Below, in pieces: positions 1 through 64,000 of a DNA stretch of 64,000 bases. The position numbers were made by a program, and so were the translations under genes. Source of the stretch: a virus; IMG/VR virus record IMGVR_UViG_3300027747_002198, positions 97,800 to 161,799 of that record. One strand, given 5' to 3'. The number at the start of each line of letters is the position of its first letter. Position 1 is the stretch's first letter. The notes below the pieces were generated by a model. That model was not told the origin of the DNA, searched no databases, and saw only the letters and a list, made by a program, of their open reading frames with translations.

Positions 1-1
1 T

Positions 2-415
2 GTTTATGCTGGTGCTGAAGCTCGAGCAGGTTCTTTAGCATCTATTGAAATATTTTCAGCATTGGTTGGTGTAATTGATTCTAAGTTTGCCGGAGAAATT
101 AAAAAAACTTTTGATGAAGGAAATAAAATATATAGAAAAGAGTTGGCTGCGTGGTTGAAAAAGTATGCAGGATCTAAAAAACCAGAACTTGAAAAAGATA
201 GTGTAACTGGTAAAAATAAAAAAACTCCGCTTAGAGAATTATTTGAAAAAGAACGAGCAGAATTGAGTGCATTGAACGTTATCAATAAAATTATGCCAAA
301 AATTAAAAATTGGCTAAATCAAGATAAAGATAGAGCAGATAGTTTTGTTCGTATCATTTATGAATATTCAACTTCTCGAACAAAAGATTCAGGTAAATTT
401 GTTATAGCAAAATAG
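2..415 (+). CDS. Unknown protein, C-terminal part (5' end outside window)
   Basis: The reading frame is open from base 2, so only the last 137 residues are visible. The visible part is mostly helical and charged, with a Lys-rich middle and no recognisable catalytic motif. It ends 8 bases before the next gene, which fits one transcription unit. An in-frame TTG at 62 exists, but the open upstream frame reads like normal protein (VYAGAEARAGSLAS), so the gene most likely starts before the window. I do not recognise the family. Confidence 0.75.
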   Translation, partial: VYAGAEARAGSLASIEIFSALVGVIDSKFAGEIKKTFDEGNKIYRKELAAWLKKYAGSKKPELEKDSVTGKNKKTPLRELFEKERAELSALNVINKIMPKIKNWLNQDKDRADSFVRIIYEYSTSRTKDSGKFVIAK

Positions 416-423
416 GATAAATT

Positions 424-702
424 ATGGCACTAATTGATTTTGATAAACTCTCTAAACAATATGAAGATGATAATGACTTTGGATTCTCTGCCGTTTCGGA
501 AGAAGAATACAATGCTGTCATCAATAATACCACAAAAACTGCTGAGGATTACAAGGCACGGCTTGCCGAAGTAGAAAAGATTGTGATACCCTTCCTTACA
601 AAACTTCATTCTACTGGAGATAAAGAATACATATATTGGCCTAATCGTAAACCGGTTATCGAAAAACAAATTGAAAGAATATTGAAACTAACAAGAGATT
701 AA
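424..702 (+). CDS. Conserved hypothetical phage protein (EYIYWPNR motif)
   Basis: A 92-residue acidic protein with a likely helical C-terminal half. The segment KEYIYWPNR followed by a basic helix resembles a small protein that recurs in T4-like cyanophages and pelagic phages, where its function is unknown. The ATG lies after AGGATAAATT. The gene sits just before the glycan-biosynthesis run, two bases ahead of the first glycosyltransferase, and is probably cotranscribed with it. Confidence 0.75.
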   Translation: MALIDFDKLSKQYEDDNDFGFSAVSEEEYNAVINNTTKTAEDYKARLAEVEKIVIPFLTKLHSTGDKEYIYWPNRKPVIEKQIERILKLTRD

Positions 703-704
703 TT

Positions 705-1418
705 ATGTCTGCTACTGTGATTATACCAACGACTGGAGTGCCAGAAGTTGTTGATGCTGTAAAGTCTGTTTTAAATCAAACTTATCCTACTGATTGTTAT
801 GTGGTCATCGATGGTGATGACTATGTTGATAAAGCTGTTGAATTATTAAAACAATTTGATGGTAATGAACGATTCCATATTACTGCTTTACCTGTCAATG
901 TTGGTGCCAAAGGTTTTTATGGCCACCGAATCTATGCAGCATTTACCCACCTTATTAATACTAATTATGTTATGTGGCTCGACCAAGATAACTGGTTGGG
1001 TAATCGTCATGTGCAAGAATGTGTTGAAACAATAGAAGCCAGAAATTTAGATTGGTGTTACGCTTTACGACAAATACATCATAAGAGTGGAGATTTTGCT
1101 GCCTTTGATGATTGTGAATCTCTAGGTAAATGGCAATCGTATCACGGAATAAATCATATAGATACTAATTGTTATTGTGTTAAAACAGAAGTAGCAACAA
1201 AAATTGCAAGTGTGTGGCATGGTGGCTGGGGGCAAGATAGAGTATTCTTATCCACAATTTCTCAATACTTTCCAAAATTTGATTGCACAAATGAATATAC
1301 GGTACATTACCGTGTAGATGGTGGCAGAGGTTCTGTAACATCAGAATTCTTTGAAAATGGAAATAAAATAATGAATGAAAAATATAATGGAGTTTACCCA
1401 TGGCGCAAAAAGACCTAA
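705..1418 (+). CDS. Glycosyltransferase, GT2-like
   Basis: A 237-residue GT-A fold glycosyltransferase. It has the usual N-terminal beta strand (SATVIIPTTGVPEVVDAV), the nucleotide-binding acidic pair in VVIDGDDY and a DxD-type metal site in MWLDQDN around residue 97. Family 2 enzymes of this size move a sugar from an activated nucleotide donor in the cytoplasm. The acceptor cannot be read from sequence. The end overlaps the next gene by 19 bases. First of a run of sugar-modifying genes to 10.1 kb. Confidence 0.85.
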   Translation: MSATVIIPTTGVPEVVDAVKSVLNQTYPTDCYVVIDGDDYVDKAVELLKQFDGNERFHITALPVNVGAKGFYGHRIYAAFTHLINTNYVMWLDQDNWLGNRHVQECVETIEARNLDWCYALRQIHHKSGDFAAFDDCESLGKWQSYHGINHIDTNCYCVKTEVATKIASVWHGGWGQDRVFLSTISQYFPKFDCTNEYTVHYRVDGGRGSVTSEFFENGNKIMNEKYNGVYPWRKKT

Positions 1419-2257
1419 TTATTGGCGGATTTACAGGATACAATTATAATCAACTAAAACCATGGGTCGAATCAATCGATGACTGTGGTTTTACTGGTGA
1501 CAAAGTGATGGTGGTTGGTGATGCCTCACAAGAAACTATCGGTGAACTAATCAAAAGGAACTTTGTTATTGTTCCAATGATGAGAATCAATGCTCCTGTT
1601 CATGTAGCACGATTCTTATCAATCTACGACTTTCTCAAAGCACATTATAACCGATATCGTTATGTGGTTACCACAGACGTTAAAGATGTTATATTTCAAA
1701 CTAATCCAATGGTTTGGTTAGAAAATAATTTAGGCAGTTCCCAATTGGTTGCCGGTTCAGAAGGAATGAAATATAAAGATGAGCCATGGGGTAATGAGAA
1801 TCTAATGCAAACTTATGGTCCGTATGTACATGAGTTGTTCAAAAATAATAAAATCTACAATGTTGGAACAATCGGTGGTGATGCAGAGTATGTTAAAGAT
1901 ATGGTGTTTAATATTTTTTGGAACGCAATCAACCGACCTATTCCTATCTGTGATCAAGCGGTTTATAATGTTCTAATTCAAACACAACCTTTCTTTGATG
2001 CAACAAAATTTGCCGACCAACAAGATGGTTGGGCTTGTCAAGCAGGCACAACAGTAGATCCATCCAAGATTGAACAGTTTAGACCTTTCTTAACCGAGAA
2101 AGAACCAATCTTTGAAGATGGTATTGTAAAAACTTGTGATGGTGTTCCGTTTGCTATTGTGCACCAATATGACCGAGTACCGGAATGGAAGAAATTTATT
2201 CAAGAGAAGTATAAACAAGAAGAACCCGAAGCATTTTTCACTTATAGGACAACATAA
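1400..2257 (+). CDS. Putative glycosyltransferase, GT-A-like
   Basis: A 285-residue protein whose segment YVVTTDVKDVIFQTNP is typical of nucleotide-diphospho-sugar transferases (TDxxDVxFQ type), where the acidic residues hold the metal and the sugar nucleotide. The region around VAGSEGMKYKDEPWGNENL and the following VYNVGTIGGD also fits this class. It overlaps its upstream neighbour by 19 bases and is followed after 2 bases by a methyltransferase-like gene. Donor and acceptor are unknown. Confidence 0.7.
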   Translation: MAQKDLIIGGFTGYNYNQLKPWVESIDDCGFTGDKVMVVGDASQETIGELIKRNFVIVPMMRINAPVHVARFLSIYDFLKAHYNRYRYVVTTDVKDVIFQTNPMVWLENNLGSSQLVAGSEGMKYKDEPWGNENLMQTYGPYVHELFKNNKIYNVGTIGGDAEYVKDMVFNIFWNAINRPIPICDQAVYNVLIQTQPFFDATKFADQQDGWACQAGTTVDPSKIEQFRPFLTEKEPIFEDGIVKTCDGVPFAIVHQYDRVPEWKKFIQEKYKQEEPEAFFTYRTT

Positions 2258-2259
2258 TC

Positions 2260-2790
2260 ATGGATTTTGAACAATTATATCAAGAAGCTTGTGCCAAAGA
2301 AACTGACATCTTTGAACATTTACCTGTATTATCAGATTTGACTTCACAATGTAAACACGTTACTGAACTTGGTGTTGGTTGGGCTCAAAGTACCCGAGCA
2401 TTTCTCCGTCACGATGTTGAATTACATAGTTATGAATTGATGCCACAACCTGGTATTGTCGAGTTTTTTGAACAGGCAAAAGCCGCTGGACGAAATGTTT
2501 ATTTGCATATTGATGATACTCGTAAAGTTGAAATTGCACCTACAGAATTGTTGTTTGTTGATAGTTTACATATTTACGAACAAGTACAAAAAGAATTACA
2601 ATTACATGCTGATAAAGCAAGTAAGTATCTTGTATTCCATGATACAACATCTTATGCTGTTAATGGTGAATTTGGTGGCAAAGGTATTTGGCCTGCTATT
2701 CAGGAGTTTATGGATACACATCCAGAATGGGAATTACTTGAACGCAGAACTAACAATAACGGACTAACAACTTTGAAACGAGTTGCATGA
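2260..2790 (+). CDS. Class I SAM methyltransferase-like protein
   Basis: A 176-residue protein with the glycine motif of class I methyltransferases ([11 protein letters not shown], about residues 37-47). The later motif [17 protein letters not shown] leads into [10 protein letters not shown], which closely matches the MethylTransf_24/CmcI-like pattern (acidic residue, H-Y, then HDT). Such proteins often methylate sugars or glycans in polysaccharide clusters, and the surrounding genes support that role here by inference. The stop overlaps the next start by 4 bases (ATGA). Confidence 0.7.
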
Positions 2791-3710
2791 AAAAAATATT
2801 AGTGACTGGTGGTGCCGGATTTCTCGGTAGCCACCTTTGTGATAAATTGGTATCTCAAGGGCATCATGTGCTTTGCGTAGACAATTATTTTACCGGCAGC
2901 AAACAAAACATACAACTTCTTTTGAATAAACCAAATTTTGAAATTATTCGTCAAGATATTTGTTTTCCTCTTTATGTTGAAGTTGATGAGATTTATAATC
3001 TTGCTTGTCCGGCTTCGCCTGTACACTATCAACACGACCCAATCCAGACAATGAAAACAAGCATCTTGGGTGCATATAATATGTTAGGTTTGGCGAAAAG
3101 AACTGGCGCAAAGATTCTGCAAGCATCAACATCGGAAGTCTATGGTGATCCACTTGTTCATCCACAAACAGAAGAATATTGGGGTAATGTAAATCCAATT
3201 GGTATTCGTTCTTGTTATGATGAAGGCAAGCGTGCCGCAGAAACTTTGTTTATGGATTATAATCGCAAACATAACGTGGCCACAAAAATTATTCGTATTT
3301 TCAATACTTATGGTCCTAGGATGTCACCTAATGATGGCCGAGTTGTTAGTAACTTCATTACACAAGCGTTAACAGGTAAAGATATTACAATTTATGGTGA
3401 TGGTTCACAAACAAGAAGCTTTTGTTATGTGGTTGATTTGATTGATGGTATGATGAAGATGATGGATTCAAAAGTTGCTGGGCCAATTAATCTAGGAAAT
3501 CCAAATGAATACACAATGTTAGAGTTAGCTGAAAATGTTATTAAAAAAACCAAATCAAAAAGTAGAATTGTTTTTCACGAATTGCCTGAAGATGATCCAA
3601 AACAAAGGCAACCCAACATTACAAAAGCAAGAGAATTATTAAATTGGAAACCATATTATGATTTAGAATATGGTTTACTTGAAACAATACATTATTTTAA
3701 ATTATTATGA
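2787..3710 (+). CDS. NAD-dependent UDP-glucuronate decarboxylase-like epimerase/dehydratase
   Basis: A 307-residue extended short-chain dehydrogenase. It has the NAD-binding [10 protein letters not shown] (residues 7-16), the [12 protein letters not shown] segment, and the catalytic pair in [11 protein letters not shown] (YxxxK). The phrases [22 protein letters not shown] and [13 protein letters not shown] are characteristic of UDP-glucuronate decarboxylases (UXS), which convert UDP-glucuronate to UDP-xylose by oxidation and decarboxylation. A related 4-epimerase or 4,6-dehydratase activity remains possible. Likely supplies an activated sugar to the adjacent transferases. Confidence 0.85.
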
Positions 3711-4441
3711 GCATATCTTTTTTCCATATCGCATCAGTATATCCTAAAGCAACCGATGTAATCATAGAGAATGTTAGAAAACATCATCCAAATGATTATT
3801 ATTTTTTGGCTGTCGATGGACTCAGAATGAATTACTTCAATACATCTGACAAATATTTTTGTGATACTATTATCTATGGCCAAAAGATTGGTGGTCCTGT
3901 TCCACCATATGGTTTTACTTTAGAGAAAACTATTGAGTTCTTTGAGAGATTCCGTAGGGCTTGCCGAGGCGCTAACACATCACATATAATAATGATGGAA
4001 GATGACGTATTGATTACTAAACCTATTACAGTTAATCCTGAATGGGAACATGTGGGTGCTGATACACGAATTGGTAATCATTTACCAGATTTTCTTCTTG
4101 ATATGATTGAGATACATTCTGGCAAACGGCCAATACGAACACAATATGGTGCAGGCGGCGGTTCAATTTTTAAAGTATCAACTTTTTTGGAACACTATGA
4201 AAGAAACATTCAATGGTTCAAAAACAACTTTAATATTATTCAAACAATGTATCCGACAATTGGTTATGTTGACTGCTTTATGAATGTTTATTATTGGTTA
4301 GCCGGTAAAGATTATTCTGCTAATCCACACAGAACAGATACACATAACCATCAGCCAGGATTTGATTATGAGGCCTTTATAAGTAATCAACCAAGTGAAA
4401 TTGAAATTATTAACAATTACAAGAAATACTATTATGAATGA
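3707..4441 (+). CDS. Putative glycosyltransferase, GT-A-like
   Basis: A 244-residue protein with an acidic [11 protein letters not shown] cluster (about residues 94-104) preceded by a helix containing [11 protein letters not shown]. This is the arrangement expected for a metal-binding motif of a GT-A transferase, and the later [11 protein letters not shown] fits the acceptor side. It overlaps both neighbours (4 bases before, 8 after). No close family is recognised. Role as a glycan transferase is inferred from the acidic motif and the surrounding genes. Confidence 0.65.
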
Positions 4442-5234
4442 ACTTACTATTGTAACGGCCTTCTTTGATATTGGTCGTGGTGAATGGACTCCTGATAAAG
4501 GTTTGCCTTCTTACCTACAAAGAACAACCGATACTTATTTTGAACGATTTGGCCACATGGCCAAACTTGATAATCACATCATCGTTTATACCTCTAATGA
4601 TTTTGTTGACCAAATCAAAGAAATTCGTGGTGACAAACCAACAACAGTTCTTACAGTTGATTTTCCTAATTCTTTTGTTAAACTCCGTGAAGAAGTTTCT
4701 CGTGTACAAAAAAGTCCAGAATATCAAGCAAAAATAAATCCCATGCAAGTACGAAATCCAGAATATTGGAACGCTGACTACGTTATCGTCAATGCTTTAA
4801 AATCATCTTTTGCAACACAAGCTATTCAAAGAGGAGTTGTTGAAACCGAAATGTTGGCTTGGTTAGATTTTGGTTATTGTCGTGACGAAGATACACTTAA
4901 CGGTGTAACAAACTGGCAGTATCCATTTGATAAAGAAAAAATTCATTTCTTTAATATTAAAGAATGGGTTGAAGGCACATACATTCAAAATGTAATTGCC
5001 AATAATGATGTACATATTACAGGACCAATGATTGTCGCCAGCAAAGAAAATTGGCCAGTATTGGAACAATTAGTGCACCATAGTATCAACGAACTATTAA
5101 AGAATGATTTGATTGATGATGATCAAACTTTATTATTGATGTCATATTTACAAAAACCAGAATTATTTGAATTACATTTCCTCAAAGATAATTGGTTTGC
5201 TGCTTTTAAGGATTATCATGCTGATATATGTTAG
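4434..5234 (+). CDS. HtrL/YibB-like protein, putative glycosyltransferase
   Basis: I choose the ATG at 4434, which overlaps the previous stop as ATGAATGA; an upstream ATG would lengthen the overlap. The 266-residue product starts TIVTAFFDIGRGEW and carries AWLDFGYCRD around residue 142, both hallmarks of the HtrL/YibB family. That family is found in LPS or capsule gene clusters and is thought to have a transferase-like fold. The C-terminal half (WPVLEQLVHH, LIDDDQTLLLM) also fits the family. Exact reaction unknown. Confidence 0.7.
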   Translation: MNELTIVTAFFDIGRGEWTPDKGLPSYLQRTTDTYFERFGHMAKLDNHIIVYTSNDFVDQIKEIRGDKPTTVLTVDFPNSFVKLREEVSRVQKSPEYQAKINPMQVRNPEYWNADYVIVNALKSSFATQAIQRGVVETEMLAWLDFGYCRDEDTLNGVTNWQYPFDKEKIHFFNIKEWVEGTYIQNVIANNDVHITGPMIVASKENWPVLEQLVHHSINELLKNDLIDDDQTLLLMSYLQKPELFELHFLKDNWFAAFKDYHADIC

Positions 5235-5937
5235 TTGTACCGGTAATCTAGGAGATTTTGCTAACGCATTACCTGTTATTTCAGGTTTATCATTATACGA
5301 CAAACGGCCAATCGATTTGGTCATCAAAGGTGAGATGCGTAAGTTTAATGGAATCAAAGAACTACTACTTCAACAACCTTGTATTAATTCGGTTGAATTT
5401 GATGATGAAGTTTATTTCAATGGCGGAATTAATTTAAGTTCTTGGACTCGCATGGACCAAGATGATTCCAATCGACCAATTGAAACTTGCCGTTACGAAA
5501 ATTGGATAAGAGATAATTACAAATTAGATTTTAAGGTCGATGATGATTTTGAACTTCAGTTCACTCCAATGGAAGTTGAAAATACAGGCGATAAAACAGT
5601 TATTGGTGATCGATGGAATCATGCAACAATCGACACTCGAAGAAAAACAAATGTGGTTGAACACGGAGCAAATCCGGATCCAGCAAAAGTATTCTATTTG
5701 GACTATACAAAACCAATTTGTTACAATTTGTCGATAATTAAAAATAGTCCTCGACATTTTGTTACAACTTTTACTGGCATTGGTATTCTTGCTGATCTAA
5801 TGAATAAAGAAACCATTTGTTGTTGGGACGAAGATATGAGGATGTGGGATGGACATCCTGTTGAATACGACTTCATCCGCCATTACTATGGCAATCGTAA
5901 ATCAAAACTTGTTTATGTGAAAGATTTAGTAATATGA
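5218..5937 (+). CDS. Glycosyltransferase family 9-like protein
   Basis: The likely start is the ATG at 5218, inside the end of the previous gene (17-base overlap), giving 239 residues. The N-terminal GNLGDFANALPVISGLS resembles the GD-x-x-x-ALP-x-x-x-x-L motif of heptosyltransferase-type GT9 enzymes, which add sugars to lipopolysaccharide. The C-terminal domain is divergent. It precedes a clearer GT9-like gene, so the two may be paralogues or work on the same glycan. Confidence 0.55.
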   Translation: MLIYVSCTGNLGDFANALPVISGLSLYDKRPIDLVIKGEMRKFNGIKELLLQQPCINSVEFDDEVYFNGGINLSSWTRMDQDDSNRPIETCRYENWIRDNYKLDFKVDDDFELQFTPMEVENTGDKTVIGDRWNHATIDTRRKTNVVEHGANPDPAKVFYLDYTKPICYNLSIIKNSPRHFVTTFTGIGILADLMNKETICCWDEDMRMWDGHPVEYDFIRHYYGNRKSKLVYVKDLVI

Positions 5938-6641
5938 TTATTAATATTCGTAAAGGTGTTTTCGGCGATTGCATTCGTGGTGGTGATTTAGTTGCTATTG
6001 GAAATGTAGTAGAGCATTTAAGAAAAGTTAATAACAATCCTAACATTAGATTTTGGATTGATCCAAAAGCAACTAGTTCTGATAGATATGTTCAAGATTT
6101 TCATTCATTTTTAATTGCTATGACAGATTATTTTTCCTCATTTGAAGGCCAAGAAGAATTGCCATGGCGTAGAATTAATCTTTGGGATTTTCGTGATATC
6201 TCTGGTGATTTGGTTAAAATACCAAACACTAAAGAAATGAAAAAGAAAATTGTAATCTTTCCTTTGACAGATGCTCCATACAATCAATGGCGTAATTGGC
6301 CACCACATCTATTATCAGAATTAATTAAAAAGTACGATGGTGAAGAATATAAAGATTATGTTAAAATAATTTGTTCTAAAAATTCAGCATATTATGGTGA
6401 AGAATGGACTTGTAGTACCGATATAATAGATAATCTAAACCATATTATGGATGCCGAAATCTTTGTTGGTGGTGACACAGGAACAACACATTTTGCATTT
6501 GCGCTTGACAGAGCACCTAAAGACCTGTTATACTATGGATCCAGTCGAGCATTGGTGCATACATTACCTTTCTATTTACTACAAGGTAAAGGTAAAGTTA
6601 CAAATTATTGGTTGGATTTTGAGGGCTCAAAATGGCAATAA
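5934..6641 (+). CDS. Glycosyltransferase family 9-like (heptosyltransferase-like)
   Basis: A 235-residue protein. The C-terminal AEIFVGGDTGTTHFAFAL motif is diagnostic of the GT9/heptosyltransferase GT-B fold (GxDTGxxHxA), and QWRNWPPHLLSELI resembles the W-x3-L acceptor/donor segment of the same family. The N-terminal domain is short. It joins the previous gene through ATGA, and its end overlaps the next gene by 10 bases. Probably transfers a sugar onto a lipopolysaccharide-like acceptor. Confidence 0.7.
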   Translation: MIINIRKGVFGDCIRGGDLVAIGNVVEHLRKVNNNPNIRFWIDPKATSSDRYVQDFHSFLIAMTDYFSSFEGQEELPWRRINLWDFRDISGDLVKIPNTKEMKKKIVIFPLTDAPYNQWRNWPPHLLSELIKKYDGEEYKDYVKIICSKNSAYYGEEWTCSTDIIDNLNHIMDAEIFVGGDTGTTHFAFALDRAPKDLLYYGSSRALVHTLPFYLLQGKGKVTNYWLDFEGSKWQ

Positions 6642-7285
6642 ATGATACAGCAGCAATTGTTACCGCTTTTTTTGGTAACAATGAAAATTTCTTTTATAAA
6701 CAAAACATGGCTAGAACTCTATGTAGAAACATAAAACGTTCTGATATATTTACTTGTTTGGCTTCACACTCCACTATTGATGAGAAAACTCAATCTTACA
6801 CTAATATTTCAATTTATGATGCAGACAATAGTTTTCAGATTAATGGAAAACCAAACGTAACACACAATCATGGTGTGGCAGAGTTAACTTCAATGCACAA
6901 TGCAGTAAATGCCCTTAAACGATTTGGTTTTAAATACATTATCAAATTTCCATTTGACATTGTTCCTGAAATGGATTTTACTAAACTAATAGACGATTGC
7001 AAAGCAACAGGTAAAAAATTAGTAACGGGAAGATGGGACAACGATATTACTATTGGTACTTTTGCCTTCTTTGCTGAAATTGACTTTTTCTTAGAAACAT
7101 TTTCACTCGATGAAATATATCGGTGTGACAAAGATTTAGAATATGCTTGGTTTGATTCGGTAAATGAAAAAGGTTTATTGGAACAAGTACATTTTTGTAG
7201 TGGTTATAATAATTTTATGGGAAATAATATGACACAATATTCAGAAGGTGCTGGCACGAAAGTGTTGCAGTATCCATTTAGATGA
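6632..7285 (+). CDS. Putative glycosyltransferase-like protein
   Basis: A 217-residue protein beginning AAIVTAFFGNNENFF, with an F-K-Y-I-I-K-F-P-F-D segment near residue 110. This pattern, a hydrophobic strand ending in an acidic residue, is seen in capsule-type GT-A transferases of the WavE/DUF sort. It has overlaps of 10 bases with the gene before and 4 with the gene after. I cannot assign a family with certainty; the transferase role is inferred from the strand pattern and context. Confidence 0.5.
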   Translation: MAINDTAAIVTAFFGNNENFFYKQNMARTLCRNIKRSDIFTCLASHSTIDEKTQSYTNISIYDADNSFQINGKPNVTHNHGVAELTSMHNAVNALKRFGFKYIIKFPFDIVPEMDFTKLIDDCKATGKKLVTGRWDNDITIGTFAFFAEIDFFLETFSLDEIYRCDKDLEYAWFDSVNEKGLLEQVHFCSGYNNFMGNNMTQYSEGAGTKVLQYPFR

Positions 7286-7974
7286 AAACACTTGGTATAA
7301 CTTGTATTGACGCTTACACATATACTCCTACAATAAAAGCGTTAAGAAAAACATTAGAAACACTAGATGGTTTATTTGATATTAAAACGGTATATTGGTT
7401 TAGTGACATTGACTTTCCTGAACCAATTGAGTATAATGTTAATTGGGTCAAAGTTAACCGATTTAAGAAATATACTGATGAATATAATTATATCACACTT
7501 AAACTTTTACCACATGTTGCAAAAGAAGATTATAACCTAATCATTCATGCTGACGGTTTTGCCGTTAATCGTGATGCGTGGGATCCAAAATTCTTAGAAT
7601 ATGATTATCTTGGTGCTCGTTGGCCAAGTGGCGGTGTTGGCAACGGAGGTTTCTGTTTGCGTAGTAAAAAATTACTTGACGCTTTATTAGAACTAGAAGT
7701 AGGTTATAAAACATCCGATTTTCCTCAGGATGTTATAAACAATTATGAAAACTATGTGTTTGATGCATTTGGTGATAAAGTTATTCCGGAAGATAACACT
7801 ATTTGTAAAATTTATAGGCCGACACTTGAACAGAAATATGGCATCAGATTTCCTGATGGAGATATCATAGATAAGTTTAGTATTGAACACAACATGAGTT
7901 CTCCTTGGCTAGGAAAAAGCTTAGGTTTTCATGGAAAACATGGCGTAGCAACACATTATGGAATTGAACTATGA
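7282..7974 (+). CDS. DUF5672-like glycosyltransferase
   Basis: A 230-residue protein with the full DUF5672 signature: LIIHADGFAVNRDAWDPKFL, then YDYLGARWP, then VGNGGFCLRSKKLLDAL. Proteins of this family are GT-A transferases found in polysaccharide clusters, and the H-x-DGF motif corresponds to the donor and metal site. It overlaps both neighbours by 4 bases. Substrate unknown. Confidence 0.75.
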   Translation: MKTLGITCIDAYTYTPTIKALRKTLETLDGLFDIKTVYWFSDIDFPEPIEYNVNWVKVNRFKKYTDEYNYITLKLLPHVAKEDYNLIIHADGFAVNRDAWDPKFLEYDYLGARWPSGGVGNGGFCLRSKKLLDALLELEVGYKTSDFPQDVINNYENYVFDAFGDKVIPEDNTICKIYRPTLEQKYGIRFPDGDIIDKFSIEHNMSSPWLGKSLGFHGKHGVATHYGIEL

Positions 7975-9266
7975 ATGAAAATAAAGAAATTACCCAAAAA
8001 ATTATTGAAGCATTATCACAGTCGGTTAGACCAAAGTATGTAAAAAATTACGATGACTTTGAAGAAGGTCAATATGTGCAATACTCCGGTCAGCTTTGGG
8101 ATGACAAAGAAGTTTATGCGGCTATTGATGCAATACTACATGGCAGTTGGGTTGTTGCAGGTGAAAAGGTTGCACAATTTCAAAACAAGTTTAGCAAAAG
8201 ATTTAATGTAAAATATTCTCACATGGTAAATTCAGGCAGTTCTGCTGATTTAATTTTGGTTGCCGCAGCCAAAAAGAGATTGCAATGGAATGATGATGAT
8301 GAAGTTATTGTATCACCGGTCGGATTCCCAACAACTATCTCAAGTATTGTACATAATAAGTTAAAACCTGTTTTTGTTGATATCGAATTGAATACACTCA
8401 ACTTTGATGTGAATTTAATTGAGAAAAAGATTACAAGTAAAACAAAAGCGATATTTGTTTCTCCCGTTCTTGCTAATCCTCCAGATATGGACAAGTTGGT
8501 TGAAATCTGCAAGAAACACAACATAGTTTTACTCGGCGATAATTGTGATTCTTTAGGTACTCTATGGAAAGATAAATTGATTACCGACCTGTATTATGCT
8601 TGGTCAACATCATTCTATCCTGCACACCATATCAGTACAGGTGAAGGCGGTATGGTGTGTTCTAATGATGAAGAATATATCAAAGAAGCAAGAAGTTTTT
8701 CTTGGTGGGGCCGTGACTGTTATTGTGTTGGTGCTAATAATCTTTTAGAATGTGGTACTTGCGGAAAACGATTTGATAATTGGTTAGATGATTATGATGG
8801 TATCATTGACCACAAATATGTGTTTACCAATATGGGGTACAATCTTAAACCCTTAGATTTGCAAGGTGCGATTGGTATTGAACAGTTGAAGAAGTTTGAT
8901 TTCTTAGAAGGCTCACGCAGAACATATAAAGAAAAAATACAACAATATATTGAATCTAATATTGATGAGGTTCGTGTTATTCGAGCAACTAAACATTCTG
9001 ATCCGTCTTGGTTTGGAGTTCCAATTTATTGTGAAACACAAGGATTAAAAGAAATGTTGGTTTCACATTTTGAAGAAAACAAAATTCAAACAAGAAACTA
9101 TTTTGCTGGAAACATTTTGTTACATCCTGGTTTCAAACATTTAGATGATTACAAATTGTATCCAAACTCAAACTTAGCATTAAGCAATGTGTTCTTTCTA
9201 GGTTGCTCTCCATTATATAATGAAAAGATATTACACTATATTGAAAAGGTCTGTAAAAAATGGTAA
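7971..9266 (+). CDS. RfbH-like C-3 dehydrase of the DegT/DnrJ/EryC1 PLP fold
   Basis: A 431-residue protein of the DegT/DnrJ/EryC1/StrS aminotransferase superfamily. The position normally held by the PLP-binding lysine reads SFYPAHHISTGEGG (H219/H220), so His replaces Lys. This is the known signature of PMP-dependent 3-dehydrases (CDP-4-keto-6-deoxyglucose 3-dehydrase E1/RfbH, and ColD). The Cys-rich stretch DCYCVGANN and ECGTCGKRF resembles the [2Fe-2S] site of RfbH/E1. Such enzymes remove the C-3 hydroxyl on the way to 3,6-dideoxyhexoses. The downstream SDR gene could perform the next reduction. Confidence 0.85.
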   Translation: MNENKEITQKIIEALSQSVRPKYVKNYDDFEEGQYVQYSGQLWDDKEVYAAIDAILHGSWVVAGEKVAQFQNKFSKRFNVKYSHMVNSGSSADLILVAAAKKRLQWNDDDEVIVSPVGFPTTISSIVHNKLKPVFVDIELNTLNFDVNLIEKKITSKTKAIFVSPVLANPPDMDKLVEICKKHNIVLLGDNCDSLGTLWKDKLITDLYYAWSTSFYPAHHISTGEGGMVCSNDEEYIKEARSFSWWGRDCYCVGANNLLECGTCGKRFDNWLDDYDGIIDHKYVFTNMGYNLKPLDLQGAIGIEQLKKFDFLEGSRRTYKEKIQQYIESNIDEVRVIRATKHSDPSWFGVPIYCETQGLKEMLVSHFEENKIQTRNYFAGNILLHPGFKHLDDYKLYPNSNLALSNVFFLGCSPLYNEKILHYIEKVCKKW

Positions 9267-10090
9267 ATCTATTTGGTAAAGGTTTTGTTGGCCTTAGATA
9301 TTGTGAAATGGTACCTGAGGTCCGAGCAAACCAAAGAAATGATTATGATGTTTGTGAAAAAGATGTACTTTACATGATATCAACAATTCATAACTATCAT
9401 GTTTGGACCAATCCTTATCTAGATATTGAAACTAATTTATCGACACTTATAGAAGTATTAGAATCATTTAGAAAATTTGATGGTGGTGGTACATTCAATT
9501 TTATTAGTTCTTGGTTTGTTTACGGTACGGTACCTTTGCCAGCGAGAGAGGATGCTCATTGTGATCCTAAAGGATTTTATAGTATCACCAAACGAACAGC
9601 AGAACAATTACTAATATCTTATTGCGAAACATATAAATTAAATTATAGAATTATTCGTTTACCCAACGTGTTAGGCGAAACAGACAGTAAAGTTTCAAAA
9701 AAGAAAAACGCATTACAATATATGTTGCGTCAAGTTCAAAGTAATGAAACATTAAGTTTGTATGATGGTGGCCATGCACTTAGAGATTATATGTATGTGG
9801 ATGATGTTGTCCGAGCAATACATTTGATTCTAGAAAAAGGTAATCAAAACGAAATCTACAATATTGGTACTGGAGTTGGAGTATCAGTTAGACAATGCCT
9901 TGATTATGCTATAAAAAAGATAAACTCCACTTCAAAAATCGAAGTAATAGAACCGGCCGAGTTTCACAAAGTGGTACAAACGGTAAATATGGTAATCGAT
10001 AATACCAAAATTAAGAACCTAGGATTCTTGCCAAAATACACAATTTATGATATAATTGACAGGTTGTTAGAGAAAAACCCAACAATTTGA
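9260..10090 (+). CDS. NAD(P)-dependent epimerase/dehydratase (SDR)
   Basis: A 276-residue extended short-chain dehydrogenase. It keeps a shortened Rossmann motif (FGKGFVG), a catalytic FYSITKRTAEQ (YxxxK) and the C-terminal DYMYVDDVVRAI and YNIGTG segments typical of nucleotide-sugar SDRs. The N-terminal Rossmann part is shorter than usual. It overlaps the C-3 dehydrase gene by 7 bases, so it may reduce the resulting dideoxy-keto-sugar, as CDP-paratose or abequose synthases do. That step is inferred from context. Last gene of the glycan cluster. Confidence 0.75.
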   Translation: MVNLFGKGFVGLRYCEMVPEVRANQRNDYDVCEKDVLYMISTIHNYHVWTNPYLDIETNLSTLIEVLESFRKFDGGGTFNFISSWFVYGTVPLPAREDAHCDPKGFYSITKRTAEQLLISYCETYKLNYRIIRLPNVLGETDSKVSKKKNALQYMLRQVQSNETLSLYDGGHALRDYMYVDDVVRAIHLILEKGNQNEIYNIGTGVGVSVRQCLDYAIKKINSTSKIEVIEPAEFHKVVQTVNMVIDNTKIKNLGFLPKYTIYDIIDRLLEKNPTI

Positions 10091-10146
10091 CGAGTATATA
10101 TCTAACCCAACCTTTTGATGGTTTGGTGGTGTAGTTTCAAAAGTTG

Positions 10147-10154
10147 TATAAATA
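10147..10154 (+). promoter_or_regulatory. T4-type late promoter TATAAATA
   Basis: A perfect TATAAATA lies 45 bases before the ATG at 10199, in the only sizeable gap after the glycan cluster (10091-10198). It is followed by a good ribosome site (AGAAGGAAA). It would start a late transcript for the ligase-like and other head-protein candidates. This sequence is the site used by T4 gp55 with gp33, and a gp33-like gene is present at 63.6 kb. Confidence 0.8.
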
Positions 10155-10198
10155 AGCAATCGGCAACCAAAGTGTGTTGCATATCTAGAAGGAAATTA

Positions 10199-11371
10199 AT
10201 GAGGTCTTTTACAAGCTTTCTTACCGAAGAAGTTGAGGGTGAAAAACTCAAGCATATAACTCATGCTGAAGATAGACCATTACAACATGGCGCCAAAGGT
10301 TTTACCCACGCATATAATGCTATGCAACAAGTTCACGACCATATTAAGTCTGGTGGAAATAGTTCTGCTTTGACAATGAAATATGATGGTTCTCCTGCTG
10401 TGGTATTTGGTCGTCATCCAGAAAATGGCAAGTTTTTTGTAGCTAGTAAATCTGCCTTCAACAAAAATCCAAAGTTAAATTACACCCACGATGACATCGT
10501 TAAGAACCATGGACACGCACCAGGCCTCGTAGAAAAACTCCACTCAGCATTGAATCATCTTAAAAAAATAGCACCTAAAACTGGTGTATACCAAGGAGAT
10601 TTGATGTATTCTGAGGGAGATAAAACCGATACCAAAAAAGGTGTTTCTTTTACCCCAAATACCATTACCTATACCGCCAAAGATGAGCAGGCAGATAAAA
10701 TTCGTAAATCTAAATTAGGCGTTATTGTTCACACGCAATATCACGGTAATAATATTCAAACTATGGGTGCCGATCCACATCCAGATTTGCATAATTTTAC
10801 ACAGCACCCCGATGTATGGCATAAGTCAGCTAATCATGATACGAAACATATACATTATTCTGAGGAAGATCAAAATCAATTTAAATCCCATCTAGATGCT
10901 GCTAAAAAAATACATGACGAACATAAAAAAAACATGTACAAGGCAACAGAACCCCATCGTGGCGAAGCAAGTCACTTAGAAACATATATTAACCATACTG
11001 TTAGGACCGATGAAACTCCTACTTCTGCTGGATTAAAGAAACATATTCAATCCAAATATGATAAAATGGCTAGTAAGTTAAAAACACCTGCGGCCCAAAG
11101 CAGAAAAAATACTGAAGCAAAATCACATATGAATTATATTGATGCTAATAAGCAACACTATGATAATCTTTTAGCTATGCATAGCCATTTACAAATGGCA
11201 AAAAATGTGTTGGTATCTACACTAAATCAACATGAAGGTGGACTCGAACATCATATTGACAGCAAAAGAAGTGGTCCTGAAGGATTTGTTGTTAATCATG
11301 CCGGAGAGCCAACTAAATTGGTTGATAGAAAAGAGTTTGCTAAAGCTAATTTGTTAAAGGTGAGAAAATGA
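10199..11371 (+). CDS. Ligase-like nucleotidyltransferase protein with capsid-targeting-like leader
   Basis: A 390-residue protein. Start chosen at 10199 after AGAAGGAAA and downstream of the late promoter. The N-terminus MRSFTSFLTE resembles the T4 capsid-targeting sequence with its LxE cleavage site. Residues 60-66 read MKYDGSP, the KxDG nucleotidyl-lysine motif of DNA/RNA ligases and capping enzymes. GVYQGDLMY may be motif III, PEGFVV near residue 360 motif IV, and the Lys-rich tail motif V. It resembles a conserved T4-like cyanophage family of unknown function. It is linked by ATGA to a nuclease-like gene. A ligase role is inferred. Confidence 0.7.
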   Translation: MRSFTSFLTEEVEGEKLKHITHAEDRPLQHGAKGFTHAYNAMQQVHDHIKSGGNSSALTMKYDGSPAVVFGRHPENGKFFVASKSAFNKNPKLNYTHDDIVKNHGHAPGLVEKLHSALNHLKKIAPKTGVYQGDLMYSEGDKTDTKKGVSFTPNTITYTAKDEQADKIRKSKLGVIVHTQYHGNNIQTMGADPHPDLHNFTQHPDVWHKSANHDTKHIHYSEEDQNQFKSHLDAAKKIHDEHKKNMYKATEPHRGEASHLETYINHTVRTDETPTSAGLKKHIQSKYDKMASKLKTPAAQSRKNTEAKSHMNYIDANKQHYDNLLAMHSHLQMAKNVLVSTLNQHEGGLEHHIDSKRSGPEGFVVNHAGEPTKLVDRKEFAKANLLKVRK

Positions 11372-12372
11372 AAAATTTATTTGATGTAATTGATCGTGAA
11401 TTAATCATTGAAGCGGTCGGCCGTGGATTTCTTACATCTTCAGGTTTGGATTCCGAACGGCAAGAAAAGAAGTATATTGATCCTCATATCGGTGGAACCG
11501 AATATACTCATGAATTAGGCAAAGCACACAAAGATATTCCTGTTGGTTCTAAGTTGAGATTAACGGGCAAAGAAAGAATTGAAGGCAAGTTGCATGTACG
11601 AGCTATTAATGACGCAACTAGAGAAGAACATTTAATACCTGCATCAAAGATACATAAACCAGGTGAAGCACCAAAGAATAAAGGCTTGGATTATGAAACT
11701 CAAACTTTTCAGAGATTTCAAAGAGCAGGTATTACACCTTTAGACGCAAAGAGTGCAGGTTCAACTGGTGGCACCGATGTTACTATTGTTAATAAAAAGA
11801 AAAAAACAACACACAAAGGTCGTATTAAGAGTGCTGAAGATTTAATCCACGGAGAAGTAAAAGAAGGTGTGACGGCAGCTATGGGTCAACTAACAATACA
11901 CCATGATCCAGCTAAAGGTGGTTGGCATGTTGGAGATAAAGCAAAAAATTTAAGGCCAAACTACGCCAAAGCAATTGAAGATGCGGGTATCATTAAAATG
12001 ATGAATAAAAAATATAATCCCGATAAACATGATATACCAACAACTGCAAGTGGTCGTGCCAAATCGATTAGTATTAAACATCCTAATTTAGATCCGGCCG
12101 TACATTATTTAAATGACCATCATGTTCATGTATTGCATGTTGGTAGTGGTTATGGAACATATAAAGTGGGCGAAAAAGATCCTACTGGCCACGGATTACC
12201 AGCAGTTTCAGGCAAAGGCGAATTTATAGTTCGTGAAAAACAAGCAGGCAACAAAAAGGCAAGGACTGTTATGTTCAAACCTGACGGAGTAAAAGGCTTA
12301 AATAAAAGCCATGTGAATCTAGATGATGACGAACATTTAGAACATTTTGCAAAAACATTAGGACATAGATGA
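11368..12372 (+). CDS. Putative PD-(D/E)XK nuclease-like protein
   Basis: A 334-residue basic, His-rich protein. The segment SAGSTGGTDVTIVN, followed about 25 residues later by HGEVKEGVTAAMGQ, has the spacing of a D-(n)-ExK restriction-endonuclease-like core (the D of GGTD, and E-V-K). The N-terminus MKNLFDVIDREL is a looser version of the leader seen on neighbours. It overlaps the genes on both sides by 4 bases. A nuclease function is inferred; a catalytically inactive relative is possible. Confidence 0.55.
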   Translation: MKNLFDVIDRELIIEAVGRGFLTSSGLDSERQEKKYIDPHIGGTEYTHELGKAHKDIPVGSKLRLTGKERIEGKLHVRAINDATREEHLIPASKIHKPGEAPKNKGLDYETQTFQRFQRAGITPLDAKSAGSTGGTDVTIVNKKKKTTHKGRIKSAEDLIHGEVKEGVTAAMGQLTIHHDPAKGGWHVGDKAKNLRPNYAKAIEDAGIIKMMNKKYNPDKHDIPTTASGRAKSISIKHPNLDPAVHYLNDHHVHVLHVGSGYGTYKVGEKDPTGHGLPAVSGKGEFIVREKQAGNKKARTVMFKPDGVKGLNKSHVNLDDDEHLEHFAKTLGHR

Positions 12373-14246
12373 AATCATTCTTACAGCTTATCGAAGAACA
12401 AGAAGCCACGAAGAAACCCGTGGTAATGGCCTTTGGTCGGATGAACCCTCCAACAACAGGTCATTTGAAATTAATTGATAAAGTTAAATCGACCGCAGAA
12501 AAAATGGGTGCCAAGCACACCGTTGTGGTTTCACACTCACAAGATTCCAAAAAGAATCCTTTATCTACTGAACAAAAAATTAAACATCTAAAACGGTATT
12601 CACCAGGAACACATTTTGAAGCGGCTTCTAAAGATCAACCAACAATATTGCATCATGCTTCTCGATTACACACAGCTGGTCATGATCATTTAGTTGTGGT
12701 CGGGGGTTCTGACCGAGTTAAAGAAATGCACGATTTATTACACAAGTATAATGGTGTTGAAGGTAAACACGGACATTTCAATTTTAAGAAAATAGAAGTT
12801 CGTTCCGCTGGTCATCGTGATCCTGATGCCGAAGGCGCAGAAGGCATGTCTGGTACCAAAATGAGAGAACATGCAAAAAATAAAGATTTTTCATCTTTCC
12901 GTCAAGGTGTTCCAGGTCATGTTTCCGACCAACACGCCAAAGAACTGATGAATGATGTCCGTAAGGGTATGGGATTAAACGAACAAGTAAACCGTGGACA
13001 ATTTAAAGCTATTTTTGTTACCGGCGGTCCTGGTTCTGGTAAAGATGTTATTATTCGTGAAGCTATTGCCGAATCTAAAGCCGTTGAAATTAACTCGGTA
13101 CAAGCATTTGAATATCTTGCCGATAAACAAAAACTATCAGAAAAATCTGGTGACTTCCGTAGAGAATCTATTCGTAATCGTGGTCCATTAATAATTAATG
13201 GTCCAGCAGACGATAAGGATCGTATTCTCTATATCAAAGAAGAACTAGAAGATTTAGGTTACTCGACCTTGATGATTTTTGTTGAGGCTTCTAATGAAGC
13301 CAGCCAAGAAAGAAATAGCAAGTTATCTAGAATGATGGTCGAATCCATACGTCAGGACAAATGGTTGAAGTCTAAAGAAAATTTTAAATTATATAATCAA
13401 TTATTTGATGATTTTATTAGTTTTGACAACAATAAATCCATCGAATATATAGAAGAAGATATAACAAATACTTACCACAACATTAATACTTTTATTGATA
13501 ATAAAGTACAAAATGAAGTCGCTTTTGACTGGTTAGAAAAGCATAATAGGTTAAATAAAGGTAATATCTTCAAGGAAGAAAAAAATGTTCAAAAAATTAA
13601 TAGATTTCTTAAAATTAAAACCGGTGGCCCCAAAGCAGACGGTCCAGCCTCCATTCCCGCTGACAACAGAGCAGGCAGCCCAAACTCAGACAACGTTAAG
13701 TGGGACGCCAACAAAAGAACAAAAACCTACACGTTCGGCCAAAACGCCGGAGTCTACGCAGAAGCCCAAACGCCCACGCTCGCCAAAAGGTCAGAGCCAA
13801 AAGAGCCCAGCTTCCAACAAGATAAAGAAAAAACAAAGTTAAAGAAACGTGGTGATAGAACAATAAGCCCAGCTCGTGTTGGTCGACCAGATGGTATTGG
13901 CCAAGAATATGATACACGAGCAGGTGGTCAAGGTGCTGCAGCGGGCGCCGGACTTGGCCAGAATGTAGGCGAAACGATAGAATATAGTAACGCAAGTCAA
14001 AATGGTACAACAATGCTTGGGGCTAAGTTAGAACCAAATCCATTAACGGAAAAGAAACCATTTAAGAAGTTTAGAAAGAATATTAAAGAATTTAATGGGT
14101 ATCAAAATGATACCGAATCCGGTCTTGGTGGAGTATTAGGCGGCGCAAGTAACAAAGAAGGTATGGATTCATATAAAGATACATCGAGAAACATACAAAA
14201 CGATTATGGTCTTAAAATAAAAAAGAAAAAGAAACAGGAGAAATAA
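12369..14246 (+). CDS. Nucleotidylyltransferase / P-loop kinase fusion protein
   Basis: A 625-residue protein with a leader MKSFLQLIEE. Domain 1 (about 17-190) is an NMNAT/cytidylyltransferase-like HIGH-superfamily domain with GRMNPPTTGH and a later SGTKMREHA. Domain 2 starts near residue 210 with the P-loop GGPGSGKD (about 219-226) and resembles small phage kinases. From about residue 400 the protein is low-complexity, with GAAAGAGLG and Lys-rich ends. This last part overlaps a second possible gene in another frame (13585-13842). Substrates are unknown; NAD, nucleotide or polynucleotide chemistry is possible. Confidence 0.75.
   Translation: MKSFLQLIEEQEATKKPVVMAFGRMNPPTTGHLKLIDKVKSTAEKMGAKHTVVVSHSQDSKKNPLSTEQKIKHLKRYSPGTHFEAASKDQPTILHHASRLHTAGHDHLVVVGGSDRVKEMHDLLHKYNGVEGKHGHFNFKKIEVRSAGHRDPDAEGAEGMSGTKMREHAKNKDFSSFRQGVPGHVSDQHAKELMNDVRKGMGLNEQVNRGQFKAIFVTGGPGSGKDVIIREAIAESKAVEINSVQAFEYLADKQKLSEKSGDFRRESIRNRGPLIINGPADDKDRILYIKEELEDLGYSTLMIFVEASNEASQERNSKLSRMMVESIRQDKWLKSKENFKLYNQLFDDFISFDNNKSIEYIEEDITNTYHNINTFIDNKVQNEVAFDWLEKHNRLNKGNIFKEEKNVQKINRFLKIKTGGPKADGPASIPADNRAGSPNSDNVKWDANKRTKTYTFGQNAGVYAEAQTPTLAKRSEPKEPSFQQDKEKTKLKKRGDRTISPARVGRPDGIGQEYDTRAGGQGAAAGAGLGQNVGETIEYSNASQNGTTMLGAKLEPNPLTEKKPFKKFRKNIKEFNGYQNDTESGLGGVLGGASNKEGMDSYKDTSRNIQNDYGLKIKKKKKQEK
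13585..13842 (+). CDS. Possible overprinted small basic protein
   Basis: An 85-codon frame lies inside the linker of the transferase-kinase gene, in the +1 frame. An AAGGAAG sits 6 bases before its ATG, better than many sites in the window. The product starts MFKKLIDFLKLKP and turns Pro/Lys/Ser-rich. The region is clearly richer in G+C than its surroundings, as expected where two frames constrain the sequence, but a local composition oddity could also explain it. Existence of the protein is unproven. Confidence 0.35.
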   Translation: MFKKLIDFLKLKPVAPKQTVQPPFPLTTEQAAQTQTTLSGTPTKEQKPTRSAKTPESTQKPKRPRSPKGQSQKSPASNKIKKKQS

Positions 14247-14247
14247 A

Positions 14248-15906
14248 ATGTTTGGTCCGAAAAAAATATCTCAATCTTTGATTGATGCAGTTTTAAAAGT
14301 AACAGAAGATAAAACTGAAGTTACTCAAGCACCTCAATTATTAGATGAGGCAGATAAGGTACCTACACCAACAGGTATGAAAGTATATGGTTCCCGTTAC
14401 GGAAATTCTGCCAAAGCTCGTAGAGATCAAACTAAAGCTGCCGTTGACACATTAAAAGGTCCTAAGGACAAAGAATTAATTAAAGATGATGAAATAGACG
14501 AAACTGGTTTTCATAAAGCTGCTCACGGCGCCAAAAAGGCAGGTCAGTCCCATTTTGAGTTTCAAGGCAAAAAATATCCAGTTACAGCAAAATCTCATGC
14601 TGAAGCCGTTGAAGAAGAAGGCGATTGTGTAACCAAACCCCAGGCAAAAGATATTGCTAAGAAAGAAGTTGGCAAGCACGAAAAAGGCATGCACGGCAAA
14701 TCAGGTGAAGTTGCCAAGCACGAAAAGAAAATGCACAAAGAAGGTATGTCGTTTAAAGAACGTTTACTTGAGCGTGAAATGACTTCTGCTGAATCTCGTA
14801 AAAAAGAAAAGATTGTTATGTCCATGAAGGACAAACAAGAGTATTTCAAGAAAAAATATGGTAAGCGTTGGAAAGAAGTAATGTATGCTACCGCTACTAA
14901 GCAAGCTATGAAAGAAGAAATTGAAGATTTAGAAGATGATGTTGAAGAAATACAACAAGAAGCGGTTAAGAAGTCTGATGTTCCAGCTTTCTTACGCAAA
15001 ATGCGTGGTGACAAGCCATTGACAATGAAAGATGTTAAGTCTGGTGACAAAGATTCTATTTCACACAAAGATAATCTTGCTAAAGCTCGTAACGAAGAAT
15101 TCGAATTAACTGAAAAAAATGATTCGCATACTCATGCCGCTCACTATGAAAATGAAAAGGGTGAATGGACTGGCATGAACTTGTTTACGGCTAAAGATGA
15201 TACTGATGCCATCAAACAAGCTCAAGCAAAATGTAAAGAAGGTTGCCGTCTATCTAAAGTAGAACGCCACACAACAGTTAAAGAAGATGTTGAAGTTATT
15301 CAAGATAAAAATGGACACAGAACTACAACGGATATGTTGAGTGGTCGCCATGAAGGCGGAAAGTTAAATTCATTTAAAAACTTTAAAGTGAATTTAGTAG
15401 TTAGTGGTGAAGAAGAAATTCCTACAGAAGTTGATAGAGGTGAAGATACTAAAGAAAAACAAAAGATCACTACTAATCCTGGCCCAGTAGATATTAAGTT
15501 TGATGATAAATTGGTAACGCCTCCACAGAAATATTTTTCTAGTCAAAAAGCCGTTACGAGTGAAGAAGTTCGTGGTGAGTTGAAGCACATTCGTTCCAAA
15601 GAAAAAGCAATGCGTAATAAAGAAGTAAGTCAATTTGCTTCACACAAAGCTACAAAAACCACACAGCAAGAAGAAGAAGTTCAAGAAGCTAAAGATCCAC
15701 ATATGGATGCCGGCGTTGGTTCCCAACCAGATTTTGCTACCGAAAAAGTTATTGCTGGCGTAGATGGTTGGAAGAAAGTACAGAAGAATGTACAAGATAA
15801 ATCTGGTGCAGTTCATACTCCACATTCTCGTGCTAAAGATTTAGCTCGCCAAGCATTCAAAAAAGTTAAAAGTGAAATGTTAGGTAAAGCGCCAGGGAAT
15901 AACTAA
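14248..15906 (+). CDS. Lys-rich modular virion protein candidate
   Basis: A 552-residue, highly charged protein built of short modules that recur in T4-like phage virion proteins. These are HFEFQGKKYPVTAK (about 90-115), SFKERLLEREMTSAESRKK and MYATATKQAMKEE (about 168-222), HTHAAHYENEKGEWTGMN (about 292-310), and a C-terminal AGVDGWKKVQKNV/HTPHSRAKDLARQAF segment. These modules look like internal or cleaved head material. It starts one base after the preceding stop. Function in the particle is inferred, not shown. Confidence 0.7.
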   Translation: MFGPKKISQSLIDAVLKVTEDKTEVTQAPQLLDEADKVPTPTGMKVYGSRYGNSAKARRDQTKAAVDTLKGPKDKELIKDDEIDETGFHKAAHGAKKAGQSHFEFQGKKYPVTAKSHAEAVEEEGDCVTKPQAKDIAKKEVGKHEKGMHGKSGEVAKHEKKMHKEGMSFKERLLEREMTSAESRKKEKIVMSMKDKQEYFKKKYGKRWKEVMYATATKQAMKEEIEDLEDDVEEIQQEAVKKSDVPAFLRKMRGDKPLTMKDVKSGDKDSISHKDNLAKARNEEFELTEKNDSHTHAAHYENEKGEWTGMNLFTAKDDTDAIKQAQAKCKEGCRLSKVERHTTVKEDVEVIQDKNGHRTTTDMLSGRHEGGKLNSFKNFKVNLVVSGEEEIPTEVDRGEDTKEKQKITTNPGPVDIKFDDKLVTPPQKYFSSQKAVTSEEVRGELKHIRSKEKAMRNKEVSQFASHKATKTTQQEEEVQEAKDPHMDAGVGSQPDFATEKVIAGVDGWKKVQKNVQDKSGAVHTPHSRAKDLARQAFKKVKSEMLGKAPGNN

Positions 15907-15907
15907 T

Positions 15908-17356
15908 ATGACAAAGTTATCACAAACATTAAAATTTGTTGTTAAAAAGCCTGCTGATAAGGTAACTTTTGGTACCGATCCAAAAGATCCTTGGTCCGCA
16001 AAAGCAGGTATTAACGAAGGTGCACTTGAACAATACTTGAAGTCTAAAGGTATTAATCCTGAGTATGTGAGCAAAGATCAAAAGATTGCTTACGCCAAAT
16101 CAATGACATTTCTTAAATGGAAAGCTGAACATCAATTTGAAGAAGTTATTCCTGAGAGTATGGTGATTGCTCCTTCTATAACACACAAGAAAAAAGCAGA
16201 AACACAAAAGTCTGCTCATGCTCATAAAGAGATTAAAACTCCTCGTGGGCCAGGAAGTCACAATGAAGGTAAAGGGTCACAAATGACCCAATTAACACCT
16301 GAGTCAGTTTCACAAGAAATTCATGGTGAAGCAAAGAAACCTAAATTGACAGCTTTAGATAAATTCCGTAAATCATCTGCTGAGCGCCAAAAGAAACATG
16401 ACGAGATTGAAAAGAAATCTGGTGGTATGACTTCTGCTATTGATCGTTTACAGAAACACATGAACAAAGAAGAAGTTGAACAGATTGATGAACTGAATTA
16501 CGATACAGTTAAATCGCTTTACACCAAGCGTAGAACTATTCGTGATTTACCAAGTAAGAAATCTAAAGATGTTAAAGTAAAAAATGTAAGTACTTCCATT
16601 TCTCGCTTGGCTGGACACAAACCAACACAAAATCAACCATTCGACAAAGTTGATAAAGGTACACATTTTGAATTGGTTCCAAAAAACGAAGAAGTTGAAG
16701 AACTCGATGAACTCAAAAAAGATACATTAAAATCTTATAGAGATAAATCAATGGCCAGTTTAAAAAATGCTCGAAAAAATCGTGATGCGGCAGAACCTGG
16801 TAAAGATATGTCCAAAGGTTTTGCTGATTTGCATGCAAAATCTGACGCTATTGCTAAAAAGAGAGCAAAAGGATTGTCCGGTTACCTACAACGTAAACAT
16901 GGCATGAAACCTGGTTATCCTGATGAGCGTAAAACAACTTCTGAAGATGTTGGTGATCCCAAGGCCGCTGTAAATGCTGACGGTCAACCAAATCCACAAC
17001 TTGAGCCAGTATCCGAGAAGAAGAAACAAATGTCTAAATCTGCTCGTATGATCAAGGCATTATATAAGAAAAAAGGCGTGGTCAAAGAAGATATGCACGA
17101 CCATGAAAAAGAAGATAAATCGGTAGCCGCCTACGGTAAGAAACCAAAGGTAGATAAAGCCGATAAAGATGATAGCAAAGGTGAAAACAAACCACAGGCA
17201 GCTATGACGTTAACTGGTGGTAAAACCTTGACTGGTATCGAGAGAGATACTGTCGAGATTGATCCTATGATGAGAAATCGTCCAGGTCAACCTGATGTAA
17301 CCAAAAAGGATGACAAAAAAGACGGTAAAAAAGAAGATAAGAAGAAAGATAAATAG
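15908..17356 (+). CDS. Lys-rich repeat virion protein candidate
   Basis: A 482-residue protein, very rich in Lys, Glu and Asp. It contains two copies of an acidic-to-basic repeat, EEVEQIDELNYDTVKSLY (about 188) and EEVEELDELKKDTLKSYR (about 261). This repeat type is common in structural or internal head proteins of pelagic T4-like phages. The C-terminus ends in a run of Lys and Asp (KKDDKKDGKKEDKKKDK). It probably packs with DNA or is processed in the head; this is inference from composition and position. Confidence 0.65.
   Translation: MTKLSQTLKFVVKKPADKVTFGTDPKDPWSAKAGINEGALEQYLKSKGINPEYVSKDQKIAYAKSMTFLKWKAEHQFEEVIPESMVIAPSITHKKKAETQKSAHAHKEIKTPRGPGSHNEGKGSQMTQLTPESVSQEIHGEAKKPKLTALDKFRKSSAERQKKHDEIEKKSGGMTSAIDRLQKHMNKEEVEQIDELNYDTVKSLYTKRRTIRDLPSKKSKDVKVKNVSTSISRLAGHKPTQNQPFDKVDKGTHFELVPKNEEVEELDELKKDTLKSYRDKSMASLKNARKNRDAAEPGKDMSKGFADLHAKSDAIAKKRAKGLSGYLQRKHGMKPGYPDERKTTSEDVGDPKAAVNADGQPNPQLEPVSEKKKQMSKSARMIKALYKKKGVVKEDMHDHEKEDKSVAAYGKKPKVDKADKDDSKGENKPQAAMTLTGGKTLTGIERDTVEIDPMMRNRPGQPDVTKKDDKKDGKKEDKKKDK
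17348..17355 (+). promoter_or_regulatory. Late-promoter-like GATAAATA
   Basis: GATAAATA overlaps the end of the preceding gene and lies 34 bases before the structural-protein ATG at 17390. Cyanophage and other T4-like late promoters tolerate a changed first base. Supported by the strong AAGGAG site that follows. Confidence 0.5.
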
Positions 17357-17389
17357 TACTATAACCGAGGCTAATTAAGGAGAAAAAAG

Positions 17390-18046
17390 ATGCCATCATG
17401 GGGAAATACAGACGCTGCGAATAGTATTCCACTATTTGCACAATTCAGAGAAGTAGCTCCTTCTCTATATTTTATAACCGCTAATAACACAATTGCAGGA
17501 AATACCATTGTATTAACATCAAGCACTGGTCTGTCCACAATTGCAAACGGATCTTACGTTTACGCTATTGAAGCTAACACGGCCGCAACTGCTAACGTTT
17601 CACGTTTGGCTAAAGATTTGTCATATGTTGACCAAAATGACATTGATTTTTATCGTTCAAATAACGTAATTACAAACGCAAATACTCTTGGATCATATAT
17701 TCAGTTGAATAATAACCTTGCTGGAAACTTACAAGGTGGTTCACAAATTTTCATTGGTACTACAGTACCACACGATGCCACCAAATATGAAAACGTTAAC
17801 GATGTTATTTTAGTAACAGCTGGTCGTTTAGCTAATACTAAAGGCACAACTGGTGCTGCTGGTTCAGATACATCAAATACACTTATTGGAAGCACAAATA
17901 GTGGATGGAATCGTATTACTCGTAAGATCAACAACGATGGTACAGTACGTTTCTTGAAAGAAACTTTGGTTTGTCTTGCTAGTCCAGTTGCTTCTAATGC
18001 ATCATCTGCTAACACATCATCTAATGCTATTTTTGGTGGACTGTAA
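17390..18046 (+). CDS. Virion structural protein candidate
   Basis: A 218-residue protein with an excellent ribosome site (AAGGAGAAAAAAG). It begins MPSWGNTDAANSIP, an opening shared with small structural proteins of T4-like cyanophages. The rest is Asn/Thr/Ser/Ala-rich beta-type sequence without Cys clusters, ending NASSANTSSNAIFGGL. It lies among late genes with a promoter-like GATAAATA in front. Its exact place in the particle (tail, neck or head decoration) cannot be told. Confidence 0.65.
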   Translation: MPSWGNTDAANSIPLFAQFREVAPSLYFITANNTIAGNTIVLTSSTGLSTIANGSYVYAIEANTAATANVSRLAKDLSYVDQNDIDFYRSNNVITNANTLGSYIQLNNNLAGNLQGGSQIFIGTTVPHDATKYENVNDVILVTAGRLANTKGTTGAAGSDTSNTLIGSTNSGWNRITRKINNDGTVRFLKETLVCLASPVASNASSANTSSNAIFGGL

Positions 18047-18071
18047 TACTACATTATAAAGGTTTTTGATT

Positions 18072-19016
18072 ATGAAAGTGTTGTTTCATACACACACATT
18101 GAATTATCGTGGTACTACAGTAGCAATTTTAGATTATGCTCGTTACAACCAAGAAGTATTAGGTAATGAAAGCGTTGTTTCTTATTGGGCTGATGGTCCA
18201 GTAGGAAACGATGCTGGTAACGAAGCACCAATGATTGAAAAGTTTAAATCGGAGTTTGAATTAAGACCAGCAACTGGTGGCAATTTGACTCCGATTTGTA
18301 ACGATATAGATGTAGCATATTTTATAAGGTCAGGAGAAGTTGAACCTCTTCCGAATGTTAAAACGGCCGTACATGCTGTATTCGGTCATAGGACTCCACA
18401 CGGAGATTCGTATGCCTATATTTCTGAGTGGTTAGCAGAGCATAGGTGTAAAGATTTAAATCTTCCTTATGTTCCACACATAGTTAATTTGCCCAAGCCT
18501 GATGCAGATTTTAGGCAACGATTAGGCATCAACAAAGATAAAATTGTAGTTGGTAGATTGGGTGGCCACACCACTTTTGATATTGGTTGGGTTCATTCTG
18601 CTGTACGCAGGGTATTGGAATCTGATTCAAGATTTGTATTTGTGTTTTTAAATACGGCTAGGTTTATGGATCACCCTAATATTATCTATTTGGATCCAAT
18701 CCATAACATGCAGGAGAAGTCAAACTATATTGATATGTGTGATGCCTTCTTACACGCTAGGTCAATTGGAGAAAGCTTTGGTTTATCAGTATGCGAACCA
18801 TTATTCCACAACAAACCAACATTTGCCTTTAATGGTGGTGACGATAAACACCACATGATGATATTAGATGGAACAGGTCTACTATATAATGATGAAAACG
18901 ACCTGGTTACGAAGCTATTAAATTTAGAATCTTTTGATAAGGATTATCATTCATTAGTTGCCAAATTTAATCCTACCACGGTTATGGGTAAGTTTAAAGA
19001 AGTGTTTTTAACATAA
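18072..19016 (+). CDS. Glycosyltransferase, GT4-like (GT-B fold)
   Basis: A 314-residue protein starting MKVLFHTHTLNYRGTTVA. The ATG at 18072 is preferred over an in-frame TTG at 18066. The C-terminal part has the pattern of retaining GT-B enzymes: VVGRLGGHTTFD, then FLHARSIGESFGLSVCEPL, where E-S-F-G-L-x-x-x-E matches the GT4 EX7E donor-phosphate motif. It stands apart from the main cluster, next to a structural protein, which suggests glycosylation of a virion component; that is inference. Confidence 0.75.
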   Translation: MKVLFHTHTLNYRGTTVAILDYARYNQEVLGNESVVSYWADGPVGNDAGNEAPMIEKFKSEFELRPATGGNLTPICNDIDVAYFIRSGEVEPLPNVKTAVHAVFGHRTPHGDSYAYISEWLAEHRCKDLNLPYVPHIVNLPKPDADFRQRLGINKDKIVVGRLGGHTTFDIGWVHSAVRRVLESDSRFVFVFLNTARFMDHPNIIYLDPIHNMQEKSNYIDMCDAFLHARSIGESFGLSVCEPLFHNKPTFAFNGGDDKHHMMILDGTGLLYNDENDLVTKLLNLESFDKDYHSLVAKFNPTTVMGKFKEVFLT

Positions 19017-19019
19017 ATA
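19012..19019 (+). promoter_or_regulatory. Late-promoter-like CATAAATA
   Basis: CATAAATA overlaps the end of the glycosyltransferase gene and sits 9 bases before the start at 19029. It is so close that a transcript starting from it would have little or no leader for that gene. It may instead serve the next gene, or be chance. Confidence 0.3.
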
Positions 19020-19028
19020 GGTTAATGA

Positions 19029-19415
19029 ATGTTTGATGACTTGAATGATGACAATTTCATGATATATGCAATGAAGTGTTATAACTCACCTAATTGCATT
19101 ATGTCAGAATTTGAAAATGATATCAAAAGAACCAAATATCTAAAACGATTATTTCGTAGATATAAGGTCACAAAAAGTTTAAAAGAACGATTGATTTTAA
19201 ATCACATTATTCTATTGAATAATGTTTTTGGCCACGAAGCAGTAGCAAGAATTTTATTCTATAGAATTGATGAACGTGATTATGATGTTTTAAAAACATT
19301 TTTGATGTATTTAAATATTATGCCAGATGCAATTTACGGTATCAGAGGAAAAACAATACACACCGCTGATATTCCCTTAGACGAAAATATTGTAGAAATA
19401 TTGGTAAAGATATGA
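19029..19415 (+). CDS. Conserved hypothetical T4-like phage protein
   Basis: A 128-residue helical, basic protein containing FMIYAMKCYNSPNCIMSEFE, then RTKYLKRLFRRY and ERLILNHIILLNNVFG. This arrangement is shared by a widespread T4-like phage family of unknown function. No catalytic motif is visible. It overlaps the next gene by 4 bases. Position suggests a late or virion-associated role, not proven. Confidence 0.7.
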   Translation: MFDDLNDDNFMIYAMKCYNSPNCIMSEFENDIKRTKYLKRLFRRYKVTKSLKERLILNHIILLNNVFGHEAVARILFYRIDERDYDVLKTFLMYLNIMPDAIYGIRGKTIHTADIPLDENIVEILVKI

Positions 19416-20104
19416 TAACATTTAAACAATACTTAAACGAAGTCGCCAAGCCCACAGGAGATTTAAAGAAGGCCTGCTGGAAAGGATATACTGCTGTTGG
19501 CACAAAACAAAAAAACGGCAGAACAGTTCCTAATTGTGTACCAGAAGGTCATGTTGAAGAATTGGAAAAAGGTTTAAAACAATTAGATAGTCACGATTAT
19601 GATACGATTCATAAATTAATGATGGGTATATGTAAAGAACATGGAGTTTCTGGTGAAGAATTACACAATGATTTTAAATCTAAACATGGCAAAACTCCTG
19701 ATAATTGGATTAAAGAAGAAGTTGAATTGGAAGAACTATTCGATATTCTAGAAGAAGTAGTTGATGGTATTGCAGAAGAAAACAATATTGATCCAGATAT
19801 TCTTTGGGAAAATCTTGAAGATGTATCCGATGAAGAACTGTATGAAACTGCTGCTTGGCGCCGTAAAGAAGGCAAAAATCCTACTGGCGGTTTAAATGCC
19901 AAAGGTATTGCATCTTATCGTAGAGAAAATCCAGGTTCCAAATTAAAGAAAGCTGTTACAGGTAAAGTAAAACCTGGTAGCAAAGCTGCAAAGCGTAGAA
20001 AATCATTTTGTGCTCGCATGGGTGGCATGAAAGGCGCAATGAAAAAACCAAATGGCGAACCTACAAGAAAAGCACTAGCTTTAAGAAAGTGGAAATGCAG
20101 ATGA
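19412..20104 (+). CDS. Putative head-targeted protein with DUF6321-like C-terminus
   Basis: A 230-residue protein. The start MITFKQYLNE is a capsid-targeting-like leader, followed by CWKGYTAVGTKQKNGRTVPN and NCVPEG (two Cys, motif shared with the next gene). The middle (about 50-140) is acidic and helical. The C-terminal domain AAWRRKEGKNPTGGLNAKG, SYRRENPGSKL and KRRKSFCARMGGM matches a basic domain seen in many phages (DUF6321-like) that probably binds nucleic acid. Role in the particle inferred. Confidence 0.7.
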   Translation: MITFKQYLNEVAKPTGDLKKACWKGYTAVGTKQKNGRTVPNCVPEGHVEELEKGLKQLDSHDYDTIHKLMMGICKEHGVSGEELHNDFKSKHGKTPDNWIKEEVELEELFDILEEVVDGIAEENNIDPDILWENLEDVSDEELYETAAWRRKEGKNPTGGLNAKGIASYRRENPGSKLKKAVTGKVKPGSKAAKRRKSFCARMGGMKGAMKKPNGEPTRKALALRKWKCR

Positions 20105-20376
20105 AATCTTTTAAACAATATTTGGATGAATCTGGTCGTTGCTGGACAGGTTATAAACCTGTAAGGGGCAAAAAAGCATTTTCTAAAGGTTCATGTGTCA
20201 AAGAAGATGGCATGGGTGGCGGCGCAGTTGCCGCAGGACCAACTAATGTAGTTGGTGGTGGAGCAATCGCCGGTACTGGTGGTAAAGGTGGAGAACCTGG
20301 TGTTGATTTAAGAAAGAAAAAGAAAGTTGCAGATCCACGGATGCCAATGGGCATGGGTAAACGAAAGGACTTCTAA
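20101..20376 (+). CDS. Small Gly-rich protein with capsid-targeting-like leader
   Basis: A 91-residue protein that overlaps the previous gene by 4 bases. It begins MKSFKQYLDE, followed by the CWTGYKPVRGKKAF and SCVKEDG motif, the same two-Cys pattern as in the upstream protein. Then come a Gly/Ala-rich stretch (GGGAVAAGPTNVVGGGAIAG) and a basic tail (RKKKKVADPRMPMGMGKRKD). The upstream in-frame ATG at 20008 is inside the previous gene and less likely. Probably packaged with the neighbouring gene products. Confidence 0.65.
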   Translation: MKSFKQYLDESGRCWTGYKPVRGKKAFSKGSCVKEDGMGGGAVAAGPTNVVGGGAIAGTGGKGGEPGVDLRKKKKVADPRMPMGMGKRKDF

Positions 20377-20628
20377 GTGATCGAAATCCAAGATAGAATT
20401 AGAGAAAAGTTTGGATTAGAAGCGGAAGTCGTTGAAGCAGCAAATGTACTATTTCTGAGAGTTCAAGGTTTGGATAACGTATCTCTTGCTGAATGGATTA
20501 GAATAGAATTCCATAACGTATATGTTAGTGTAAAAAATAGAAGAACATTTGAGTTTTCAGACGATGGATGGATTAAAATAGAAAAAAATGATAACAGTAG
20601 ATCAAATACAGAAGATACTGCCACATAA
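20377..20628 (+). CDS. Hypothetical small protein
   Basis: An 83-residue protein starting with GTG right after the previous stop; AAAGGA 7 bases upstream supports the start. The sequence is amphipathic (IREKFGLEAEVVEAANVLFLRVQG, read in parts) with no known motif. It overlaps the endolysin start by 41 bases. Function unknown; position suggests a late gene. Confidence 0.6.
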   Translation: MIEIQDRIREKFGLEAEVVEAANVLFLRVQGLDNVSLAEWIRIEFHNVYVSVKNRRTFEFSDDGWIKIEKNDNSRSNTEDTAT

Positions 20629-21193
20629 TACATCACCAGATACTTTATGTTCGGTTTTAAATGGGATATTACCCAGGTATGAAATTAATACAAAAAATCG
20701 TATCGCTGGATTTTTGGGACAATGTGCTGTTGAGTCGGCTGAATTTACTAAATTTCAAGAAAACTTAAATTATAGTGCACAAAGTTTAATGAAAGTTTGG
20801 CCTAAGCAATTTCCTAATGTTGATATAGCAAATCAATACGGCCGCCAGCCAGAAAAAATTGCCAATCGAGCTTACGCAAATAGATATGGCAATCGTGATG
20901 AAGCAAGCGGTGATGGATGGTTATATCGTGGTCGTGGTGCTATACAAACAACTTTTCATGACAACTATAAAGTATTTGCAGTTTCTATTGGAATGCCATT
21001 GGACAAAACAGTTGCTTACTGTGAATCTTTATCTGGTGCGGTAGAATCTGCTTGTTTTTATTGGAAAATGCACAATATTAATCAAGCGTGTGATGCTGAT
21101 GATATTGACGACATGACACATAGAATTAATGCAGCTAAGCTAGATTTAGATAAAAGAAAAACATATTACGAAAAGGCTAAGTCGGTATTATGA
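20588..21193 (+). CDS. GH19 chitinase-like endolysin
   Basis: A 201-residue lysozyme-fold enzyme of the GH19 family. It shows FLGQCAVESAEF (catalytic Glu in the HES-like position, about residues 40-50), the KIANRAYANRYGN stretch, then GDGWLYRGRGAIQTT and NY (about 111-128), all typical of phage GH19 endolysins that cut the peptidoglycan glycan chain. There is no signal peptide, so a holin is needed for release. First gene of the lysis cassette; the stop overlaps the spanin start. Confidence 0.9.
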   Translation: MITVDQIQKILPHNTSPDTLCSVLNGILPRYEINTKNRIAGFLGQCAVESAEFTKFQENLNYSAQSLMKVWPKQFPNVDIANQYGRQPEKIANRAYANRYGNRDEASGDGWLYRGRGAIQTTFHDNYKVFAVSIGMPLDKTVAYCESLSGAVESACFYWKMHNINQACDADDIDDMTHRINAAKLDLDKRKTYYEKAKSVL

Positions 21194-21795
21194 TGGGGAT
21201 ATTACTTTGGTTGTTTAATTACATACCGACATTCATTATATACATGATGTTTGCATTAGGTATCGTGCTTTATCTTTTTTCCGAATCGTTTACAATTCGT
21301 ATTGTCCAATTTATTCCAACAAGTGTTCTAACACCAGCATTAATTAGAATAATTGGTATTGTGGTAATGGGTATAAGCATATTTTTATTAGGCGTATCTT
21401 TTAGTGATACAGAATTTAAAAAAGAAATTGATAAAAAAAATGCTGAAATTGCAAAAATAAATGATGAGGCAAAAAACATTTCGGCACAGATAACAACCAA
21501 GTACATTTATAGAGATAAGATTATTAAGGAGAAGGGTGATGAAATCATTAAGTATGTCAGCACTAAAAATGATGCTGATTGTAACCTGCACAACTCTACT
21601 ATTGAGTTGCTCAACGCTGCCGCAAAAAACAACCTTCCCAATCCCACCAGAGCAATTGATGAAACCGGCTCCGGAGTTAACCTTAGTGCCGTTGAAGGAA
21701 CAGTCATCGAAAACTACAACAAATACCACGAAGTAAAGAATCGATTAGATTTATTGCAAGAGTGGGTGCAAGAACAACAAAAGAATAATAAATGA
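21190..21795 (+). CDS. Rz: Inner-membrane spanin (Rz-like)
   Basis: A 201-residue protein with two N-terminal hydrophobic segments (about 5-31 and 50-71), then a long coiled coil with FKKEIDKKNAEIAKIN and IIKEKGDEIIKYV, and a C-terminal LSAVEGTVIENYNKYHEVKN/LDLLQEWVQ segment typical of T4-like Rz proteins. It would link the inner membrane to the o-spanin and break the outer membrane at lysis. An Rz1-type gene is nested in its +1 frame (21539-21736). Two membrane segments instead of one is unusual. Confidence 0.8.
   Translation: MMGILLWLFNYIPTFIIYMMFALGIVLYLFSESFTIRIVQFIPTSVLTPALIRIIGIVVMGISIFLLGVSFSDTEFKKEIDKKNAEIAKINDEAKNISAQITTKYIYRDKIIKEKGDEIIKYVSTKNDADCNLHNSTIELLNAAAKNNLPNPTRAIDETGSGVNLSAVEGTVIENYNKYHEVKNRLDLLQEWVQEQQKNNK
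21539..21736 (+). CDS. Rz1: Outer-membrane lipoprotein spanin (Rz1-like), nested in Rz
   Basis: A 65-residue lipoprotein read in the +1 frame within the i-spanin gene. AAGGAG lies 7 bases before ATG 21539. The signal sequence MKSLSMSALKMMLIVTCTT ends in a lipobox LLSC (Cys24), and the short mature chain is Pro-rich (STLPQKTTFPIPPEQLMKPA), as in Rz1. The nested arrangement is the lambda-type one. Together with Rz it fuses inner and outer membranes after endolysin action, so the host is Gram-negative. Confidence 0.85.
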   Translation: MKSLSMSALKMMLIVTCTTLLLSCSTLPQKTTFPIPPEQLMKPAPELTLVPLKEQSSKTTTNTTK

Positions 21796-22040
21796 ATCAA
21801 ATATTAAAAGACTTGTTGACTGGCAAAGACGGCAAAACCCACGACATTGCTCGATGGTCTTGGATGATTTCTATGCTTGCAATTCTTGTTGGCGCAGGTT
21901 ACGAATTAGCACATTCAGCTACCGTAAGTTTAAGGGAGTTTGCAGAATCAATAGGTATTATTGCCGGTGCTCATGGTGCAGCCGTAATGTTAAAAAAAGA
22001 TGCTGAACCCCAAGCAGAAGAAGATACAACAAATAAATAA
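21792..22040 (+). CDS. Small membrane protein, holin candidate
   Basis: An 82-residue protein. Two hydrophobic stretches (WMISMLAILVGAGYELA about 24-40, and SIGIIAGAHGAAVMLKK about 53-69) are joined by a short loop, with a charged C-terminus. Size, topology and position just after the spanins are what is expected for a class II holin, but no family signature is visible. It overlaps the spanin stop by 4 bases. Confidence 0.5.
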   Translation: MNQILKDLLTGKDGKTHDIARWSWMISMLAILVGAGYELAHSATVSLREFAESIGIIAGAHGAAVMLKKDAEPQAEEDTTNK

Positions 22041-22049
22041 GAGAACGTT

Positions 22050-22466
22050 ATGGCAGACAATGTTATACAATTAAAAGTTGATGTGGAAGTATTAAAAACT
22101 CAAGTGACCACATTAACTTCCCTTTGTACAAAAATGGATACGGTTATTGAGAAACTTGTGGACCAACAAGAAAAATATACCGCACAAATTTACAAAGATA
22201 TGGAAAATCGTAGAATAGAAAAGAATGCCGAGATCAAAGAGATACACGACCGCATTGATACTGTTATAGATAAAGTTCAAATTACCGAATTGCGTATTAT
22301 GGATGAAATTAAACAGTTGCGAGCAGAATTAACCAAACGGCAAGAAAAAGATTCCGGCAAATTAGATAATATCTCTAGTAGAAACTGGATGATTGTTGGT
22401 GGTATTATTGTTATGGCATATATTATTAGTCATGCGGTACAAATCATAGATCACTTGACAAAGTAA
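22050..22466 (+). CDS. Coiled-coil protein with C-terminal membrane anchor (XhlA-like topology)
   Basis: A 138-residue protein with a long helical coiled coil (about 1-110, rich in Lys, Glu, Ile) followed by one transmembrane helix (WMIVGGIIVMAYIISHAV, about 113-130). Proteins of this shape (haemolysin XhlA type) sit next to holins and endolysins in several phages. No family signature beyond the topology. It lies at the end of the lysis cassette and its stop overlaps the promoter region before the primase gene. Confidence 0.5.
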   Translation: MADNVIQLKVDVEVLKTQVTTLTSLCTKMDTVIEKLVDQQEKYTAQIYKDMENRRIEKNAEIKEIHDRIDTVIDKVQITELRIMDEIKQLRAELTKRQEKDSGKLDNISSRNWMIVGGIIVMAYIISHAVQIIDHLTK

Positions 22467-22483
22467 TAATATTGTAGTATTAT
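22455..22483 (+). promoter_or_regulatory. Sigma70-like promoter before primase
   Basis: TTGACA at 22455-22460, 17-base spacer, TATTAT at 22478-22483, 9 bases before the primase ATG at 22492. The -35 box lies in the end of the previous coding region. The spacer and -10 include an AATAATA/TATTATT inverted repeat. Confidence 0.55.
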
Positions 22484-22491
22484 TGTACATT

Positions 22492-23502
22492 ATGAGCATA
22501 TACATTGATAGAGCATTTTTGCTTCGGGTTTCCCCGAAGCTTTTACGATTCACACAGAAAAAGGAAGACCTTTATAACTTCCGGTGTCCTCTGTGTGGAG
22601 ATTCTCAAAAAAATAAAACTAAGGCCCGAGGATTTGTTTTTCGTAAGAAAGACGATTACTTCTACATGTGCCACAATTGTGGAGTATCCACCACTTTTTA
22701 TAATTTCTTAGATAAAGTTGATCCTTCATTAACTAAACAATATGCTTTGGAAAGATATAAAAATGGGACACAAAACAATAACACCAAAACGCCTGAATTT
22801 GAACAAGCAAAAACGGAAAAACCAATCTTTCGTAAAAAATTATCATTGGAATCAATTGACTCGTTACCAGAAGAACATTTTGCTAAGGCATATGTTCAAT
22901 CGAGAAAAATTCCCAAAGATTTCCATTCGCAACTATACTTTGCGCCAGATTTCCGTAAATTCATTCAAGAACTTAATGTCGAACAAGAAGGCCTTAAAGA
23001 AAATGACCAAAGGCTCGTTATTCCATTCTATGATACGGACAAAAACCTCATTGCGGTTCAAGGTAGGGCTCTCGGTGAGTCCAAACTCCGTTATATCACA
23101 ATCAAGATTAACGAAGATGTTTCCAAAGTCTATGGACTCGATAGGATAGATCAGGAGAAGATGATCTATGTGGTGGAAGGTCCTATTGACAGCATGTTTC
23201 TAGACAATGCTGTAGCCACTGCGGATTCTAACTTGGAATCAATCATAAGTACATTTAACAAATCTAAAATTACTTTGGTGTTTGATAACGAGCCAAGAAA
23301 TAAAGAAATTGTTAAGAAAATAGAGCACGCCATTGACAATCATTTTAATGTTGTTGTTTGGCCAGAATTTCTTGAAGAAAAAGATATCAATGATATGATC
23401 CTGTCGGGTTTTTCATTGGATGAAATTCGAGATATTATAGATAAAAATACCTTTCTCAATTTGAGAGCAAAAATGGAATTCATTAAGTGGAAAAAGATAT
23501 AA
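22492..23502 (+). CDS. 61: DNA primase, T4 gp61-like
   Basis: A 336-residue primase. The N-terminal zinc site is FRCPLCGDSQ (Cys32, Cys35) and YMCHNCG (Cys60, Cys63). The Toprim-type catalytic centre is IYVVEGPIDSMFL, followed by ITLVFDNEPRN with the acidic metal site. Length and order match T4 gp61, which makes RNA primers for lagging-strand synthesis with gp41. Start set at the ATG at 22492, because MSIYIDRAF is a normal gp61-like opening. Confidence 0.9.
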   Translation: MSIYIDRAFLLRVSPKLLRFTQKKEDLYNFRCPLCGDSQKNKTKARGFVFRKKDDYFYMCHNCGVSTTFYNFLDKVDPSLTKQYALERYKNGTQNNNTKTPEFEQAKTEKPIFRKKLSLESIDSLPEEHFAKAYVQSRKIPKDFHSQLYFAPDFRKFIQELNVEQEGLKENDQRLVIPFYDTDKNLIAVQGRALGESKLRYITIKINEDVSKVYGLDRIDQEKMIYVVEGPIDSMFLDNAVATADSNLESIISTFNKSKITLVFDNEPRNKEIVKKIEHAIDNHFNVVVWPEFLEEKDINDMILSGFSLDEIRDIIDKNTFLNLRAKMEFIKWKKI

Positions 23503-23957
23503 TTGGGTGGATAAAACGAATTTCCGAAAAGCATGATGAACTTGGTGGATTTGCTATTTGTCCTTTTGCAAGAAAGGCACTCAAAGAGAAAAAAATATTT
23601 TGGTCATTCATAGGTTATGAGCCCTCAGCTTACATAAGTAGGTATATGGAGATGATGAATGAAGATTATGAGGTGGTGCTATTTTATAATCTGAAAAAAA
23701 ACTTAACCGATCAGGACTGCATTGAATTAATCAATAAACTCAATAACAAATTCCCCAATATAGTATTTTTAAAAGACCATCCTGATAATCCCGGATTTAT
23801 CAATGGCATTAACACCAGCAATGGTGAATATCCGGTAATTATTGCTCAACCAAAAGGAAAATTAATTGATGCTAGGCTTGCTTTAGAGAAAACAAAGTAT
23901 TATGATGTATGGAGTGATGAATATAAAAAAGAAATTTTGGGTTACGGCCAATCATAA
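23487..23957 (+). CDS. Conserved hypothetical protein
   Basis: A 156-residue protein with a GTG start overlapping the primase end by 16 bases. It contains LGGFAICPFARKALKEKKI, a pattern (FxxCPFAR) seen in a family of unknown function in phages and bacteria, and a later DHPDNPGFINGINTSNG. The Cys and the DHPD motif might bind metal or nucleotide; no activity can be assigned. Confidence 0.55.
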   Translation: MEKDIIGWIKRISEKHDELGGFAICPFARKALKEKKIFWSFIGYEPSAYISRYMEMMNEDYEVVLFYNLKKNLTDQDCIELINKLNNKFPNIVFLKDHPDNPGFINGINTSNGEYPVIIAQPKGKLIDARLALEKTKYYDVWSDEYKKEILGYGQS

Positions 23958-23985
23958 GTTTGTAAATCGGAAAATATAAAATAAA

Positions 23986-24603
23986 ATGTTTTATGAAGAA
24001 AATAATTTTTTTTCGGAAGAAGAACGTATTGAAATAAAAAAAAGAGTATTAGAATTAAAAGAACATTGGGAAGTAGTTGGACCTGATTTTTTTACTCTAG
24101 GAGAATCAATATATTTACTGGAACAAAAAATACCAACTAAAATAAATGAAACGACTAAGAAAATTGTAATTGATAATTTTGGATGGATAATTGAAAGGAT
24201 ATGTAAAAATATAGAAAAAATAACGAGCATTAAAACAATTATCCATCCAAAATTACCATCTCCAGGATTTCATATAAGTAAATTACCGTTTGAGTTTAAA
24301 ACTAGAAGATTTCACCAAGATTCATCTATACTAAAGTTTGATAAATCAATTGATTTCAATACAGTACATTCGGTGTTATTATTAATAGAAAAACCTAGTT
24401 ATGGGGCTTGGTTGGATTATAGATTTGAAAACAAAGATGAGGTACAAAAATATTATTATGAATATGGAAAATTTATTAGTTGGAAAAGTGATCTGTATCA
24501 TAAGATAGGTAATTTAAAATGTTTACCTGAAGAACACAGGATAACATTACAATGTCATTACGGTTATAGTAGTGATATGAAAAAGAATTTAGTTTATTTT
24601 TAA
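23986..24603 (+). CDS. Putative 2OG-Fe(II) oxygenase
   Basis: A 205-residue protein. The central FKTRRFHQDSSIL (H-x-D, about residues 103-115) and C-terminal DLYHKIGNLKCLPEEHRITL (His, then Arg 12-14 residues later) have the spacing of the iron and 2-oxoglutarate binding residues of Fe(II)-dependent dioxygenases. The N-terminal part is helical. Codons are very AT-rich compared with the primase, suggesting a mobile accessory gene. Substrate unknown. Confidence 0.5.
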   Translation: MFYEENNFFSEEERIEIKKRVLELKEHWEVVGPDFFTLGESIYLLEQKIPTKINETTKKIVIDNFGWIIERICKNIEKITSIKTIIHPKLPSPGFHISKLPFEFKTRRFHQDSSILKFDKSIDFNTVHSVLLLIEKPSYGAWLDYRFENKDEVQKYYYEYGKFISWKSDLYHKIGNLKCLPEEHRITLQCHYGYSSDMKKNLVYF

Positions 24604-24635
24604 TAATATACAATAATAAAAAAGGCAAAGCTCGT

Positions 24636-26423
24636 ATGGAATATCTAGGTATCAATATAGATTTAGAAAGAGATAAACTGTTTGATGAATTGGGCATCAG
24701 ACGATTAAAAGAAAGTTACATGAAAGAAAATGAAGAAAGTCCACAACACAGATTTGCATACGTCAGCAAAACGTTCAGTTCCAACCCAGAGCATGCCCAA
24801 CGATTATATGATTATAGCTCTAAACATTGGTTATCTTATAGCACTCCCATTCTTAGTTTTGGTCGTTCTAAGCGTGGGATGCCTATATCGTGTTTCCTTA
24901 ATTATATCGAAGATACTGCGGAGGGATTAGTTGATAACTTATCAGAAACTAACTGGCTCTCTATGCTTGGCGGTGGTGTTGGTATTGGTTTTGGTATTCG
25001 GTCTGCCGATGATAAGTCTACTGGCGTTATGCCGCATCTTAAAATTTATGATGCAAGTTCTCTTGCTTATCGCCAAGGTCGCACTCGCCGTGGCAGTTAC
25101 GCCGCTTATCTTAATATTTCTCATCCTGATATCATTGCGTTCCTAGAAATAAGAAAACCAACGGGTGATCCCAATCAGCGGTGTTTAAATCTACATCACG
25201 GTATCAACATTACAGATGACTTTATGGAAATCATTGAAAAGGCTATGTTGGATCCCGAAGTTGATGACTCTTGGACATTAAAAGATCCACACACAGGAGA
25301 AATTCGTGAAGTTGTGTCGGCTAAACACCTGTGGCAACAAATTTTAGAATTGCGTATGCACACCGGCGAACCATATATTCACTATATCGATACAAGTAAC
25401 CGAGAATTACCACAATGGCTGAAGGACAAAGGATTGAAGGTACACCAATCAAATCTTTGTTCTGAAATTATATTACCAACAAATGAACAACGCACAGCAG
25501 TATGTTGTTTATCTTCTTTGAATTTGGAGACCTATGATGAATGGAAAGACAACAAACTTTTTCTTAAAGACGTTGCTGAGATGCTTGATAACGTGCTTAA
25601 CTACTTTATTGATAACGCTCCTGATAGTATCAGTCGTGCTAGATATTCCGCTGAGCGAGAGCGCTCCATTGGCATTGGTGCTCTCGGCTTTCATGCTTAT
25701 CTACAGCGTAACGGAATTGCTTTTGAAGGAGTTATGGCCAAAGTTGCTAACAACAAAATCTTCAAATCAATCAGACGTGGGTTAGATGAAGCAAATCTTG
25801 AATTGGGTAAAGAACGTGGTGAAGCTCCTGATGCTATTGGTACTGGCCGCAGGTTCAGTCATGTTATGGCCATTGCTCCTAATGCCTCATCTTCCATCAT
25901 TATGGGTAATACCAGTCCATCTATTGAGCCCTATCGTGCTAATGCTTATCGTCAAGATACTTTATCGGGATCATTCTTAAATAAGAATCGTTGGCTCGAC
26001 AAAATAATTAAGGAGAAAACAAATGGTAGTGAACAAGATTACGCTGATGCTTGGTCTAGCATTATTGCTAATGATGGTAGCTGTCAGCACCTTGATATAC
26101 TCTCTGAAGCAGAACGTGATGTTTTCAAAACCTCAATGGAAATCGATCAAAGATGGGTTATTGAATTGGCTGGCGACCGTCAAGCATATATTGACCAAGC
26201 ACAATCATTAAACCTATTTTTTAGACCAGATGCACATATTAAGTATATTCATGCTATTCATTTCATGGCATGGAAAAAAGGATTGAAAACTTTATACTAT
26301 TGCCGTTCAGAGAAGATTGGCAAAGCAGATAAAGTTTCAAAACGTATTGAAAGACAAGTTATTAAGGAGTTAGACATGGAACAAATTGCGCAAGGCAACG
26401 ACTGTATTGCTTGTGAGGGATAA
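24636..26423 (+). CDS. nrdA: Ribonucleoside-diphosphate reductase alpha subunit, class I
   Basis: A 595-residue catalytic subunit that reduces ribonucleotides to deoxyribonucleotides. Catalytic features: Cys in GMPISCFLNYIEDT; the N-x-C-x-E triad NLCSEI; MLGGGVGIGFG; the substrate loop APNASSSIIMGNTSPSIEP; and the redox tail CIACEG at the C-terminus. The N-terminal ATP-cone is absent and the protein is shorter than T4 NrdA (about 750), so overall-activity control is probably lacking. It pairs with nrdB 583 bases downstream, separated by a sulfotransferase gene. Confidence 0.95.
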   Translation: MEYLGINIDLERDKLFDELGIRRLKESYMKENEESPQHRFAYVSKTFSSNPEHAQRLYDYSSKHWLSYSTPILSFGRSKRGMPISCFLNYIEDTAEGLVDNLSETNWLSMLGGGVGIGFGIRSADDKSTGVMPHLKIYDASSLAYRQGRTRRGSYAAYLNISHPDIIAFLEIRKPTGDPNQRCLNLHHGINITDDFMEIIEKAMLDPEVDDSWTLKDPHTGEIREVVSAKHLWQQILELRMHTGEPYIHYIDTSNRELPQWLKDKGLKVHQSNLCSEIILPTNEQRTAVCCLSSLNLETYDEWKDNKLFLKDVAEMLDNVLNYFIDNAPDSISRARYSAERERSIGIGALGFHAYLQRNGIAFEGVMAKVANNKIFKSIRRGLDEANLELGKERGEAPDAIGTGRRFSHVMAIAPNASSSIIMGNTSPSIEPYRANAYRQDTLSGSFLNKNRWLDKIIKEKTNGSEQDYADAWSSIIANDGSCQHLDILSEAERDVFKTSMEIDQRWVIELAGDRQAYIDQAQSLNLFFRPDAHIKYIHAIHFMAWKKGLKTLYYCRSEKIGKADKVSKRIERQVIKELDMEQIAQGNDCIACEG

Positions 26424-26425
26424 AA

Positions 26426-27004
26426 ATGTCAAAATATTTGTTTGTACACATACCAAAAACGGGCGGAACTTCCGTCCGTGAAACACTCTTTACTATCGAG
26501 AAAGATAATTGGAAAAGAACATTTTCTTTACTTTATCACGATCCCATTTCTTTATTGCGGGAAAACAATTTTATAGATGATGATTGTTTTGTTTTTACCG
26601 TAGTTAGAAATCCTTTTACAAGAGCTTTTAGTTTGTATCAATATCATAAAATAATAGTCATGAATTTTAGTGTAGATAAAAGTGCAGTCGATTCTTGGAC
26701 ATTTGAATATTTTTTGGAATGTATAAAAACTAATAAAAATATATTTTTTACACCAACATTGAAATCTACACAATCTTATTTTGTGCGTGATAATAATAAT
26801 AATATTGATGTTAATAAAGTATATAAACTTGAAAATTTGCAAGAACTTTCAAATGATCTTAATGTGCCTATACTAAAACTTAATAAAGGAAATTACACTC
26901 AGTCTGATTATATTAATGCTTATAATGATAAAACAATATCCTTAGTTCAAGAAATATATGCAGAAGATTTTATAAATTTTAACTATTCAACTAACTTTTC
27001 ATAA
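26426..27004 (+). CDS. Sulfotransferase family protein
   Basis: A 192-residue sulfotransferase. It has the PAPS-binding loop YLFVHIPKTGGTSVRETL at the very N-terminus (P-K-T-G-G-T, 5'-phosphosulfate site) and VVRNPFTRAFSLYQYH (3'-phosphate site, about residues 60-75). The family transfers sulfate from PAPS to a glycan or protein hydroxyl. It lies between nrdA and nrdB, 2 bases after one and 5 before the other, and is more AT-rich than both. This suggests insertion into an otherwise linked pair. Possible acceptor: a glycan made by the 1-10 kb cluster. Confidence 0.8.
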   Translation: MSKYLFVHIPKTGGTSVRETLFTIEKDNWKRTFSLLYHDPISLLRENNFIDDDCFVFTVVRNPFTRAFSLYQYHKIIVMNFSVDKSAVDSWTFEYFLECIKTNKNIFFTPTLKSTQSYFVRDNNNNIDVNKVYKLENLQELSNDLNVPILKLNKGNYTQSDYINAYNDKTISLVQEIYAEDFINFNYSTNFS

Positions 27005-27009
27005 AAACA

Positions 27010-27996
27010 ATGATTAAAAAACACGATACACAACTAACATCCGAACGGTCATATTTCAAACCATTCAATTATGCTTGGGCATACGATGCTTGGTTAAAAC
27101 ACGAACAATCACATTGGTTACACACAGAAGTTCCAATGCTAGATGATGTTAAAGATTGGAAAAAGAAACTTACAAAAGAAGAAAAACAATTTTTAACACA
27201 CATCTTCCGATTCTTCACACAAGGAGATATTGATGTCGCCGGTGGTTATGTCAAGAATTATCTTCCTTATTTTCCACAACCAGAAATTCGTATGATGCTC
27301 TTGGGTTTTGCGGCAAGAGAAGCACTACATATTGCTGCTTATTCTCATCTTATTGAAACCTTAGGTCTTCCAGACACCACATACAATGAGTTTATGGAAT
27401 ATGCCGAAATGAAAGAAAAACATGACTACGTTATGGACATCTCTGCTAAAAATACTACAAAAGAGAATACTGCAACTCATATTGCTGTATTCTCGGCATT
27501 TACCGAAGGTATGCAGTTGTTTAGCTCTTTTATTATGTTACTTAATTTTCCACGACATGGCAAAATGAAAGGTATGGGGCAAATTGTTACTTGGTCTATT
27601 GTTGATGAAACGCAACATACGGAAAACATGGTAAAATTGTTCAGAACATATATACAAGAAAATAATGAAATTTGGAACGATGAATTAAAAAGTAAACTTT
27701 ACACCATTGCAGAACGGATGGTAGAATTAGAAGATAAATTCATTGACCTAGCATTTAAGATGGGTGCGATGGAAGATTTATCTGCCGAAGATGTTAAGAA
27801 GTATATTCGTTATATTGCAGACCGCCGTCTAATCTCATTGGGATTAAAAGGTGTGTTTAAAGTGAAAAGAAATCCTCTACCGTGGGTAGAAGAAATGATT
27901 AACGCACCAACACACACCAATTTCTTTGAGAACAGAGCAACCGATTATGCAAAAGGTGCTTTATCGGGAGATTGGGGTGATGTATGGGCCAAATAA
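27010..27996 (+). CDS. nrdB: Ribonucleoside-diphosphate reductase beta subunit, class I
   Basis: A 328-residue ferritin-like subunit that generates the radical for NrdA. Metal ligands are visible in REALHIAAYSHL (E-x-x-H with the radical-bearing Tyr of AYSH), SAFTEGMQLF (Glu) and SIVDETQHTENM (E-x-x-H). The N-terminal Phe-rich FKPFNYAWAYDAW is typical. The start follows a 5-base gap after the sulfotransferase gene. Together with nrdA it supplies dNTPs for phage replication. Confidence 0.93.
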   Translation: MIKKHDTQLTSERSYFKPFNYAWAYDAWLKHEQSHWLHTEVPMLDDVKDWKKKLTKEEKQFLTHIFRFFTQGDIDVAGGYVKNYLPYFPQPEIRMMLLGFAAREALHIAAYSHLIETLGLPDTTYNEFMEYAEMKEKHDYVMDISAKNTTKENTATHIAVFSAFTEGMQLFSSFIMLLNFPRHGKMKGMGQIVTWSIVDETQHTENMVKLFRTYIQENNEIWNDELKSKLYTIAERMVELEDKFIDLAFKMGAMEDLSAEDVKKYIRYIADRRLISLGLKGVFKVKRNPLPWVEEMINAPTHTNFFENRATDYAKGALSGDWGDVWAK

Positions 27997-28005
27997 GGAA
28001 TACAA

Positions 28006-28191
28006 ATGACTCAAAAACAATTATCCGGCGATTGCACTAGTTGCGAATCAACTTATAGCATAGCATTTATGGAAGAAATGGTCTCACAAGAATTACCGGA
28101 ACATTGTCCGTTTTGTGGTTCTGAAATAGAAGAACTAACTGAAGAATATACCGAAGAAGAAGATGATTTAGATAATGGAGATTGGGACTAA
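28006..28191 (+). CDS. Small zinc-ribbon protein
   Basis: A 61-residue protein with two Cys pairs, CTSC (about 10-13) and HCPFCG (about 33-38), that would hold one zinc, and an extremely acidic C-terminus (EEYTEEEDDLDNGDWD). The ATG follows AAGGAATACAA. Its 3' end overlaps the minus-strand endonuclease gene by 24 bases in convergent orientation. Possible nucleic-acid or protein adaptor; function unknown. Confidence 0.65.
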   Translation: MTQKQLSGDCTSCESTYSIAFMEEMVSQELPEHCPFCGSEIEELTEEYTEEEDDLDNGDWD

Positions 28192-28701
28192 CTTACACTT
28201 ATCGTTGTGCCAACGACCGATGTTTCCTATTGTAGTAGTTATACCACAGTAACGACATTGTTTGTTTGGTACATTTAGGTGTTTCGAAGCTTCAGGTTTA
28301 CCAAACATAGGATTATTTTTTCCTAATTTGGTTAAACTTTTTTTTATATTACTTTCCGGTGAAAACACTGGTTTATGACCTTTTTTAAATGACCCGGAAT
28401 TGGTTCTCATTATTTTCATAGGATTAGTTTCACTATCAAAACCACAAGAACTTTTTCTACGGTTCATACATCTTGGTTTACCAAAATGTTCATCCAAGTA
28501 TTTTTGTTCCAAAACTTTGAGTGAATCAATGGAATCTGCGTATTCTATAATTTCTCTGGATAAATTGGATAGTTTTTTTATTTTCCTTACCCAAGTACCA
28601 GAACCCATATAACCATCATTTAGATTTATGGTAGAATGTCTACCATAATAGTAGTTTCCGTTGATGTGGGTTGTCTTATAAATGAAATGATAAATACTCA
28701 T
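28168..28701 (-). CDS. GIY-YIG homing endonuclease (Seg-like)
   Basis: A 177-residue protein on the minus strand. SIYHFIYKTTHINGNYYYGR is a clear GIY-YIG start (IYKTT, then YYYGRHS), with NLNDGYMGSGTWV and LEQKYLDEHFGKP continuing the domain (catalytic Glu in the latter). The C-terminal part has CRYCGITTTIGNIGRWHNDK, a zinc-finger-like DNA-binding region. The start at 28701 has GAAAGGA 10 bases upstream on that strand. A minus-strand TATAAATA stands 59 bases before the start. It lies just after nrdB and a zinc ribbon; it probably cuts related genomes near nrdB. Confidence 0.85.
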   Translation of the reverse strand: MSIYHFIYKTTHINGNYYYGRHSTINLNDGYMGSGTWVRKIKKLSNLSREIIEYADSIDSLKVLEQKYLDEHFGKPRCMNRRKSSCGFDSETNPMKIMRTNSGSFKKGHKPVFSPESNIKKSLTKLGKNNPMFGKPEASKHLNVPNKQCRYCGITTTIGNIGRWHNDKCKLVPISII

Positions 28702-28759
28702 GCTGACACGGTCCTTTCGTATTAGAGTATGTGCGGATGCCAGTCCGGCGACATACAAC

Positions 28760-28767
28760 TATTTATA
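28760..28767 (-). promoter_or_regulatory. Minus-strand late promoter TATAAATA
   Basis: The plus strand reads TATTTATA, giving a perfect TATAAATA on the minus strand, 59 bases upstream of the GIY-YIG start at 28701. It would make that gene a late antisense transcript running toward nrdB. A gene on the plus strand begins at 28778, so this promoter sits between two divergent genes. Confidence 0.7.
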
Positions 28768-28777
28768 AGAGAACAAT

Positions 28778-29044
28778 ATGGCAAAAACATTCAAACAATT
28801 TGTAGAAGCAATTAATAAAAATGATTTGTTAAAACAATTAGGTGCCAAGTTAAACGATCCTGAGTTTAGAAAACGGCCGGCGGATCCAAATAAACGCTGG
28901 GAGCGAGGAGACCTTTACAAAGGTCCTAGCAAAGACGATCCTTCCTATACTAAGAACTTTGGACACGGCTATCCCGATGTTGGTAGTAATCGTAGTCACA
29001 ACCGAGATGTTGAAAAAAGTTTGAAAAAGAAAAACAACAAGTAA
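28778..29044 (+). CDS. Small basic protein with MAKTFKQFVE leader
   Basis: An 88-residue basic protein. The first residues MAKTFKQFVEAIN resemble the capsid-targeting-like leaders of the 10-20 kb genes. After it come RPADPNKRWERGDLYKGPSK and a Lys-rich end (KKKNNK). The ATG follows AAGAGAAC. It is followed without gap (ATG shared) by a GIY-YIG-like gene. Whether it is packaged is speculative. Confidence 0.55.
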   Translation: MAKTFKQFVEAINKNDLLKQLGAKLNDPEFRKRPADPNKRWERGDLYKGPSKDDPSYTKNFGHGYPDVGSNRSHNRDVEKSLKKKNNK

Positions 29045-29481
29045 TGTCTTGGCAACATAATGGAAATGATTTTACGGAAGATTTGATTGGTAATAATTAT
29101 GGATTCGTTTACTTAATTACTAATATAACGAATAACAAAAAATACATAGGTAAGAAATTCTTTTATTCTACCAAAACCAAACAAGTCAAAGGTAAAAAGA
29201 AACGATACAAAGCACCAAGCGATTGGCAAACTTACTATGGAAGTAGTGCCGAACTAGCTAAAGATGTGTTATCATTAGGTCATGAACAATTCACCCGTGA
29301 AATTTTACATCTCTGCCAGTCCAAAGGCGAATGTGGTTATCTCGAAGCAAAAGAGCAATTCATCCGTGGCGTCATGGAAACGGATGAATACTACAACAAT
29401 TGGATTATGGTACGAGTGAGAAAATCACACATCAAGGAATACAATGCTCGATTATCTCAAAAAGCTCAAGGACGATCCTGA
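29044..29481 (+). CDS. GIY-YIG domain protein
   Basis: A 145-residue protein. NNYGFVYLITNITNNKKYIG is a good GIY-YIG start (YGFVYLI, then KKYIGKK), followed by a Lys-rich insert and SDWQTYYGSS and LEAKEQFI (Glu, conserved). This shape is typical of a small T4-like phage family that stays at a fixed locus, so it may be a resident nuclease rather than a mobile one. It overlaps the next gene by 38 bases. Confidence 0.7.
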   Translation: MSWQHNGNDFTEDLIGNNYGFVYLITNITNNKKYIGKKFFYSTKTKQVKGKKKRYKAPSDWQTYYGSSAELAKDVLSLGHEQFTREILHLCQSKGECGYLEAKEQFIRGVMETDEYYNNWIMVRVRKSHIKEYNARLSQKAQGRS

Positions 29482-29797
29482 GGGTCCCTATGACGCAATC
29501 TTTTTTCTACCAGGCGACAAAGAAGGACAAATTCATATAGAGGCTTCATTACTTAAAGAACCGGGCGAACCTTTAGGTGGAAGTTCTATGGGACACACCT
29601 ATCAAGTAGTATTATTTAAAGATGATGCTGAACATGATAAATTATATAATGTTGACCGATTTGAGGCTATATTTTGCGATCCATACGAATACATCTCCAA
29701 TCTAATACCACAGAACTGGTTTGGTATAGTTGTGAGAAAGACTACCACTTCTGGTGACTTTGTACAACGTATATTTGACAAAATGCAAGAAGTGTGA
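29444..29797 (+). CDS. Hypothetical protein
   Basis: A 117-residue acidic protein, no known motif: LPGDKEGQIHIEASLLKEPG (beta-rich), then YEYISNLIPQNWFGIVVR. It overlaps the GIY-YIG gene by 38 bases, and its last codons carry the -35 and spacer of the promoter for rnh. Function unknown. Confidence 0.65.
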   Translation: MLDYLKKLKDDPEGPYDAIFFLPGDKEGQIHIEASLLKEPGEPLGGSSMGHTYQVVLFKDDAEHDKLYNVDRFEAIFCDPYEYISNLIPQNWFGIVVRKTTTSGDFVQRIFDKMQEV

Positions 29798-29803
29798 TAC
29801 AAT
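29775..29803 (+). promoter_or_regulatory. Sigma70-like promoter before rnh
   Basis: TTGACA at 29775-29780, 17-base spacer, TACAAT at 29798-29803; the rnh ATG is at 29834. Overlaps the end of the preceding gene. Good match to a host-type promoter. Confidence 0.65.
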
Positions 29804-29833
29804 AGAATTTTGAAACTATTGAAAGTTTATATT

Positions 29834-30676
29834 ATGATTCTCATTGACTTAAACCAGGTATTACTTGCCGGATTAATGGCACAAATTGCCAATCAAAAAG
29901 GTAAACTAGATGAACATTTAATCCGTCATATGGTATTAAATATCATTCGTAACCATGTTAAGAATTTTAAAACAGAATATGGTGAAGTGGTATTGTGTTG
30001 TGATAACCGTAAATACTGGCGTAAAGAATATTTTCCTTTTTATAAAGCCAACCGTAAAAAGAATCGTGATAAGTCCGATTTGGATTGGCACATGATTTTT
30101 GATATGCTTGCCAAATTCAAACAAGAACTAAAAGAAAACTTCCCTTATAAAGTATTGGATGTTGAAGGGGCTGAAGCCGATGACATTATTGGTACTTTAG
30201 TTCCTCGTCACGCACCACACGAAAAGATTTTGATTTTGTCGAGCGATGGTGACTTCCTACAGTTGCAACAGAATTATAATGTTAAACAGTATAATCCATC
30301 ACAAAAGAAATATATTGTATCTCCTAATCCAATTATGGATCTAAAAGAAAAGATTATTAAGGGTGATAAAGGTGATGGTATTCCCAATGTGCTTTCGCCA
30401 TCAGACTGTTTTGTTCGTGACCTACGTCAAAAACCTATTACACAAAAAGTTTTGGATAAATTAATGGTGGAAAGTTATTTGGAACAAGATGAGACCACTA
30501 AGGCTAATTTTGTTCGCAATGCTACATTGATTGACCTTTCTTTTATTCCGGCCGAGATTAAAGAAAAAATCATAAATACATATGAAGAAGTTAAACCTGC
30601 ATCAAAAAATAAATTGTTAAATTATTTTATTGAACATAAACTTAAAAACCTAATGGATGTAATTGAGGAATTCTAA
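29834..30676 (+). CDS. rnh: RNase H / 5'-3' flap nuclease, T4-like
   Basis: A 280-residue FEN-family nuclease that removes RNA primers from lagging strands. Metal-binding acidic residues: MILIDLNQ (start), VVLCCDNRKYWRKEYFPFYK, EGAEADDIIGTL and SSDGDFLQL, then the helix-hairpin-helix-like KGDKGDGIPNVL. This is the order in T4 rnh. The ATG at 29834 gives the conserved MILID start; the upstream ATG at 29810 is in-frame but lies close to the promoter. Confidence 0.9.
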   Translation: MILIDLNQVLLAGLMAQIANQKGKLDEHLIRHMVLNIIRNHVKNFKTEYGEVVLCCDNRKYWRKEYFPFYKANRKKNRDKSDLDWHMIFDMLAKFKQELKENFPYKVLDVEGAEADDIIGTLVPRHAPHEKILILSSDGDFLQLQQNYNVKQYNPSQKKYIVSPNPIMDLKEKIIKGDKGDGIPNVLSPSDCFVRDLRQKPITQKVLDKLMVESYLEQDETTKANFVRNATLIDLSFIPAEIKEKIINTYEEVKPASKNKLLNYFIEHKLKNLMDVIEEF

Positions 30677-31098
30677 TGAAAAATATCTATGAAGTATTTG
30701 ATGAGTTTGAACAAGCATCAAATAAAAAAGAAAGAATGGATGTTATACAAAGAAATTTATCAAAGCCTTTAGTTCAAGTATTAGAATATACATTTCATCC
30801 AGGTTATCAATGGAAAGTCCAAGGAATTCCCGAGGACTACACATTAAAACCAATTCCACAAGGAATGTCTTATTGTCAGTTAGGAACAGAGTTGCGTAAG
30901 ATTTATATGTTTCAGGAAGGAAATCCTACAGCCGAAGTTTTAACCAAAAGAAAACAAGAAGAATTATTAATTCAATTACTCGAATCAATCGAGCCTCGTG
31001 AAGCTGAAGTTGTTATGGGAATTTTTCGAAAAAACCAAGGTGTAATTGGTCTAGATTATAAATTTGTAAAAGAGGCTTTTCCTGATCTTTTACCCTAA
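30676..31098 (+). CDS. Conserved T4-like hypothetical protein (DUF6433-like)
   Basis: A 140-residue protein with NKKERMDVIQRN, a middle WKVQGIPEDYTLKP, LGTELRKIYMF, and a C-terminus ESIEPREAEVVMGIFRKNQG/GLDYKFVKEAFPDLLP. This series of motifs is conserved in many T4-like cyanophages and pelagic phages (DUF6433-like), function unknown. The gene joins rnh end to start (TAATG) and the next gene by one shared base. Confidence 0.7.
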   Translation: MKNIYEVFDEFEQASNKKERMDVIQRNLSKPLVQVLEYTFHPGYQWKVQGIPEDYTLKPIPQGMSYCQLGTELRKIYMFQEGNPTAEVLTKRKQEELLIQLLESIEPREAEVVMGIFRKNQGVIGLDYKFVKEAFPDLLP

Positions 31099-31481
31099 TG
31101 AATAAAAAAGAAAAAATAATAGTAGTAACCGGAGAGTTTGATCCTTTAGATAAAAGAGAATTAGATTTTCTAAAAAAATGTAAGCGTAAAGGCGATTGGT
31201 TAGCTGTTGGAGTTCACTCTGATTGGTGGATGATGTATTCTCTCGGCGGGTTTATGCAAAACTATGAAACTCGTAGAGAAATACTATCAAATGTAAAAAT
31301 GGTTGATGAAATATTTACATTTGACGATTCTGATGGTACTATATGTCAATTGCTTAAAATTGTAAAAATTTGTTATCCAGATGCTGATATTACCTATGTG
31401 TCAGAAATGGATATGCATAATATGCCAGAAACTAAAATTCGAGGCATAACTTTTGAAACTCTGAAAATAGGAGAAAAATAG
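31098..31481 (+). CDS. Degenerate cytidylyltransferase-like protein
   Basis: A 127-residue protein with the fold pattern of RfaE/TagD-type nucleotidylyltransferases: KIIVVTGEFDPLDKRELDFL, then GDWLAVGVHSDWW, NYETRREILSNVKMVDEIF. The HxGH active-site motif (normally after GxFDxxHxGH) is replaced by DKRE, so it may be inactive as a transferase. Similar proteins occur in T4-like cyanophages. A scaffold or regulatory role is possible. Confidence 0.6.
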   Translation: MNKKEKIIVVTGEFDPLDKRELDFLKKCKRKGDWLAVGVHSDWWMMYSLGGFMQNYETRREILSNVKMVDEIFTFDDSDGTICQLLKIVKICYPDADITYVSEMDMHNMPETKIRGITFETLKIGEK

Positions 31482-31676
31482 GTGAGTAAGTTTGTAGGTA
31501 AGTTTCGTAAAAATAGAAATTACAATGATGATTATAATTTTGATGTGAGGCGACACCGTGATGAACACGGAGAAGTTAAGAAGTTAATAAATCAATCATT
31601 GGAAGAAGATTTTGCTGATGAACTCGATTATGAAGAAGATGTTGTTTTCCAGCAACAAGGCTTGACAAAGTATTAA
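31482..31676 (+). CDS. Hypothetical small charged protein
   Basis: A 64-residue protein with a GTG start directly after the preceding stop and a good AGGAG upstream. The N-terminus is basic (KFVGKFRKNRNYNDD), the C-terminus acidic (EEDFADELDYEEDV). Its last 12 codons contain an inverted repeat GTTGT-N6-GCAAC and the -35 box of the next promoter. Confidence 0.6.
   Translation: MSKFVGKFRKNRNYNDDYNFDVRRHRDEHGEVKKLINQSLEEDFADELDYEEDVVFQQQGLTKY
31641..31656 (+). repeat. Promoter-upstream inverted repeat, copy 1
   Basis: GTTGTTTTCCAGCAAC, one mismatch from the GTTGT-N6-ACAAC consensus, inside the end of the previous gene. Ends 29 bases before the TATAAT of the next promoter. Confidence 0.55.
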
Positions 31677-31690
31677 AATTATCATATAAT
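31662..31690 (+). promoter_or_regulatory. Strong sigma70-like promoter
   Basis: TTGACA 31662-31667, exactly 17 bases, TATAAT 31685-31690: a textbook host-type promoter for the gene at 31718, preceded by the inverted repeat copy 1. Overlaps the end of the previous coding region. Confidence 0.8.
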
Positions 31691-31717
31691 GTAGTTTCCA
31701 TCTTAGGAGATTATATT

Positions 31718-32062
31718 ATGTTGATATACGGTTATATTCCAAAGTCTAAAAAACGTAAAGTTCCAAAATCCGTAATAGTTCAAGCGGAAGAGTGGAAAAA
31801 ACAAATTATGGCAATATCGCCAAAAGTGAACTATTCCACTTCCAAGAAGATTTCTAAAGCTATACCTTTGCCAAGAATTCCAGCAGGCCGAGAAACTCCC
31901 CAATATCTTTCCTTAGATACAGGATCAGGTGCAGCAACAAAATCAAATCCCAACATTTATACAGGCACAAAAGTCAAAGGTATTGCGACCATGCATAAAT
32001 CCAATGCTGTTCCTGTGTTTACTGATAACGAAGCAGTAGAAATCTCAAGTATGAGAAGGTAA
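31718..32062 (+). CDS. Conserved hypothetical protein (MHKSNAVPVF motif)
   Basis: A 114-residue protein with TKVKGIATMHKSNAVPVFTD and EAVEISSMRR at the C-terminus. This ending is widespread in tailed phages of many kinds, function unknown. The N-terminal half is basic (KSKKRKVPKSVIVQAEEWKK). First gene after a strong early promoter; ATG after AGGAG. Confidence 0.75.
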   Translation: MLIYGYIPKSKKRKVPKSVIVQAEEWKKQIMAISPKVNYSTSKKISKAIPLPRIPAGRETPQYLSLDTGSGAATKSNPNIYTGTKVKGIATMHKSNAVPVFTDNEAVEISSMRR

Positions 32063-32065
32063 TAT

Positions 32066-32221
32066 ATGATAACTGAACAAGAATGGCAAGAATATGAAGA
32101 ATATTGGCAGACTTTAAGCGCTGAAGAAAAAATAATTGAGCTGGATTGGTTGGAAACAATTGGAAAAGCGAAGAAAAATGGTTCAACCATCTCAAGTATT
32201 CAACCAGACACATTACAATAG
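32066..32221 (+). CDS. Small acidic hypothetical protein
   Basis: A 51-residue protein: MITEQEWQEYEEYWQTLSAE then an amphipathic helix. It starts 3 bases after the previous stop; the end meets AGAGGAAATT, the ribosome site of the next gene. Too short for a family call. Confidence 0.6.
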   Translation: MITEQEWQEYEEYWQTLSAEEKIIELDWLETIGKAKKNGSTISSIQPDTLQ

Positions 32222-32229
32222 AGGAAATT

Positions 32230-32415
32230 ATGTTACACCGAACAGAAGAATCGCAAATTTTGCGTGGAATTGATGAAATTTTCTTCAATTTGCGTCATGT
32301 ACCAGTCGATGATGTTGCTTATCATCTTGTAAAGTTCGATCCAAAGCTTGCTGACAAGTTGGCAGCCGCAATCGAGCAGAATTTTTTTGAAAAGGACGCA
32401 AAAAATGTCAAATGA
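32230..32415 (+). CDS. Small hypothetical protein
   Basis: A 61-residue helical protein (RGIDEIFFNLRHVPVDDVAY, DPKLADKLAAAIEQN). The ATG at 32230 follows GAGGAAATT; an earlier in-frame start at 32146 would overlap the previous gene heavily. Overlaps the next gene by 11 bases. Confidence 0.6.
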   Translation: MLHRTEESQILRGIDEIFFNLRHVPVDDVAYHLVKFDPKLADKLAAAIEQNFFEKDAKNVK

Positions 32416-32566
32416 TATGAATTTTTTAGCTGCTCGAGCAGACGATGAAGAAATTCCTGCGTGGAAACGCTTAGATATTGTCTGCCGAAAGTGGGCTGTT
32501 CTGTCACAATTCGAAGATGACCTTGCAAAATATCAAAAAATACAAGAAATGTATAGTTTAAAATGA
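32405..32566 (+). CDS. Small hypothetical protein
   Basis: A 53-residue protein: AARADDEEIPAWKRLDIVCR and a helical end QFEDDLAKYQKIQEMY. The ATG at 32405 follows AAAAGGACGC in the previous gene and overlaps its last codons. Overlaps the next gene by 4 bases. Confidence 0.6.
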   Translation: MSNDMNFLAARADDEEIPAWKRLDIVCRKWAVLSQFEDDLAKYQKIQEMYSLK

Positions 32567-33234
32567 AAAAAATGTTTAAATCCCGTCAGCCAATTAAAAA
32601 TTGCTTACTTTTAGAGTTCAACACGCAAAAAGATTTGGCGTTAGCATTTTGCCGAGTAGAAGAATACTACGAAGGACAAGAAAAACTGAATAGAAACTAC
32701 ATCTCATTTGTAGATTTTATCGATTTCTTCATGAAAGACGATGGTACAATTAAATATTTTAATTATTGGTCGGGCTTTAATATTCCGGGTGATGTTTTTA
32801 TGGAATGGCACCAAAAAAATATGTCGGACATAACAAAATGGGAATTTGCATTGGCTTATGAAGTTCAAAGAAAATTGGATTTGTCAAAACCATTTTATGT
32901 TATTGGTGGTAAAAAAGGTGATATGAATGTAATTGACCATGAAATTGCTCATGCGTTATATTATATGAATGCTGAATATAAAGATTTAATGGATGCCGCA
33001 AATTATCAATTCTACAAAAATGTAAGAATAGAATATTCTAAGATGGTCAAGAAATTGAAGAAGATGGGTTACGGTGATAATGTCATTAAAGATGAGGTTC
33101 AAGCTTATATGTCCACATCTACCAAAAAAGAGTTGGTAGACGATTTTGGCTTGGATTTCGATAAGATAAAGGGATTCAGAACCCTCTACAAGAAAGTGTT
33201 GTCCCGGTACAACACATCCAAGAAAAACGCTTGA
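32563..33234 (+). CDS. HExxH-containing protein, putative metalloprotease-like
   Basis: A 223-residue protein. The segment VIDHEIAHALYYM carries HEIAH (H126, E127, H130), the zinc and catalytic motif of gluzincin-type metallopeptidases, and is followed by an acidic helix. A third ligand is not obvious (a Glu in DEVQAYM, about 30-50 residues later, is a candidate). The next large gene also has an HExxH motif, so the two may cooperate. Its C-terminal end contains inverted repeat copy 2 and the -35 of the next promoter. Confidence 0.6.
   Translation: MKKMFKSRQPIKNCLLLEFNTQKDLALAFCRVEEYYEGQEKLNRNYISFVDFIDFFMKDDGTIKYFNYWSGFNIPGDVFMEWHQKNMSDITKWEFALAYEVQRKLDLSKPFYVIGGKKGDMNVIDHEIAHALYYMNAEYKDLMDAANYQFYKNVRIEYSKMVKKLKKMGYGDNVIKDEVQAYMSTSTKKELVDDFGLDFDKIKGFRTLYKKVLSRYNTSKKNA
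33198..33213 (+). repeat. Promoter-upstream inverted repeat, copy 2
   Basis: GTTGTCCCGGTACAAC, extended to a 7-base arm (GTGTTGT/ACAACAC, 33196-33215). Its end is 40 bases before TATAAT of the next promoter. Confidence 0.7.
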
Positions 33235-33258
33235 CGGTACTCTGGATTCCTGTATAAT
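33231..33258 (+). promoter_or_regulatory. Sigma70-like promoter before the VWA protein
   Basis: TTGACG 33231-33236, 16-base spacer, TATAAT 33253-33258 preceded by CCTG. The ATG is at 33286 after CAGGAGAG. Confidence 0.75.
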
Positions 33259-33285
33259 TGTATGTATTGTTAATCAGGAGAGTAT

Positions 33286-35415
33286 ATGCAAATTTTGGAA
33301 TCCAAATCACTATTAGCCAAACTAATGGCTACCGAAAATCTTATCGTTGAACAGCGTAAGGTTCAAACGGCTTCTTTTGACGTAAAGAACCGTGTATTAG
33401 TTATTCCACAATTAGACAAAAACATTTCTGGTTATCTGTACGATATGTTTGTTGGCCACGAAGTTGGCCACGCACTCTATACTCCTCTCGATGGCATGAC
33501 CAAAGCATACGAAATGAAAGTTCCACAATCAATTACAAATTGTGTTGAAGATTCTCGTATCGAAAGAAAAATCAAAAACAAATATCCTGGCATCCGTTCT
33601 TCTTTCGTTAAAGGTTACAAAGAGTTAATCGATAAAGATTTCTTTGGTACTCAAGGTGTCGATTTGAACACCCTTGGTTTTCTTGACCGCCTCAATATGT
33701 TTACCAAAGGCGGACCATCACAAGGTATTAAATTCACCAACACAGAACGTGAATTGGTTGAACTCGTAGAATCTACCGAAACTTATGATGAAGTTATTGA
33801 AGTTTCTAAAAAAATTGCCGAGTATGTCAAAGCTGAAAAAGAAGCCAAACGTAAGCAAATGGCTGAAGAAGGCGTTGAAGAAGATGAAGAATTTGAAGAA
33901 TACGATTTCGATGATGATTCTGATGAAGGCGAATTTGGCTACAACGACTTTGATGGTGAAGATGGCGAAGAATCTGAAACAGACGAATCACAAGAAGGCG
34001 AAGGTTCTGATGACGAAGAAGATGATGGATCTGAAACTGATGAAAAATCTGGTTCAGGTGGCAAAAGTACCGGCGACAAAGGTTCAAAAAGTGATGAGAT
34101 CCGTTCTTTGACTGATGATGCTTACAAACAAAACGAAAGCAAATTATTTGAACAAAGTGGCGATGCATACTATTATGGTAATATTCCAAAAATTGATTTA
34201 GATAGAGCTATTTTTGATTACAAATCACTATATAAAACATATCGTGAAGAAATGGGTAATCGTGATTTTCATTTAGATGATAAGCCTTACCAAAAACTCC
34301 GTACTGATGCAAACAAAGTAGTTTCTTATTTGGCTAAAGAATTTGAGTTGCGTAAGAACGCAGACCAAATGAAACGTGCTTCAACAGCTAAAACTGGTGA
34401 ATTGAACATGAATAAGATTTTCTCTTATAAGTTCAATGATGATATCTTCAAAAAGATTACAGTTTTACCTGGTGGTAAATCACACGGCCTTGTAATGTTT
34501 TTAGATTGGTCTGGCTCTATGTCCAACCACATTGAAAACACCGTCAAGCAATTAATTTCTTTGGTGATGTTTTGTAAGAAGGTAAATATTCCTTACGAAG
34601 TGTATGCTTTCTCATCTGAGTATGATACATATAGTCCTACACCTAAGAAAGGCGACATTGTATTAGGTGAATTTAGATTATTAAATGTTCTCTCTAGTAG
34701 AATGTCTGCTGTTGAGTTTAATTTTGCAGCAAAAACTTTGGTGAATATTTCTTGTTCTCGTTATTGTTATTCCCGTATTTTTGCTATGGGCGGAACACCA
34801 TTGAATGAAGCAGTTATTGCAGCAATGCAAATTGTACCAGAATTTCAGAAGAAATTTAAATTACAAGTTGTAAATACTATCTTCTTGACTGATGGTGAAG
34901 GTCATCGTATTAACAAAGTATACCATGAGAATCAATATGGCTTACATGGTTATGTCGGTGATCCTTTACAGACTTCTAGAAGTTATAATGCGCCGCATCC
35001 AAAATTGATTGCTCGTGATCCTGAAACAAAAAATCAGGTCGTGGTCGACCAATATAAAAATACGGCTGGTTATCTTGAGTTGTTGAAGGCAAGAACAAAT
35101 TGTAACATTGTTGGCTTTTATGTTTTATCTGGCCGTGAATTTACCAGAGCTGCATATGGTCTAGTACCTAAGGCTGCTGATCTAGATGCCTTGAGAATTC
35201 AATTCCGTAAGGATAAATCTCTTGTCATCACTTCAGCAGGTTTCGATGAATATTACTTACTCCGTTCTGAAGCACTAGATACGGATGATGATGTAGAATT
35301 CTCTGTAAAAGAGAATGCAACCACCCGTGGTTTAGTAAGTGCGTTTAGTAAGTATACTAAAAACCGTTTAATGAACCGTGTTATTTTAAATCGTTTTATA
35401 GGAATGATAGCATGA
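33286..35415 (+). CDS. VWA-domain protein with N-terminal HExxH (CobT-like)
   Basis: A 709-residue protein. The N-terminal VGHEVGHALYTP (H58, E59, H62) is a metallopeptidase-type zinc motif. Residues about 190-275 are an acidic, disordered linker. The C-terminal VWA domain has the MIDAS start FLDWSGSMS (D407, S409, S411) and a later FLTDGEGHR. This layout resembles CobT-type VWA proteins, which act with MoxR/CobS AAA ATPases in metal insertion or remodelling; a CobS-like gene is at 49635. Target unknown. It follows its own promoter. Confidence 0.75.
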   Translation: MQILESKSLLAKLMATENLIVEQRKVQTASFDVKNRVLVIPQLDKNISGYLYDMFVGHEVGHALYTPLDGMTKAYEMKVPQSITNCVEDSRIERKIKNKYPGIRSSFVKGYKELIDKDFFGTQGVDLNTLGFLDRLNMFTKGGPSQGIKFTNTERELVELVESTETYDEVIEVSKKIAEYVKAEKEAKRKQMAEEGVEEDEEFEEYDFDDDSDEGEFGYNDFDGEDGEESETDESQEGEGSDDEEDDGSETDEKSGSGGKSTGDKGSKSDEIRSLTDDAYKQNESKLFEQSGDAYYYGNIPKIDLDRAIFDYKSLYKTYREEMGNRDFHLDDKPYQKLRTDANKVVSYLAKEFELRKNADQMKRASTAKTGELNMNKIFSYKFNDDIFKKITVLPGGKSHGLVMFLDWSGSMSNHIENTVKQLISLVMFCKKVNIPYEVYAFSSEYDTYSPTPKKGDIVLGEFRLLNVLSSRMSAVEFNFAAKTLVNISCSRYCYSRIFAMGGTPLNEAVIAAMQIVPEFQKKFKLQVVNTIFLTDGEGHRINKVYHENQYGLHGYVGDPLQTSRSYNAPHPKLIARDPETKNQVVVDQYKNTAGYLELLKARTNCNIVGFYVLSGREFTRAAYGLVPKAADLDALRIQFRKDKSLVITSAGFDEYYLLRSEALDTDDDVEFSVKENATTRGLVSAFSKYTKNRLMNRVILNRFIGMIA

Positions 35416-35657
35416 TTAAGGAAGAAATTGTAACTTTTGTGGGTGATGCAGGACAACGACAAGCTGAATTGTCCTGCTTAACTAGTGCCATGAGTACGCC
35501 ACTTTGGATTGTAGACTTTAAAAAGAATAACGAATGTTTCATGACTAGGTTTTACCATACTGAATCTGAAGCACAATCTATTGCTGAAAAATATGCCTAC
35601 GAAGGAGTTGTAGGTGAACCAAGTAACAAAATGTTATTGAACGAAAATGGCCAATGA
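35412..35657 (+). CDS. Small hypothetical protein
   Basis: An 81-residue protein overlapping the previous gene by 4 bases. TPLWIVDFKKNNECFMTRFY then an acidic helix (ESEAQSIAEKYAYEG). No family recognised. Overlaps the next gene by 11 bases. Confidence 0.6.
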   Translation: MIKEEIVTFVGDAGQRQAELSCLTSAMSTPLWIVDFKKNNECFMTRFYHTESEAQSIAEKYAYEGVVGEPSNKMLLNENGQ

Positions 35658-35922
35658 TATTGTATTACCCGAACCTTTTGATCCAAGAAAAATTTATAAT
35701 GAATTAATTAAAAGGTGCAAGCGAGTTAGAGAGTGGTTTATATTTTGTATTGTTGATGAAAGTTGGATTCCAAAGGAAGATTTACCATTTGAAATTGTGA
35801 TCATGAACGGAATATATTGTTGCCGTGTGATTACACCAACTCGTAATGAAGCAATTAAAATTATAACTAATACTCTACCTGTGATTAGATTTATTGATGA
35901 AGGTTTAAATGATGATGAATGA
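35647..35922 (+). CDS. Small hypothetical protein
   Basis: A 91-residue protein with YNELIKRCKRVREWFIFC and IVIMNGIYCCRVITPTRNEA, mixed alpha/beta with several Cys. No family recognised. Overlaps the next gene by 14 bases. Confidence 0.55.
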   Translation: MANDIVLPEPFDPRKIYNELIKRCKRVREWFIFCIVDESWIPKEDLPFEIVIMNGIYCCRVITPTRNEAIKIITNTLPVIRFIDEGLNDDE

Positions 35923-36193
35923 AAAAACAAAAGAAACACTATTAATATTACAAGAAGAATGTGCTGAAGTAATTCAGGCAGCCTCCAAGGTATTTCGCTT
36001 TGGTGAAGAATCCAGATGGCCATCCGAAGATAGTGCTTCAACACATGAATGTCTGGCTATGGAAGTTGGCCAAGTATTGGCCATGATTGATATTCTGATT
36101 GAAAGTGGTTATATTTCGGATGAAGCCGTCAATGGTGCCAGAATATACAAGAAAGAAAAACTAAAGATTTGGTCCAGTATCTATGCCGATTGA
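35909..36193 (+). CDS. MazG-like nucleotide pyrophosphohydrolase candidate
   Basis: A 94-residue protein with LLILQEECAEVIQAASKVFR near the start, the EExxEVxxA helix typical of MazG/all-alpha NTP-PPases, and a second helix TAMEVGQVLAMIDILIE-like segment (AMEVGQVLAMIDI) giving further acidic residues. Such enzymes hydrolyse NTPs to NMPs. Three ATGs in a row open the frame; the first is used here. Overlaps a small gene at the end. Confidence 0.65.
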   Translation: MMMNEKTKETLLILQEECAEVIQAASKVFRFGEESRWPSEDSASTHECLAMEVGQVLAMIDILIESGYISDEAVNGARIYKKEKLKIWSSIYAD

Positions 36194-36362
36194 AGAACTA
36201 CTATTACGTTTAAAAACGATTTGGATTTGGTCGCCAAAGCATTCTACTGTTAGAACTAAGGTTGCTGAACTAATACAAAATCTTGGCGGTATTGTACCTC
36301 AAGAATATTCTGAACCTCAAGGTCAAGCACCAATAGTAGTACCAGACCAAGAGAGTAATTAG
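36183..36362 (+). CDS. Small hypothetical protein
   Basis: A 59-residue protein starting at ATG 36183 in the end of the MazG-like gene (TATGCCGATTGA). Sequence MPIEELLLRLKTIWIWSPKH then a Gln/Pro-rich tail (PQEYSEPQGQAPIVVPDQ). Unknown function. Confidence 0.55.
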   Translation: MPIEELLLRLKTIWIWSPKHSTVRTKVAELIQNLGGIVPQEYSEPQGQAPIVVPDQESN

Positions 36363-36402
36363 AACACCAAATTCACAAGAAGTAGATATATACCAATATC
36401 CA

Positions 36403-36549
36403 TTACATACCTCTCATAGAATAGAAATCACGAACTAAACGCTCCACTTCTGTGTGAGTTTGTGGATTCTTAGAACGTACATAGTATTCTAACTGTGAGG
36501 TTGTTTTGAGGAAAGATAAGGCATTGAGAATGGATTTAAAGAATTTCAT
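36403..36549 (-). CDS. Small minus-strand protein
   Basis: A 48-residue protein on the minus strand: MKFFKSILNALSFLKTTSQL, then EYYVRSKNPQTHTEVERLVR and DFYSMRGM. It has AAAGGA 5 bases before the ATG at 36549 and a minus-strand TATAAATA 58 bases upstream. The YxxSKNPQxxxEVERLxR pattern recalls small DUF3563-like or similar phage proteins. It lies in a plus-strand gap (36363-36625) that otherwise has no plus-strand gene. Function unknown. Confidence 0.7.
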   Translation of the reverse strand: MKFFKSILNALSFLKTTSQLEYYVRSKNPQTHTEVERLVRDFYSMRGM

Positions 36550-36606
36550 TTTTGTCCTTTTGAGATTTAATTTAAACACCAATTGTGTTAGTGTTAACGA
36601 TATTAG

Positions 36607-36614
36607 TATTTATA
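36607..36614 (-). promoter_or_regulatory. Minus-strand late promoter TATAAATA
   Basis: The plus strand reads TATTTATA; on the minus strand it is a perfect TATAAATA, 58 bases before the ATG at 36549. It lies just upstream of the plus-strand gene at 36626, so late transcription would run away from it. Confidence 0.7.
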
Positions 36615-36625
36615 CTTATAGAAGA

Positions 36626-36856
36626 ATGAGAAATCTATTTTTACCAAAAAAATTTAAAGGTATACTAGGCGATGCTTTGGTATGTCTATCCCTTTTGGTA
36701 CTCTTTGCATCTGTAATCTCAATGGGGCTTGACGCAGAGTTCAGTCGTGTGATAAAATATGATTGTGAAATAGCAGAGATATCACCTGATTTTACTCCAG
36801 CGATGAAACAAGAATGTCGTAAACTTAGATATGAAAAACAAAGGTACAAAACATGA
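36626..36856 (+). CDS. Small membrane protein
   Basis: A 76-residue protein with one hydrophobic helix (GDALVCLSLLVLFASVISMG, about 15-34), then an acidic/Cys-containing segment (KYDCEIAEISPDFTPAMKQE) and a basic tail. The ATG at 36626 follows AGAAGA and is preferred to an upstream ATG at 36506 that would make a long hybrid over the minus-strand promoter. Likely an inner-membrane protein with its C-terminus exported; function unknown. Confidence 0.6.
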   Translation: MRNLFLPKKFKGILGDALVCLSLLVLFASVISMGLDAEFSRVIKYDCEIAEISPDFTPAMKQECRKLRYEKQRYKT

Positions 36857-37083
36857 CATCATTTACCACCGAAGATAGACTTAACGCAGAAAAACTAAAA
36901 GAAACGCCACCAGATTGGGACGCAACCTCCGCACCTTGGCCGTTTACCGAAGCAGATATAGTAGAAGGCGAAACAGATGATCCTAACCTCTCATCTCCAG
37001 CAGTTTTTCAAGCGCTTCCGGACACTCTCGATCCAATACCATACGAAGAAAAATACAAAGAGTATCTAAAAAGTTCCTCATAA
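36853..37083 (+). CDS. Small acidic hypothetical protein
   Basis: A 76-residue acidic, Pro-rich protein (ETPPDWDATSAPWPFTEADI, ALPDTLDPIPYEEKYKEYL). Overlaps the previous gene by 4 bases. No family recognised. Confidence 0.6.
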   Translation: MTSFTTEDRLNAEKLKETPPDWDATSAPWPFTEADIVEGETDDPNLSSPAVFQALPDTLDPIPYEEKYKEYLKSSS

Positions 37084-37101
37084 CCCGCAAGGTTCTATAT
37101 T

Positions 37102-37389
37102 ATGTTCCAACTTGAAATTCAATACTTCTTCCCTCTTACTGAGCAGATTCCGTTAGGCCTCGATTATACCGGATGTGAGAAACCGAAATTAACGGTAGTA
37201 TCAGAAGGTACGGGAATATATTTGGCTACTCCCACTTGGTCTACGACCATTGCTCCCACTCTCTCAGTCAAACCACAAAACTCAGTTGGCCAACTCAACA
37301 TTGGTGGAATCGAGATTGGCATGGAGAAAGAACCGAAGTGGTATCAGAAGGTACTATACAAACTATTAGGATTTAATTGGAAAAAATAA
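37102..37389 (+). CDS. Hypothetical protein
   Basis: A 95-residue protein, beta-rich (LEIQYFFPLTEQIPLGLDY, TPTWSTTIAPTLSVKPQN) with a helical Trp/Lys end (WYQKVLYKLLGFNWKK). ATG lies after GGTTCTATATT. No family. Stop overlaps the start of the next gene (TAATG). Confidence 0.6.
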   Translation: MFQLEIQYFFPLTEQIPLGLDYTGCEKPKLTVVSEGTGIYLATPTWSTTIAPTLSVKPQNSVGQLNIGGIEIGMEKEPKWYQKVLYKLLGFNWKK

Positions 37390-37586
37390 TGAACTCCTTT
37401 CACATTTTTGATATATCAATATATCAGATGAACCTCTTTTCTTTTATGATGGGAGCTCTATGGGCTTTCTTTAACCAGAGTTATTTTGGTAAAAGAATGG
37501 CAGGACCACTATTTTTATATTTTGGTGGTCTAGCTGTTTATTATTGGGCTCAGTATCAACACCTCTATAATGCGATAAACAAATGA
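37389..37586 (+). CDS. Small membrane protein
   Basis: A 65-residue protein with two hydrophobic segments (NLFSFMMGALWAFFNQS; PLFLYFGGLAVYYWAQ) joined by a short basic loop (YFGKRMAG). It probably lies in the inner membrane as a hairpin. The ATG at 37389 shares its first base with the stop before. Function unknown; imm- or holin-like roles are possible. Confidence 0.6.
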   Translation: MNSFHIFDISIYQMNLFSFMMGALWAFFNQSYFGKRMAGPLFLYFGGLAVYYWAQYQHLYNAINK

Positions 37587-37816
37587 AAAAATGGATGGAG
37601 AAAGAGTATTCTCAATGGGTGTACTATGATGATGAGGATGGAAAAATCATTGGATCCGTATATAAAGTTGGTAATACTCAGACTATTTGGGGCGCCAAAG
37701 TATACTTCAATGTAGAAGGTGTATTAGGCCAATATATCGATTCAGACTATGCTAAGAGGGCTGTAGAATATTTCTGGATGGTAGAAGAAAGAAGTGTACT
37801 GGAGAATAAACTGTGA
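37583..37816 (+). CDS. Hypothetical protein
   Basis: A 77-residue mixed alpha/beta protein (QWVYYDDEDGKIIGSVYKVG, ending VEYFWMVEERSVLENKL). Overlaps neighbours by 4 bases at both ends. No family recognised. Confidence 0.6.
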   Translation: MKKWMEKEYSQWVYYDDEDGKIIGSVYKVGNTQTIWGAKVYFNVEGVLGQYIDSDYAKRAVEYFWMVEERSVLENKL

Positions 37817-38376
37817 GTTATGTATATTTTGTATTGGATGAAAAATCTAATGCGGTGAAAATTGGTAAAGCCAATATTATTGAAGAACGTCTGAGTTCAT
37901 TACAGGTGGGCAATCCTAATCCCTTAAAGGTTATTCACTATATTAAGTGTAAATCAGAAGATCATAGCCTCTTAATAGAAAGAAAGTATCACCAGGAATT
38001 TTCAAATCTTTACCTAACTGGTGAATGGTTCAGATACAATGAAGCTGCTTTTAGTGATTTCTTTACTGAGAATACTGGTTTTAAACTGAATGAAAAGAGA
38101 AGTCCACTAATAGTTAATACTGTATTTGGTGAAGAAGAATTATTTGGACCTAAGAATAGTCCTAGTTGTTATTTCTATCCATACTTAACGGCACAGATAA
38201 TGACCAACTTTGAGGACGCTTCTAGAATGAAGATACCGTTTAGGACCATGAAATACCCTACACACGGAAAACCATTATTGATGCCTTATTCGGCTAAAAA
38301 GGATAGGGTCTTTATTTCTTATAAGAAGCATCAAGAGAACCTTGAATTTAAGAAATTTCTGAAGATGGCCTCCTGA
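37813..38376 (+). CDS. T5orf172/GIY-YIG-like domain protein
   Basis: A 187-residue protein with a GTG start after TGGAGAATAAACT. MSYVYFVLDEKSNAVKIGKA followed by IIEERLSSLQVGNPNPLKVI and ERKYHQEFSNLYLTGEWF is the T5orf172/MUG113 version of the GIY-YIG fold (VYFVLDE, then VKIGKA, later Glu of ERKYH and the GEWF motif). The C-terminal half is unlike known proteins. The stop is followed by hairpins at 38376-38490. Confidence 0.75.
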   Translation: MSYVYFVLDEKSNAVKIGKANIIEERLSSLQVGNPNPLKVIHYIKCKSEDHSLLIERKYHQEFSNLYLTGEWFRYNEAAFSDFFTENTGFKLNEKRSPLIVNTVFGEEELFGPKNSPSCYFYPYLTAQIMTNFEDASRMKIPFRTMKYPTHGKPLLMPYSAKKDRVFISYKKHQENLEFKKFLKMAS

Positions 38377-38409
38377 AAAAATTCCTGGAACTCGTGGTAC
38401 CTCCAGGAA
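38376..38409 (-). terminator. Minus-strand intrinsic terminator candidate
   Basis: Perfect 8-bp stem TTCCTGGA/TCCAGGAA (38382-38389 with 38402-38409, 12-base loop). On the minus strand the stem is followed by six T (plus-strand AAAAAA 38376-38381). It would stop leftward transcripts entering the gene at 37813; on the plus strand it is followed by A, so weaker there. Confidence 0.55.
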
Positions 38410-38428
38410 AAAATTTCGAATCCTCTCG

Positions 38429-38487
38429 TTCCGGCCCAAAAAATAAAAATTTGAAATAATCAGTTTGGGCCAGGAAACACTTTTTTT
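38429..38487 (+). terminator. Plus-strand terminator-like hairpin
   Basis: GGCCCAAA (38433-38440) pairs with TTTGGGCC (38464-38471), with a TTCC/GGAA extension around a bulged A. A run of seven T begins at 38481. The loop is long (23 bases), so the fold is less certain. It follows the T5orf172 gene. Confidence 0.5.
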
Positions 38488-38498
38488 ATCCTAGGAGC

Positions 38499-38514
38499 GT
38501 TGCTCCCATACAAC
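38499..38514 (+). repeat. Promoter-upstream inverted repeat, copy 3
   Basis: GTTGCTCCCATACAAC, one mismatch from consensus, also forming part of a GGAGC-GTT-GCTCC hairpin (38494-38506). Lies in the non-coding stretch 38377-38746. Confidence 0.5.
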
Positions 38515-38573
38515 ACTCTTAGGCGCCCGCACCAATAAACTCTGAGCGCCTCTGCCAATTCTCTGAGCCATTC

Positions 38574-38589
38574 GTTGCTCCAATACAAC
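38574..38589 (+). repeat. Promoter-upstream inverted repeat, copy 4
   Basis: GTTGCTCCAATACAAC, one mismatch from consensus. Its end is 82 bases before the TATAAT at 38671. Confidence 0.55.
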
Positions 38590-38648
38590 ACTATTACCAC
38601 TATCGGCAAAGCATCCGCCATCCTATCTGCCAATCCGCAAAATAACGC

Positions 38649-38676
38649 TTTACATATTCCACCAAGCGTGTATAAT
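38649..38676 (+). promoter_or_regulatory. Sigma70-like promoter
   Basis: TTTACA 38649-38654, 16-base spacer, TATAAT 38671-38676 in the shared context GTGTATAATGG. Serves the gene at 38747. Confidence 0.7.
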
Positions 38677-38714
38677 GGTTTTATCAAGTGAAAACAGCAG
38701 TCCGCCTGAAAAGC

Positions 38715-38730
38715 GTTGTTTCCACACAAC
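38715..38730 (+). repeat. Inverted repeat copy 5 (leader of the 38747 gene)
   Basis: GTTGTTTCCACACAAC, perfect arms, but downstream of the promoter -10 at 38671, in the leader 17 bases before the ATG at 38747. It could act on the mRNA rather than on the DNA. Confidence 0.6.
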
Positions 38731-38746
38731 ATATTATAGGATTATT

Positions 38747-39076
38747 ATGGATTTATCTGGATTATCGATTATTGAATTAAAGCAGATGCTTGCTAGAGTT
38801 AATCACGACCTTAAAATGAATAAACCCACTATTAAGCGTATTAAGCAAGAGAAAGCACCGGTATTATCTGAAGGCGCTGAATGTAATATTATCGCTCAGA
38901 GATTTACTGGTAATAAAGCATTACCTATCGAGCATAATAAAAAGTTAATTCAGGATATCGCTATCCAAACTGATATTCTCGATTATCTCAAAAATGGCGG
39001 CCATATTATCACCAGAAAATCTCGTAAAAAGATTAAACCATTATCAGTAGTATCCTATCATAAAGTATCACTATAA
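38747..39076 (+). CDS. Hypothetical basic protein
   Basis: A 109-residue basic, helical protein: ELKQMLARVNHDLKMNKPT, NIIAQRFTGNKALPIEHNKK, ITRKSRKKIKPLS. The ATG at 38747 follows the TAGGATTATT leader; an in-frame upstream start would cross the promoter. First gene after promoter 38649. A DNA-binding role is possible from charge but not shown. Confidence 0.65.
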   Translation: MDLSGLSIIELKQMLARVNHDLKMNKPTIKRIKQEKAPVLSEGAECNIIAQRFTGNKALPIEHNKKLIQDIAIQTDILDYLKNGGHIITRKSRKKIKPLSVVSYHKVSL

Positions 39077-39122
39077 GCAATACCATTTATTTACATTTAC
39101 CATTTTAATTAAGGAATATATT

Positions 39123-39341
39123 ATGACTACATTTATCGACACCGTTTCTACATTATCTATTAAGGATAAGCGTGCTTTAGTAAAATCTCTCCGTGAAATG
39201 ATTAAGGAAGAGGCATTATTAGCTAAAGGCCATAAGCTGAATATTAAGGCTCAAAAAGAAGCTGAGAAAAAGCAGAAAATACAAGCGCAGATTAAAGCTG
39301 CTGCTGATAAACTCGCTAAATTACAAGCTAAATTAGCTTAA
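39123..39341 (+). CDS. Small coiled-coil protein
   Basis: A 72-residue, almost entirely helical protein with a Lys/Ala/Gln-rich coiled coil (KEAEKKQKIQAQIKAAADK). ATG after AAGGAATATATT. Function unknown; followed by the 270-base gap. Confidence 0.65.
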   Translation: MTTFIDTVSTLSIKDKRALVKSLREMIKEEALLAKGHKLNIKAQKEAEKKQKIQAQIKAAADKLAKLQAKLA

Positions 39342-39613
39342 TAGTAATATAGTGCTTATAATAAGCCTTATTAGATAGGGCTTATTAGTAAGTATTATAG
39401 GACGCTCAGGAACGCATAGAATGGTACTGATTAACTTAGAAACAGCTCGGAAAATCTCTCAGGATTAACCAGGATAATCTAGGATAATCTGAGGCACAAA
39501 CTAAGAGCCGCAGTGAGCACCATATTAGCGACTATTATGGCGACTATATTACTTTTAGTTATATAGAATCATTTTTGTTATATTATTAAGTTATTAACAG
39601 GAGCATTATCAGT
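39342..39613 (+). other. Non-coding stretch with hairpin and short direct repeats
   Basis: A long hairpin AATAAGCC/GGCTTATT lies at about 39359-39386, with outer CTTA/TAAG pairs, directly after the coiled-coil gene (possible terminator). Later come two direct copies of AGGATAATCT and two of GCGACTAT. I see no gene on either strand. The end holds TTATATTATT and AACAGGAGC leading to the ATG at 39614. Confidence 0.55.
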
Positions 39614-39913
39614 ATGAATATAGTGGAAGATAATGATTTAGACAATATTGTATTATGCCACGAGGTATTGAATATTGCTCAGGAAGTATTATCAGAGCGG
39701 GATTATGATATTGTTTTACATTATATTCTCGATAATGGTACTAATAAGCAGTTAGGTAGTGATTATGGTATATCTGGTTCTCGTATTATTCAGATATACA
39801 ATAGAGCAATAAGGACTATTATCGGTGCTTTATCCTATGAGAAAATGGTATGGATGAATGGTCAATATTATAAAGTTATTAAAAGTAAATTATTAGATTG
39901 TGAAAGGGTTTGA
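39614..39913 (+). CDS. Stand-alone sigma-region-4-like DNA-binding protein
   Basis: A 99-residue protein. LSERDYDIVLHYILDNGTNK then QLGSDYGISGSRIIQIYNRA/IRTI has the helix-turn-helix form of sigma70 region 4.2 (the part that reads -35 boxes), here without regions 1-3. The C-terminus is basic. ATG after ACAGGAGCATTATCAGT. It might act as a transcription regulator or as a partial sigma factor for the early promoters of this region. Family assignment is by pattern only. Confidence 0.6.
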   Translation: MNIVEDNDLDNIVLCHEVLNIAQEVLSERDYDIVLHYILDNGTNKQLGSDYGISGSRIIQIYNRAIRTIIGALSYEKMVWMNGQYYKVIKSKLLDCERV

Positions 39914-39915
39914 TT

Positions 39916-40062
39916 ATGAGTAAAAAGCATTATATTATCGTAGCAAAATCGTTATTGGAGAATAAAGCATCATTCCAATTATGTTCTGATTTAGCCATTC
40001 AGTTTAAAAATGATAATCGGTTATTTGATATTAACCGTTTTCTTACTGCTTGTGGTCATTGA
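39916..40062 (+). CDS. Small hypothetical protein (phage, RFLTACG motif)
   Basis: A 48-residue protein: MSKKHYIIVAKSLLENKASF then QLCSDLAIQFKNDNRLFDIN and RFLTACGH. This pattern (helix, then FDxxRFxxACG) is very common in phage small proteins of unknown function. Confidence 0.65.
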   Translation: MSKKHYIIVAKSLLENKASFQLCSDLAIQFKNDNRLFDINRFLTACGH

Positions 40063-40064
40063 TT

Positions 40065-40235
40065 ATGAGTAATATTAAGAAATTGGTCGAAGATTTTGAT
40101 TACTATTTTGACAATAATAATTCTGGTGTCGAAATATGTGGTATTAAGTATTTGGCATCGGAGATATTGTTTAATCTTAATCCAGATGCGTATCAAGTAG
40201 AATTTGATACTTGGTTGGAGAATTATAATGAATAA
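40065..40235 (+). CDS. Small acidic hypothetical protein
   Basis: A 56-residue acidic protein (LVEDFDYYFDNNNSGVEICG, then LNPDAYQVEFDTWLENYNE). ATG after TTGATT. No family recognised. Overlaps the next gene by 8 bases. Confidence 0.55.
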   Translation: MSNIKKLVEDFDYYFDNNNSGVEICGIKYLASEILFNLNPDAYQVEFDTWLENYNE

Positions 40236-40341
40236 AGTGGTTATTATTGGTTTGATTATACTATTGGCATATCATTTTGCTGATATTGATAATCAGTTTA
40301 GGGTAATGAGTGGTAATATTAGAATAGAAAAGGCACTATAA
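40228..40341 (+). CDS. Small membrane peptide
   Basis: A 37-residue protein with one N-terminal hydrophobic helix (VVIIGLIILLAYHF) and a short charged end. ATG after AGAATTATA. It shares its last base with the next start. Confidence 0.5.
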   Translation: MNKVVIIGLIILLAYHFADIDNQFRVMSGNIRIEKAL

Positions 40342-40463
40342 TGAATTATTCATTTACTTGTGGTGGTATCGATTTTGAGAGTTTAGAATTAGCGGTTGAA
40401 TATGCTAATATTGAATATATGCGGTCTGGTGTTATTCTCGGTATTGAAAAGGTGATATTATGA
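40341..40463 (+). CDS. Small hypothetical protein
   Basis: A 40-residue protein: MNYSFTCGGIDFESLELAVE then YMRSGVILGIEKVIL. Joined by shared base to the gene before and overlaps the gene after by 4 bases. No family. Confidence 0.5.
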   Translation: MNYSFTCGGIDFESLELAVEYANIEYMRSGVILGIEKVIL

Positions 40464-40657
40464 TTAAGGACGGTTCTAGAGTTATTGGTTTATATGGTAA
40501 TAATACTATTATCGGTAAAGTATTAACCAGTAGGTATTATGGTCGTGAGTTTCTTTATACTGTAGCGTTAGATACTCCATTATCATTTAGATGGCGGGAT
40601 AATCCAGTATCGGTAGCATTATTATCGGAAAAAGAAATACATTATGCTCCGTTATAA
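40460..40657 (+). CDS. Small hypothetical protein, beta-rich
   Basis: A 65-residue protein with an SH3-like beta pattern (SRVIGLYGNNTIIGKVLTSR, then YTVALDTPLSFRWRDNPVSV). Followed by a 185-base gap with inverted repeat copy 6 and a promoter. Confidence 0.55.
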   Translation: MIKDGSRVIGLYGNNTIIGKVLTSRYYGREFLYTVALDTPLSFRWRDNPVSVALLSEKEIHYAPL

Positions 40658-40661
40658 TACC

Positions 40662-40677
40662 GTTGTTCCGATACAAC
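40662..40677 (+). repeat. Promoter-upstream inverted repeat, copy 6
   Basis: GTTGTTCCGATACAAC, perfect arms, right after the stop of the previous gene and 72 bases before TATAAT of the next promoter. Confidence 0.75.
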
Positions 40678-40726
40678 AGGTTAGTAGTTATTCACCAAGT
40701 ATTTGTATCGGAATATGCCATATTGC

Positions 40727-40754
40727 TTGTGGTGTATTCCAATGCCTGTATAAT
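40727..40754 (+). promoter_or_regulatory. Sigma70-like promoter
   Basis: TTGTGG 40727-40732, 16-base spacer, TATAAT 40749-40754 in the conserved context TGCCTGTATAATGG. Serves the gp88-like gene at 40843. The -35 is weak, so an activator is likely. Confidence 0.7.
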
Positions 40755-40842
40755 GGTTTTATTCATTGAGCAGTATATTAAGCATTAAAACGGTTAAGCA
40801 GCATTCTATTGATTATTGATTTTATTAGAAAAGGTTTATATT

Positions 40843-41592
40843 ATGAATTTATTATCTGTTGGTAATCCCAAAACATTAAAAGGCATGAAGCAAGGTTATA
40901 ATACCTATATTTTGCATTTAGCACCTGCTACATTATCTGGTTTTAATACTTGTCCAAAAGCGACTCACGGTTGCGCTTCTGCCTGTTTAAATACTGCTGG
41001 TCGTGGCGGTATGTTTAAAAAAGGCGAGAATACTAATAATATTCAGAAAGCTCGTATTCGTAAAACACAATTATTCTATGATAATCGTGCGGAGTTTATG
41101 CGTTTATTGGTTGCTGATATTAACTTGGCGATTAAGCAATCTACTAAAAAAGGTCTTATTCCAGTATTCCGTTTAAATGGTACTAGCGATTTATCATGGG
41201 AAAAGTATCCCGTTAAAATGGGTAATGTATATTATACCAATATCTTTGAAGCATTTGGTTATGTGCAGTTTTACGATTATACTAAGGTTCTCGGTCGTAA
41301 AGTTAAGCATATTCCCAATTATCATTTAACATTTTCTGCTGCTGATGGTAATGATAATGATGTATATTCAGCAATTCAGCAAGGTTATAATATTGCTACA
41401 GTATTTGGTATCAAGAAAACAGAACCAATGCCAGAGTATTATAATGGTTTGCCTGTATTTAATGGTGATGAAAGCGATTTACGCTTTTTAGATCCAAAAG
41501 GTGTTGTGGTTGGTTTATATGCCAAAGGTAAAGCGAAAAAAGATAATACTGGTTTCGTTAAGTATCCAACAATTATGTTAAAAGCAGCGTGA
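40843..41592 (+). CDS. Gene-product-88-like protein
   Basis: A 249-residue protein. It shows the gp88 signature: MNLLSVGNPKTLKGMKQGY, then CPKATHGCASACLNTAGRGG (four Cys, probable metal or iron-sulfur site), RKTQLFYDNRAEFMRLLVAD and RLNGTSDLSWEKYPV. Known in mycobacteriophages and others; function unknown. The ATG at 40843 follows AAAAGGTTTATATT. Terminator-like hairpin after the gene. Confidence 0.8.
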   Translation: MNLLSVGNPKTLKGMKQGYNTYILHLAPATLSGFNTCPKATHGCASACLNTAGRGGMFKKGENTNNIQKARIRKTQLFYDNRAEFMRLLVADINLAIKQSTKKGLIPVFRLNGTSDLSWEKYPVKMGNVYYTNIFEAFGYVQFYDYTKVLGRKVKHIPNYHLTFSAADGNDNDVYSAIQQGYNIATVFGIKKTEPMPEYYNGLPVFNGDESDLRFLDPKGVVVGLYAKGKAKKDNTGFVKYPTIMLKAA

Positions 41593-41600
41593 TTTTATAG

Positions 41601-41624
41601 TAACCACTAACAATATAGTGGTTA
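41601..41624 (+). terminator. Hairpin after the gp88-like gene
   Basis: A perfect 9-bp stem TAACCACTA/TAGTGGTTA with a 6-base loop (41610-41615), 9 bases after the stop. The downstream side lacks a good T-run, so it is a hairpin rather than a full intrinsic terminator. Confidence 0.5.
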
Positions 41625-41666
41625 TTAGTAAGATTATGTAAGTAGTAATTAACTAAAGGAGTTTAT

Positions 41667-42245
41667 ATGCCAAATTGGTGCAATAATGTTGTAGAATTAT
41701 CCCATGAGAATCCAGAAATGATGACAAGAGCGGTAAAGTCATTTAATGATGGTTCTTTTTTAAATGAGTTTGTGCCTGTACCAAAAGATTTGCAGATTAC
41801 TGCAGGTTCTCTTGGTGATACGCCTGAGCAAAAAGCATTAGAATTGCAAGAGCAGGCAAATATCAAAAAGCACGGTTATGCCAATTGGTATGATTATTGC
41901 GTAAATGAATGGGGTACCAAGTGGGATATTGAACCATATGAACCAGTATCATTAGGTGAAGATGGCAGATTAACCATGAGTTTTGATTCTGCCTGGTCGC
42001 CTCCATGCAATGCCTATGAGAAATTGGTAGATTTAGGTTTCTCAGTGCGTGCTTACTATAATGAGTGTGGTATGTGCTTTGCTGGTGTCTGGGAAGATGG
42101 TATTGATGATTATTACCCATATGACGATTGTGCTAATTCTGATGAGGTAGCAGAATTTCTGCCAGAAGTGTTGGATGATATGTTTGGTATTTCTCAATCT
42201 ATGGCGGAATACGAAGCAGAAAACGAAGAAGAAAGCGAAGAATAA
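41667..42245 (+). CDS. YubB/DUF1281-like protein
   Basis: A 192-residue protein. MPNWCNNVVELS, LNEFVPVPKDL, WYDYCVNEWGTKWDIEPYEP and FDSAWSPPCNAYEKL with NECGMCFAGVWEDG are typical of the plasmid/phage YubB-like ferredoxin-fold family (DUF1281). The C-terminus is very acidic. Role unknown; found on conjugative plasmids and phages. ATG after AAAGGAGTTTATATG. Confidence 0.75.
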   Translation: MPNWCNNVVELSHENPEMMTRAVKSFNDGSFLNEFVPVPKDLQITAGSLGDTPEQKALELQEQANIKKHGYANWYDYCVNEWGTKWDIEPYEPVSLGEDGRLTMSFDSAWSPPCNAYEKLVDLGFSVRAYYNECGMCFAGVWEDGIDDYYPYDDCANSDEVAEFLPEVLDDMFGISQSMAEYEAENEEESEE

Positions 42246-42544
42246 TGGATTTATTTGAATTGATTGATGATGTAACAGAATTAACCGATACATTTGTTGG
42301 TAAGATGGGTCAAGTGCCTGCCAAGCAATTAGGACTTGACCATCGTTGCGGTAAACTGTTTGTAACACCAGATTGTATTGGTGTTTATAAAGGTAGTGAC
42401 CGTGCATTACAGTATTATGGTGGTTTTGAGTATGTTGATTCTGAATATCGGCATGAATTTGGTGATTATGTATTCTATTCAGCAGAAGCTGGTAGAGTCC
42501 GTGATTGTTTAGAGCATTATTTGAATATTATGGATGAGGTATAA
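42245..42544 (+). CDS. Hypothetical protein
   Basis: A 99-residue acidic protein with QLGLDHRCGKLFVTPDCIGV and ALQYYGGFEYVDSEYRHEFG. No family recognised. One-base overlap with the previous gene. Confidence 0.6.
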   Translation: MDLFELIDDVTELTDTFVGKMGQVPAKQLGLDHRCGKLFVTPDCIGVYKGSDRALQYYGGFEYVDSEYRHEFGDYVFYSAEAGRVRDCLEHYLNIMDEV

Positions 42545-42545
42545 T

Positions 42546-42773
42546 ATGGTAATGAGTTTTAAACCTAAATGGCGGGATAATGCCATTGATACATTGGTGG
42601 CAGATGATATTGATACTATTTTAACTGCCAAAGGTGAATATAATGATGAATTCTTTTTATCAGAAATATTAAGCAGTGGTTTCAGAGGTTATAATTCTTT
42701 CACCGATGAAGAATTAGAAAAAGAATTGGTAGAGCGTGATATTTCAACAGTATTTGGAGAAAATGATGACTAA
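42546..42773 (+). CDS. Hypothetical acidic protein
   Basis: A 75-residue acidic protein (LVADDIDTILTAKGEYNDEF, DEELEKELVERDISTVFGEN). Start at 42546 following the previous stop. Overlaps the next gene by 11 bases. Confidence 0.55.
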   Translation: MVMSFKPKWRDNAIDTLVADDIDTILTAKGEYNDEFFLSEILSSGFRGYNSFTDEELEKELVERDISTVFGENDD

Positions 42774-42963
42774 TCAAAAAATGGTTGAAAAACTAAAAAG
42801 GGCACAAGCATTATTATCTGATGTATATAATTATGCTTGTGATGAAGGATTGGAAGATATTGAAAGTCAAATGAGCTGCGCTGATAGTTGTATTATTGAT
42901 TCATTGGATGCCTTTGACCAAATCGAAGAGCAATTAATTGATGACGCTTCATGGAGGGCATAA
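42763..42963 (+). CDS. Hypothetical helical protein
   Basis: A 66-residue acidic helical protein with several Cys (YNYACDEGLEDIESQMSCAD, SCIIDSLDAFDQIEEQLIDD). ATG after TTTGGAGAAA. No family. Confidence 0.55.
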   Translation: MMTNQKMVEKLKRAQALLSDVYNYACDEGLEDIESQMSCADSCIIDSLDAFDQIEEQLIDDASWRA

Positions 42964-43151
42964 TGGAAGTATATATTGTAAAATCCGGCCAGTTAATTGA
43001 TTTGGTTGGATGGGAATGGTTGAATCTCAGAGCTTTTACTGATTATGATAAAGCAGAAGAATTTATGTGGTCAGTTGAAAAACAGATTTCACCAGAGCGA
43101 TTTGGTGTGAAGGAAGATGTAGAAATTGAAACATTAACATTGGAGCAATAA
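42963..43151 (+). CDS. Hypothetical protein
   Basis: A 62-residue protein: EVYIVKSGQLIDLVGWEWLN then AEEFMWSVEKQISPERFGVK and an acidic end. Joined to both neighbours by single-base overlaps. No family. Confidence 0.55.
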   Translation: MEVYIVKSGQLIDLVGWEWLNLRAFTDYDKAEEFMWSVEKQISPERFGVKEDVEIETLTLEQ

Positions 43152-43294
43152 TGAGTAAATGGGACTTTGTGGTAAGTGAGTTAAAATCGTTGCAACAAGG
43201 TTTTGAGGATCATCAGGCGATTACCGAATTGTTTGTGGAACAAAAGCTGTTGTGTGGATATAAAATCGTTGATAAAAAGGTATACAAAGCATAA
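43151..43294 (+). CDS. Small hypothetical protein
   Basis: A 47-residue protein (SELKSLQQGFEDHQAITELF, CGYKIVDKKVYKA). One-base overlap with the previous gene. CATAAATA, a late-promoter variant, spans its stop codon. Confidence 0.5.
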   Translation: MSKWDFVVSELKSLQQGFEDHQAITELFVEQKLLCGYKIVDKKVYKA

Positions 43295-43297
43295 ATA
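43290..43297 (+). promoter_or_regulatory. Late-promoter-like CATAAATA
   Basis: Spans the stop of the previous gene, 60 bases before the HNH-AP2 gene at 43357. Fits late expression of a homing endonuclease. A GTAGGC/GCCTAC hairpin (43301-43306 with 43326-43331) follows at once. Confidence 0.4.
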
Positions 43298-43356
43298 GGT
43301 GTAGGCCACGATATTACCAGTATCCGCCTACTCTAACATTGTAAAGGAATGCCAGC

Positions 43357-43881
43357 ATGATTATATATCATAATCTCCAAACCGTAGACCAAAACCTATT
43401 GCACCAATTGTTTGAATACCATGATGGTGAATTGTATTGGAAAATCAAACCAGCAATTAGAATCAGAAAAGGTGATATTGTTGGTAATGTGCGTGAAGAT
43501 ACTGGTTATCGTGTAGTTTCTTTATTTGATAAGAAATATGCGGTACATCGGTTGATTTTCTTATATCATCACGGTTATATTCCTAAAATGTTGGATCATA
43601 TTGATGGTAATAAATCAAATAATAGAATTGAAAATTTAAGAGAATGTGATTCGTATCAAAATAATCAAAATGCCAAAAGAAGAAAAGATAATACTTCAGG
43701 TATTAAAGGTGTTTACTTGTTGAAAACTGGAAAATATGCCAAAAATAATAAGTGGATGGCATTTTTTAATAGTAACAAAAAAAGAATATATTTGGGAGTA
43801 TTTGAAAAGAAAGAAGATGCTGAAAATATTATTCGTGAATATAGAGAAAAACACCACGGTGAATTTACTAATCATGGATAG
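43357..43881 (+). CDS. HNH endonuclease with AP2 DNA-binding domain
   Basis: A 174-residue protein. The HNH part has AVHRLIFLYHHGYIPKMLDH, then IDGNKSNNRIENLRECDS (H, N and N/H positions), and the C-terminal AP2-like part has KAKRRKDNTSGIKGVYL-type (RRKDNTSGIKGVYL), WMAFFNSNKKRIYLGVFEKK. It is a typical free-standing mobile nuclease. ATG after AAAGGAATGCCAGC. A late-type motif stands 60 bases before it. Confidence 0.85.
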   Translation: MIIYHNLQTVDQNLLHQLFEYHDGELYWKIKPAIRIRKGDIVGNVREDTGYRVVSLFDKKYAVHRLIFLYHHGYIPKMLDHIDGNKSNNRIENLRECDSYQNNQNAKRRKDNTSGIKGVYLLKTGKYAKNNKWMAFFNSNKKRIYLGVFEKKEDAENIIREYREKHHGEFTNHG

Positions 43882-43882
43882 T

Positions 43883-43898
43883 GTTGTTTGGATACAAC
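43883..43898 (+). repeat. Promoter-upstream inverted repeat, copy 7
   Basis: GTTGTTTGGATACAAC, arms extended to GTGTTGT/ACAACAC (43881-43900), right after the HNH gene stop and 72 bases before TATAAT. Confidence 0.75.
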
Positions 43899-43947
43899 AC
43901 AATTTGAAGTATTGACCAAAGAATCTGTATTAAACCTAACACAAAGC

Positions 43948-43975
43948 TTGTAGTATTAACCAATGCCTGTATAAT
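43948..43975 (+). promoter_or_regulatory. Sigma70-like promoter
   Basis: TTGTAG 43948-43953, 16-base spacer, TATAAT 43970-43975 in the shared context TGCCTGTATAATGG. Serves the gene at 44003. Confidence 0.7.
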
Positions 43976-44002
43976 GGTACTATAAATTGATGAGGAGTTA
44001 TT

Positions 44003-44287
44003 ATGTTGAAATTTGAAGGAATTGCCAAAGTAGGCGACATTATAAGAGCGTATGATTTCCGTCCAATGGCTGGTCGTGACGATGCGTTTATTGAAGGTGT
44101 GGTTATTGATGATAATAATAATGAGCAAGGTTTTAAAGCATTTAAAGTAAAAGTTACTGCTGACAAGTTTCTGAAATATGAAACCAAGGCAACCAAGAAT
44201 AATCGCATTGGTTTAGATATTTTCGTACCACACGAAACTGGTTTTATGGAATTTGATTTTAGAGTAATAAATTTAAGTAAAGTATAA
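44003..44287 (+). CDS. Hypothetical protein, beta-rich
   Basis: A 94-residue protein with GIAKVGDIIRAYDFRPMAGR, GVVIDDNNNEQGFKAFKVKV and RIGLDIFVPHETGFMEFDFR: beta-barrel-like. ATG after GAGGAGTTATT. Terminator follows. Confidence 0.65.
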   Translation: MLKFEGIAKVGDIIRAYDFRPMAGRDDAFIEGVVIDDNNNEQGFKAFKVKVTADKFLKYETKATKNNRIGLDIFVPHETGFMEFDFRVINLSKV

Positions 44288-44294
44288 TGTTTGA

Positions 44295-44331
44295 ATGTGG
44301 CATCCTGTCGGGTGTAAGACCACATCTTTTT
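44295..44331 (+). terminator. Rho-independent terminator
   Basis: ATGTGG pairs with CCACAT, with inner CATCC/GGGTG pairs around a TGTC loop; the stem is followed by CTTTTT. Ends the transcript from the promoter at 43948 after one gene. Confidence 0.75.
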
Positions 44332-44341
44332 AGGATATATT

Positions 44342-44656
44342 ATGGATTATCGTTTAAAAGAAATAGCAATGTGCCAAGTATTAGAAAATTATCAGGCACC
44401 AATTGGTTTTCGTTCAAAGTTTAAAGGTGTACCAATTGGTCAATATGAAGATGTAAAACGATTTATTGATTTTACCAAGTATTATGTAATGTTCCGTGGT
44501 CCTCGTAATCGTGGTGCATCATCTACTCGTAAGCGTGATGCTAAAGCGTTTGATATTTACCAGCGTAGCAATCGTGATACGCAATTGATTAGAACCGAGC
44601 GTGAAGCATTTATGCGTGGCGTTGAATGGCAAAGGAATCAGTATGTCAATATATAA
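44342..44656 (+). CDS. Hypothetical basic protein
   Basis: A 104-residue basic protein (LKEIAMCQVLENYQAPIGFR, KYYVMFRGPRNRGASSTRKR). No family recognised. It follows the terminator directly; TTTTAGGATATATT is its leader. Overlaps the next gene by 14 bases. Confidence 0.6.
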   Translation: MDYRLKEIAMCQVLENYQAPIGFRSKFKGVPIGQYEDVKRFIDFTKYYVMFRGPRNRGASSTRKRDAKAFDIYQRSNRDTQLIRTEREAFMRGVEWQRNQYVNI

Positions 44657-44966
44657 AGATTTAGATTTATGCGTGCAAGAGTATGTTGCACATTTGCAAA
44701 AAGATTATGATAGTAAAGGCGGCAACCAATTCATAGAGTTTCATTATGAATTAGGTCGTAAATATATCCATGTGATTATGCACCATGTTGGTCAATTTAG
44801 TGTTAATCAACGCAGTTCACATTCATGGATTATGATTGATGACGATAAGAAGTTTAAGCGTGGCGATATATTAAAATCGGCAAGTTGGCGTGCTCCTGCT
44901 CGTAACTTTTCCCGTGGTAATGTATTATGTGGTGGTTTTAAACATATTAAATGGGCTGGCGTATGA
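44643..44966 (+). CDS. Hypothetical protein
   Basis: A 107-residue protein (DLDLCVQEYVAHLQKDYDSK, IEFHYELGRKYIHVIMHHVG, HSWIMIDDDKKFKRGDILK). The ATG at 44643 gives MSIYKDLD. The pattern, with a His-rich beta strand and a RGDILK segment, recurs in phages without assigned function. Confidence 0.6.
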   Translation: MSIYKDLDLCVQEYVAHLQKDYDSKGGNQFIEFHYELGRKYIHVIMHHVGQFSVNQRSSHSWIMIDDDKKFKRGDILKSASWRAPARNFSRGNVLCGGFKHIKWAGV

Positions 44967-45154
44967 GTAGATTTATTGATGGTTTGATAACTGATATAGT
45001 TAATGATGATATGTTAGTCATTAAGAAAATGAAAAAGGCAGAGATTGTCAAATTCACCGAAACATTATTACAAAATAATTATCGTGAATTACTTGATGAA
45101 TCTATTATTGAAGAATACGAAGAACGGTTTGATACACATTTAGCGAGATATTGA
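44963..45154 (+). CDS. Small hypothetical protein
   Basis: A 63-residue helical protein (FIDGLITDIVNDDMLVIKKM, FTETLLQNNYRELLDESIIE). Start at ATG 44963, overlapping the previous stop by 4 bases. No family. Confidence 0.55.
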   Translation: MSRFIDGLITDIVNDDMLVIKKMKKAEIVKFTETLLQNNYRELLDESIIEEYEERFDTHLARY

Positions 45155-45156
45155 TT

Positions 45157-45408
45157 ATGAGTCACCATTTAGATAATTTTACTGTTGATGAGTTGCAAAG
45201 TTATTTTTCGGATTTCCATAAAGATTATTATGGATTCCGTCCTCGCTTTGCAACACCAGAGCAATGGCAAAACCGTGATTGGTTAGTAGAACATATTAAT
45301 GCCATTCATGACGCCATGGATGAATTGAAGAAAACACCAGAAGGCCGTGAGCAATTGCGTGCAGAAGGCTGGGTTATTGATGAACCTTATATTGATATAG
45401 AGGATTAA
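45157..45408 (+). CDS. Conserved small phage protein
   Basis: An 83-residue protein with RFATPEQWQNRDWLVEHINA, IHDAMDELKKTPEGREQLRA and EGWVIDE, a pattern common in phage small proteins of unknown function. ATG after the previous stop. Confidence 0.65.
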   Translation: MSHHLDNFTVDELQSYFSDFHKDYYGFRPRFATPEQWQNRDWLVEHINAIHDAMDELKKTPEGREQLRAEGWVIDEPYIDIED

Positions 45409-45410
45409 TT

Positions 45411-45644
45411 ATGAGTTATGATGCGGATTATGAAAGCGTATACATGGTTGAGTTTGAATCTGGTAGAACCATTCATGTGCAATTCTTTGATGTTCAGGAA
45501 GTAAAAGAGTATTGTGCAGATAACCATACTGGTGATGTTATCAAATCAATCTATAAAGAAGTTTATTGTAATTTTGCAGAAGATGATTGTGATGGCCAAC
45601 CTGATGAAGCTCAAGAATGGCACGATTTTGATCCGGAGTGTTAA
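45411..45644 (+). CDS. Acidic hypothetical protein
   Basis: A 77-residue very acidic protein (VYMVEFESGRTIHVQFFDVQ, NFAEDDCDGQPDEAQEWHDF). ATG after GAGGATTA. No family. Single-base overlap with the next gene. Confidence 0.6.
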   Translation: MSYDADYESVYMVEFESGRTIHVQFFDVQEVKEYCADNHTGDVIKSIYKEVYCNFAEDDCDGQPDEAQEWHDFDPEC

Positions 45645-46015
45645 TGTCAATTAGATATTCAACCAATTGGATGGGTGTTATCAATATGCAATGGTATATT
45701 GACCGTGGATTAATCAAAAGAGTAACACGAACACTTACCGAAGATTCTAAATTAACTGGCAGAAAAGCTGGTGAATCATTTGAGTATAATGAGATTACTC
45801 AATCATATTCGTGTGGTCGTATTGATTGCCGTGGTGATGATTTAGGACCATATGGTGCAGAGATTAGTATACCGCCAATGACTGAGCAAGATTGGGGTAG
45901 GTTTAGTAGATGGTTGAATACATTTGAAACTGATGCAATGTGGAAATTCAAAGATATTGTTGAATTGTATGAGAGAGATAATCCAAAAATAACTTGGGCT
46001 GAGGGATATGAATAA
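45644..46015 (+). CDS. Hypothetical protein
   Basis: A 123-residue protein with Trp-rich ends (NWMGVINMQWYIDRGLIKRV, DWGRFSRWLNTFETDAMWKF) and a CGRIDCRGDDLG segment with two Cys. No family recognised. Overlaps the next small gene by 8 bases. Confidence 0.6.
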   Translation: MSIRYSTNWMGVINMQWYIDRGLIKRVTRTLTEDSKLTGRKAGESFEYNEITQSYSCGRIDCRGDDLGPYGAEISIPPMTEQDWGRFSRWLNTFETDAMWKFKDIVELYERDNPKITWAEGYE

Positions 46016-46166
46016 ACATTGTAAAGGATGTAAATCACACTACAATGCTGGTCATGAGAAAACCAGTCCTTATGCCAAAGCTCATAATGATTGGTGTCGT
46101 AAATTTGGTAAAACTGCCAAAGATGCTATTGGTGAATGTAAATTGAAAAATGGAAAAACATTATGA
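46008..46166 (+). CDS. Small Cys-containing protein
   Basis: A 52-residue protein with HCKGCKSHYN (two Cys), then WCRKFGKTAKDAIGECKLK (two more), a possible single zinc site. ATG after GAGGGAT, overlapping the previous stop. Unknown function. Confidence 0.6.
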   Translation: MNKHCKGCKSHYNAGHEKTSPYAKAHNDWCRKFGKTAKDAIGECKLKNGKTL

Positions 46167-46471
46167 AAGATAATGTTGTAGAATTTGCCAAATGGTGGAA
46201 ATCTGTTTACAAAGAGAAATTGGCCGCTGTATATATTGATGAAAGATTTACAAACGATAAGAGATATGAAATGAAAACAATAACAGAACATAACGACCAA
46301 GCCATTCAAACAGTTGCTCAATTAGCAAGCAGAACTATGGCTGGTGTTTTGTGCGACAAATGCAAGGTGGAAATGTATTACATGAACCCAAATATGGTGT
46401 TGGCTTGTATTCCACCAAAAATGACTGTGGTTTGCCCAAACTGTAGTGAAGTTAATTACAAAATTAGATAA
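46163..46471 (+). CDS. Zinc-ribbon-like protein
   Basis: A 102-residue protein with helical N-terminus (VEFAKWWKSVYKEKLAAVYI) and a C-terminal ribbon: LCDKCKVEMYYM and VVCPNCSEVNYKIR (two CxxC knuckles). Possible transcription or DNA-linked adaptor. Overlaps the previous stop by 4 bases. Confidence 0.6.
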   Translation: MKDNVVEFAKWWKSVYKEKLAAVYIDERFTNDKRYEMKTITEHNDQAIQTVAQLASRTMAGVLCDKCKVEMYYMNPNMVLACIPPKMTVVCPNCSEVNYKIR

Positions 46472-46487
46472 GAAAGGCACGATAAGA

Positions 46488-46718
46488 ATGAACGAGAAGA
46501 TTAAAGAACTTGCTATCAAATCATGGTTAGTTAGTGAACATAAAGGTAAACTACTGAGTTGCTATCGGGAAGATGTGGACTTGACAAAATACTTGGAAGA
46601 GTTTGCTGAGTTAATTGTTCAGGAATGTGCTGAATGGATTAAAAATACTGATTCAGATCCAGACATTGGTGAGGAAGATGCTAGAGCATTATTAGAACAT
46701 TTTGGAGTAGAAAAATGA
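46488..46718 (+). CDS. Conserved small phage protein
   Basis: A 76-residue protein; EEFAELIVQECAEWIKNTD and EEDARALLEHFGVEK resemble a common phage hypothetical family. The ATG at 46488 follows AGAAAGGCACGATAAG. No activity known. Confidence 0.6.
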   Translation: MNEKIKELAIKSWLVSEHKGKLLSCYREDVDLTKYLEEFAELIVQECAEWIKNTDSDPDIGEEDARALLEHFGVEK

Positions 46719-46909
46719 AAGTAAGATATGTAACACGACAGAATCATGTGACCCAAGAGGATATAGATTTTTATGGCCGTGAGCACCAAATAGGCTGGAG
46801 AGCGGTTAAAGAAAAGTTAGAGGACAAGGTTGGTCCTATATTACAGTATTGGGACTATGAGAATCAAACTTGGGTAGATGCTGAATCAGTTACGGAATAT
46901 AGAAAATGA
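46715..46909 (+). CDS. Hypothetical protein
   Basis: A 64-residue protein (VTQEDIDFYGREHQIGWRAV, VGPILQYWDYENQTWVDAES). Overlaps the genes either side by 4 bases. No family. Confidence 0.55.
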   Translation: MKVRYVTRQNHVTQEDIDFYGREHQIGWRAVKEKLEDKVGPILQYWDYENQTWVDAESVTEYRK

Positions 46910-47094
46910 ACACAATTTATCCAACAACCACGATTGAATCACAAGGCCTTCAATACGCTTCAATAATTGATATGGGTGATAAGGTTAGGATTCAATTGTA
47001 TCCTAACCAAGTGAATAAAACAATGTTTATTAATATTGATAAACGAGTGGTATCTGAATTGATTAGAGCTTTAGAAAAGGTAGAACAATGGTAA
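46906..47094 (+). CDS. Hypothetical protein
   Basis: A 62-residue beta-type protein (YASIIDMGDKVRIQLYPNQV, FINIDKRVVSELIRALEKVE). ATG after the previous ATGA overlap. No family. Confidence 0.55.
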   Translation: MNTIYPTTTIESQGLQYASIIDMGDKVRIQLYPNQVNKTMFINIDKRVVSELIRALEKVEQW

Positions 47095-47357
47095 TGAACG
47101 CAAATGAATTAGCAGATGAATTAGAAGACTGTGAGCCATACAATGTTATGGATACCCATTTATTTAAAGCCACTGCCACCATGCTACGCCAGCAACAAAC
47201 AGATTTAGATATTGCATTGAATTATATCAAACAATATGAATTACAAATAAAAGATTTGAAACAACAGGTGGCATTTTTAGAGGACTGGCGTGATACATGG
47301 TCACCTACTATTAAGCAGTTGATGAATATTAATGTAAAGGTTAATGATGGGAATTAG
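47088..47357 (+). CDS. Hypothetical helical protein
   Basis: An 89-residue protein with NELADELEDCEPYNVMDTHL then a coiled coil (TMLRQQQTDLDIALNYIKQY). The NELADELE start and the LRQQQ helix occur in many small phage proteins. Start at 47088 or 47094. Confidence 0.6.
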   Translation: MVMNANELADELEDCEPYNVMDTHLFKATATMLRQQQTDLDIALNYIKQYELQIKDLKQQVAFLEDWRDTWSPTIKQLMNINVKVNDGN

Positions 47358-47742
47358 TGCGTATAAAGAAGTTACAGAATGGAACAATCCAGAGTTCCGA
47401 GTACCTCAAAATGTATATCTTTTTGATGGTAAGTCCAATGCTTTGGCATATGTTAAAGAAAGTGGTGGTGAGATTTTTATATTTAAAAAGCCATTACCAA
47501 TTGATACTCGCAGGCGTAAGTTTATCAAGGTCAAACATGAAGCTTTGGACTCGTATGGCGCAACGGTGGTGCTTGATGTACCTAACCTTGAGAATACGCC
47601 TCATTGGTCAGTTAAGAGTGATTCAGGCAAGACCTATACAGTCACATTGGAGAGTGGTAGATATACCTGTAATTGTATTGGATTTGCATATAGGGGAGCT
47701 TGCAAGCACTCAAAACAAATTAAAGAGGAACAAGAGAAATGA
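47344..47742 (+). CDS. SWIM zinc-finger protein
   Basis: A 132-residue protein. The C-terminal YTVTLESGRYTCNCIGFAYR then GACKHSKQIKEEQ is a SWIM-type zinc finger (C-x-C-xn-C-x-H). SWIM domains bind DNA, RNA or proteins, for example in nuclease and helicase-linked factors. The N-terminal part (VPQNVYLFDGKSNALAYVKE) is beta-type. It is alone among small genes; function unknown. Confidence 0.7.
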   Translation: MMGISAYKEVTEWNNPEFRVPQNVYLFDGKSNALAYVKESGGEIFIFKKPLPIDTRRRKFIKVKHEALDSYGATVVLDVPNLENTPHWSVKSDSGKTYTVTLESGRYTCNCIGFAYRGACKHSKQIKEEQEK

Positions 47743-47849
47743 AGTGCAAACACAACGGATGTGAAAAAGAAAGGTTTTGGCGATTATGGGCTGTTGGGTA
47801 TTGCTATGACCATGCTTTTAAATATGCAAGAAAGGCACAAGAGAAATGA
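47739..47849 (+). CDS. Small Cys/His-containing protein
   Basis: A 36-residue protein: MKCKHNGCEKERFWRLWAVG, YCYDHAFKYARK, with C-x-H and C-x-x-x-H like spacing for one zinc. ATGA overlap on both sides. Confidence 0.5.
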   Translation: MKCKHNGCEKERFWRLWAVGYCYDHAFKYARKAQEK

Positions 47850-47980
47850 AAATTAATTTTTATAAAACATCATGGTTTAAAGGCGGAGCATTTCATTGGA
47901 ATAATATTCGCCTCAATAATGGTGATGTATATACAAGTTATCGATTTGGACCAATATTAATAAAGGTGAGAAAATGCTAA
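47846..47980 (+). CDS. Small hypothetical protein
   Basis: A 44-residue protein (INFYKTSWFKGGAFHWNNIR, LNNGDVYTSYRFGPILIKVR), beta-type. Overlaps neighbours by 4 and 7 bases. Confidence 0.5.
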   Translation: MKINFYKTSWFKGGAFHWNNIRLNNGDVYTSYRFGPILIKVRKC

Positions 47981-48216
47981 TTAAGTTATTAAATGTAAAA
48001 GAAAATCCTGATGGTTCTGCCAATGTGGATGTTAAATATGATGAAGAAGGAATGAAGCTTCTTATCGAGCGTGGAGTTATCTCCATTTTGGAAGATTATA
48101 TAAAACAAGAAAAAGGTGGACATGAACCACAATCCGAACGCAGAACATCTACGCCAGCTTTTATTCAAGCAAATAAAAGACATAACATTAAAAGGCGGAA
48201 TAAGCTTGTATTATGA
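47974..48216 (+). CDS. Hypothetical protein with possible out-of-frame tail
   Basis: An 80-residue protein. The first 50 residues look like ordinary protein (IKLLNVKENPDGSANVDVKY, LLIERGVISILEDYIKQEKG). The end (SERRTSTPAFIQANKRHNIK) overlaps a convincing gene in another frame (48122-48289) for 95 bases and may be simply the consequence of that frame. Confidence 0.5.
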   Translation: MLIKLLNVKENPDGSANVDVKYDEEGMKLLIERGVISILEDYIKQEKGGHEPQSERRTSTPAFIQANKRHNIKRRNKLVL

Positions 48217-48289
48217 TATACTAGATGAAATTGAACGCTGTGATATTATGGACGAAGAAGATTTAGACAGAAGATTATTAAAGAAATGA
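48122..48289 (+). CDS. Small hypothetical protein
   Basis: A 55-residue protein (NPNAEHLRQLLFKQIKDITL, YYDILDEIERCDIMDEEDLD, then RRLLKK). ATG after AAAAGGTGGAC, a better ribosome site than its host frame. A helical, acidic protein, unknown function. Confidence 0.55.
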   Translation: MNHNPNAEHLRQLLFKQIKDITLKGGISLYYDILDEIERCDIMDEEDLDRRLLKK

Positions 48290-48292
48290 ATA

Positions 48293-48430
48293 ATGAAACC
48301 CTTTTTGATTATACTAAAATATAATGGTTATACTAAAACCACTATAATAAACCATATTGATGCTGGTTCAGCATTGGCTTTAGCATATAAAAAGTTCCCT
48401 GATGTATTAAAATGTAGGATTATAAAATGA
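48293..48430 (+). CDS. Small hypothetical protein
   Basis: A 45-residue protein with a hydrophobic start (MKPFLIILKYNGYTKTTIIN) and AGSALALAYKKFPDVLKCRI. 3-base gap from the previous gene, ATGA overlap with the next. Confidence 0.5.
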   Translation: MKPFLIILKYNGYTKTTIINHIDAGSALALAYKKFPDVLKCRIIK

Positions 48431-48654
48431 TGAATATCTATATTGGTAAATATTGGGTGCCATTCCCATCCTCCGAATACGGTGGTACTTGGAGTGTGAT
48501 TGCTGAGAATGAGGAACAATGCGTGGAACTACTTAAAGGTGGTGCATGGGATGACCGATACGAAGATGAGATTGCTGGTGTGGTCGCTGATTCCAAGCGC
48601 TTTGGATTGACTGGTGACCCAGCACCAATGGTCGTGGACACCTTCTATACCTGA
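48427..48654 (+). CDS. Conserved small phage protein
   Basis: A 75-residue protein with WVPFPSSEYGGTWSVIAENE and EQCVELLKG, KRFGLTGDPAPMVVDTFYT: a pattern known in many phages, unknown function. Followed by inverted repeat copy 8 after 4 bases. Confidence 0.65.
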   Translation: MMNIYIGKYWVPFPSSEYGGTWSVIAENEEQCVELLKGGAWDDRYEDEIAGVVADSKRFGLTGDPAPMVVDTFYT

Positions 48655-48658
48655 TGGT

Positions 48659-48674
48659 GTTGTACCGATACAAC
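48659..48674 (+). repeat. Promoter-upstream inverted repeat, copy 8
   Basis: GTTGTACCGATACAAC, perfect arms, 39 bases before the TATAAT of the next promoter, right after a stop codon. Confidence 0.75.
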
Positions 48675-48690
48675 AGTCGCAATATATTTC

Positions 48691-48718
48691 TTGACTTACC
48701 TAGTGGTACCTGTATAAT
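48691..48718 (+). promoter_or_regulatory. Sigma70-like promoter before the AAA genes
   Basis: TTGACT 48691-48696, 16-base spacer, TATAAT 48713-48718 in the context CCTGTATAATGG. Starts the two AAA-ATPase genes. Confidence 0.75.
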
Positions 48719-48741
48719 GGTTGTTTTAATTGTGAGAAATT

Positions 48742-49605
48742 ATGTCCGATATTAAATTCGTAAATGGAAAATATACCGCCGTGATTAACGGCAAAACCGT
48801 GAAGCGTACCAAGATTGAACACTTGCAATATGAATTGCGTAAAGCAGGAACCAAAGTTACTGGCGCAGTGATGGAATCCAAATTTACAATTAACCAGCGT
48901 TTTGGTTTTCTTGCAGATATGGTTACAATGTTGGCGAAGAAAGACCAAGCATCCGTTGTAGTAACAGGACCTGGTGGTTTAGGCAAATCACATACTGTTA
49001 CCACTACATTGGCCAATTCTGGTTTGATGGATGTTACTGGTTTGGATATTGGTGATGATGTGCCTGCCAATTCGTATCGTGTAGTTAAAGGTTATTCAAC
49101 AGCAAAAGGTTTATACAGAACCTTGTATGAAAATCGTAATAGTATTGTTGTATTTGATGATTGTGATTCAGTATTAAAAGATGCAACATCATTGAATATT
49201 TTAAAAGCTGCACTTGATTCATATTCACGCCGTATTATTTCTTATAATGCGGACATTCGTGATGCAGATTTACCTAATGCGTTTGAGTTTACTGGTGGCG
49301 TAGTATTCATTTCTAATATGAATGGCACCACACTAGACCAAGCCATTATTACTCGCAGTTTGGCAGTTGATTTGAGTATGACCTTAGAGCAAAAGATTGA
49401 GCGTATGAAACATTTATTAACGCAAAAAGATTTTATGCCTGAGTATGATTTGGTTAGTAAGAATGATGCTATGAGTTTAATTAGTAAGTTGAAAGATTCT
49501 GTTAAAGAGTTATCATTGCGGACATTGATTCAAGTTACCAAAATTCGTAAATCAAATCCTAATGGTAAATGGAAAGAATTGGCAGAGTACGCCATCGTTG
49601 GTTAA
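48742..49605 (+). CDS. AAA-type ATPase
   Basis: A 287-residue P-loop ATPase: VVTGPGGLGKSHTVT (Walker A, about 74-86), IVVFDDCDSVL (Walker B, about 134-144), then TGGVVFISNMNGTTLDQAI (sensor 1-like) and an Arg-containing segment (ITRSLAVDLSM). It starts right after a strong early promoter and precedes a CobS-like gene. Such paired AAA proteins often act with VWA partners. Substrate unknown. Confidence 0.8.
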   Translation: MSDIKFVNGKYTAVINGKTVKRTKIEHLQYELRKAGTKVTGAVMESKFTINQRFGFLADMVTMLAKKDQASVVVTGPGGLGKSHTVTTTLANSGLMDVTGLDIGDDVPANSYRVVKGYSTAKGLYRTLYENRNSIVVFDDCDSVLKDATSLNILKAALDSYSRRIISYNADIRDADLPNAFEFTGGVVFISNMNGTTLDQAIITRSLAVDLSMTLEQKIERMKHLLTQKDFMPEYDLVSKNDAMSLISKLKDSVKELSLRTLIQVTKIRKSNPNGKWKELAEYAIVG

Positions 49606-49634
49606 TTTAATAATGTATATTGTGAAAGGTAATT

Positions 49635-50798
49635 ATGAATAAAAATGCTAAGGCTTTTGTTGAAGCCGCTGAAGAAATTTTTGGTGCTGGTTCTGTATTG
49701 AACAGAGAAGATATTGCACGAGTTGTAAAAGAATCTGGTTGTAATTACCCCTACTGGTTTACAACCAAACAAGAATACCGCAACGGTATTCGTGGTGAAT
49801 ATCTATTACCTAACATTGGTACTAAGCCTAAGGCGAAGGTCTCCAAAGTTGTCCAAGAAGAACCAGAAGCGGTTGCTGCCTATGCTCAGGTGTTGCAGTT
49901 GAAACAACCTAAAATGATTGACACTAGCGATTCTGCCGTGCCAACCAAATTCCCTGATTATGTTCCTTTTGGCTTTTATAAAGATTTGAAAGGTATTATC
50001 AATTCATCCGATTTCTATCCTGTATTCATTACTGGTTTATCAGGCAACGGCAAAACCTTGATGGTCGAGCAAATTTGTGCCGAATTGAATCGTGAATGTT
50101 TGCGTGTGAATATTTCCATCGAAACTGATGAAACTGATTTGCTTGGCGGCTTTGCTCTGATTGATGGCAACACCGTATTTCGTGATGGCCCCGTGATTCA
50201 AGCAATGAAGAAAGGCGCTGTTCTATTGATTGACGAAGTTGACCGTGGTTCTAATAAGTTAATGTGCTTGCAAGGCATTCTCGAAGGCAAACCATATTAC
50301 AACAAAAAGAATGGCGAGAACATTTATCCTGTTTCAGGTTTTACTATCATCGCTACTGCTAATACCAAAGGTCGTGGTAGTGAAGAAGGTAAATATCTTT
50401 CACAGATTCTTGACGATGCCTTCCTCGAGCGGTTCCCTATTACTGTTGAACAGGAATATCCTGATGCAAAAACAGAGCGTAAGATTTTATCACCATTGAT
50501 TAGTGATAAAGAGTTTGTGGAAAACTTATGCAAGTGGGCAGATGTGGTTCGCCAATCGTATGAGCAAGGCGCTACTGATGAGATTATTTCCACTCGCCGT
50601 TTGGTACACATTGCTAAGGCGTTTAACATTTTCGGTGACCGTATGAAGGCGATTGAATTGTGTGTGAATCGTTTTGATACCGAAACTAAATTGGCATTCC
50701 TTGATTTGTATTCCAAGGTCGATGCTTCGGTAGAATCACCTGCTAATACAGCAATCAATTCTACCACTTCAGAGGTTGCCAACCAACCTCAAGTGTAG
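49635..50798 (+). CDS. MoxR/CobS-like AAA ATPase
   Basis: A 387-residue protein. VFITGLSGNGKTLMVEQICA (Walker A, about 131-145), the ETDETDLLGGFAL insert, AVLLIDEVDRGSNKLM (Walker B, about 196-208) and TIIATANTKGRGSEEGKYLS then DAFLERFPITVE are very close to CobS/MoxR proteins, which T4-like cyanophages also carry (annotated CobS). It acts with CobT-type VWA proteins; one is at 33286. The end carries a GAGGTTG/CAACCTC hairpin and a promoter. Confidence 0.9.
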   Translation: MNKNAKAFVEAAEEIFGAGSVLNREDIARVVKESGCNYPYWFTTKQEYRNGIRGEYLLPNIGTKPKAKVSKVVQEEPEAVAAYAQVLQLKQPKMIDTSDSAVPTKFPDYVPFGFYKDLKGIINSSDFYPVFITGLSGNGKTLMVEQICAELNRECLRVNISIETDETDLLGGFALIDGNTVFRDGPVIQAMKKGAVLLIDEVDRGSNKLMCLQGILEGKPYYNKKNGENIYPVSGFTIIATANTKGRGSEEGKYLSQILDDAFLERFPITVEQEYPDAKTERKILSPLISDKEFVENLCKWADVVRQSYEQGATDEIISTRRLVHIAKAFNIFGDRMKAIELCVNRFDTETKLAFLDLYSKVDASVESPANTAINSTTSEVANQPQV

Positions 50799-50804
50799 TA
50801 TAAT
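50776..50804 (+). promoter_or_regulatory. Sigma70-like promoter
   Basis: TTGCCA 50776-50781, 17-base spacer, TATAAT 50799-50804 in the context TAGTATAATGG. A perfect GAGGTTG/CAACCTC inverted repeat (50773-50779 with 50785-50791) overlaps the -35, a different arrangement from the GTTGT-N6-ACAAC copies. Serves the HTH-like gene. Confidence 0.6.
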
Positions 50805-50859
50805 GGTTGATGTAGTTGTATTATATTTTATTATGTTTAATTTGAAAGAGAGTAAAAAA

Positions 50860-51207
50860 ATGGCTTTAACAGTTCGCAAAGGCAAAATCAATCGCCACGA
50901 AAAAATCACTCAAGTATTATTGAGTGGTAAACCAGTATCACCTGACGAGATTGCTGCCGTATTCAAAGGTACTGACCAAGAGTCCGTATTGTATCGTTTA
51001 TCAACCAACATTTACAATATTCGTAAAGATGGCGGTATTGTAAAAGTTATCAAAGATGGTCGTAAAGTAACTGGTTATCAGTTGGTTAACTTCACCGAGT
51101 TTAATGCTAATGGCCGTTATGTTGGCAAGCAAGTAAGTTCTCCAAGCGGTGTTGCAAAGCAAACTTCTGACGAATCATTTACCGAATCTCAAAAAGTTTC
51201 TGCTTGA
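50860..51207 (+). CDS. Winged-helix-like small regulator candidate
   Basis: A 115-residue basic protein; MALTVRKGKINRHEKITQVL, SPDEIAAVFKGTDQESVLYR, LSTNIYNIRKDGGIVKVIKD fits a winged helix (helix, turn, recognition helix, then beta wing VIKDGRKVTGYQLV). Start at 50860 after GAAAGAGAG. It has its own promoter and terminator, so it is expressed as a single-gene unit. It is a candidate for binding the repeated promoter element; not shown. Confidence 0.65.
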   Translation: MALTVRKGKINRHEKITQVLLSGKPVSPDEIAAVFKGTDQESVLYRLSTNIYNIRKDGGIVKVIKDGRKVTGYQLVNFTEFNANGRYVGKQVSSPSGVAKQTSDESFTESQKVSA

Positions 51208-51218
51208 TATGTATGTTA

Positions 51219-51251
51219 CCTAGGCGGGAGTATACCGTCTAGGACTTTTTT
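51219..51251 (+). terminator. Rho-independent terminator
   Basis: CCTAGGCGG pairs with CCGTCTAGG across a 7-base loop (GAGTATA), then ACTTTTTT. Ends the single-gene HTH unit. Confidence 0.85.
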
Positions 51252-51259
51252 GGAACAAT

Positions 51260-51457
51260 ATGAAAATCTATACCGTTAATTTAAATGGTCGACCGGTCAA
51301 ACAATTTACCGACCAAAATGAGGCAGGTTTATTCATGAAGAATTTGCAAATTGACCAATACGAGAAGGCCAAAATGCTTGACTATATAGATGCCGCTGTG
51401 TTATTATCCGATATGAAAGATTCTAAAGAAGTATTAAAACACATTATGGAAAAATAA
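51260..51457 (+). CDS. Small hypothetical protein
   Basis: A 65-residue helical protein (IYTVNLNGRPVKQFTDQNEA, LQIDQYEKAKMLDYIDAAVL). Follows the terminator; TTTTTTGGAACAAT is its leader. No family. Confidence 0.55.
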   Translation: MKIYTVNLNGRPVKQFTDQNEAGLFMKNLQIDQYEKAKMLDYIDAAVLLSDMKDSKEVLKHIMEK

Positions 51458-51470
51458 TATCAAGGTGTTC

Positions 51471-52292
51471 ATGAAGAAAATATTGGTTACTGGTTCAGAA
51501 GGTTACATTGGTTTACACCTTTGCGACTTTCTACATTCTCTTGGTTATGATGTGTATAGATTAGATATTAAAGGCCAACCAGATTTTAAAATTAATATCA
51601 GTAATCAATTTGCAATGCCGAGGGCAACACAAAGATTAAAATTTGATGCCGTGATTCACCTTGCAGCTCTTGTGCGAGTGAATGAATCTGTTGAGAAACC
51701 ATCGTTATATTATGATACTAATGTGAATGGTACTATCAATGCTTTGCATGGTTTTGATTATGATAATTTCATATTTGCTTCAACAGGCACGGCATCAAAC
51801 CCAATTAATCCTTATGCACTATCAAAACGATGTGCAGAAGATATTGTGGCGGAATATTGTAATGAACATGAGAAACAATTTACCATGTTCCGTTTTTACA
51901 ATGTGACTGGTACTGGTGGTGCACCGGCCACCAATCCTGATGGTTTGTTTTACAATTTGATCAAGGCAAAGAATGAAGGCACTTTTAGTTTATTTGGTAC
52001 TGATTATGATACTCCAGATGGCACTGCTATTCGGGATTATATTCATGTGATTGAAGTTTGTTATGCAATTCAAAAAGCAATTAATGTACCATCATTTAGA
52101 ATTGAGAATTTAGGTACAGGTGTTGGTCATACTGTTAAAGAAATGATTGAACAGTTTAAAAAGTCCAATAATTGTGATTTTGTTGTAAATGAAATGCCTC
52201 GTAGAGAAGGTGATTTAGAAAGATTGGTGTTGGATAATCCATCCAGTTATTATACAAAAATGTATTCTTTTGATAGGTTGATGAAATTATGA
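51471..52292 (+). CDS. UDP-glucose 4-epimerase-like SDR
   Basis: A 273-residue extended [23 protein letters not shown] (Rossmann, residues 1-20), FDAVIHLAALVRVNESVEKP, PYALSKRCAEDIVAEY (YxxxK), RFYNVTGTGG, IRDYIHVIEVCYAI. This is the GalE pattern (NAD-linked 4-epimerisation of UDP-sugars) but shorter than the usual 330-340. It lies away from the 1-10 kb sugar cluster. ATG follows CAAGGTGTTC. May serve host or phage glycan changes. Confidence 0.8.
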   Translation: MKKILVTGSEGYIGLHLCDFLHSLGYDVYRLDIKGQPDFKINISNQFAMPRATQRLKFDAVIHLAALVRVNESVEKPSLYYDTNVNGTINALHGFDYDNFIFASTGTASNPINPYALSKRCAEDIVAEYCNEHEKQFTMFRFYNVTGTGGAPATNPDGLFYNLIKAKNEGTFSLFGTDYDTPDGTAIRDYIHVIEVCYAIQKAINVPSFRIENLGTGVGHTVKEMIEQFKKSNNCDFVVNEMPRREGDLERLVLDNPSSYYTKMYSFDRLMKL

Positions 52293-52597
52293 GCGATAGA
52301 TTTGATTTTGAACAACAGATTTTAAAATGTTGGAATGTAACCGATGATTTGCGTGAAGTATCCGAATACTTTTTAGATCACCACGATTCTAATTTTAATA
52401 AAGATAAAGTAGCAAATACATTGACTGGTTATGCCGAAATGTATGATATGAAATTTAATAAGTTGTGGAATATATTTGAAGATGTGCATATGAATTTAGT
52501 TCGTGAGAATAAAATGTTGAATGAAGAATGTGCTGCATTGCGTGAGCAATTAGGCCACAGCGAGAATGCAGTTGAACGAATTGTAAAGGATTGGTAA
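52289..52597 (+). CDS. Hypothetical helical protein
   Basis: A 102-residue helical protein (FDFEQQILKCWNVTDDLREV, SEYFLDHHDSNFNKDKVANT), common in phages as a hypothetical protein; function unknown. Overlaps the previous gene by 4 bases. Confidence 0.65.
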   Translation: MSDRFDFEQQILKCWNVTDDLREVSEYFLDHHDSNFNKDKVANTLTGYAEMYDMKFNKLWNIFEDVHMNLVRENKMLNEECAALREQLGHSENAVERIVKDW

Positions 52598-52598
52598 T

Positions 52599-53027
52599 AT
52601 GGAACCGAGATTGATTGCACAGAGAATTCAAACACCTGACGGCACCATTTTGCATTCAAAACATAGGCACGATTTTGTAAGCCATGTTGATGCTAATGGT
52701 GAAACTTATTTCGTTGATGGTGGTTTTGAATACAGGCGTGGTACCGTTAATAAAGTACCTGCTAAAGATATGTGTGTTTATACTGATGATGACCACCAAA
52801 AGATTCGTGAGGCATTTTGCTGGGGCACCAGAGGTAAAGATGGCAGGCAACCTGTAGAATATAAGCCATTGCAAACACTAAGTACCGAACATATTGAAGC
52901 AATTATTGAAACGCAACATCATATACCAGATTTTGTTCGCAAAATATTCTTAGATGAAATTGAATATCGAAATGGTATGGATGAGAATACACAAAAATGG
53001 TACATGGAAAATCCTGATAGAGGTTGA
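52599..53027 (+). CDS. Conserved phage hypothetical protein
   Basis: A 142-residue protein with RIQTPDGTILHSKHRHDFVS, DGGFEYRRG, CWGTRGKDGRQPVEYKPLQT and IIETQHHIPDF: a set found in many tailed phages, no function known. Starts one base after the previous stop. Confidence 0.7.
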   Translation: MEPRLIAQRIQTPDGTILHSKHRHDFVSHVDANGETYFVDGGFEYRRGTVNKVPAKDMCVYTDDDHQKIREAFCWGTRGKDGRQPVEYKPLQTLSTEHIEAIIETQHHIPDFVRKIFLDEIEYRNGMDENTQKWYMENPDRG

Positions 53028-53029
53028 TT

Positions 53030-53200
53030 ATGATTGAATTATTTTGTGCAGTTATTATTGGTACTATATTTGGTTACTTTTTTAAAAAAGATAACCCAAC
53101 ACTTAATGTGGAATTATATAATCAGGTTGAGAAGTTAAAAGAAGAAGTTGCTTATTATAAAGATTTGTGTAAATGGCACGCTGACAGGAATAAAAAATGA
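53030..53200 (+). CDS. Small membrane protein
   Basis: A 56-residue protein with an N-terminal hydrophobic helix (LFCAVIIGTIFGYFF) and a coiled-coil tail (VEKLKEEVAYYKDLC). Likely inner membrane with a cytoplasmic or periplasmic coil. Unknown function. Confidence 0.6.
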   Translation: MIELFCAVIIGTIFGYFFKKDNPTLNVELYNQVEKLKEEVAYYKDLCKWHADRNKK

Positions 53201-53826
53201 AAGTATATTTAAGTAATTATCGTAATCATTGGTTATCACCTTATGTTATTCTCAAAAAGGTTTGCTTTTGGGAAAAAGATGAGGACCATATTTACAACCT
53301 CAAAGAAGAACCGAATAATCCATATGAAAAGTGGGTTAACTTTTTAAATCCAATTTGTGTTGGTGTTCAAAAGATTCTGGATGTAATTCATCCAAGATTT
53401 AACTATGTGAAGATTGACCGATGGGATACTTGGTCAATGGATCATACATTGGCTCATATTATTCATCCAATGTTGGTACAGTTAAATAAAACTAAGCATG
53501 GCGCCCCATATACTGACGATGAAGATGTGCCAGAAGAATTAAGAAGCACTAATGCTGAACCAAAAGAGAATGAATGGGATACTGATTCGAATCATTTTAA
53601 ACGATGGGAATATATTCTTAATGAAATGATTTGGTCATTTGAACAAGAACTTAAAGATGATGATGAAGGACAATTTTTTGACCATTCAGAAAATAATGGT
53701 AAATCACCGTGGGATAAAGACTTTGTTAGTCCTAAACTTGACCGTGATGGTTTAGAAGCACATCAAAAACGAAAGGCGAATGGTTTTAGATTATTTGGTC
53801 GTTACTATCAGAACCTATGGGATTAA
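53197..53826 (+). CDS. Conserved phage hypothetical protein
   Basis: A 209-residue protein containing YVKIDRWDTWSMDHTLAHII, KHGAPYTDDEDVPEELR and WEYILNEMIWSFEQELKDDD, GLEAHQKRKANGFRLFGRYY: a widespread family in phages of diverse hosts, unknown function. Basic C-terminus. Confidence 0.7.
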   Translation: MKVYLSNYRNHWLSPYVILKKVCFWEKDEDHIYNLKEEPNNPYEKWVNFLNPICVGVQKILDVIHPRFNYVKIDRWDTWSMDHTLAHIIHPMLVQLNKTKHGAPYTDDEDVPEELRSTNAEPKENEWDTDSNHFKRWEYILNEMIWSFEQELKDDDEGQFFDHSENNGKSPWDKDFVSPKLDRDGLEAHQKRKANGFRLFGRYYQNLWD

Positions 53827-53827
53827 A

Positions 53828-54064
53828 ATGATACCATATTATTATTTGTGGCAGGCTAAGAAGTCATTAGAAGGTGCCAAAAAAACGATTGAGTTAATGG
53901 GTGATTCTTCCAATTATATGTTAGAGGCACAAAAAGATATGCTTGAATTGGAAGTGGATCATTTCCGTGAGAAGTCTGCCAAATTTACCATTTTTCTATT
54001 GACTTTGGTAGTATTTTGTGTTAGCCTGTATTATCTTTATCTAAAAGGAATTTTTAATGTTTAA
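53828..54064 (+). CDS. Small membrane protein
   Basis: A 78-residue protein with a coiled helix (KKSLEGAKKTIELMGDSSNY, MLELEVDHFREKSAK) then a C-terminal hydrophobic helix (FTIFLLTLVVFCVSLYYLYL). The ATG at 53828 follows GATTAAA. Tail-anchored, function unknown. Overlaps the next gene by 8 bases. Confidence 0.6.
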   Translation: MIPYYYLWQAKKSLEGAKKTIELMGDSSNYMLEAQKDMLELEVDHFREKSAKFTIFLLTLVVFCVSLYYLYLKGIFNV

Positions 54065-54299
54065 AGTTTTGAGTGAGTTTTTGAAGAAACATTTTGTTAT
54101 TATTATTGGTTGCCTTGTGCTTTGTGCTTTTGCATACAACAGTTACAAAGATTTTACCAATCCACCAGAGTTAAGAGAGTTTAAAGGTTCGATTCAAAAT
54201 CATTTAATTTGGTCAATCAAAGGCGAATGTTATTTTGTCCGACCACATAATGGCAGTACCGTTTATCTCATCAGAGTAGAGGATTGCGACAAGAAATGA
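54057..54299 (+). CDS. Small membrane protein
   Basis: An 80-residue protein with an N-terminal hydrophobic helix (HFVIIIGCLVLCAFAYNSYK) followed by a basic/Cys-bearing chain (IKGECYFVRPHNGSTVYLIR). Possibly exported. Overlaps the next gene by 4 bases. Confidence 0.6.
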   Translation: MFKVLSEFLKKHFVIIIGCLVLCAFAYNSYKDFTNPPELREFKGSIQNHLIWSIKGECYFVRPHNGSTVYLIRVEDCDKK

Positions 54300-54472
54300 A
54301 AACCAACAAGGATTTTAACCTAAGTAAAGAAGCCAAACGAAGGCTTGCTACAATGTCTGGAGAAAAAAGGTTATTGTGGAAAAAATCATTTATTGAAGCA
54401 CAAGTTGCTGAAAAAATGGCCAAGTTAGCAAAATTGAAAGAACGACCAAAAACCAACCAAGGAGAAGAATGA
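54296..54472 (+). CDS. Small basic hypothetical protein
   Basis: A 58-residue basic, helical protein (NLSKEAKRRLATMSGEKRLL, AEKMAKLAKLKERPK). ATG at 54296 overlapping the previous stop (ATGA). Confidence 0.55.
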   Translation: MKTNKDFNLSKEAKRRLATMSGEKRLLWKKSFIEAQVAEKMAKLAKLKERPKTNQGEE

Positions 54473-54807
54473 TGGCGTATTTTATTGAAGTGAATGATAT
54501 TGACAAAGGATGTCCTGTTATTATTAATATGGATGCTGTAATGGAAATTGCACCAATTACTGCTCCAGCAGGATGCGAAATCACATTCTTAGAAAGTGAT
54601 GATTGTGATGCATTGCGCCGTGAAAAAATTAATTCGGCTGCAGCTGTTAAAGGTCGCCGTGTGATGCGTGTATCAAATAGTTACACCGAGTTTAAGCAAT
54701 TTGTTATTCAAAAAGTTTCATCTGAAGATATTGCTCGAATCAATGGTCGTACCAAAGACGTTGTGAAAGAGAAACCAGTTACGAACCTTGATATCCCCAA
54801 GTTATAA
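54469..54807 (+). CDS. Hypothetical protein
   Basis: A 112-residue beta-rich protein (YFIEVNDIDKGCPVIINMDA, PAGCEITFLESDDCDALRRE). Similar small proteins occur in phages. Ends just before the late-like site and hairpin at 54812-54840. Confidence 0.6.
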   Translation: MMAYFIEVNDIDKGCPVIINMDAVMEIAPITAPAGCEITFLESDDCDALRREKINSAAAVKGRRVMRVSNSYTEFKQFVIQKVSSEDIARINGRTKDVVKEKPVTNLDIPKL

Positions 54808-54811
54808 GTCT

Positions 54812-54819
54812 GATAAATA
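54812..54819 (+). promoter_or_regulatory. Late-promoter-like GATAAATA
   Basis: GATAAATA, 33 bases before the ATP-grasp gene at 54852. Its last base starts the following hairpin, and a host-like TATAAT (54824-54829) also lies inside the hairpin. Confidence 0.45.
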
Positions 54820-54840
54820 AGAGTATAATTCAATACTCTT
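54819..54840 (+). repeat. Perfect hairpin before the ATP-grasp gene
   Basis: AAGAGTAT (54819-54826) and ATACTCTT (54833-54840) with an AATTCA loop. Then AGGGTTTCCCC and the ATG. It contains a host-like TATAAT, so it may cover a promoter or ribosome region. No T-run, so not a clear terminator. Confidence 0.6.
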
Positions 54841-54851
54841 AGGGTTTCCCC

Positions 54852-56171
54852 ATGCTTATTCTAGTAATCGATCCATCAGCTCTTAATTTAGACTTTTGCT
54901 TGCGATGCATACACTTTGGTCATACCGTAAAATGGTATACCAAAGGTTCTCGTTCTAGCCATATTGGCAAAGACCTTGTTGATAAAGTCGATAACTGGAA
55001 AAAGTATATGGATGTGGCTGACCTCATCTTCTCCGCAGACAACTTAGAATTTATGTCGGAGATTGATGAGTATATGAAGAAAGGCTATCCAATCTTTGGA
55101 CCTGGAAAACGTGCGGCCAAACTTGAATTAGACCGTATGTATGGTCAAAAAGTCATTGAGGAGTTTGGTGGAAAAACCATTCCATCACACGAATTCAAAA
55201 ACTTTGATGCTGCTATTCAGTTCGTCAAAGACAATCCAAAGCGTTATGTGTGCAAACCTTGTGGTGAGGAAGAAGATAAAACCTTATCATATGTTGCTAA
55301 AGATGAAGCCGATTTGATTGGTTTTCTCAATAAGCGTAAAGAAAAGGGTGGCGCACCACATTTCATTCTCCAAGAATTCAAAAAAGGTTACGAAGCTGCC
55401 GTTACTGGTATCTTTGGACCAGGCGGTTGGATGCCTTTCTGGTGTGAAGGTGTAGAGCATAAGAAACTCATGGATAACGACCTAGGACCCAATACAGGCG
55501 AAATGGGAACGGTTATCCGCTATGTTAAAGAGTCTAAGTTGGCTGATATGTTGATGAAGCCAATGGAAGAAACCCTACACAAGATTGGTTATTGTGGTAT
55601 TCTTGACATGAATGTTATTATCGATGAAAAAGATGGCACACCATGGCCAATGGAATGGACTGCCAGACCGGGTTATCCAATGTGGAACATTATGATGTCA
55701 TTACACAAGAATGAAGATCCTGCCGAATGGATGCTTGATTGTGTTAAAGGCGAAAACACATTAGAGGTCGAGTTTAAAACTTCTGTTGGTGTTGTGATGG
55801 CAAATGCCGATTTTCCATGGAACAAAAAAGATGATGAAGAATATTTGGACTTTGCTATATTCATGGATGAAGTTACCGAAAAAGAATTAGATAATGTTCA
55901 TCCTGCTGAAATAAAATTGACACATACTTGCAAGATGATGGATGATAAATTAGTTGAAGATTGTCCTGAGTGGGGTACAGCAGGTTCGTATATTCTTATT
56001 TGTACCGGTGTTGGTGATAATGTTACCGAAGCCAAAGATAAAGCTTACGATTTGGTAAAGAAAATTAAACTTGGTAACGATGTTGCTTGGCGTACCGATA
56101 TTGGTAAGAATATGGAAAAAACTCTACCAAAAATTCAAAAATATGGCTTTTATAAAGGCTGGAAGTATTGA
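54852..56171 (+). CDS. ATP-grasp ligase (PurD-like)
   Basis: A 439-residue ATP-grasp enzyme. The order resembles phosphoribosylamine-glycine ligase: MLILVIDPSALNLDFCLRCI, FGPGKRAAKLELDRMYGQKV (with KRAAKLE), YVCKPCGEEEDKTLSYVAKD, ILQEFKKGYEAAVTG, then KLMDNDLGPNTGEMGTVIRY (the DNxxGPNTGxMG motif), EWTARPGYPMWN. Related ligases join amines to acids, so a true PurD role is not certain. Its end carries the promoter for the next gene. Confidence 0.75.
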   Translation: MLILVIDPSALNLDFCLRCIHFGHTVKWYTKGSRSSHIGKDLVDKVDNWKKYMDVADLIFSADNLEFMSEIDEYMKKGYPIFGPGKRAAKLELDRMYGQKVIEEFGGKTIPSHEFKNFDAAIQFVKDNPKRYVCKPCGEEEDKTLSYVAKDEADLIGFLNKRKEKGGAPHFILQEFKKGYEAAVTGIFGPGGWMPFWCEGVEHKKLMDNDLGPNTGEMGTVIRYVKESKLADMLMKPMEETLHKIGYCGILDMNVIIDEKDGTPWPMEWTARPGYPMWNIMMSLHKNEDPAEWMLDCVKGENTLEVEFKTSVGVVMANADFPWNKKDDEEYLDFAIFMDEVTEKELDNVHPAEIKLTHTCKMMDDKLVEDCPEWGTAGSYILICTGVGDNVTEAKDKAYDLVKKIKLGNDVAWRTDIGKNMEKTLPKIQKYGFYKGWKY

Positions 56172-56196
56172 CATTTAACTTTGATTGTGTTATAAT
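56168..56196 (+). promoter_or_regulatory. Sigma70-like promoter
   Basis: TTGACA 56168-56173, 17 bases, TATAAT 56191-56196, 7 bases before the ATG at 56203 (a short leader). Consensus host-type promoter starting in the stop codon of the ATP-grasp gene. Confidence 0.75.
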
Positions 56197-56202
56197 TACA
56201 TT

Positions 56203-56811
56203 ATGAATATATTTTACCTCGATAAAAATCCCCAAAAGTGTGCACAGATGCACGTTGATAAACATTGCGTGAAGATGATACTCGAATATGCTCAACTTCT
56301 TTCTACTGCTCATCGTTTGCTTGATGGTACACCAACTGTTGGCCTCAGCAAAGCAGGTCGCAAACAAACTCGATATGTTTTATCTGATAGTCGTGACAGC
56401 ATTTTATATTCTGCTACTCATAATAATCATCCTTCTGCTGTGTGGTGCCGAGCATCATCTGCAAACTATATGTGGCTAGCTGAACTGTTAGAAGAATGTT
56501 GCAAAGAATATACCTATCGTTATGGTAAAATTCATAAAGTAGAATCTAGCGGATTAATGCAAGCACTCAAAAATAATTTTCCAAAAAATATTCCTAATAA
56601 ACCATTTACAGGTCCTACGCCTGCCATGCCAGACGAATGTAAAGTTCCTGGTGACCCATTAAAATCGTATCATAATTATTATTCCATGAACAAGCAGCAC
56701 CTCTGGTCATGGAAAGGTAAGATAAATAGTAGAAATAGACCACAATGGTTAAATGAAATGCTAATGCAAAAGTTACATGACACTAACCAAGAACTAGGAT
56801 TGATTTATTAA
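56203..56811 (+). CDS. Conserved phage protein, possible DNA-repair glycosylase-like
   Basis: A 202-residue protein. MNIFYLDKNPQKCAQMHVDK, HCVKMILEYAQLLSTAHRLL, ATHNNHPSAVWCRASSANYM, and TGPTPAMPDECKVPGDPLKS. I know this family as common in T4-like phages, where it is often annotated as a pyrimidine-dimer glycosylase; the DenV motifs are not obvious, so I treat that as unproven. His-rich N-terminus may bind metal. Confidence 0.65.
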   Translation: MNIFYLDKNPQKCAQMHVDKHCVKMILEYAQLLSTAHRLLDGTPTVGLSKAGRKQTRYVLSDSRDSILYSATHNNHPSAVWCRASSANYMWLAELLEECCKEYTYRYGKIHKVESSGLMQALKNNFPKNIPNKPFTGPTPAMPDECKVPGDPLKSYHNYYSMNKQHLWSWKGKINSRNRPQWLNEMLMQKLHDTNQELGLIY

Positions 56812-57089
56812 TGCCATCATATGATTTTCTAAACAAAGAAACTGGTGAACGAGAAGAACACCGTATGTCCTACACCGCCTTAGACCAATTCAAGGTCGAT
56901 AACCCACACCTAGAACTACATATATTTGCCGAGAACCTTCCTATCATGGGTGATGGTGTTCGTATGTCAGTTCCAGGTATTGGACAACCTCATGCTGCAT
57001 TTGAATCTGGAGTTATTCAACGAATGCAAGAAACAATTCCAGGTAATACTATGAAAGGTCATAAGACCAAACGACCGAGAGAGTGGTAA
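56811..57089 (+). CDS. Conserved small T4-like protein (FmdB-like opening)
   Basis: A 92-residue protein starting PSYDFLNKETGEREEHRMSY, an opening shared by FmdB-like phage proteins of T4-like cyanophages, but without the zinc-ribbon Cys pairs. The end is basic (KGHKTKRPREW). Shares its first base with the previous stop. Confidence 0.65.
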   Translation: MPSYDFLNKETGEREEHRMSYTALDQFKVDNPHLELHIFAENLPIMGDGVRMSVPGIGQPHAAFESGVIQRMQETIPGNTMKGHKTKRPREW

Positions 57090-57109
57090 AATAACAAAGG
57101 AGATAATAA

Positions 57110-57280
57110 TTGTCAAACAAACGTATGCAATCAAAACAACAAAGATTATATTACGAACAAAATAATAAAGAAAAGGTTAGACAAGAATTAGAAGAATTTG
57201 TGAAACAAGAACGAGAAGTAGAACGAAAATCAGCAATAATCTCAACATTTGATCCACATAGGAATTCGTATTATAATTGA
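57110..57280 (+). CDS. Small charged protein, TTG start
   Basis: A 56-residue protein; a strong AAGGAG 7 bases before TTG 57110 decides this start over the ATG five codons later. Highly charged helix (EKVRQELEEFVKQEREVERK). Unknown function. Followed by a GATAAATA late-like site. Confidence 0.55.
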   Translation: MSNKRMQSKQQRLYYEQNNKEKVRQELEEFVKQEREVERKSAIISTFDPHRNSYYN

Positions 57281-57288
57281 GATAAATA
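57281..57288 (+). promoter_or_regulatory. Late-promoter-like GATAAATA before the adhesin
   Basis: Directly after the previous stop, 30 bases before the ATG at 57319. Serves a structural gene, which fits late expression. Confidence 0.6.
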
Positions 57289-57318
57289 GTATTATTAACC
57301 ATTTCAAGAATAATACAA

Positions 57319-58452
57319 ATGGCACTAGCACCTACAGGATCCATCTCAGCATCACAAGTCAATTCAGAATTGGGCAGATCATCTACCGCTCAATTTAGTT
57401 GGGGTGATGCGACTTTTAAAAAATTAGTCATGGAATCTGGACCTATTGATTTAGGTGCAGCAAGAGGTTCTGCTTATATCAACAGTAACCGAGAAAATTT
57501 AAACTTATTTTCTGCCATTGGTTCACCTTCTGTTACAACCACTTACAAAATCTTATTTGAATCTGGTGTTACTGTTGGTGGCACACATGGAAATAGTGCA
57601 TTATATGTTGGAGATTTTCCTGCAGGATCTACCGTACTTATCAATAATTATGGTAACATACTAGGTGCTGGTGGTTATGGCGGTGGTTATTATAGTAGTG
57701 GTGAACAAGGTGGCACAGCAATCAATGCAGCATATGGTAATGAATCTATTGTAATTAATAATTATGGTTTGATATATGGTGGCGGTGGCGGCGGAGGTTC
57801 CGGTGGTGCCGGTGGTACCGGTGGCCAAGGTGGTGGAGGATATTATTACCAAGGTTATGAAGTATATGACCGAGGAAACGGTTATTATGTGGTTCAGAAT
57901 TTAGATAAAAACGGAGGTCAAACAGGCTACGCCGTGTATTGGGCAGGAAATAATGTGACGGGTAACGGGTTTTATTACCAAGGCGGTTACGAACAAAGTG
58001 ACTACTCATCTAACAAATATGCATCATGGACTTCAGCAAACTATTGGAACGTAGGAAGTTATTATCCAGTATATACCAATGGTGGTGGCGGTGGCGGAGG
58101 CGGATCTGGTGGTGCCGGGGGTCGTGGATATGGATATGATGGTGGAAATAGTGGTGGATCTGGTGGAAATCCTGGAAATGGTGGTGGTGCGCCAGATACA
58201 AATGCAGGTTGGGGTGGACAAGGTGGTACCGGTGGTACTGGAGGCACAGGCGGCGGATGGGGTTCTGCCGGCAATCAGGGTGATACAGGAAATTACGGAT
58301 TTACCGGAGGCAACGGAAACAACGGCGGCGGATATGGCGGATCTTCTGGATATGGTGGTGCATCCGGTGGTTCTGCTGGATTATATCTATATAAAGCAGG
58401 ACAAAATGTAACACTTAACAATTATGGAGGCCTCGCAGGAGGATTAGCATGA
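57319..58452 (+). CDS. Gly-rich tail-fibre tip adhesin
   Basis: A 377-residue protein. The N-terminus MALAPTGSISASQVNSELGR resembles T4-like structural proteins. The C-terminal two-thirds is made of Gly-rich runs (GGGGGGGSGGAGGTGGQGGG, and two more clusters) separated by short Tyr/Asn-rich loops, like the polyglycine sandwich of T4-type gp38 adhesins that recognise the host receptor. The loops between runs are likely the receptor contact. Followed by three small genes likely linked to fibres. Confidence 0.8.
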   Translation: MALAPTGSISASQVNSELGRSSTAQFSWGDATFKKLVMESGPIDLGAARGSAYINSNRENLNLFSAIGSPSVTTTYKILFESGVTVGGTHGNSALYVGDFPAGSTVLINNYGNILGAGGYGGGYYSSGEQGGTAINAAYGNESIVINNYGLIYGGGGGGGSGGAGGTGGQGGGGYYYQGYEVYDRGNGYYVVQNLDKNGGQTGYAVYWAGNNVTGNGFYYQGGYEQSDYSSNKYASWTSANYWNVGSYYPVYTNGGGGGGGGSGGAGGRGYGYDGGNSGGSGGNPGNGGGAPDTNAGWGGQGGTGGTGGTGGGWGSAGNQGDTGNYGFTGGNGNNGGGYGGSSGYGGASGGSAGLYLYKAGQNVTLNNYGGLAGGLA

Positions 58453-58763
58453 GTCAATTTAATTATACAATAGACGAATTCGATGCGGAATTAAAAACAT
58501 TAAAAGTAACTTTTGATGATGGTAGTTGGGCTAAAATTCAATTAAGAGAACCAATACCAACAACGGAACAAGAAGTTGATGATGTTGTTAAACATTACAC
58601 AGCCACAAAAGAGCAGGTTGCTGCAAGAACAGGAACAGCAAATGTAAATTTTATTGGTGCAATGGTCGGCCAAAATAGAACCGCAGAAAGATTTAGTACA
58701 AGTACGGCTACGTTTTTGCCTATTCCGCCAGATATTTCAAATCCAAATGAAGTCATATTATGA
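58449..58763 (+). CDS. Tail-fibre-associated hypothetical protein
   Basis: A 104-residue protein, TFDDGSWAKIQLREPIPTTE, then DVVKHYTATKEQVAARTGT. Placed after the adhesin with ATGA overlap. A fibre chaperone or small tail component is possible from position only. Confidence 0.55.
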   Translation: MSQFNYTIDEFDAELKTLKVTFDDGSWAKIQLREPIPTTEQEVDDVVKHYTATKEQVAARTGTANVNFIGAMVGQNRTAERFSTSTATFLPIPPDISNPNEVIL

Positions 58764-59278
58764 TTTTGGCATCTACAAAAACTACGCCAAATTTTAGTTA
58801 TGGCATAGGAATAATGTCACCTGGAGAAACAATAACATGTTCAATGTCTGCAGATGGTGAATTTAATCAAATAATTTATCTTATTGATGACACAGAAGCA
58901 AATTGCACTCCACTAGATGCAGGTTCTGCGTTAGGTACAAAACATTTAACTCCTGGTGTAAATGATTTGTCAGAATACATGAATGTGCCTGTTGAATTTA
59001 AAAATTGGTATTTTGGAACAGATTTGGATGTAGGATCAAAATATTTTGCAATTAAACCTAGACCAATGACAGATCGTTATAAATTATCGGTAATTGAAGA
59101 TAACCAAACTATTACAGGAAGTTCGAACGGAACATTTATTATTTCTTTTACGTCTAGATTAGTGGTAAATGGCAACACTAAAATTGATGCTTTAAGAAAC
59201 GCTACAGTTCCCGAGGGAAAAACAGTAACCGTCAATGTGACACCTGGTGAAATGGGATTTTTACTTGAAAAGGTATAA
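58760..59278 (+). CDS. Adhesin-cluster protein, paralogue A
   Basis: A 172-residue beta-rich protein with a core IIYLIDDTEANCTPLDAGSA, TPGVNDLSEYMNVPVEFKNW, KPRPMTDRYKLSVIEDNQTI and a closing VPEGKTVTVNVTPGEMGFLL. It shares its order of motifs with the next gene, so the two are tandem paralogues. ATGA overlap with the previous gene. Possibly fibre or capsid decoration. Confidence 0.6.
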   Translation: MILASTKTTPNFSYGIGIMSPGETITCSMSADGEFNQIIYLIDDTEANCTPLDAGSALGTKHLTPGVNDLSEYMNVPVEFKNWYFGTDLDVGSKYFAIKPRPMTDRYKLSVIEDNQTITGSSNGTFIISFTSRLVVNGNTKIDALRNATVPEGKTVTVNVTPGEMGFLLEKV

Positions 59279-59281
59279 CGA

Positions 59282-59860
59282 ATGGTTGTACATAAAATAT
59301 TAGACGCAAAAAGATTTATTGCTTGTCACGGTTATGCTTCCGCAAATGAACAAATAGTTGCACCAAATACATTTTCTGGTGGTTTTGGCCAAATAATGTA
59401 TATCTTAACTGGTTCAGCAACAATTTCTCCCACAGATTCAAACTCACCAGTATTACCTAAAACATTTCATGTTGGCGTAAATGATATTACCGAATATTAT
59501 GGTACACCCTGTACATATACAGCAGGACCGGATGGAGGAACTTGGATTTGTATTAATCCAATTCCAATGAATGCTAGATATAAAATGACAGAGTTGGTAG
59601 ACGGCCAAGTAATACATGGAGATTTAGTGGAAAAAACCGTAATATGTTTTTCTGGCACAATTGAAGCAAACGATAAAAAAATAGAAAATATGAATTATGC
59701 AAGAATTACAAGCAATAAAGTGGTTAAAATAAAGATACCAAATAAATCTGTAGCCGTTTTATTGGAAAGAATACAAGGAACAAATATTGAAAGATTGTCT
59801 GAAAATCCACCAAAAAATGTGCCGGACATTTATAAAGATGTCGTTACACGAGAATTATAG
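59282..59860 (+). CDS. Adhesin-cluster protein, paralogue B
   Basis: A 192-residue protein. GQIMYILTGSATISPTDSNS, HVGVNDITEYYGTPCTYTAG, NPIPMNARYKMTELVDGQVI, then NKVVKIKIPNKSVAVLLERI line up with the previous protein in order and spacing. It has an extra C-terminal tail (ENPPKNVPDIYKDVVTREL). Structural role inferred from position. Confidence 0.6.
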   Translation: MVVHKILDAKRFIACHGYASANEQIVAPNTFSGGFGQIMYILTGSATISPTDSNSPVLPKTFHVGVNDITEYYGTPCTYTAGPDGGTWICINPIPMNARYKMTELVDGQVIHGDLVEKTVICFSGTIEANDKKIENMNYARITSNKVVKIKIPNKSVAVLLERIQGTNIERLSENPPKNVPDIYKDVVTREL

Positions 59861-59871
59861 TTAATATAAAC

Positions 59872-59900
59872 TTGACATATATAATTAAAACCATTATAAT
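59872..59900 (+). promoter_or_regulatory. Sigma70-like promoter
   Basis: TTGACA 59872-59877, 17 bases, TATAAT 59895-59900, 9 bases before the ATG at 59909. Consensus host-type promoter in a 48-base gap. Confidence 0.8.
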
Positions 59901-59908
59901 ATACGAAT

Positions 59909-60937
59909 ATGAAAACCCGTCCACTTAAAAATTATAGTTCATCCGTAGGTGTGGAAGCCTATGATGTTGATTTTAAATGCCAAGAAGAAATAATGGCATT
60001 AGGTAAACTTGTTTCTGAACAATGTGTCGTTGCCGTTAATCAAGAAATTCCTACACAAACACTCCTTGAAACTATGACCTCATGGGGATCACCTAGTCAA
60101 GCATTAATTCATAGTTATGTTGTACAACGAAAATTAAGTGGTCGACATTGGAGAGAAATATTATTAAACTTAGGTTATATTACGGATGACATTAAAGATA
60201 TGGCAGCCGCCGTAAGTATGGTGAGTTATAAAAAAGGTGAAAAGAATCGACCAAAAGGAATTTTTGCAAATGGTGAATTGGATTGGCATAGTGACCAATG
60301 TGCCTTTGACGATTCCCCTAGAGTTATTGGATTACAGAGCGTTTCAGATACCGTAAATAGTGCTACACAATTTTTATGCACGCATGATGCGTTTGAAGCA
60401 TTGAGCTCTGATATGAAAAGCATGGTAAAAGAATTAGTATGTAAACATAAATGGCAAGATAATGTAATGGCGCCAGGTTTAAATGAGGTGCAGACATTAA
60501 TCATTCATTATAATATGGTACCCCTCGATGGCATGGAAACTAGACTGTATGCGGAATCGGTTACTGGTCTATCGGGCATTAAATTCCCAAGCCACAGTTT
60601 TGATGGATTTGTAGGAATGTCTAGAGAAGAAAGTGATAAAATATTAAAAGAACTTGCTGGTGATATTTACAAAGACAAATATGTACATACGCAAAATTGG
60701 CAAGATGGACAAATTGTGTTTATGGACCAAGAAATTACATTACATAAACGACCAACTAATATTTTAGATGGTGATAAGAGGACAATGGCAAGAGCTATTA
60801 CTTATTGGGACAAATTATATCCAGAAAAATCTCCACATAAAACTGTACGAGTTGATGGCGTAGAATATTCACTTGATGATTTTTGTAAATTGGTTGACGC
60901 AGACAGAAAAAAAAGGTTTGAACTTACAGGTATTTAA
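59909..60937 (+). CDS. TauD/TfdA-like 2OG-Fe(II) dioxygenase
   Basis: A 342-residue protein. ELDWHSDQCAFDDSP (H-x-D iron site, about 126-140) and DGQIVFMDQEITLHKRPTNI then KRTMARAITYW (distal His and Arg) are the TauD pattern; TauD enzymes hydroxylate or cleave small organic substrates using 2-oxoglutarate. It is unlike the smaller candidate at 23986. The strong promoter in front suggests early expression. Substrate unknown. Confidence 0.75.
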   Translation: MKTRPLKNYSSSVGVEAYDVDFKCQEEIMALGKLVSEQCVVAVNQEIPTQTLLETMTSWGSPSQALIHSYVVQRKLSGRHWREILLNLGYITDDIKDMAAAVSMVSYKKGEKNRPKGIFANGELDWHSDQCAFDDSPRVIGLQSVSDTVNSATQFLCTHDAFEALSSDMKSMVKELVCKHKWQDNVMAPGLNEVQTLIIHYNMVPLDGMETRLYAESVTGLSGIKFPSHSFDGFVGMSREESDKILKELAGDIYKDKYVHTQNWQDGQIVFMDQEITLHKRPTNILDGDKRTMARAITYWDKLYPEKSPHKTVRVDGVEYSLDDFCKLVDADRKKRFELTGI

Positions 60938-60943
60938 TATATT

Positions 60944-61777
60944 ATGAAAAAAATTCTTATTATGGGTTTGCCTGGTTCAGGTAAAACAACATTGGCCGAG
61001 GCACTAAAAAAATATTTGGAAGAAAATGGAGAAATCTCCTACAATAGAGCTCTATTAGAACCTGTAGATTGTAATGTAAAAGTAAATTGGTTTAATGCTG
61101 ATGTGATCCGTAAAAAATATAATGATTGGGATTTTTCAAACGCTGGTCGTATTCGCCAATCATTAAGAATGGCACAGTTTGCCATAGAATCTGGTGGCGA
61201 TTATGTTATCTGTGATTTTGTAGCACCTTTAGTTGAAATGAGAAATAACTTTAAAGCCGATTGGACCATTTGGATGGATACAATTGATAAAGGTCGTTTT
61301 GATGATACCAATAAGGCTTTCATTTCGCCAGAGGTATATGATTTCCGTATCACAGAACAAAATGCCGACAAGTGGGCTGAATTTATTGGCAACCACATTA
61401 TTGAAAATCGTAGGCGTCCTACATTCGATTGGCAAAAAGAAACTGTGCAGATGTTAGGACGTTGGCAACCGTGGCATCAAGGACACAGAGCTCTATTTGA
61501 AAGAGCTATTGCCAAAACCGGCCAAGTGTGTATAATGATAAGAGATTGTCAAGGTTGGCAAGGTTCCAATCCATTTGCAATTGAACAAGTTAAATCCTAC
61601 ATTAAAAAAGATTTGGATCCATTATTTCAAGGCCAATATGAAATACAAGTTGTACCAAATATTACCAATATCACATATGGTCGTGATGTTGGATATAAAA
61701 TTGAAAAAGAAGAATTTGATGATGAAACAACAAATATTAGTGCGACAAAAATTAGAAAAGAAATGGGGTTAAAATGA
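60944..61777 (+). CDS. APS-kinase-like / nucleotidylyltransferase fusion
   Basis: A 277-residue bifunctional protein. The N-terminal part (1-150) has KILIMGLPGSGKTTLAEALK (P-loop), WFNADVIRKKYNDWDFSNAG, RIRQSLRMAQFA, a layout like adenylylsulfate kinase. The C-terminal part (about 165-277) is a nucleotidylyltransferase with LGRWQPWHQGHRALFERA (HxGH) and NISATKIRKEMG (ISxTxxR). APS kinase makes PAPS, the donor for the sulfotransferase at 26426. The kinase substrate is not certain: other small kinases share this P-loop. Confidence 0.7.
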   Translation: MKKILIMGLPGSGKTTLAEALKKYLEENGEISYNRALLEPVDCNVKVNWFNADVIRKKYNDWDFSNAGRIRQSLRMAQFAIESGGDYVICDFVAPLVEMRNNFKADWTIWMDTIDKGRFDDTNKAFISPEVYDFRITEQNADKWAEFIGNHIIENRRRPTFDWQKETVQMLGRWQPWHQGHRALFERAIAKTGQVCIMIRDCQGWQGSNPFAIEQVKSYIKKDLDPLFQGQYEIQVVPNITNITYGRDVGYKIEKEEFDDETTNISATKIRKEMGLK

Positions 61778-62427
61778 CCTTCAATTTCTGTCCACCCAAA
61801 GTCCTTGCTGACTTAAAATCCGAAACTTTTCCCGATGGTAAGCGCTATTATACACTAGAAGATGGTACAAAATTACCATCGGTAACTACTGTGCTTGGTG
61901 CTCAAAAGAAAGAAGCCATCATGAAATGGCGCAAACGAGTTGGTGAAGAAGAAGCCAATCGTGTATCACGCAAAGCAACTTCAAGAGGTACTAATGTTCA
62001 CACTTTATGTGAACGATATTTAAATAATGAATCTTTAGGCGATATTATGCCTGATGCGGTTGAAATGTTTCGCTCTCTCAAACCATTGCTAAATAGAATT
62101 GATAACATTCATTATCAAGAATGTGCATTGTGGTCTAAACAATTAGGCATGGCAGGTCGTGTAGACTGTATCGGTGAGTTTGATGGTGTATTATCTGTGA
62201 TTGATTTTAAAACATCAAAGAAGATTAAAACATCAGCAGACATTGAAGATTATTATTGGCAGACTGCTGCATATGCTTTGATGTACGAAGAAATGATTGG
62301 CGTACCAATTGATAATTTAGTAATTATTATGGCAGTTGAGGATGAACAACCATTATTGTTTAAGCAAAAAACTGCTGATCACATTCATGGTTTAGTGAAA
62401 GCAATTAATTTTTATAAGAATCAGTAA
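61774..62427 (+). CDS. PD-(D/E)XK nuclease, RecB/MGME1-like
   Basis: A 217-residue protein: YTLEDGTKLPSVTTVLGAQK, ATSRGTNVHTLCERYL (helix with H), AGRVDCIGEFDGVLSVIDFK then TSKKIKTSADIEDYYWQTAA (D, D-x-K, Q/Y motif of RecB-like nucleases, about residues 127-165). Likely a DNA exonuclease acting in recombination or repair. It overlaps the previous gene by 4 bases. Confidence 0.8.
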   Translation: MTFNFCPPKVLADLKSETFPDGKRYYTLEDGTKLPSVTTVLGAQKKEAIMKWRKRVGEEEANRVSRKATSRGTNVHTLCERYLNNESLGDIMPDAVEMFRSLKPLLNRIDNIHYQECALWSKQLGMAGRVDCIGEFDGVLSVIDFKTSKKIKTSADIEDYYWQTAAYALMYEEMIGVPIDNLVIIMAVEDEQPLLFKQKTADHIHGLVKAINFYKNQ

Positions 62428-62630
62428 GATTTCCTGTTTAGATTAAAACAGGTGGTGGGTCGGACTTTTATGTAAAAAAATGGAGAAATTAATATCTATA
62501 GTTACCAATGCCGTTAGTTAAACTGTTGTGGAGAAGCCTCCAGTACCAATTTCATCATTATTACCACAATAATCATTGACTTTCACTAAATACTACTGTA
62601 TAATACAAATATAGAGTAAAGGAATTAATT
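62428..62630 (+). other. Intergenic stretch with hairpins and promoter
   Basis: No gene of reasonable length. CCTGTTT/AAACAGG hairpin at 62433-62452, then TGGAG/CTCCA around AAGC near 62528-62541, then the promoter at 62576. A 13-codon frame at 62482 is too short to support. Confidence 0.5.
62576..62604 (+). promoter_or_regulatory. Sigma70-like promoter
   Basis: TTGACT 62576-62581, 17 bases, TATAAT 62599-62604 in the context ACTGTATAATAC. Contains CTAAATA (cyanophage-like late motif) in the spacer. The ATG is at 62631 after AAAGGAATTAATT. Confidence 0.75.
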
Positions 62631-62762
62631 ATGAAAGTTAACAAAATCATTAAAAAAATGTACGAAGCTTGCATTAAACACGATAAAGAGAAAGAAAAGA
62701 AACTCTGGTTTAAAGCAATTAAAAAATCTCTCAAAGGTAAACATACTGAATCTATAAAATAA
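62631..62762 (+). CDS. Small basic protein
   Basis: A 43-residue Lys-rich protein (MKVNKIIKKMYEACIKHDKE, then KKSLKGKHTE). It has its own strong promoter and ribosome site, and a terminator-like hairpin follows. Basic and helical, unknown function. Confidence 0.65.
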   Translation: MKVNKIIKKMYEACIKHDKEKEKKLWFKAIKKSLKGKHTESIK

Positions 62763-62776
62763 ATTATTTGCTGTAC

Positions 62777-62819
62777 CTGACGGCCGAACCGATTACTCTG
62801 GTAGCGCCGTCAGTTTCTT
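62777..62819 (+). terminator. Terminator-like hairpin
   Basis: CTGACGGC (62777-62784) pairs perfectly with GCCGTCAG (62806-62813); inner ACC/GGT pairs. Followed by TTTCTT. Ends the 43-residue gene unit. Confidence 0.65.
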
Positions 62820-62897
62820 AAAACCCTCCACAAAAGTCAGAAGTACTTGGAGACCAAGATAACGGTTTATCGTTATCGTAATCAAAAAGGAGATATG

Positions 62898-63428
62898 ATG
62901 CGCTTAGCAAATCAAATCCGTAGTACAATTATAGTTTTATTATCACTAACATTAATTACTGTAATGAGTGTTAATCCAATTTCAACAGCACTTGCTCAAG
63001 AAATTATTTCTCAACAAGTCAGTAATAATTTTAATCGTGAAGTTCAATGCCTTGCTGAAAATATTTACTATGAATCGGGTAATGAATCTTATGAAGGCAA
63101 ATTAGCCGTAGCACAAGTAACGATCAACCGTGTTAACTCAGGTAAATTTTCTTCATCTATTTGTGGTGTTGTTAATCAGAAAGATACTATAAATGGTTCA
63201 ATCGTATGCCAATTTTCATGGGTATGTTCTTCATTAAAAGGTATGATTCGGAATAAATACCAATGGGAAGAATCTCAACTAGTTGCAAAAAGAGCATTGA
63301 CAAGTAATGTTGCTCACGATTTAGTATATCAACAAAATGCGTTATATTACCACGCAAACTATGTTAATCCTGGTTGGAAATTAACCAGAGTGGGCCAAAT
63401 AGGTAACCATATCTTTTATAGAAAATAA
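62898..63428 (+). CDS. Secreted SleB-like cell-wall hydrolase
   Basis: A 176-residue protein. AAGGAG 5 bases before ATG 62898. Signal peptide MRLANQIRSTIIVLLSLTLI with cleavage after ALA. The mature part has REVQCLAENIYYESGNES, YEGKLAVAQVTINRVNSGKF, NGSIVCQFSWVC and NALYYHANYVNPGW: the Hydrolase_2/SleB pattern with the catalytic Glu in the AENIYYESG stretch. It is a second peptidoglycan enzyme, exported through Sec, unlike the GH19 endolysin. Confidence 0.85.
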   Translation: MRLANQIRSTIIVLLSLTLITVMSVNPISTALAQEIISQQVSNNFNREVQCLAENIYYESGNESYEGKLAVAQVTINRVNSGKFSSSICGVVNQKDTINGSIVCQFSWVCSSLKGMIRNKYQWEESQLVAKRALTSNVAHDLVYQQNALYYHANYVNPGWKLTRVGQIGNHIFYRK

Positions 63429-63432
63429 TAAA

Positions 63433-63633
63433 ATGGGTTTTTTCAGAATAAGCAAATATACCAAAGATGGTGACATTATGCTGAATTATTTTAAAGAATT
63501 AAAAGGTGGTGGTATGAGAACGGGCTTGCCTCCTATCACATCACAGACTATAATGATGAATGAAGATGAAATTAACGATTTGATAAAGGTACTACAAGAT
63601 TATGCCAACGAAGGACGAAATACGCAATTTTAG
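63433..63633 (+). CDS. Small hypothetical protein
   Basis: A 66-residue protein (MGFFRISKYTKDGDIMLNYF, MMNEDEINDLIKVLQDYANE). An internal ATG at 63478 with more typical context could be the start. Overlaps the gp33-like gene by 32 bases. Confidence 0.5.
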   Translation: MGFFRISKYTKDGDIMLNYFKELKGGGMRTGLPPITSQTIMMNEDEINDLIKVLQDYANEGRNTQF

Positions 63634-63823
63634 TTTGATGATAGATGAACTAGCGGTAAATTTAAAATGTACTCGCATGGATGCTATTCTACATCATTGC
63701 AAAGAAACTGGTTTGGAAGTAGAAGTTGCCAGTACATTAATTTCTACCGCACTTAAAGCTCGTATTAAAGAAGAAGCACAAGAACTTAACCTAATTAAGA
63801 AAACTTCTCGCTTGCCAATATGA
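63602..63823 (+). CDS. 33: Late-transcription co-activator, gp33-like
   Basis: A 73-residue protein. PTKDEIRNFSLMIDELAVNL, RMDAILHHCKETGLEVEVAS, TLISTALKARIKEEAQELNL and KKTSRLPI follow the pattern of gp33 in T4-like cyanophages. gp33 links RNA polymerase with gp55 and the sliding clamp at late promoters, which is consistent with the TATAAATA sites found here. The direct neighbour downstream is a gp59 homologue, as in T4. ATG overlaps the previous gene. Confidence 0.75.
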   Translation: MPTKDEIRNFSLMIDELAVNLKCTRMDAILHHCKETGLEVEVASTLISTALKARIKEEAQELNLIKKTSRLPI

Positions 63824-64000
63824 CCGATAATACCGGATTTGAAGCGTATGCATTGTGGAATGCCTTGAAGCTTCACTTTACTTCTGATTCATACGATTAT
63901 TTTAAATACAATGGTAAAACGAATGTGTCAAAACAAACTTTTACCACAAATAAATCTAAATATCATTTTTATAGGCTTTCTCGTAAATATCTACCAGAAG
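63820..64000 (+). CDS. 59: Helicase loader, gp59-like (5' part, cut by window end)
   Basis: The frame opens at ATG 63820, overlapping the gp33-like stop by 4 bases, and stays open to base 64000 (60 residues). FEAYALWNALKLHFTSDSYD, YFKYNGKTNVSKQTFTTNKS, KYHFYRLSRKYLPE matches the N-terminal helical part of gp59, which loads the gp41 helicase onto single-stranded DNA coated by gp32. The remainder lies beyond the window. Confidence 0.85.
   Translation, partial: MTDNTGFEAYALWNALKLHFTSDSYDYFKYNGKTNVSKQTFTTNKSKYHFYRLSRKYLPE

Follow-up and report, generated by a model that had tools for sequence, protein, structure and literature searches.

A palindromic element phased with sigma70-type promoters in a T4-like phage and its uncultured relatives, a putative operator

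Repeats, promoters and genes of the phage

The window, the whole 64-kb stretch analysed here, belongs to IMG/VR record IMGVR_UViG_3300027747_002198, whose source is a T4-like phage, probably from freshwater. Eight copies of the inverted repeat GTTGT-N6-ACAAC reported by the first-pass annotation are all present at the coordinates listed below, five of them perfect and three with one mismatch. The repeats, the associated promoters and the two proteins weighed as binders are as follows (d is the distance from the end of the repeat to TATAAT, and the gap, used further below, is the distance from the repeat to the -35 box).

31641–31656, + strand: putative operator copy GTTGTTTTCCAGCAAC, one mismatch; d = 29
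31662–31690, + strand: promoter TTGACA-17-TATAAT, serving the 114-aa gene at 31718
33198–33213, + strand: putative operator copy GTTGTCCCGGTACAAC; d = 40
33231–33258, + strand: promoter TTGACG-16-TG-TATAAT, serving the 709-aa gene at 33286 (phrog_459)
38499–38514, + strand: putative operator copy GTTGCTCCCATACAAC, one mismatch; next copy 75 bp downstream
38574–38589, + strand: putative operator copy GTTGCTCCAATACAAC, one mismatch; d = 82, as also in the relative G004
38649–38676, + strand: promoter TTTACA-16-TG-TATAAT
38715–38730, + strand: perfect copy in the presumed leader, downstream of promoter 38671
39614–39913, + strand: sigma70 region-4-like protein, 99 aa, weighed as binder and not favoured
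40662–40677, + strand: putative operator copy GTTGTTCCGATACAAC; d = 72
40727–40754, + strand: promoter TTGTGG-16-TG-TATAAT, serving the 258-aa gene at 40816 (phrog_1617)
43883–43898, + strand: putative operator copy GTTGTTTGGATACAAC; d = 72
43948–43975, + strand: promoter TTGTAG-16-TG-TATAAT, serving the 94-aa gene at 44003
48659–48674, + strand: putative operator copy GTTGTACCGATACAAC; d = 39
48691–48718, + strand: promoter TTGACT-16-TG-TATAAT, upstream of genes 48742 (ATPase), 49635 (CobS-like) and 50860 (winged helix)
50860–51207, + strand: winged-helix protein, 115 aa, best candidate binder of the repeat; matches no known family

The six -10 boxes are all TATAAT, and the distances of 29, 40, 82, 72, 72 and 39 are those read at first pass. 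Five of the promoters have a 16-bp spacer and a TG before the -10, as had also been described, and the sixth (-10 at 31685) is TTGACA-17-TATAAT. T4-type early promoters are built from a sigma70 -35, a -10 and its TGn extension, and these features are present here, with TG and the 16-bp spacer in five of the six. Three promoters have TTGACN as their -35 box; the remaining three have TTTACA or TTGT(G/A)G. Many of these promoters are near consensus at both -35 and -10, where an activator would be needless.

The copies are placed where the gene before them ends, at its stop codon or shortly past it. Three of them (38499, 38574 and 38715) cluster around a single promoter, the last lying downstream of it. 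A decayed copy of the promoter of the 94-aa gene is found 44 bp upstream, at the position that the promoter occupies in the relative L164.

The repeat is strongly enriched. With one mismatch allowed, the window contains 12 matches, compared to 2.4 ± 1.6 in shuffled sequence (none of 100 shuffles reaches 12); the four matches in addition to the eight copies (10063, 14941, 49848 and 62335) are background. In the whole record (161,799 bp), 6 exact GTTGT-N6-ACAAC sites are found where 0.23 are expected, and 11 sites of the form GTTGY-N6-RCAAC where 0.61 are expected. Nine of these 11 are located at promoters, and the other two within long genes (31125 and 81603). The record holds an extra perfect copy beyond the window, at record position 86918, which the first reading missed; TATAAT follows 40 bp further on, in a promoter of the TTGACA-17 type. 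Elsewhere the phage has several strong promoters of the sigma70-like type that lack the repeat, so that promoters with and without it are both present.

Helical phasing and recurrence in relatives

The distances in the window phage are phased at 10.5 bp (R = 0.957, p about 2e-5), in agreement with the whole-turn spacing proposed earlier; with only the five distinct distances counted, p is 0.001. Promoter duplication may inflate this signal.

Uncultured related phages carry the same element, TGTTGY-N6-RCAACA, upstream of sigma70 promoters, and both the upstream placement and the phasing extend to them. Among 78 thinned sites of the group A1 relatives, the gaps peak at 7 and 17, and then at 28–30, 49 and 59, with R(10.5) = 0.71. 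The sites past gap 12 keep the phase of the primary peak, and none of 20,000 jittered sets reaches the observed value. The site centres are near -50, -60, -71, -92 and -102, with the start presumed from the -10.

Orthologous promoters differ mostly by whole turns. The gap shifts by roughly whole turns for the 709-aa gene (7/17, within observed gaps of 6–8 or 16–17), the 258-aa gene (4/15, the observed gaps being 4, 14–16 and 49), the 94-aa gene (6/17/49), a 71-aa gene (14/25) and the winged-helix gene (7/28). For the 114-aa gene, the 18 orthologous promoters (that of the phage itself counted) have gaps of 5–8. The orthologous ATPase gene has an upstream site in most of the relatives compared for that gene. 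There are exceptions to the phasing: the subclades G016–18 and G020 hold a different phase, and G007, G008 and G010 have out-of-phase sites at gap 21. G020 also has lone sites between divergent promoters, with d = 26 to either side of the site at 15748.

A scan of the collection for the palindrome together with TTGAC and TATAAT finds at least 120 stretches, compared to 63 for an arm-swapped control, for which the count is complete. The gaps among the stretches listed peak at 6–8, 9–11, 15–17 and 20–22, and those of the arm-swapped control are much flatter. In the consensus of 166 thinned sites, T precedes the repeat in 83% and A follows it in 87%, with Y at position 5 and R at position 12. The element is also borne by a group of jumbo phages (group B), which is not related to the window phage; its UvsW is about 50% identical to those of PA5oct, Atu_ph07 and Phosso, and its sites are phased weakly.

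Nine cultured T4-like phages (Melnitz, Mosig, HTVC008M, five cyanophages and T4) have 0–2 sites each and lack the element: the T4 genome has zero GTTGY-N6-RCAAC sites, and the cyanophages S-PM2, P-SSM2, S-CRM01, DSL-LC02 and syn9 have 0–1 copies. The element was not found in six further cultured phages, and a literature search with the motif as a string returned nothing relevant.

The putative operator and its candidate binders

The evidence somewhat favors the repeat as a putative operator for a dimeric regulator, which would be positioned upstream of the -35 in sigma70-type phage promoters, with the winged-helix protein 50860 as the first candidate for this role. The first-pass annotation had proposed a phage-encoded binder, either this protein or the sigma-4-like protein 39614. 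The former is favored by its phyletic pattern, its fold and its gene position. The latter is not, as it has no match in the element-bearing relative G010 and its match in G007 has a coverage of only 42%.

Judged from sequence and a predicted structure, protein 50860 is the most likely binder. It is present in the window phage and in all five near-complete element-bearing relatives (G004, G007, G010, G022 and G025), and was not found in Melnitz, Mosig, HTVC008M, the five cyanophages or T4. In two relatives the element is located directly upstream of the winged-helix gene (gap 7 in G006 and gap 28 in L140). Its AlphaFold model is a winged helix with H-H-H-E-E secondary structure (mean pLDDT 74, about 90 in the core), the predicted fold being the wHTH of winged-helix transcription regulators. 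The top Foldseek matches are regulators of the Fur, PerR, SmtB, MarR and PadR types, none with E below 0.03, and Pfam and PHROG scans of the family give no significant match. Neither the short contigs G016 and G018 nor the element-bearing group B yielded the protein. Across the eight genomes compared, eleven other genes are distributed in the same way.

Two further proteins of the window were considered. A 61-aa zinc-ribbon protein at 28006 is very acidic and is not favored as a DNA binder. The 114-aa gene at 31718, directly after one putative operator, is conserved but belongs to no DNA-binding family.

The binder could instead be another phage protein, for example the product of another gene confined to element-bearing phages. 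The window phage shares a dozen or so genes with all five near-complete element-bearing relatives and with none of three relatives lacking the element, and group B does without the winged-helix protein. However, of those genes that were scanned or read, the one for the winged-helix protein is alone in encoding a DNA-binding fold; others resemble glycosyltransferases or chitinases in sequence or are of no assigned kind, and the distribution of protein 39614 does not fit. This alternative is considered unlikely.

To about the same extent, it is doubtful that a transcription factor of the host recognizes the site and is exploited by the phages, as is presumed for the NtcA boxes (GTA-N8-TAC) of marine cyanophages, a precedent within the same family (PMC3037559). 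A shared host factor would explain why two unrelated phage groups have the element in common, and the jumbo phages bear it without the winged-helix protein, which leaves some room for such a factor. On the other hand, the tight palindrome–promoter pattern occurs in only 21 scattered stretches among 84,980 bacterial and archaeal genomes, a set that may not include that of the host, and three of the 21 contigs are fragments of related phages inside lake MAGs. Related Methylophilales and Pelagibacter phages also lack the element. As a bacterial chromosomal element the repeat is rejected, the matches in the same 84,980 genomes being scattered and without excess.

Less probable still is that the protein, bound to the same operator, chiefly represses, with polymerase held at strong promoters or blocked at the switch from early to later transcription. 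The near-consensus boxes of many promoters would be in keeping with this, as extra contacts may hinder escape, and the cluster at 38.5–38.7 kb, where the promoter is flanked by two sites on its upstream side and one on its downstream side, would lend itself to a repression loop. However, all sites except copy 38715 are upstream of the -35, off the core promoter and the start, and both promoters here with a weak -35 (TTGTGG and TTGTAG) have a site in phase, at d = 72.

The reading of the repeats solely as terminators of the upstream genes, raised at first pass, finds no support. Only copy 33198 is terminator-like, on the strand opposite to transcription; on the transcribed strand none of the eight copies forms a terminator, and no T-run follows the copies in the phage. 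Covariation is absent from the 166 thinned sites, both at the flanks and at positions 5 and 12, the latter being commonly the non-pairing C/A (46 of 166). The flanks without covariation and the sole terminator-like copy on the wrong strand indicate that the element works as DNA and not as a hairpin in RNA. It is thus very improbable that the repeats are RNA hairpins or terminators of upstream transcripts, spread in cassettes with promoters as the PeSLs of T4-type phages are. Whole-turn spacing would also be needless for terminators, even though the copies lie at or right past stop codons, some group B sites form part of a longer stem with a T-rich tract behind it, and the promoter sequence is locally duplicated at 43883.

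Proposed mechanism and comparison with known systems

In the operator model, a regulator, probably phage-encoded, would bind TGTTGY-N6-RCAACA as a symmetric dimer, each subunit recognizing a TGTTGY half-site, with the half-site centres about 12 bp apart. The dimer would sit upstream of the -35 in a set of sigma70-type phage promoters and would touch the RNA polymerase of the host from a single side of the helix, like a class I activator or phi29 p4. With such a contact, the site could move by whole turns. For a regulator acting on sigma70 polymerase from such an upstream position, the most likely role would be that of an activator, which fits the geometry.

More tentatively, the elements may represent an undescribed regulon of T4-like phages, in which a winged-helix protein acts on TGTTGY-N6-RCAACA at sites moved mostly by whole turns, in a role that is neither that of MotA nor that of the late sigma factor, and which would be widespread among uncultured phages, with a parallel in the unrelated jumbo phages. 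Cyanophages and the methylophage Melnitz have been reported to lack identifiable middle promoters (PMC9004378). Phased palindromic operators in their uncultured relatives would add a further level of transcription control to a phage family widespread in aquatic environments, and would represent a new dimeric DNA-binding module. The many orthologous promoters amount to a collection of spacer mutants made by nature, revealing the spacings that survive evolution, so that face-of-the-helix contact could be tested with few constructs. The presence of the element in unrelated phages raises the question of host factors used in common.

Like the class I sites of CRP (-61.5, -71.5, -82.5 and -92.5), the phage element is a symmetric site upstream of the -35 with centres one or more turns apart. 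The phage sites use about -60, -71, -92 and -102, but the commonest position is about -50, with the start inferred from the -10. At sigma70 promoters, CRP sites centred there are in a weak position (PMC2859248), which speaks against the model. The CRP site itself is TGTGA-N6-TCACA, compared to the consensus TGTTGY-N6-RCAACA of the 166 sites, and no CRP-like protein was identified among the candidate binders. For phi29 p4, one-face contact with polymerase serves as the model, and a contact with the alpha subunit would be assumed in the phage system. Phi29 p4 binds upstream and can also repress.

The sites of the late-gene activators P2 Ogr and P4 Delta, TGT-N12-ACA (PMC3931495), are formally contained in TGTTGY-N6-RCAACA. 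The P2 pF site also has the half-sites GTTG and CAAC, but N14 apart, compared to N8 in the phage element. An Ogr/Delta regulon is rejected, with this difference in half-site spacing and because the zinc-finger family of these activators (PF04606) has no match, at a cutoff of E ≤ 1, in eight records that bear the element and include fragments. The PeSL and terminator cassettes have a stem-loop terminator beside the promoter, whereas none is present on the transcribed strand at the eight copies.

The T4 early promoters (PMC2988021) are similar in that a T4-like phage uses the host sigma70 polymerase with -35, TGn and -10 elements. In the T4 MotA/AsiA middle promoters, in comparison, a MotA box centred at -30 replaces the -35, whereas the repeat here is upstream of a -35 that is present (TTGACN or TTGNNN). 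Although they differ from the phage element in sequence, the NtcA boxes (GTA-N8-TAC) of the marine T4-like cyanophages, which belong to the same family, the Kyanoviridae, are likewise short symmetric promoter sites (PMC3037559).

Repeats and promoters in the window phage

The window spans 97,800-161,799 of an IMG/VR record (G000) that is 161,799 bp long; it has a GC content of 35% and T4-like genes. Among cultured phages, the best matches to UvsW of this phage are in Melnitz (56%), a phage of Methylophilales, and Mosig (54%), a Pelagibacter phage; both are classed under Kyanoviridae. A freshwater origin is tentatively suggested by lake names on a few related contigs.

The eight GTTGT-N6-ACAAC repeats and six sigma70-like promoters of the first-pass annotation all match its description. 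The whole record contains 6 exact repeats (0.23 expected) and 11 sites for the relaxed pattern GTTGY-N6-RCAAC (0.61 expected). Of these 11 sites, 9 are promoter-linked; a seventh promoter of this type is found at 86,973, beyond the window, with a distance of 40 between repeat end and TATAAT. Sigma70-like promoters (TTGAC and TATAAT) without a repeat are found at 264, 73739, 83210, 105231, 153990, 157694 and 160398 of the record, which suggests two promoter classes. For sites located only upstream, the default reading would be activation; an upstream-bound regulator may instead repress.

Several loci have additional features. Between 38499 and 38730, one promoter is surrounded by three repeats: a pair lies upstream of it and the third in the presumed leader, an arrangement in which a loop could form. 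Genes for a protein family of about 114 residues (window 31718-32062 and relatives) often lie directly 3' of an operator; the family is conserved in a C-terminal motif, GIGTMHKSNAVPVFTD.EA..ISSMRR. Another gene abuts an operator on its other side:
43357-43881: HNH homing-type endonuclease gene, ending one base before operator 43883

Spacing between repeat and promoter

The helical phasing noted earlier holds, with R = 0.957 at 10.5 bp for distances of 29, 40, 82, 72, 72, 39 and 40 (p about 2e-5 against random distances of 25-89; p = 0.001 on five distinct values). Common ancestry of the promoters may account for part of this phasing, because traces of promoter copies are seen at operators 43883 (a decayed copy 44 bp 5' of the active promoter) and 40662 (a fainter trace 45 bp upstream). 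In related contig L164, the 94-aa gene has its orthologous promoter at the proximal position (gap 6, from repeat to -35), which in the window phage is occupied by the decayed copy at 43883.

Most of 20 related contigs, fetched with protein 48742 (several large ones examined in stretches), have repeats 5' of sigma70-like promoters. After thinning of near-identical promoters, 78 sites were left in group A1, relatives of the window phage. Their gaps are mainly 7 (6-8, 36 sites) and 17 (16-17, 21 sites), followed by 28-30, 49, 54 and 59, with R(10.5) = 0.71, and the sites with gaps above 12 match the phase of the gap-7 peak. Another phase is kept in contigs G016-18 (gap 14) and G020 (gaps 2-4 and 24-25), and phasing is weak (R = 0.26) in group B, the element-bearing phages with little similarity to the window phage. 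Orthologous promoters provide a stronger test, as each set belongs to one and the same gene. Those of the phrog_459 gene have gaps of 6-8 or 16-17, with none intermediate, and other sets are listed below. Gap 21 in G007, G008 and G010 is an exception, as are several of the sets from group B.

Gaps at orthologous promoters
94-aa gene: 6, 17, 49
phrog_1617 gene: 4, 14-16, 49
82-aa gene: 8, 17
71-aa gene: 14, 25
Winged-helix gene: 7, 28

Across 2.9 million viral contigs, the repeat is found with TTGAC and TATAAT in at least 120 stretches, against 63 for an arm-swapped control pattern (complete scan). Among the matches listed, gaps peak at 6-8, 9-11, 15-17 and 20-22, with none at 3-5 or 18; the control gaps are spread far more evenly, apart from small clusters at 16 and at 22-23. 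Some element loci belong to group B; in one of these, L105, UvsW is close to the proteins of the jumbo phages Phosso, Atu_ph07 and PA5oct. In G020 (L089), single repeats lie between divergent promoters at 15748 (26 bp from each) and 12687 (25 and 26 bp away), as expected for one symmetric operator shared by two promoters.

The candidate binder and the nature of the site

Melnitz, Mosig, HTVC008M, five cyanophages and T4 have 0-2 sites, meaning none or a background number, and in six further cultured phages the element lacks promoter linkage. A tight palindrome-promoter pattern occurs in 21 stretches among 84,980 prokaryotic genomes, and three of the contigs (L297, L312 and L316) are related phages. 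This near-absence favors a phage protein as the binder. The three contigs, from lake MAGs (LaPlata, ErkenSummer) binned as Bacteroidetes, encode proteins with as much as 76% identity to those of the window phage and are probably misbinned.

The best candidate is a 115-residue protein (50860-51207) with a predicted winged-helix fold. All near-complete group-A records that carry the element encode it, and 0 of 9 cultured phages without the element do, a pattern shown by about a dozen genes. Its gene sits behind the ATPase (48742) and CobS-like (49635) genes, downstream of operator 48659, and the element is directly 5' of it in G006 and L140. The protein was not found in group B, which leaves a host transcription factor exploited by the phages as a less likely binder.

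Judged from sequence, the repeat is a DNA site rather than a hairpin. The consensus of 166 thinned promoter-linked sites is TGTTGY-N6-RCAACA; the pattern used to fetch many of these loci already specified Y and R, so part of that preference is expected, and the T and A flanks are unaffected. No covariation is observed in these sites at the pairs flanking the arms or at the 5/12 pair, and 46 of the 166 have a non-pairing C5/A12. The repeats are unlikely to be terminators of upstream genes: of the eight copies, a single one resembles a terminator, and it lies on the wrong strand. Some group-B repeats (L288 8509, L292 8528 and 11757, L293 1972) have outward extensions (GGGTGTTG...CAACACCC) and a T-rich stretch after them, and these may double as terminators.

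Comparison with known activators

With the start assumed 7 bases past the -10, a dimer on the repeat would be centered near -50, -60, -71, -92 or -102, as computed from the repeat end to TATAAT distances, and would lie on the helix face that reaches the polymerase. Class I sites of CRP are at -61.5, -71.5, -82.5 and -92.5 (PMC11894529). Near -50, CRP works weakly with sigma70 (PMC2859248), so the polymerase contact at these phage promoters would have to differ. No earlier report of the element was found in the literature covered, mainly freely available papers. Upstream activators and phased sites are already known; the operator and winged-helix protein family in T4-like phages appear to be new.
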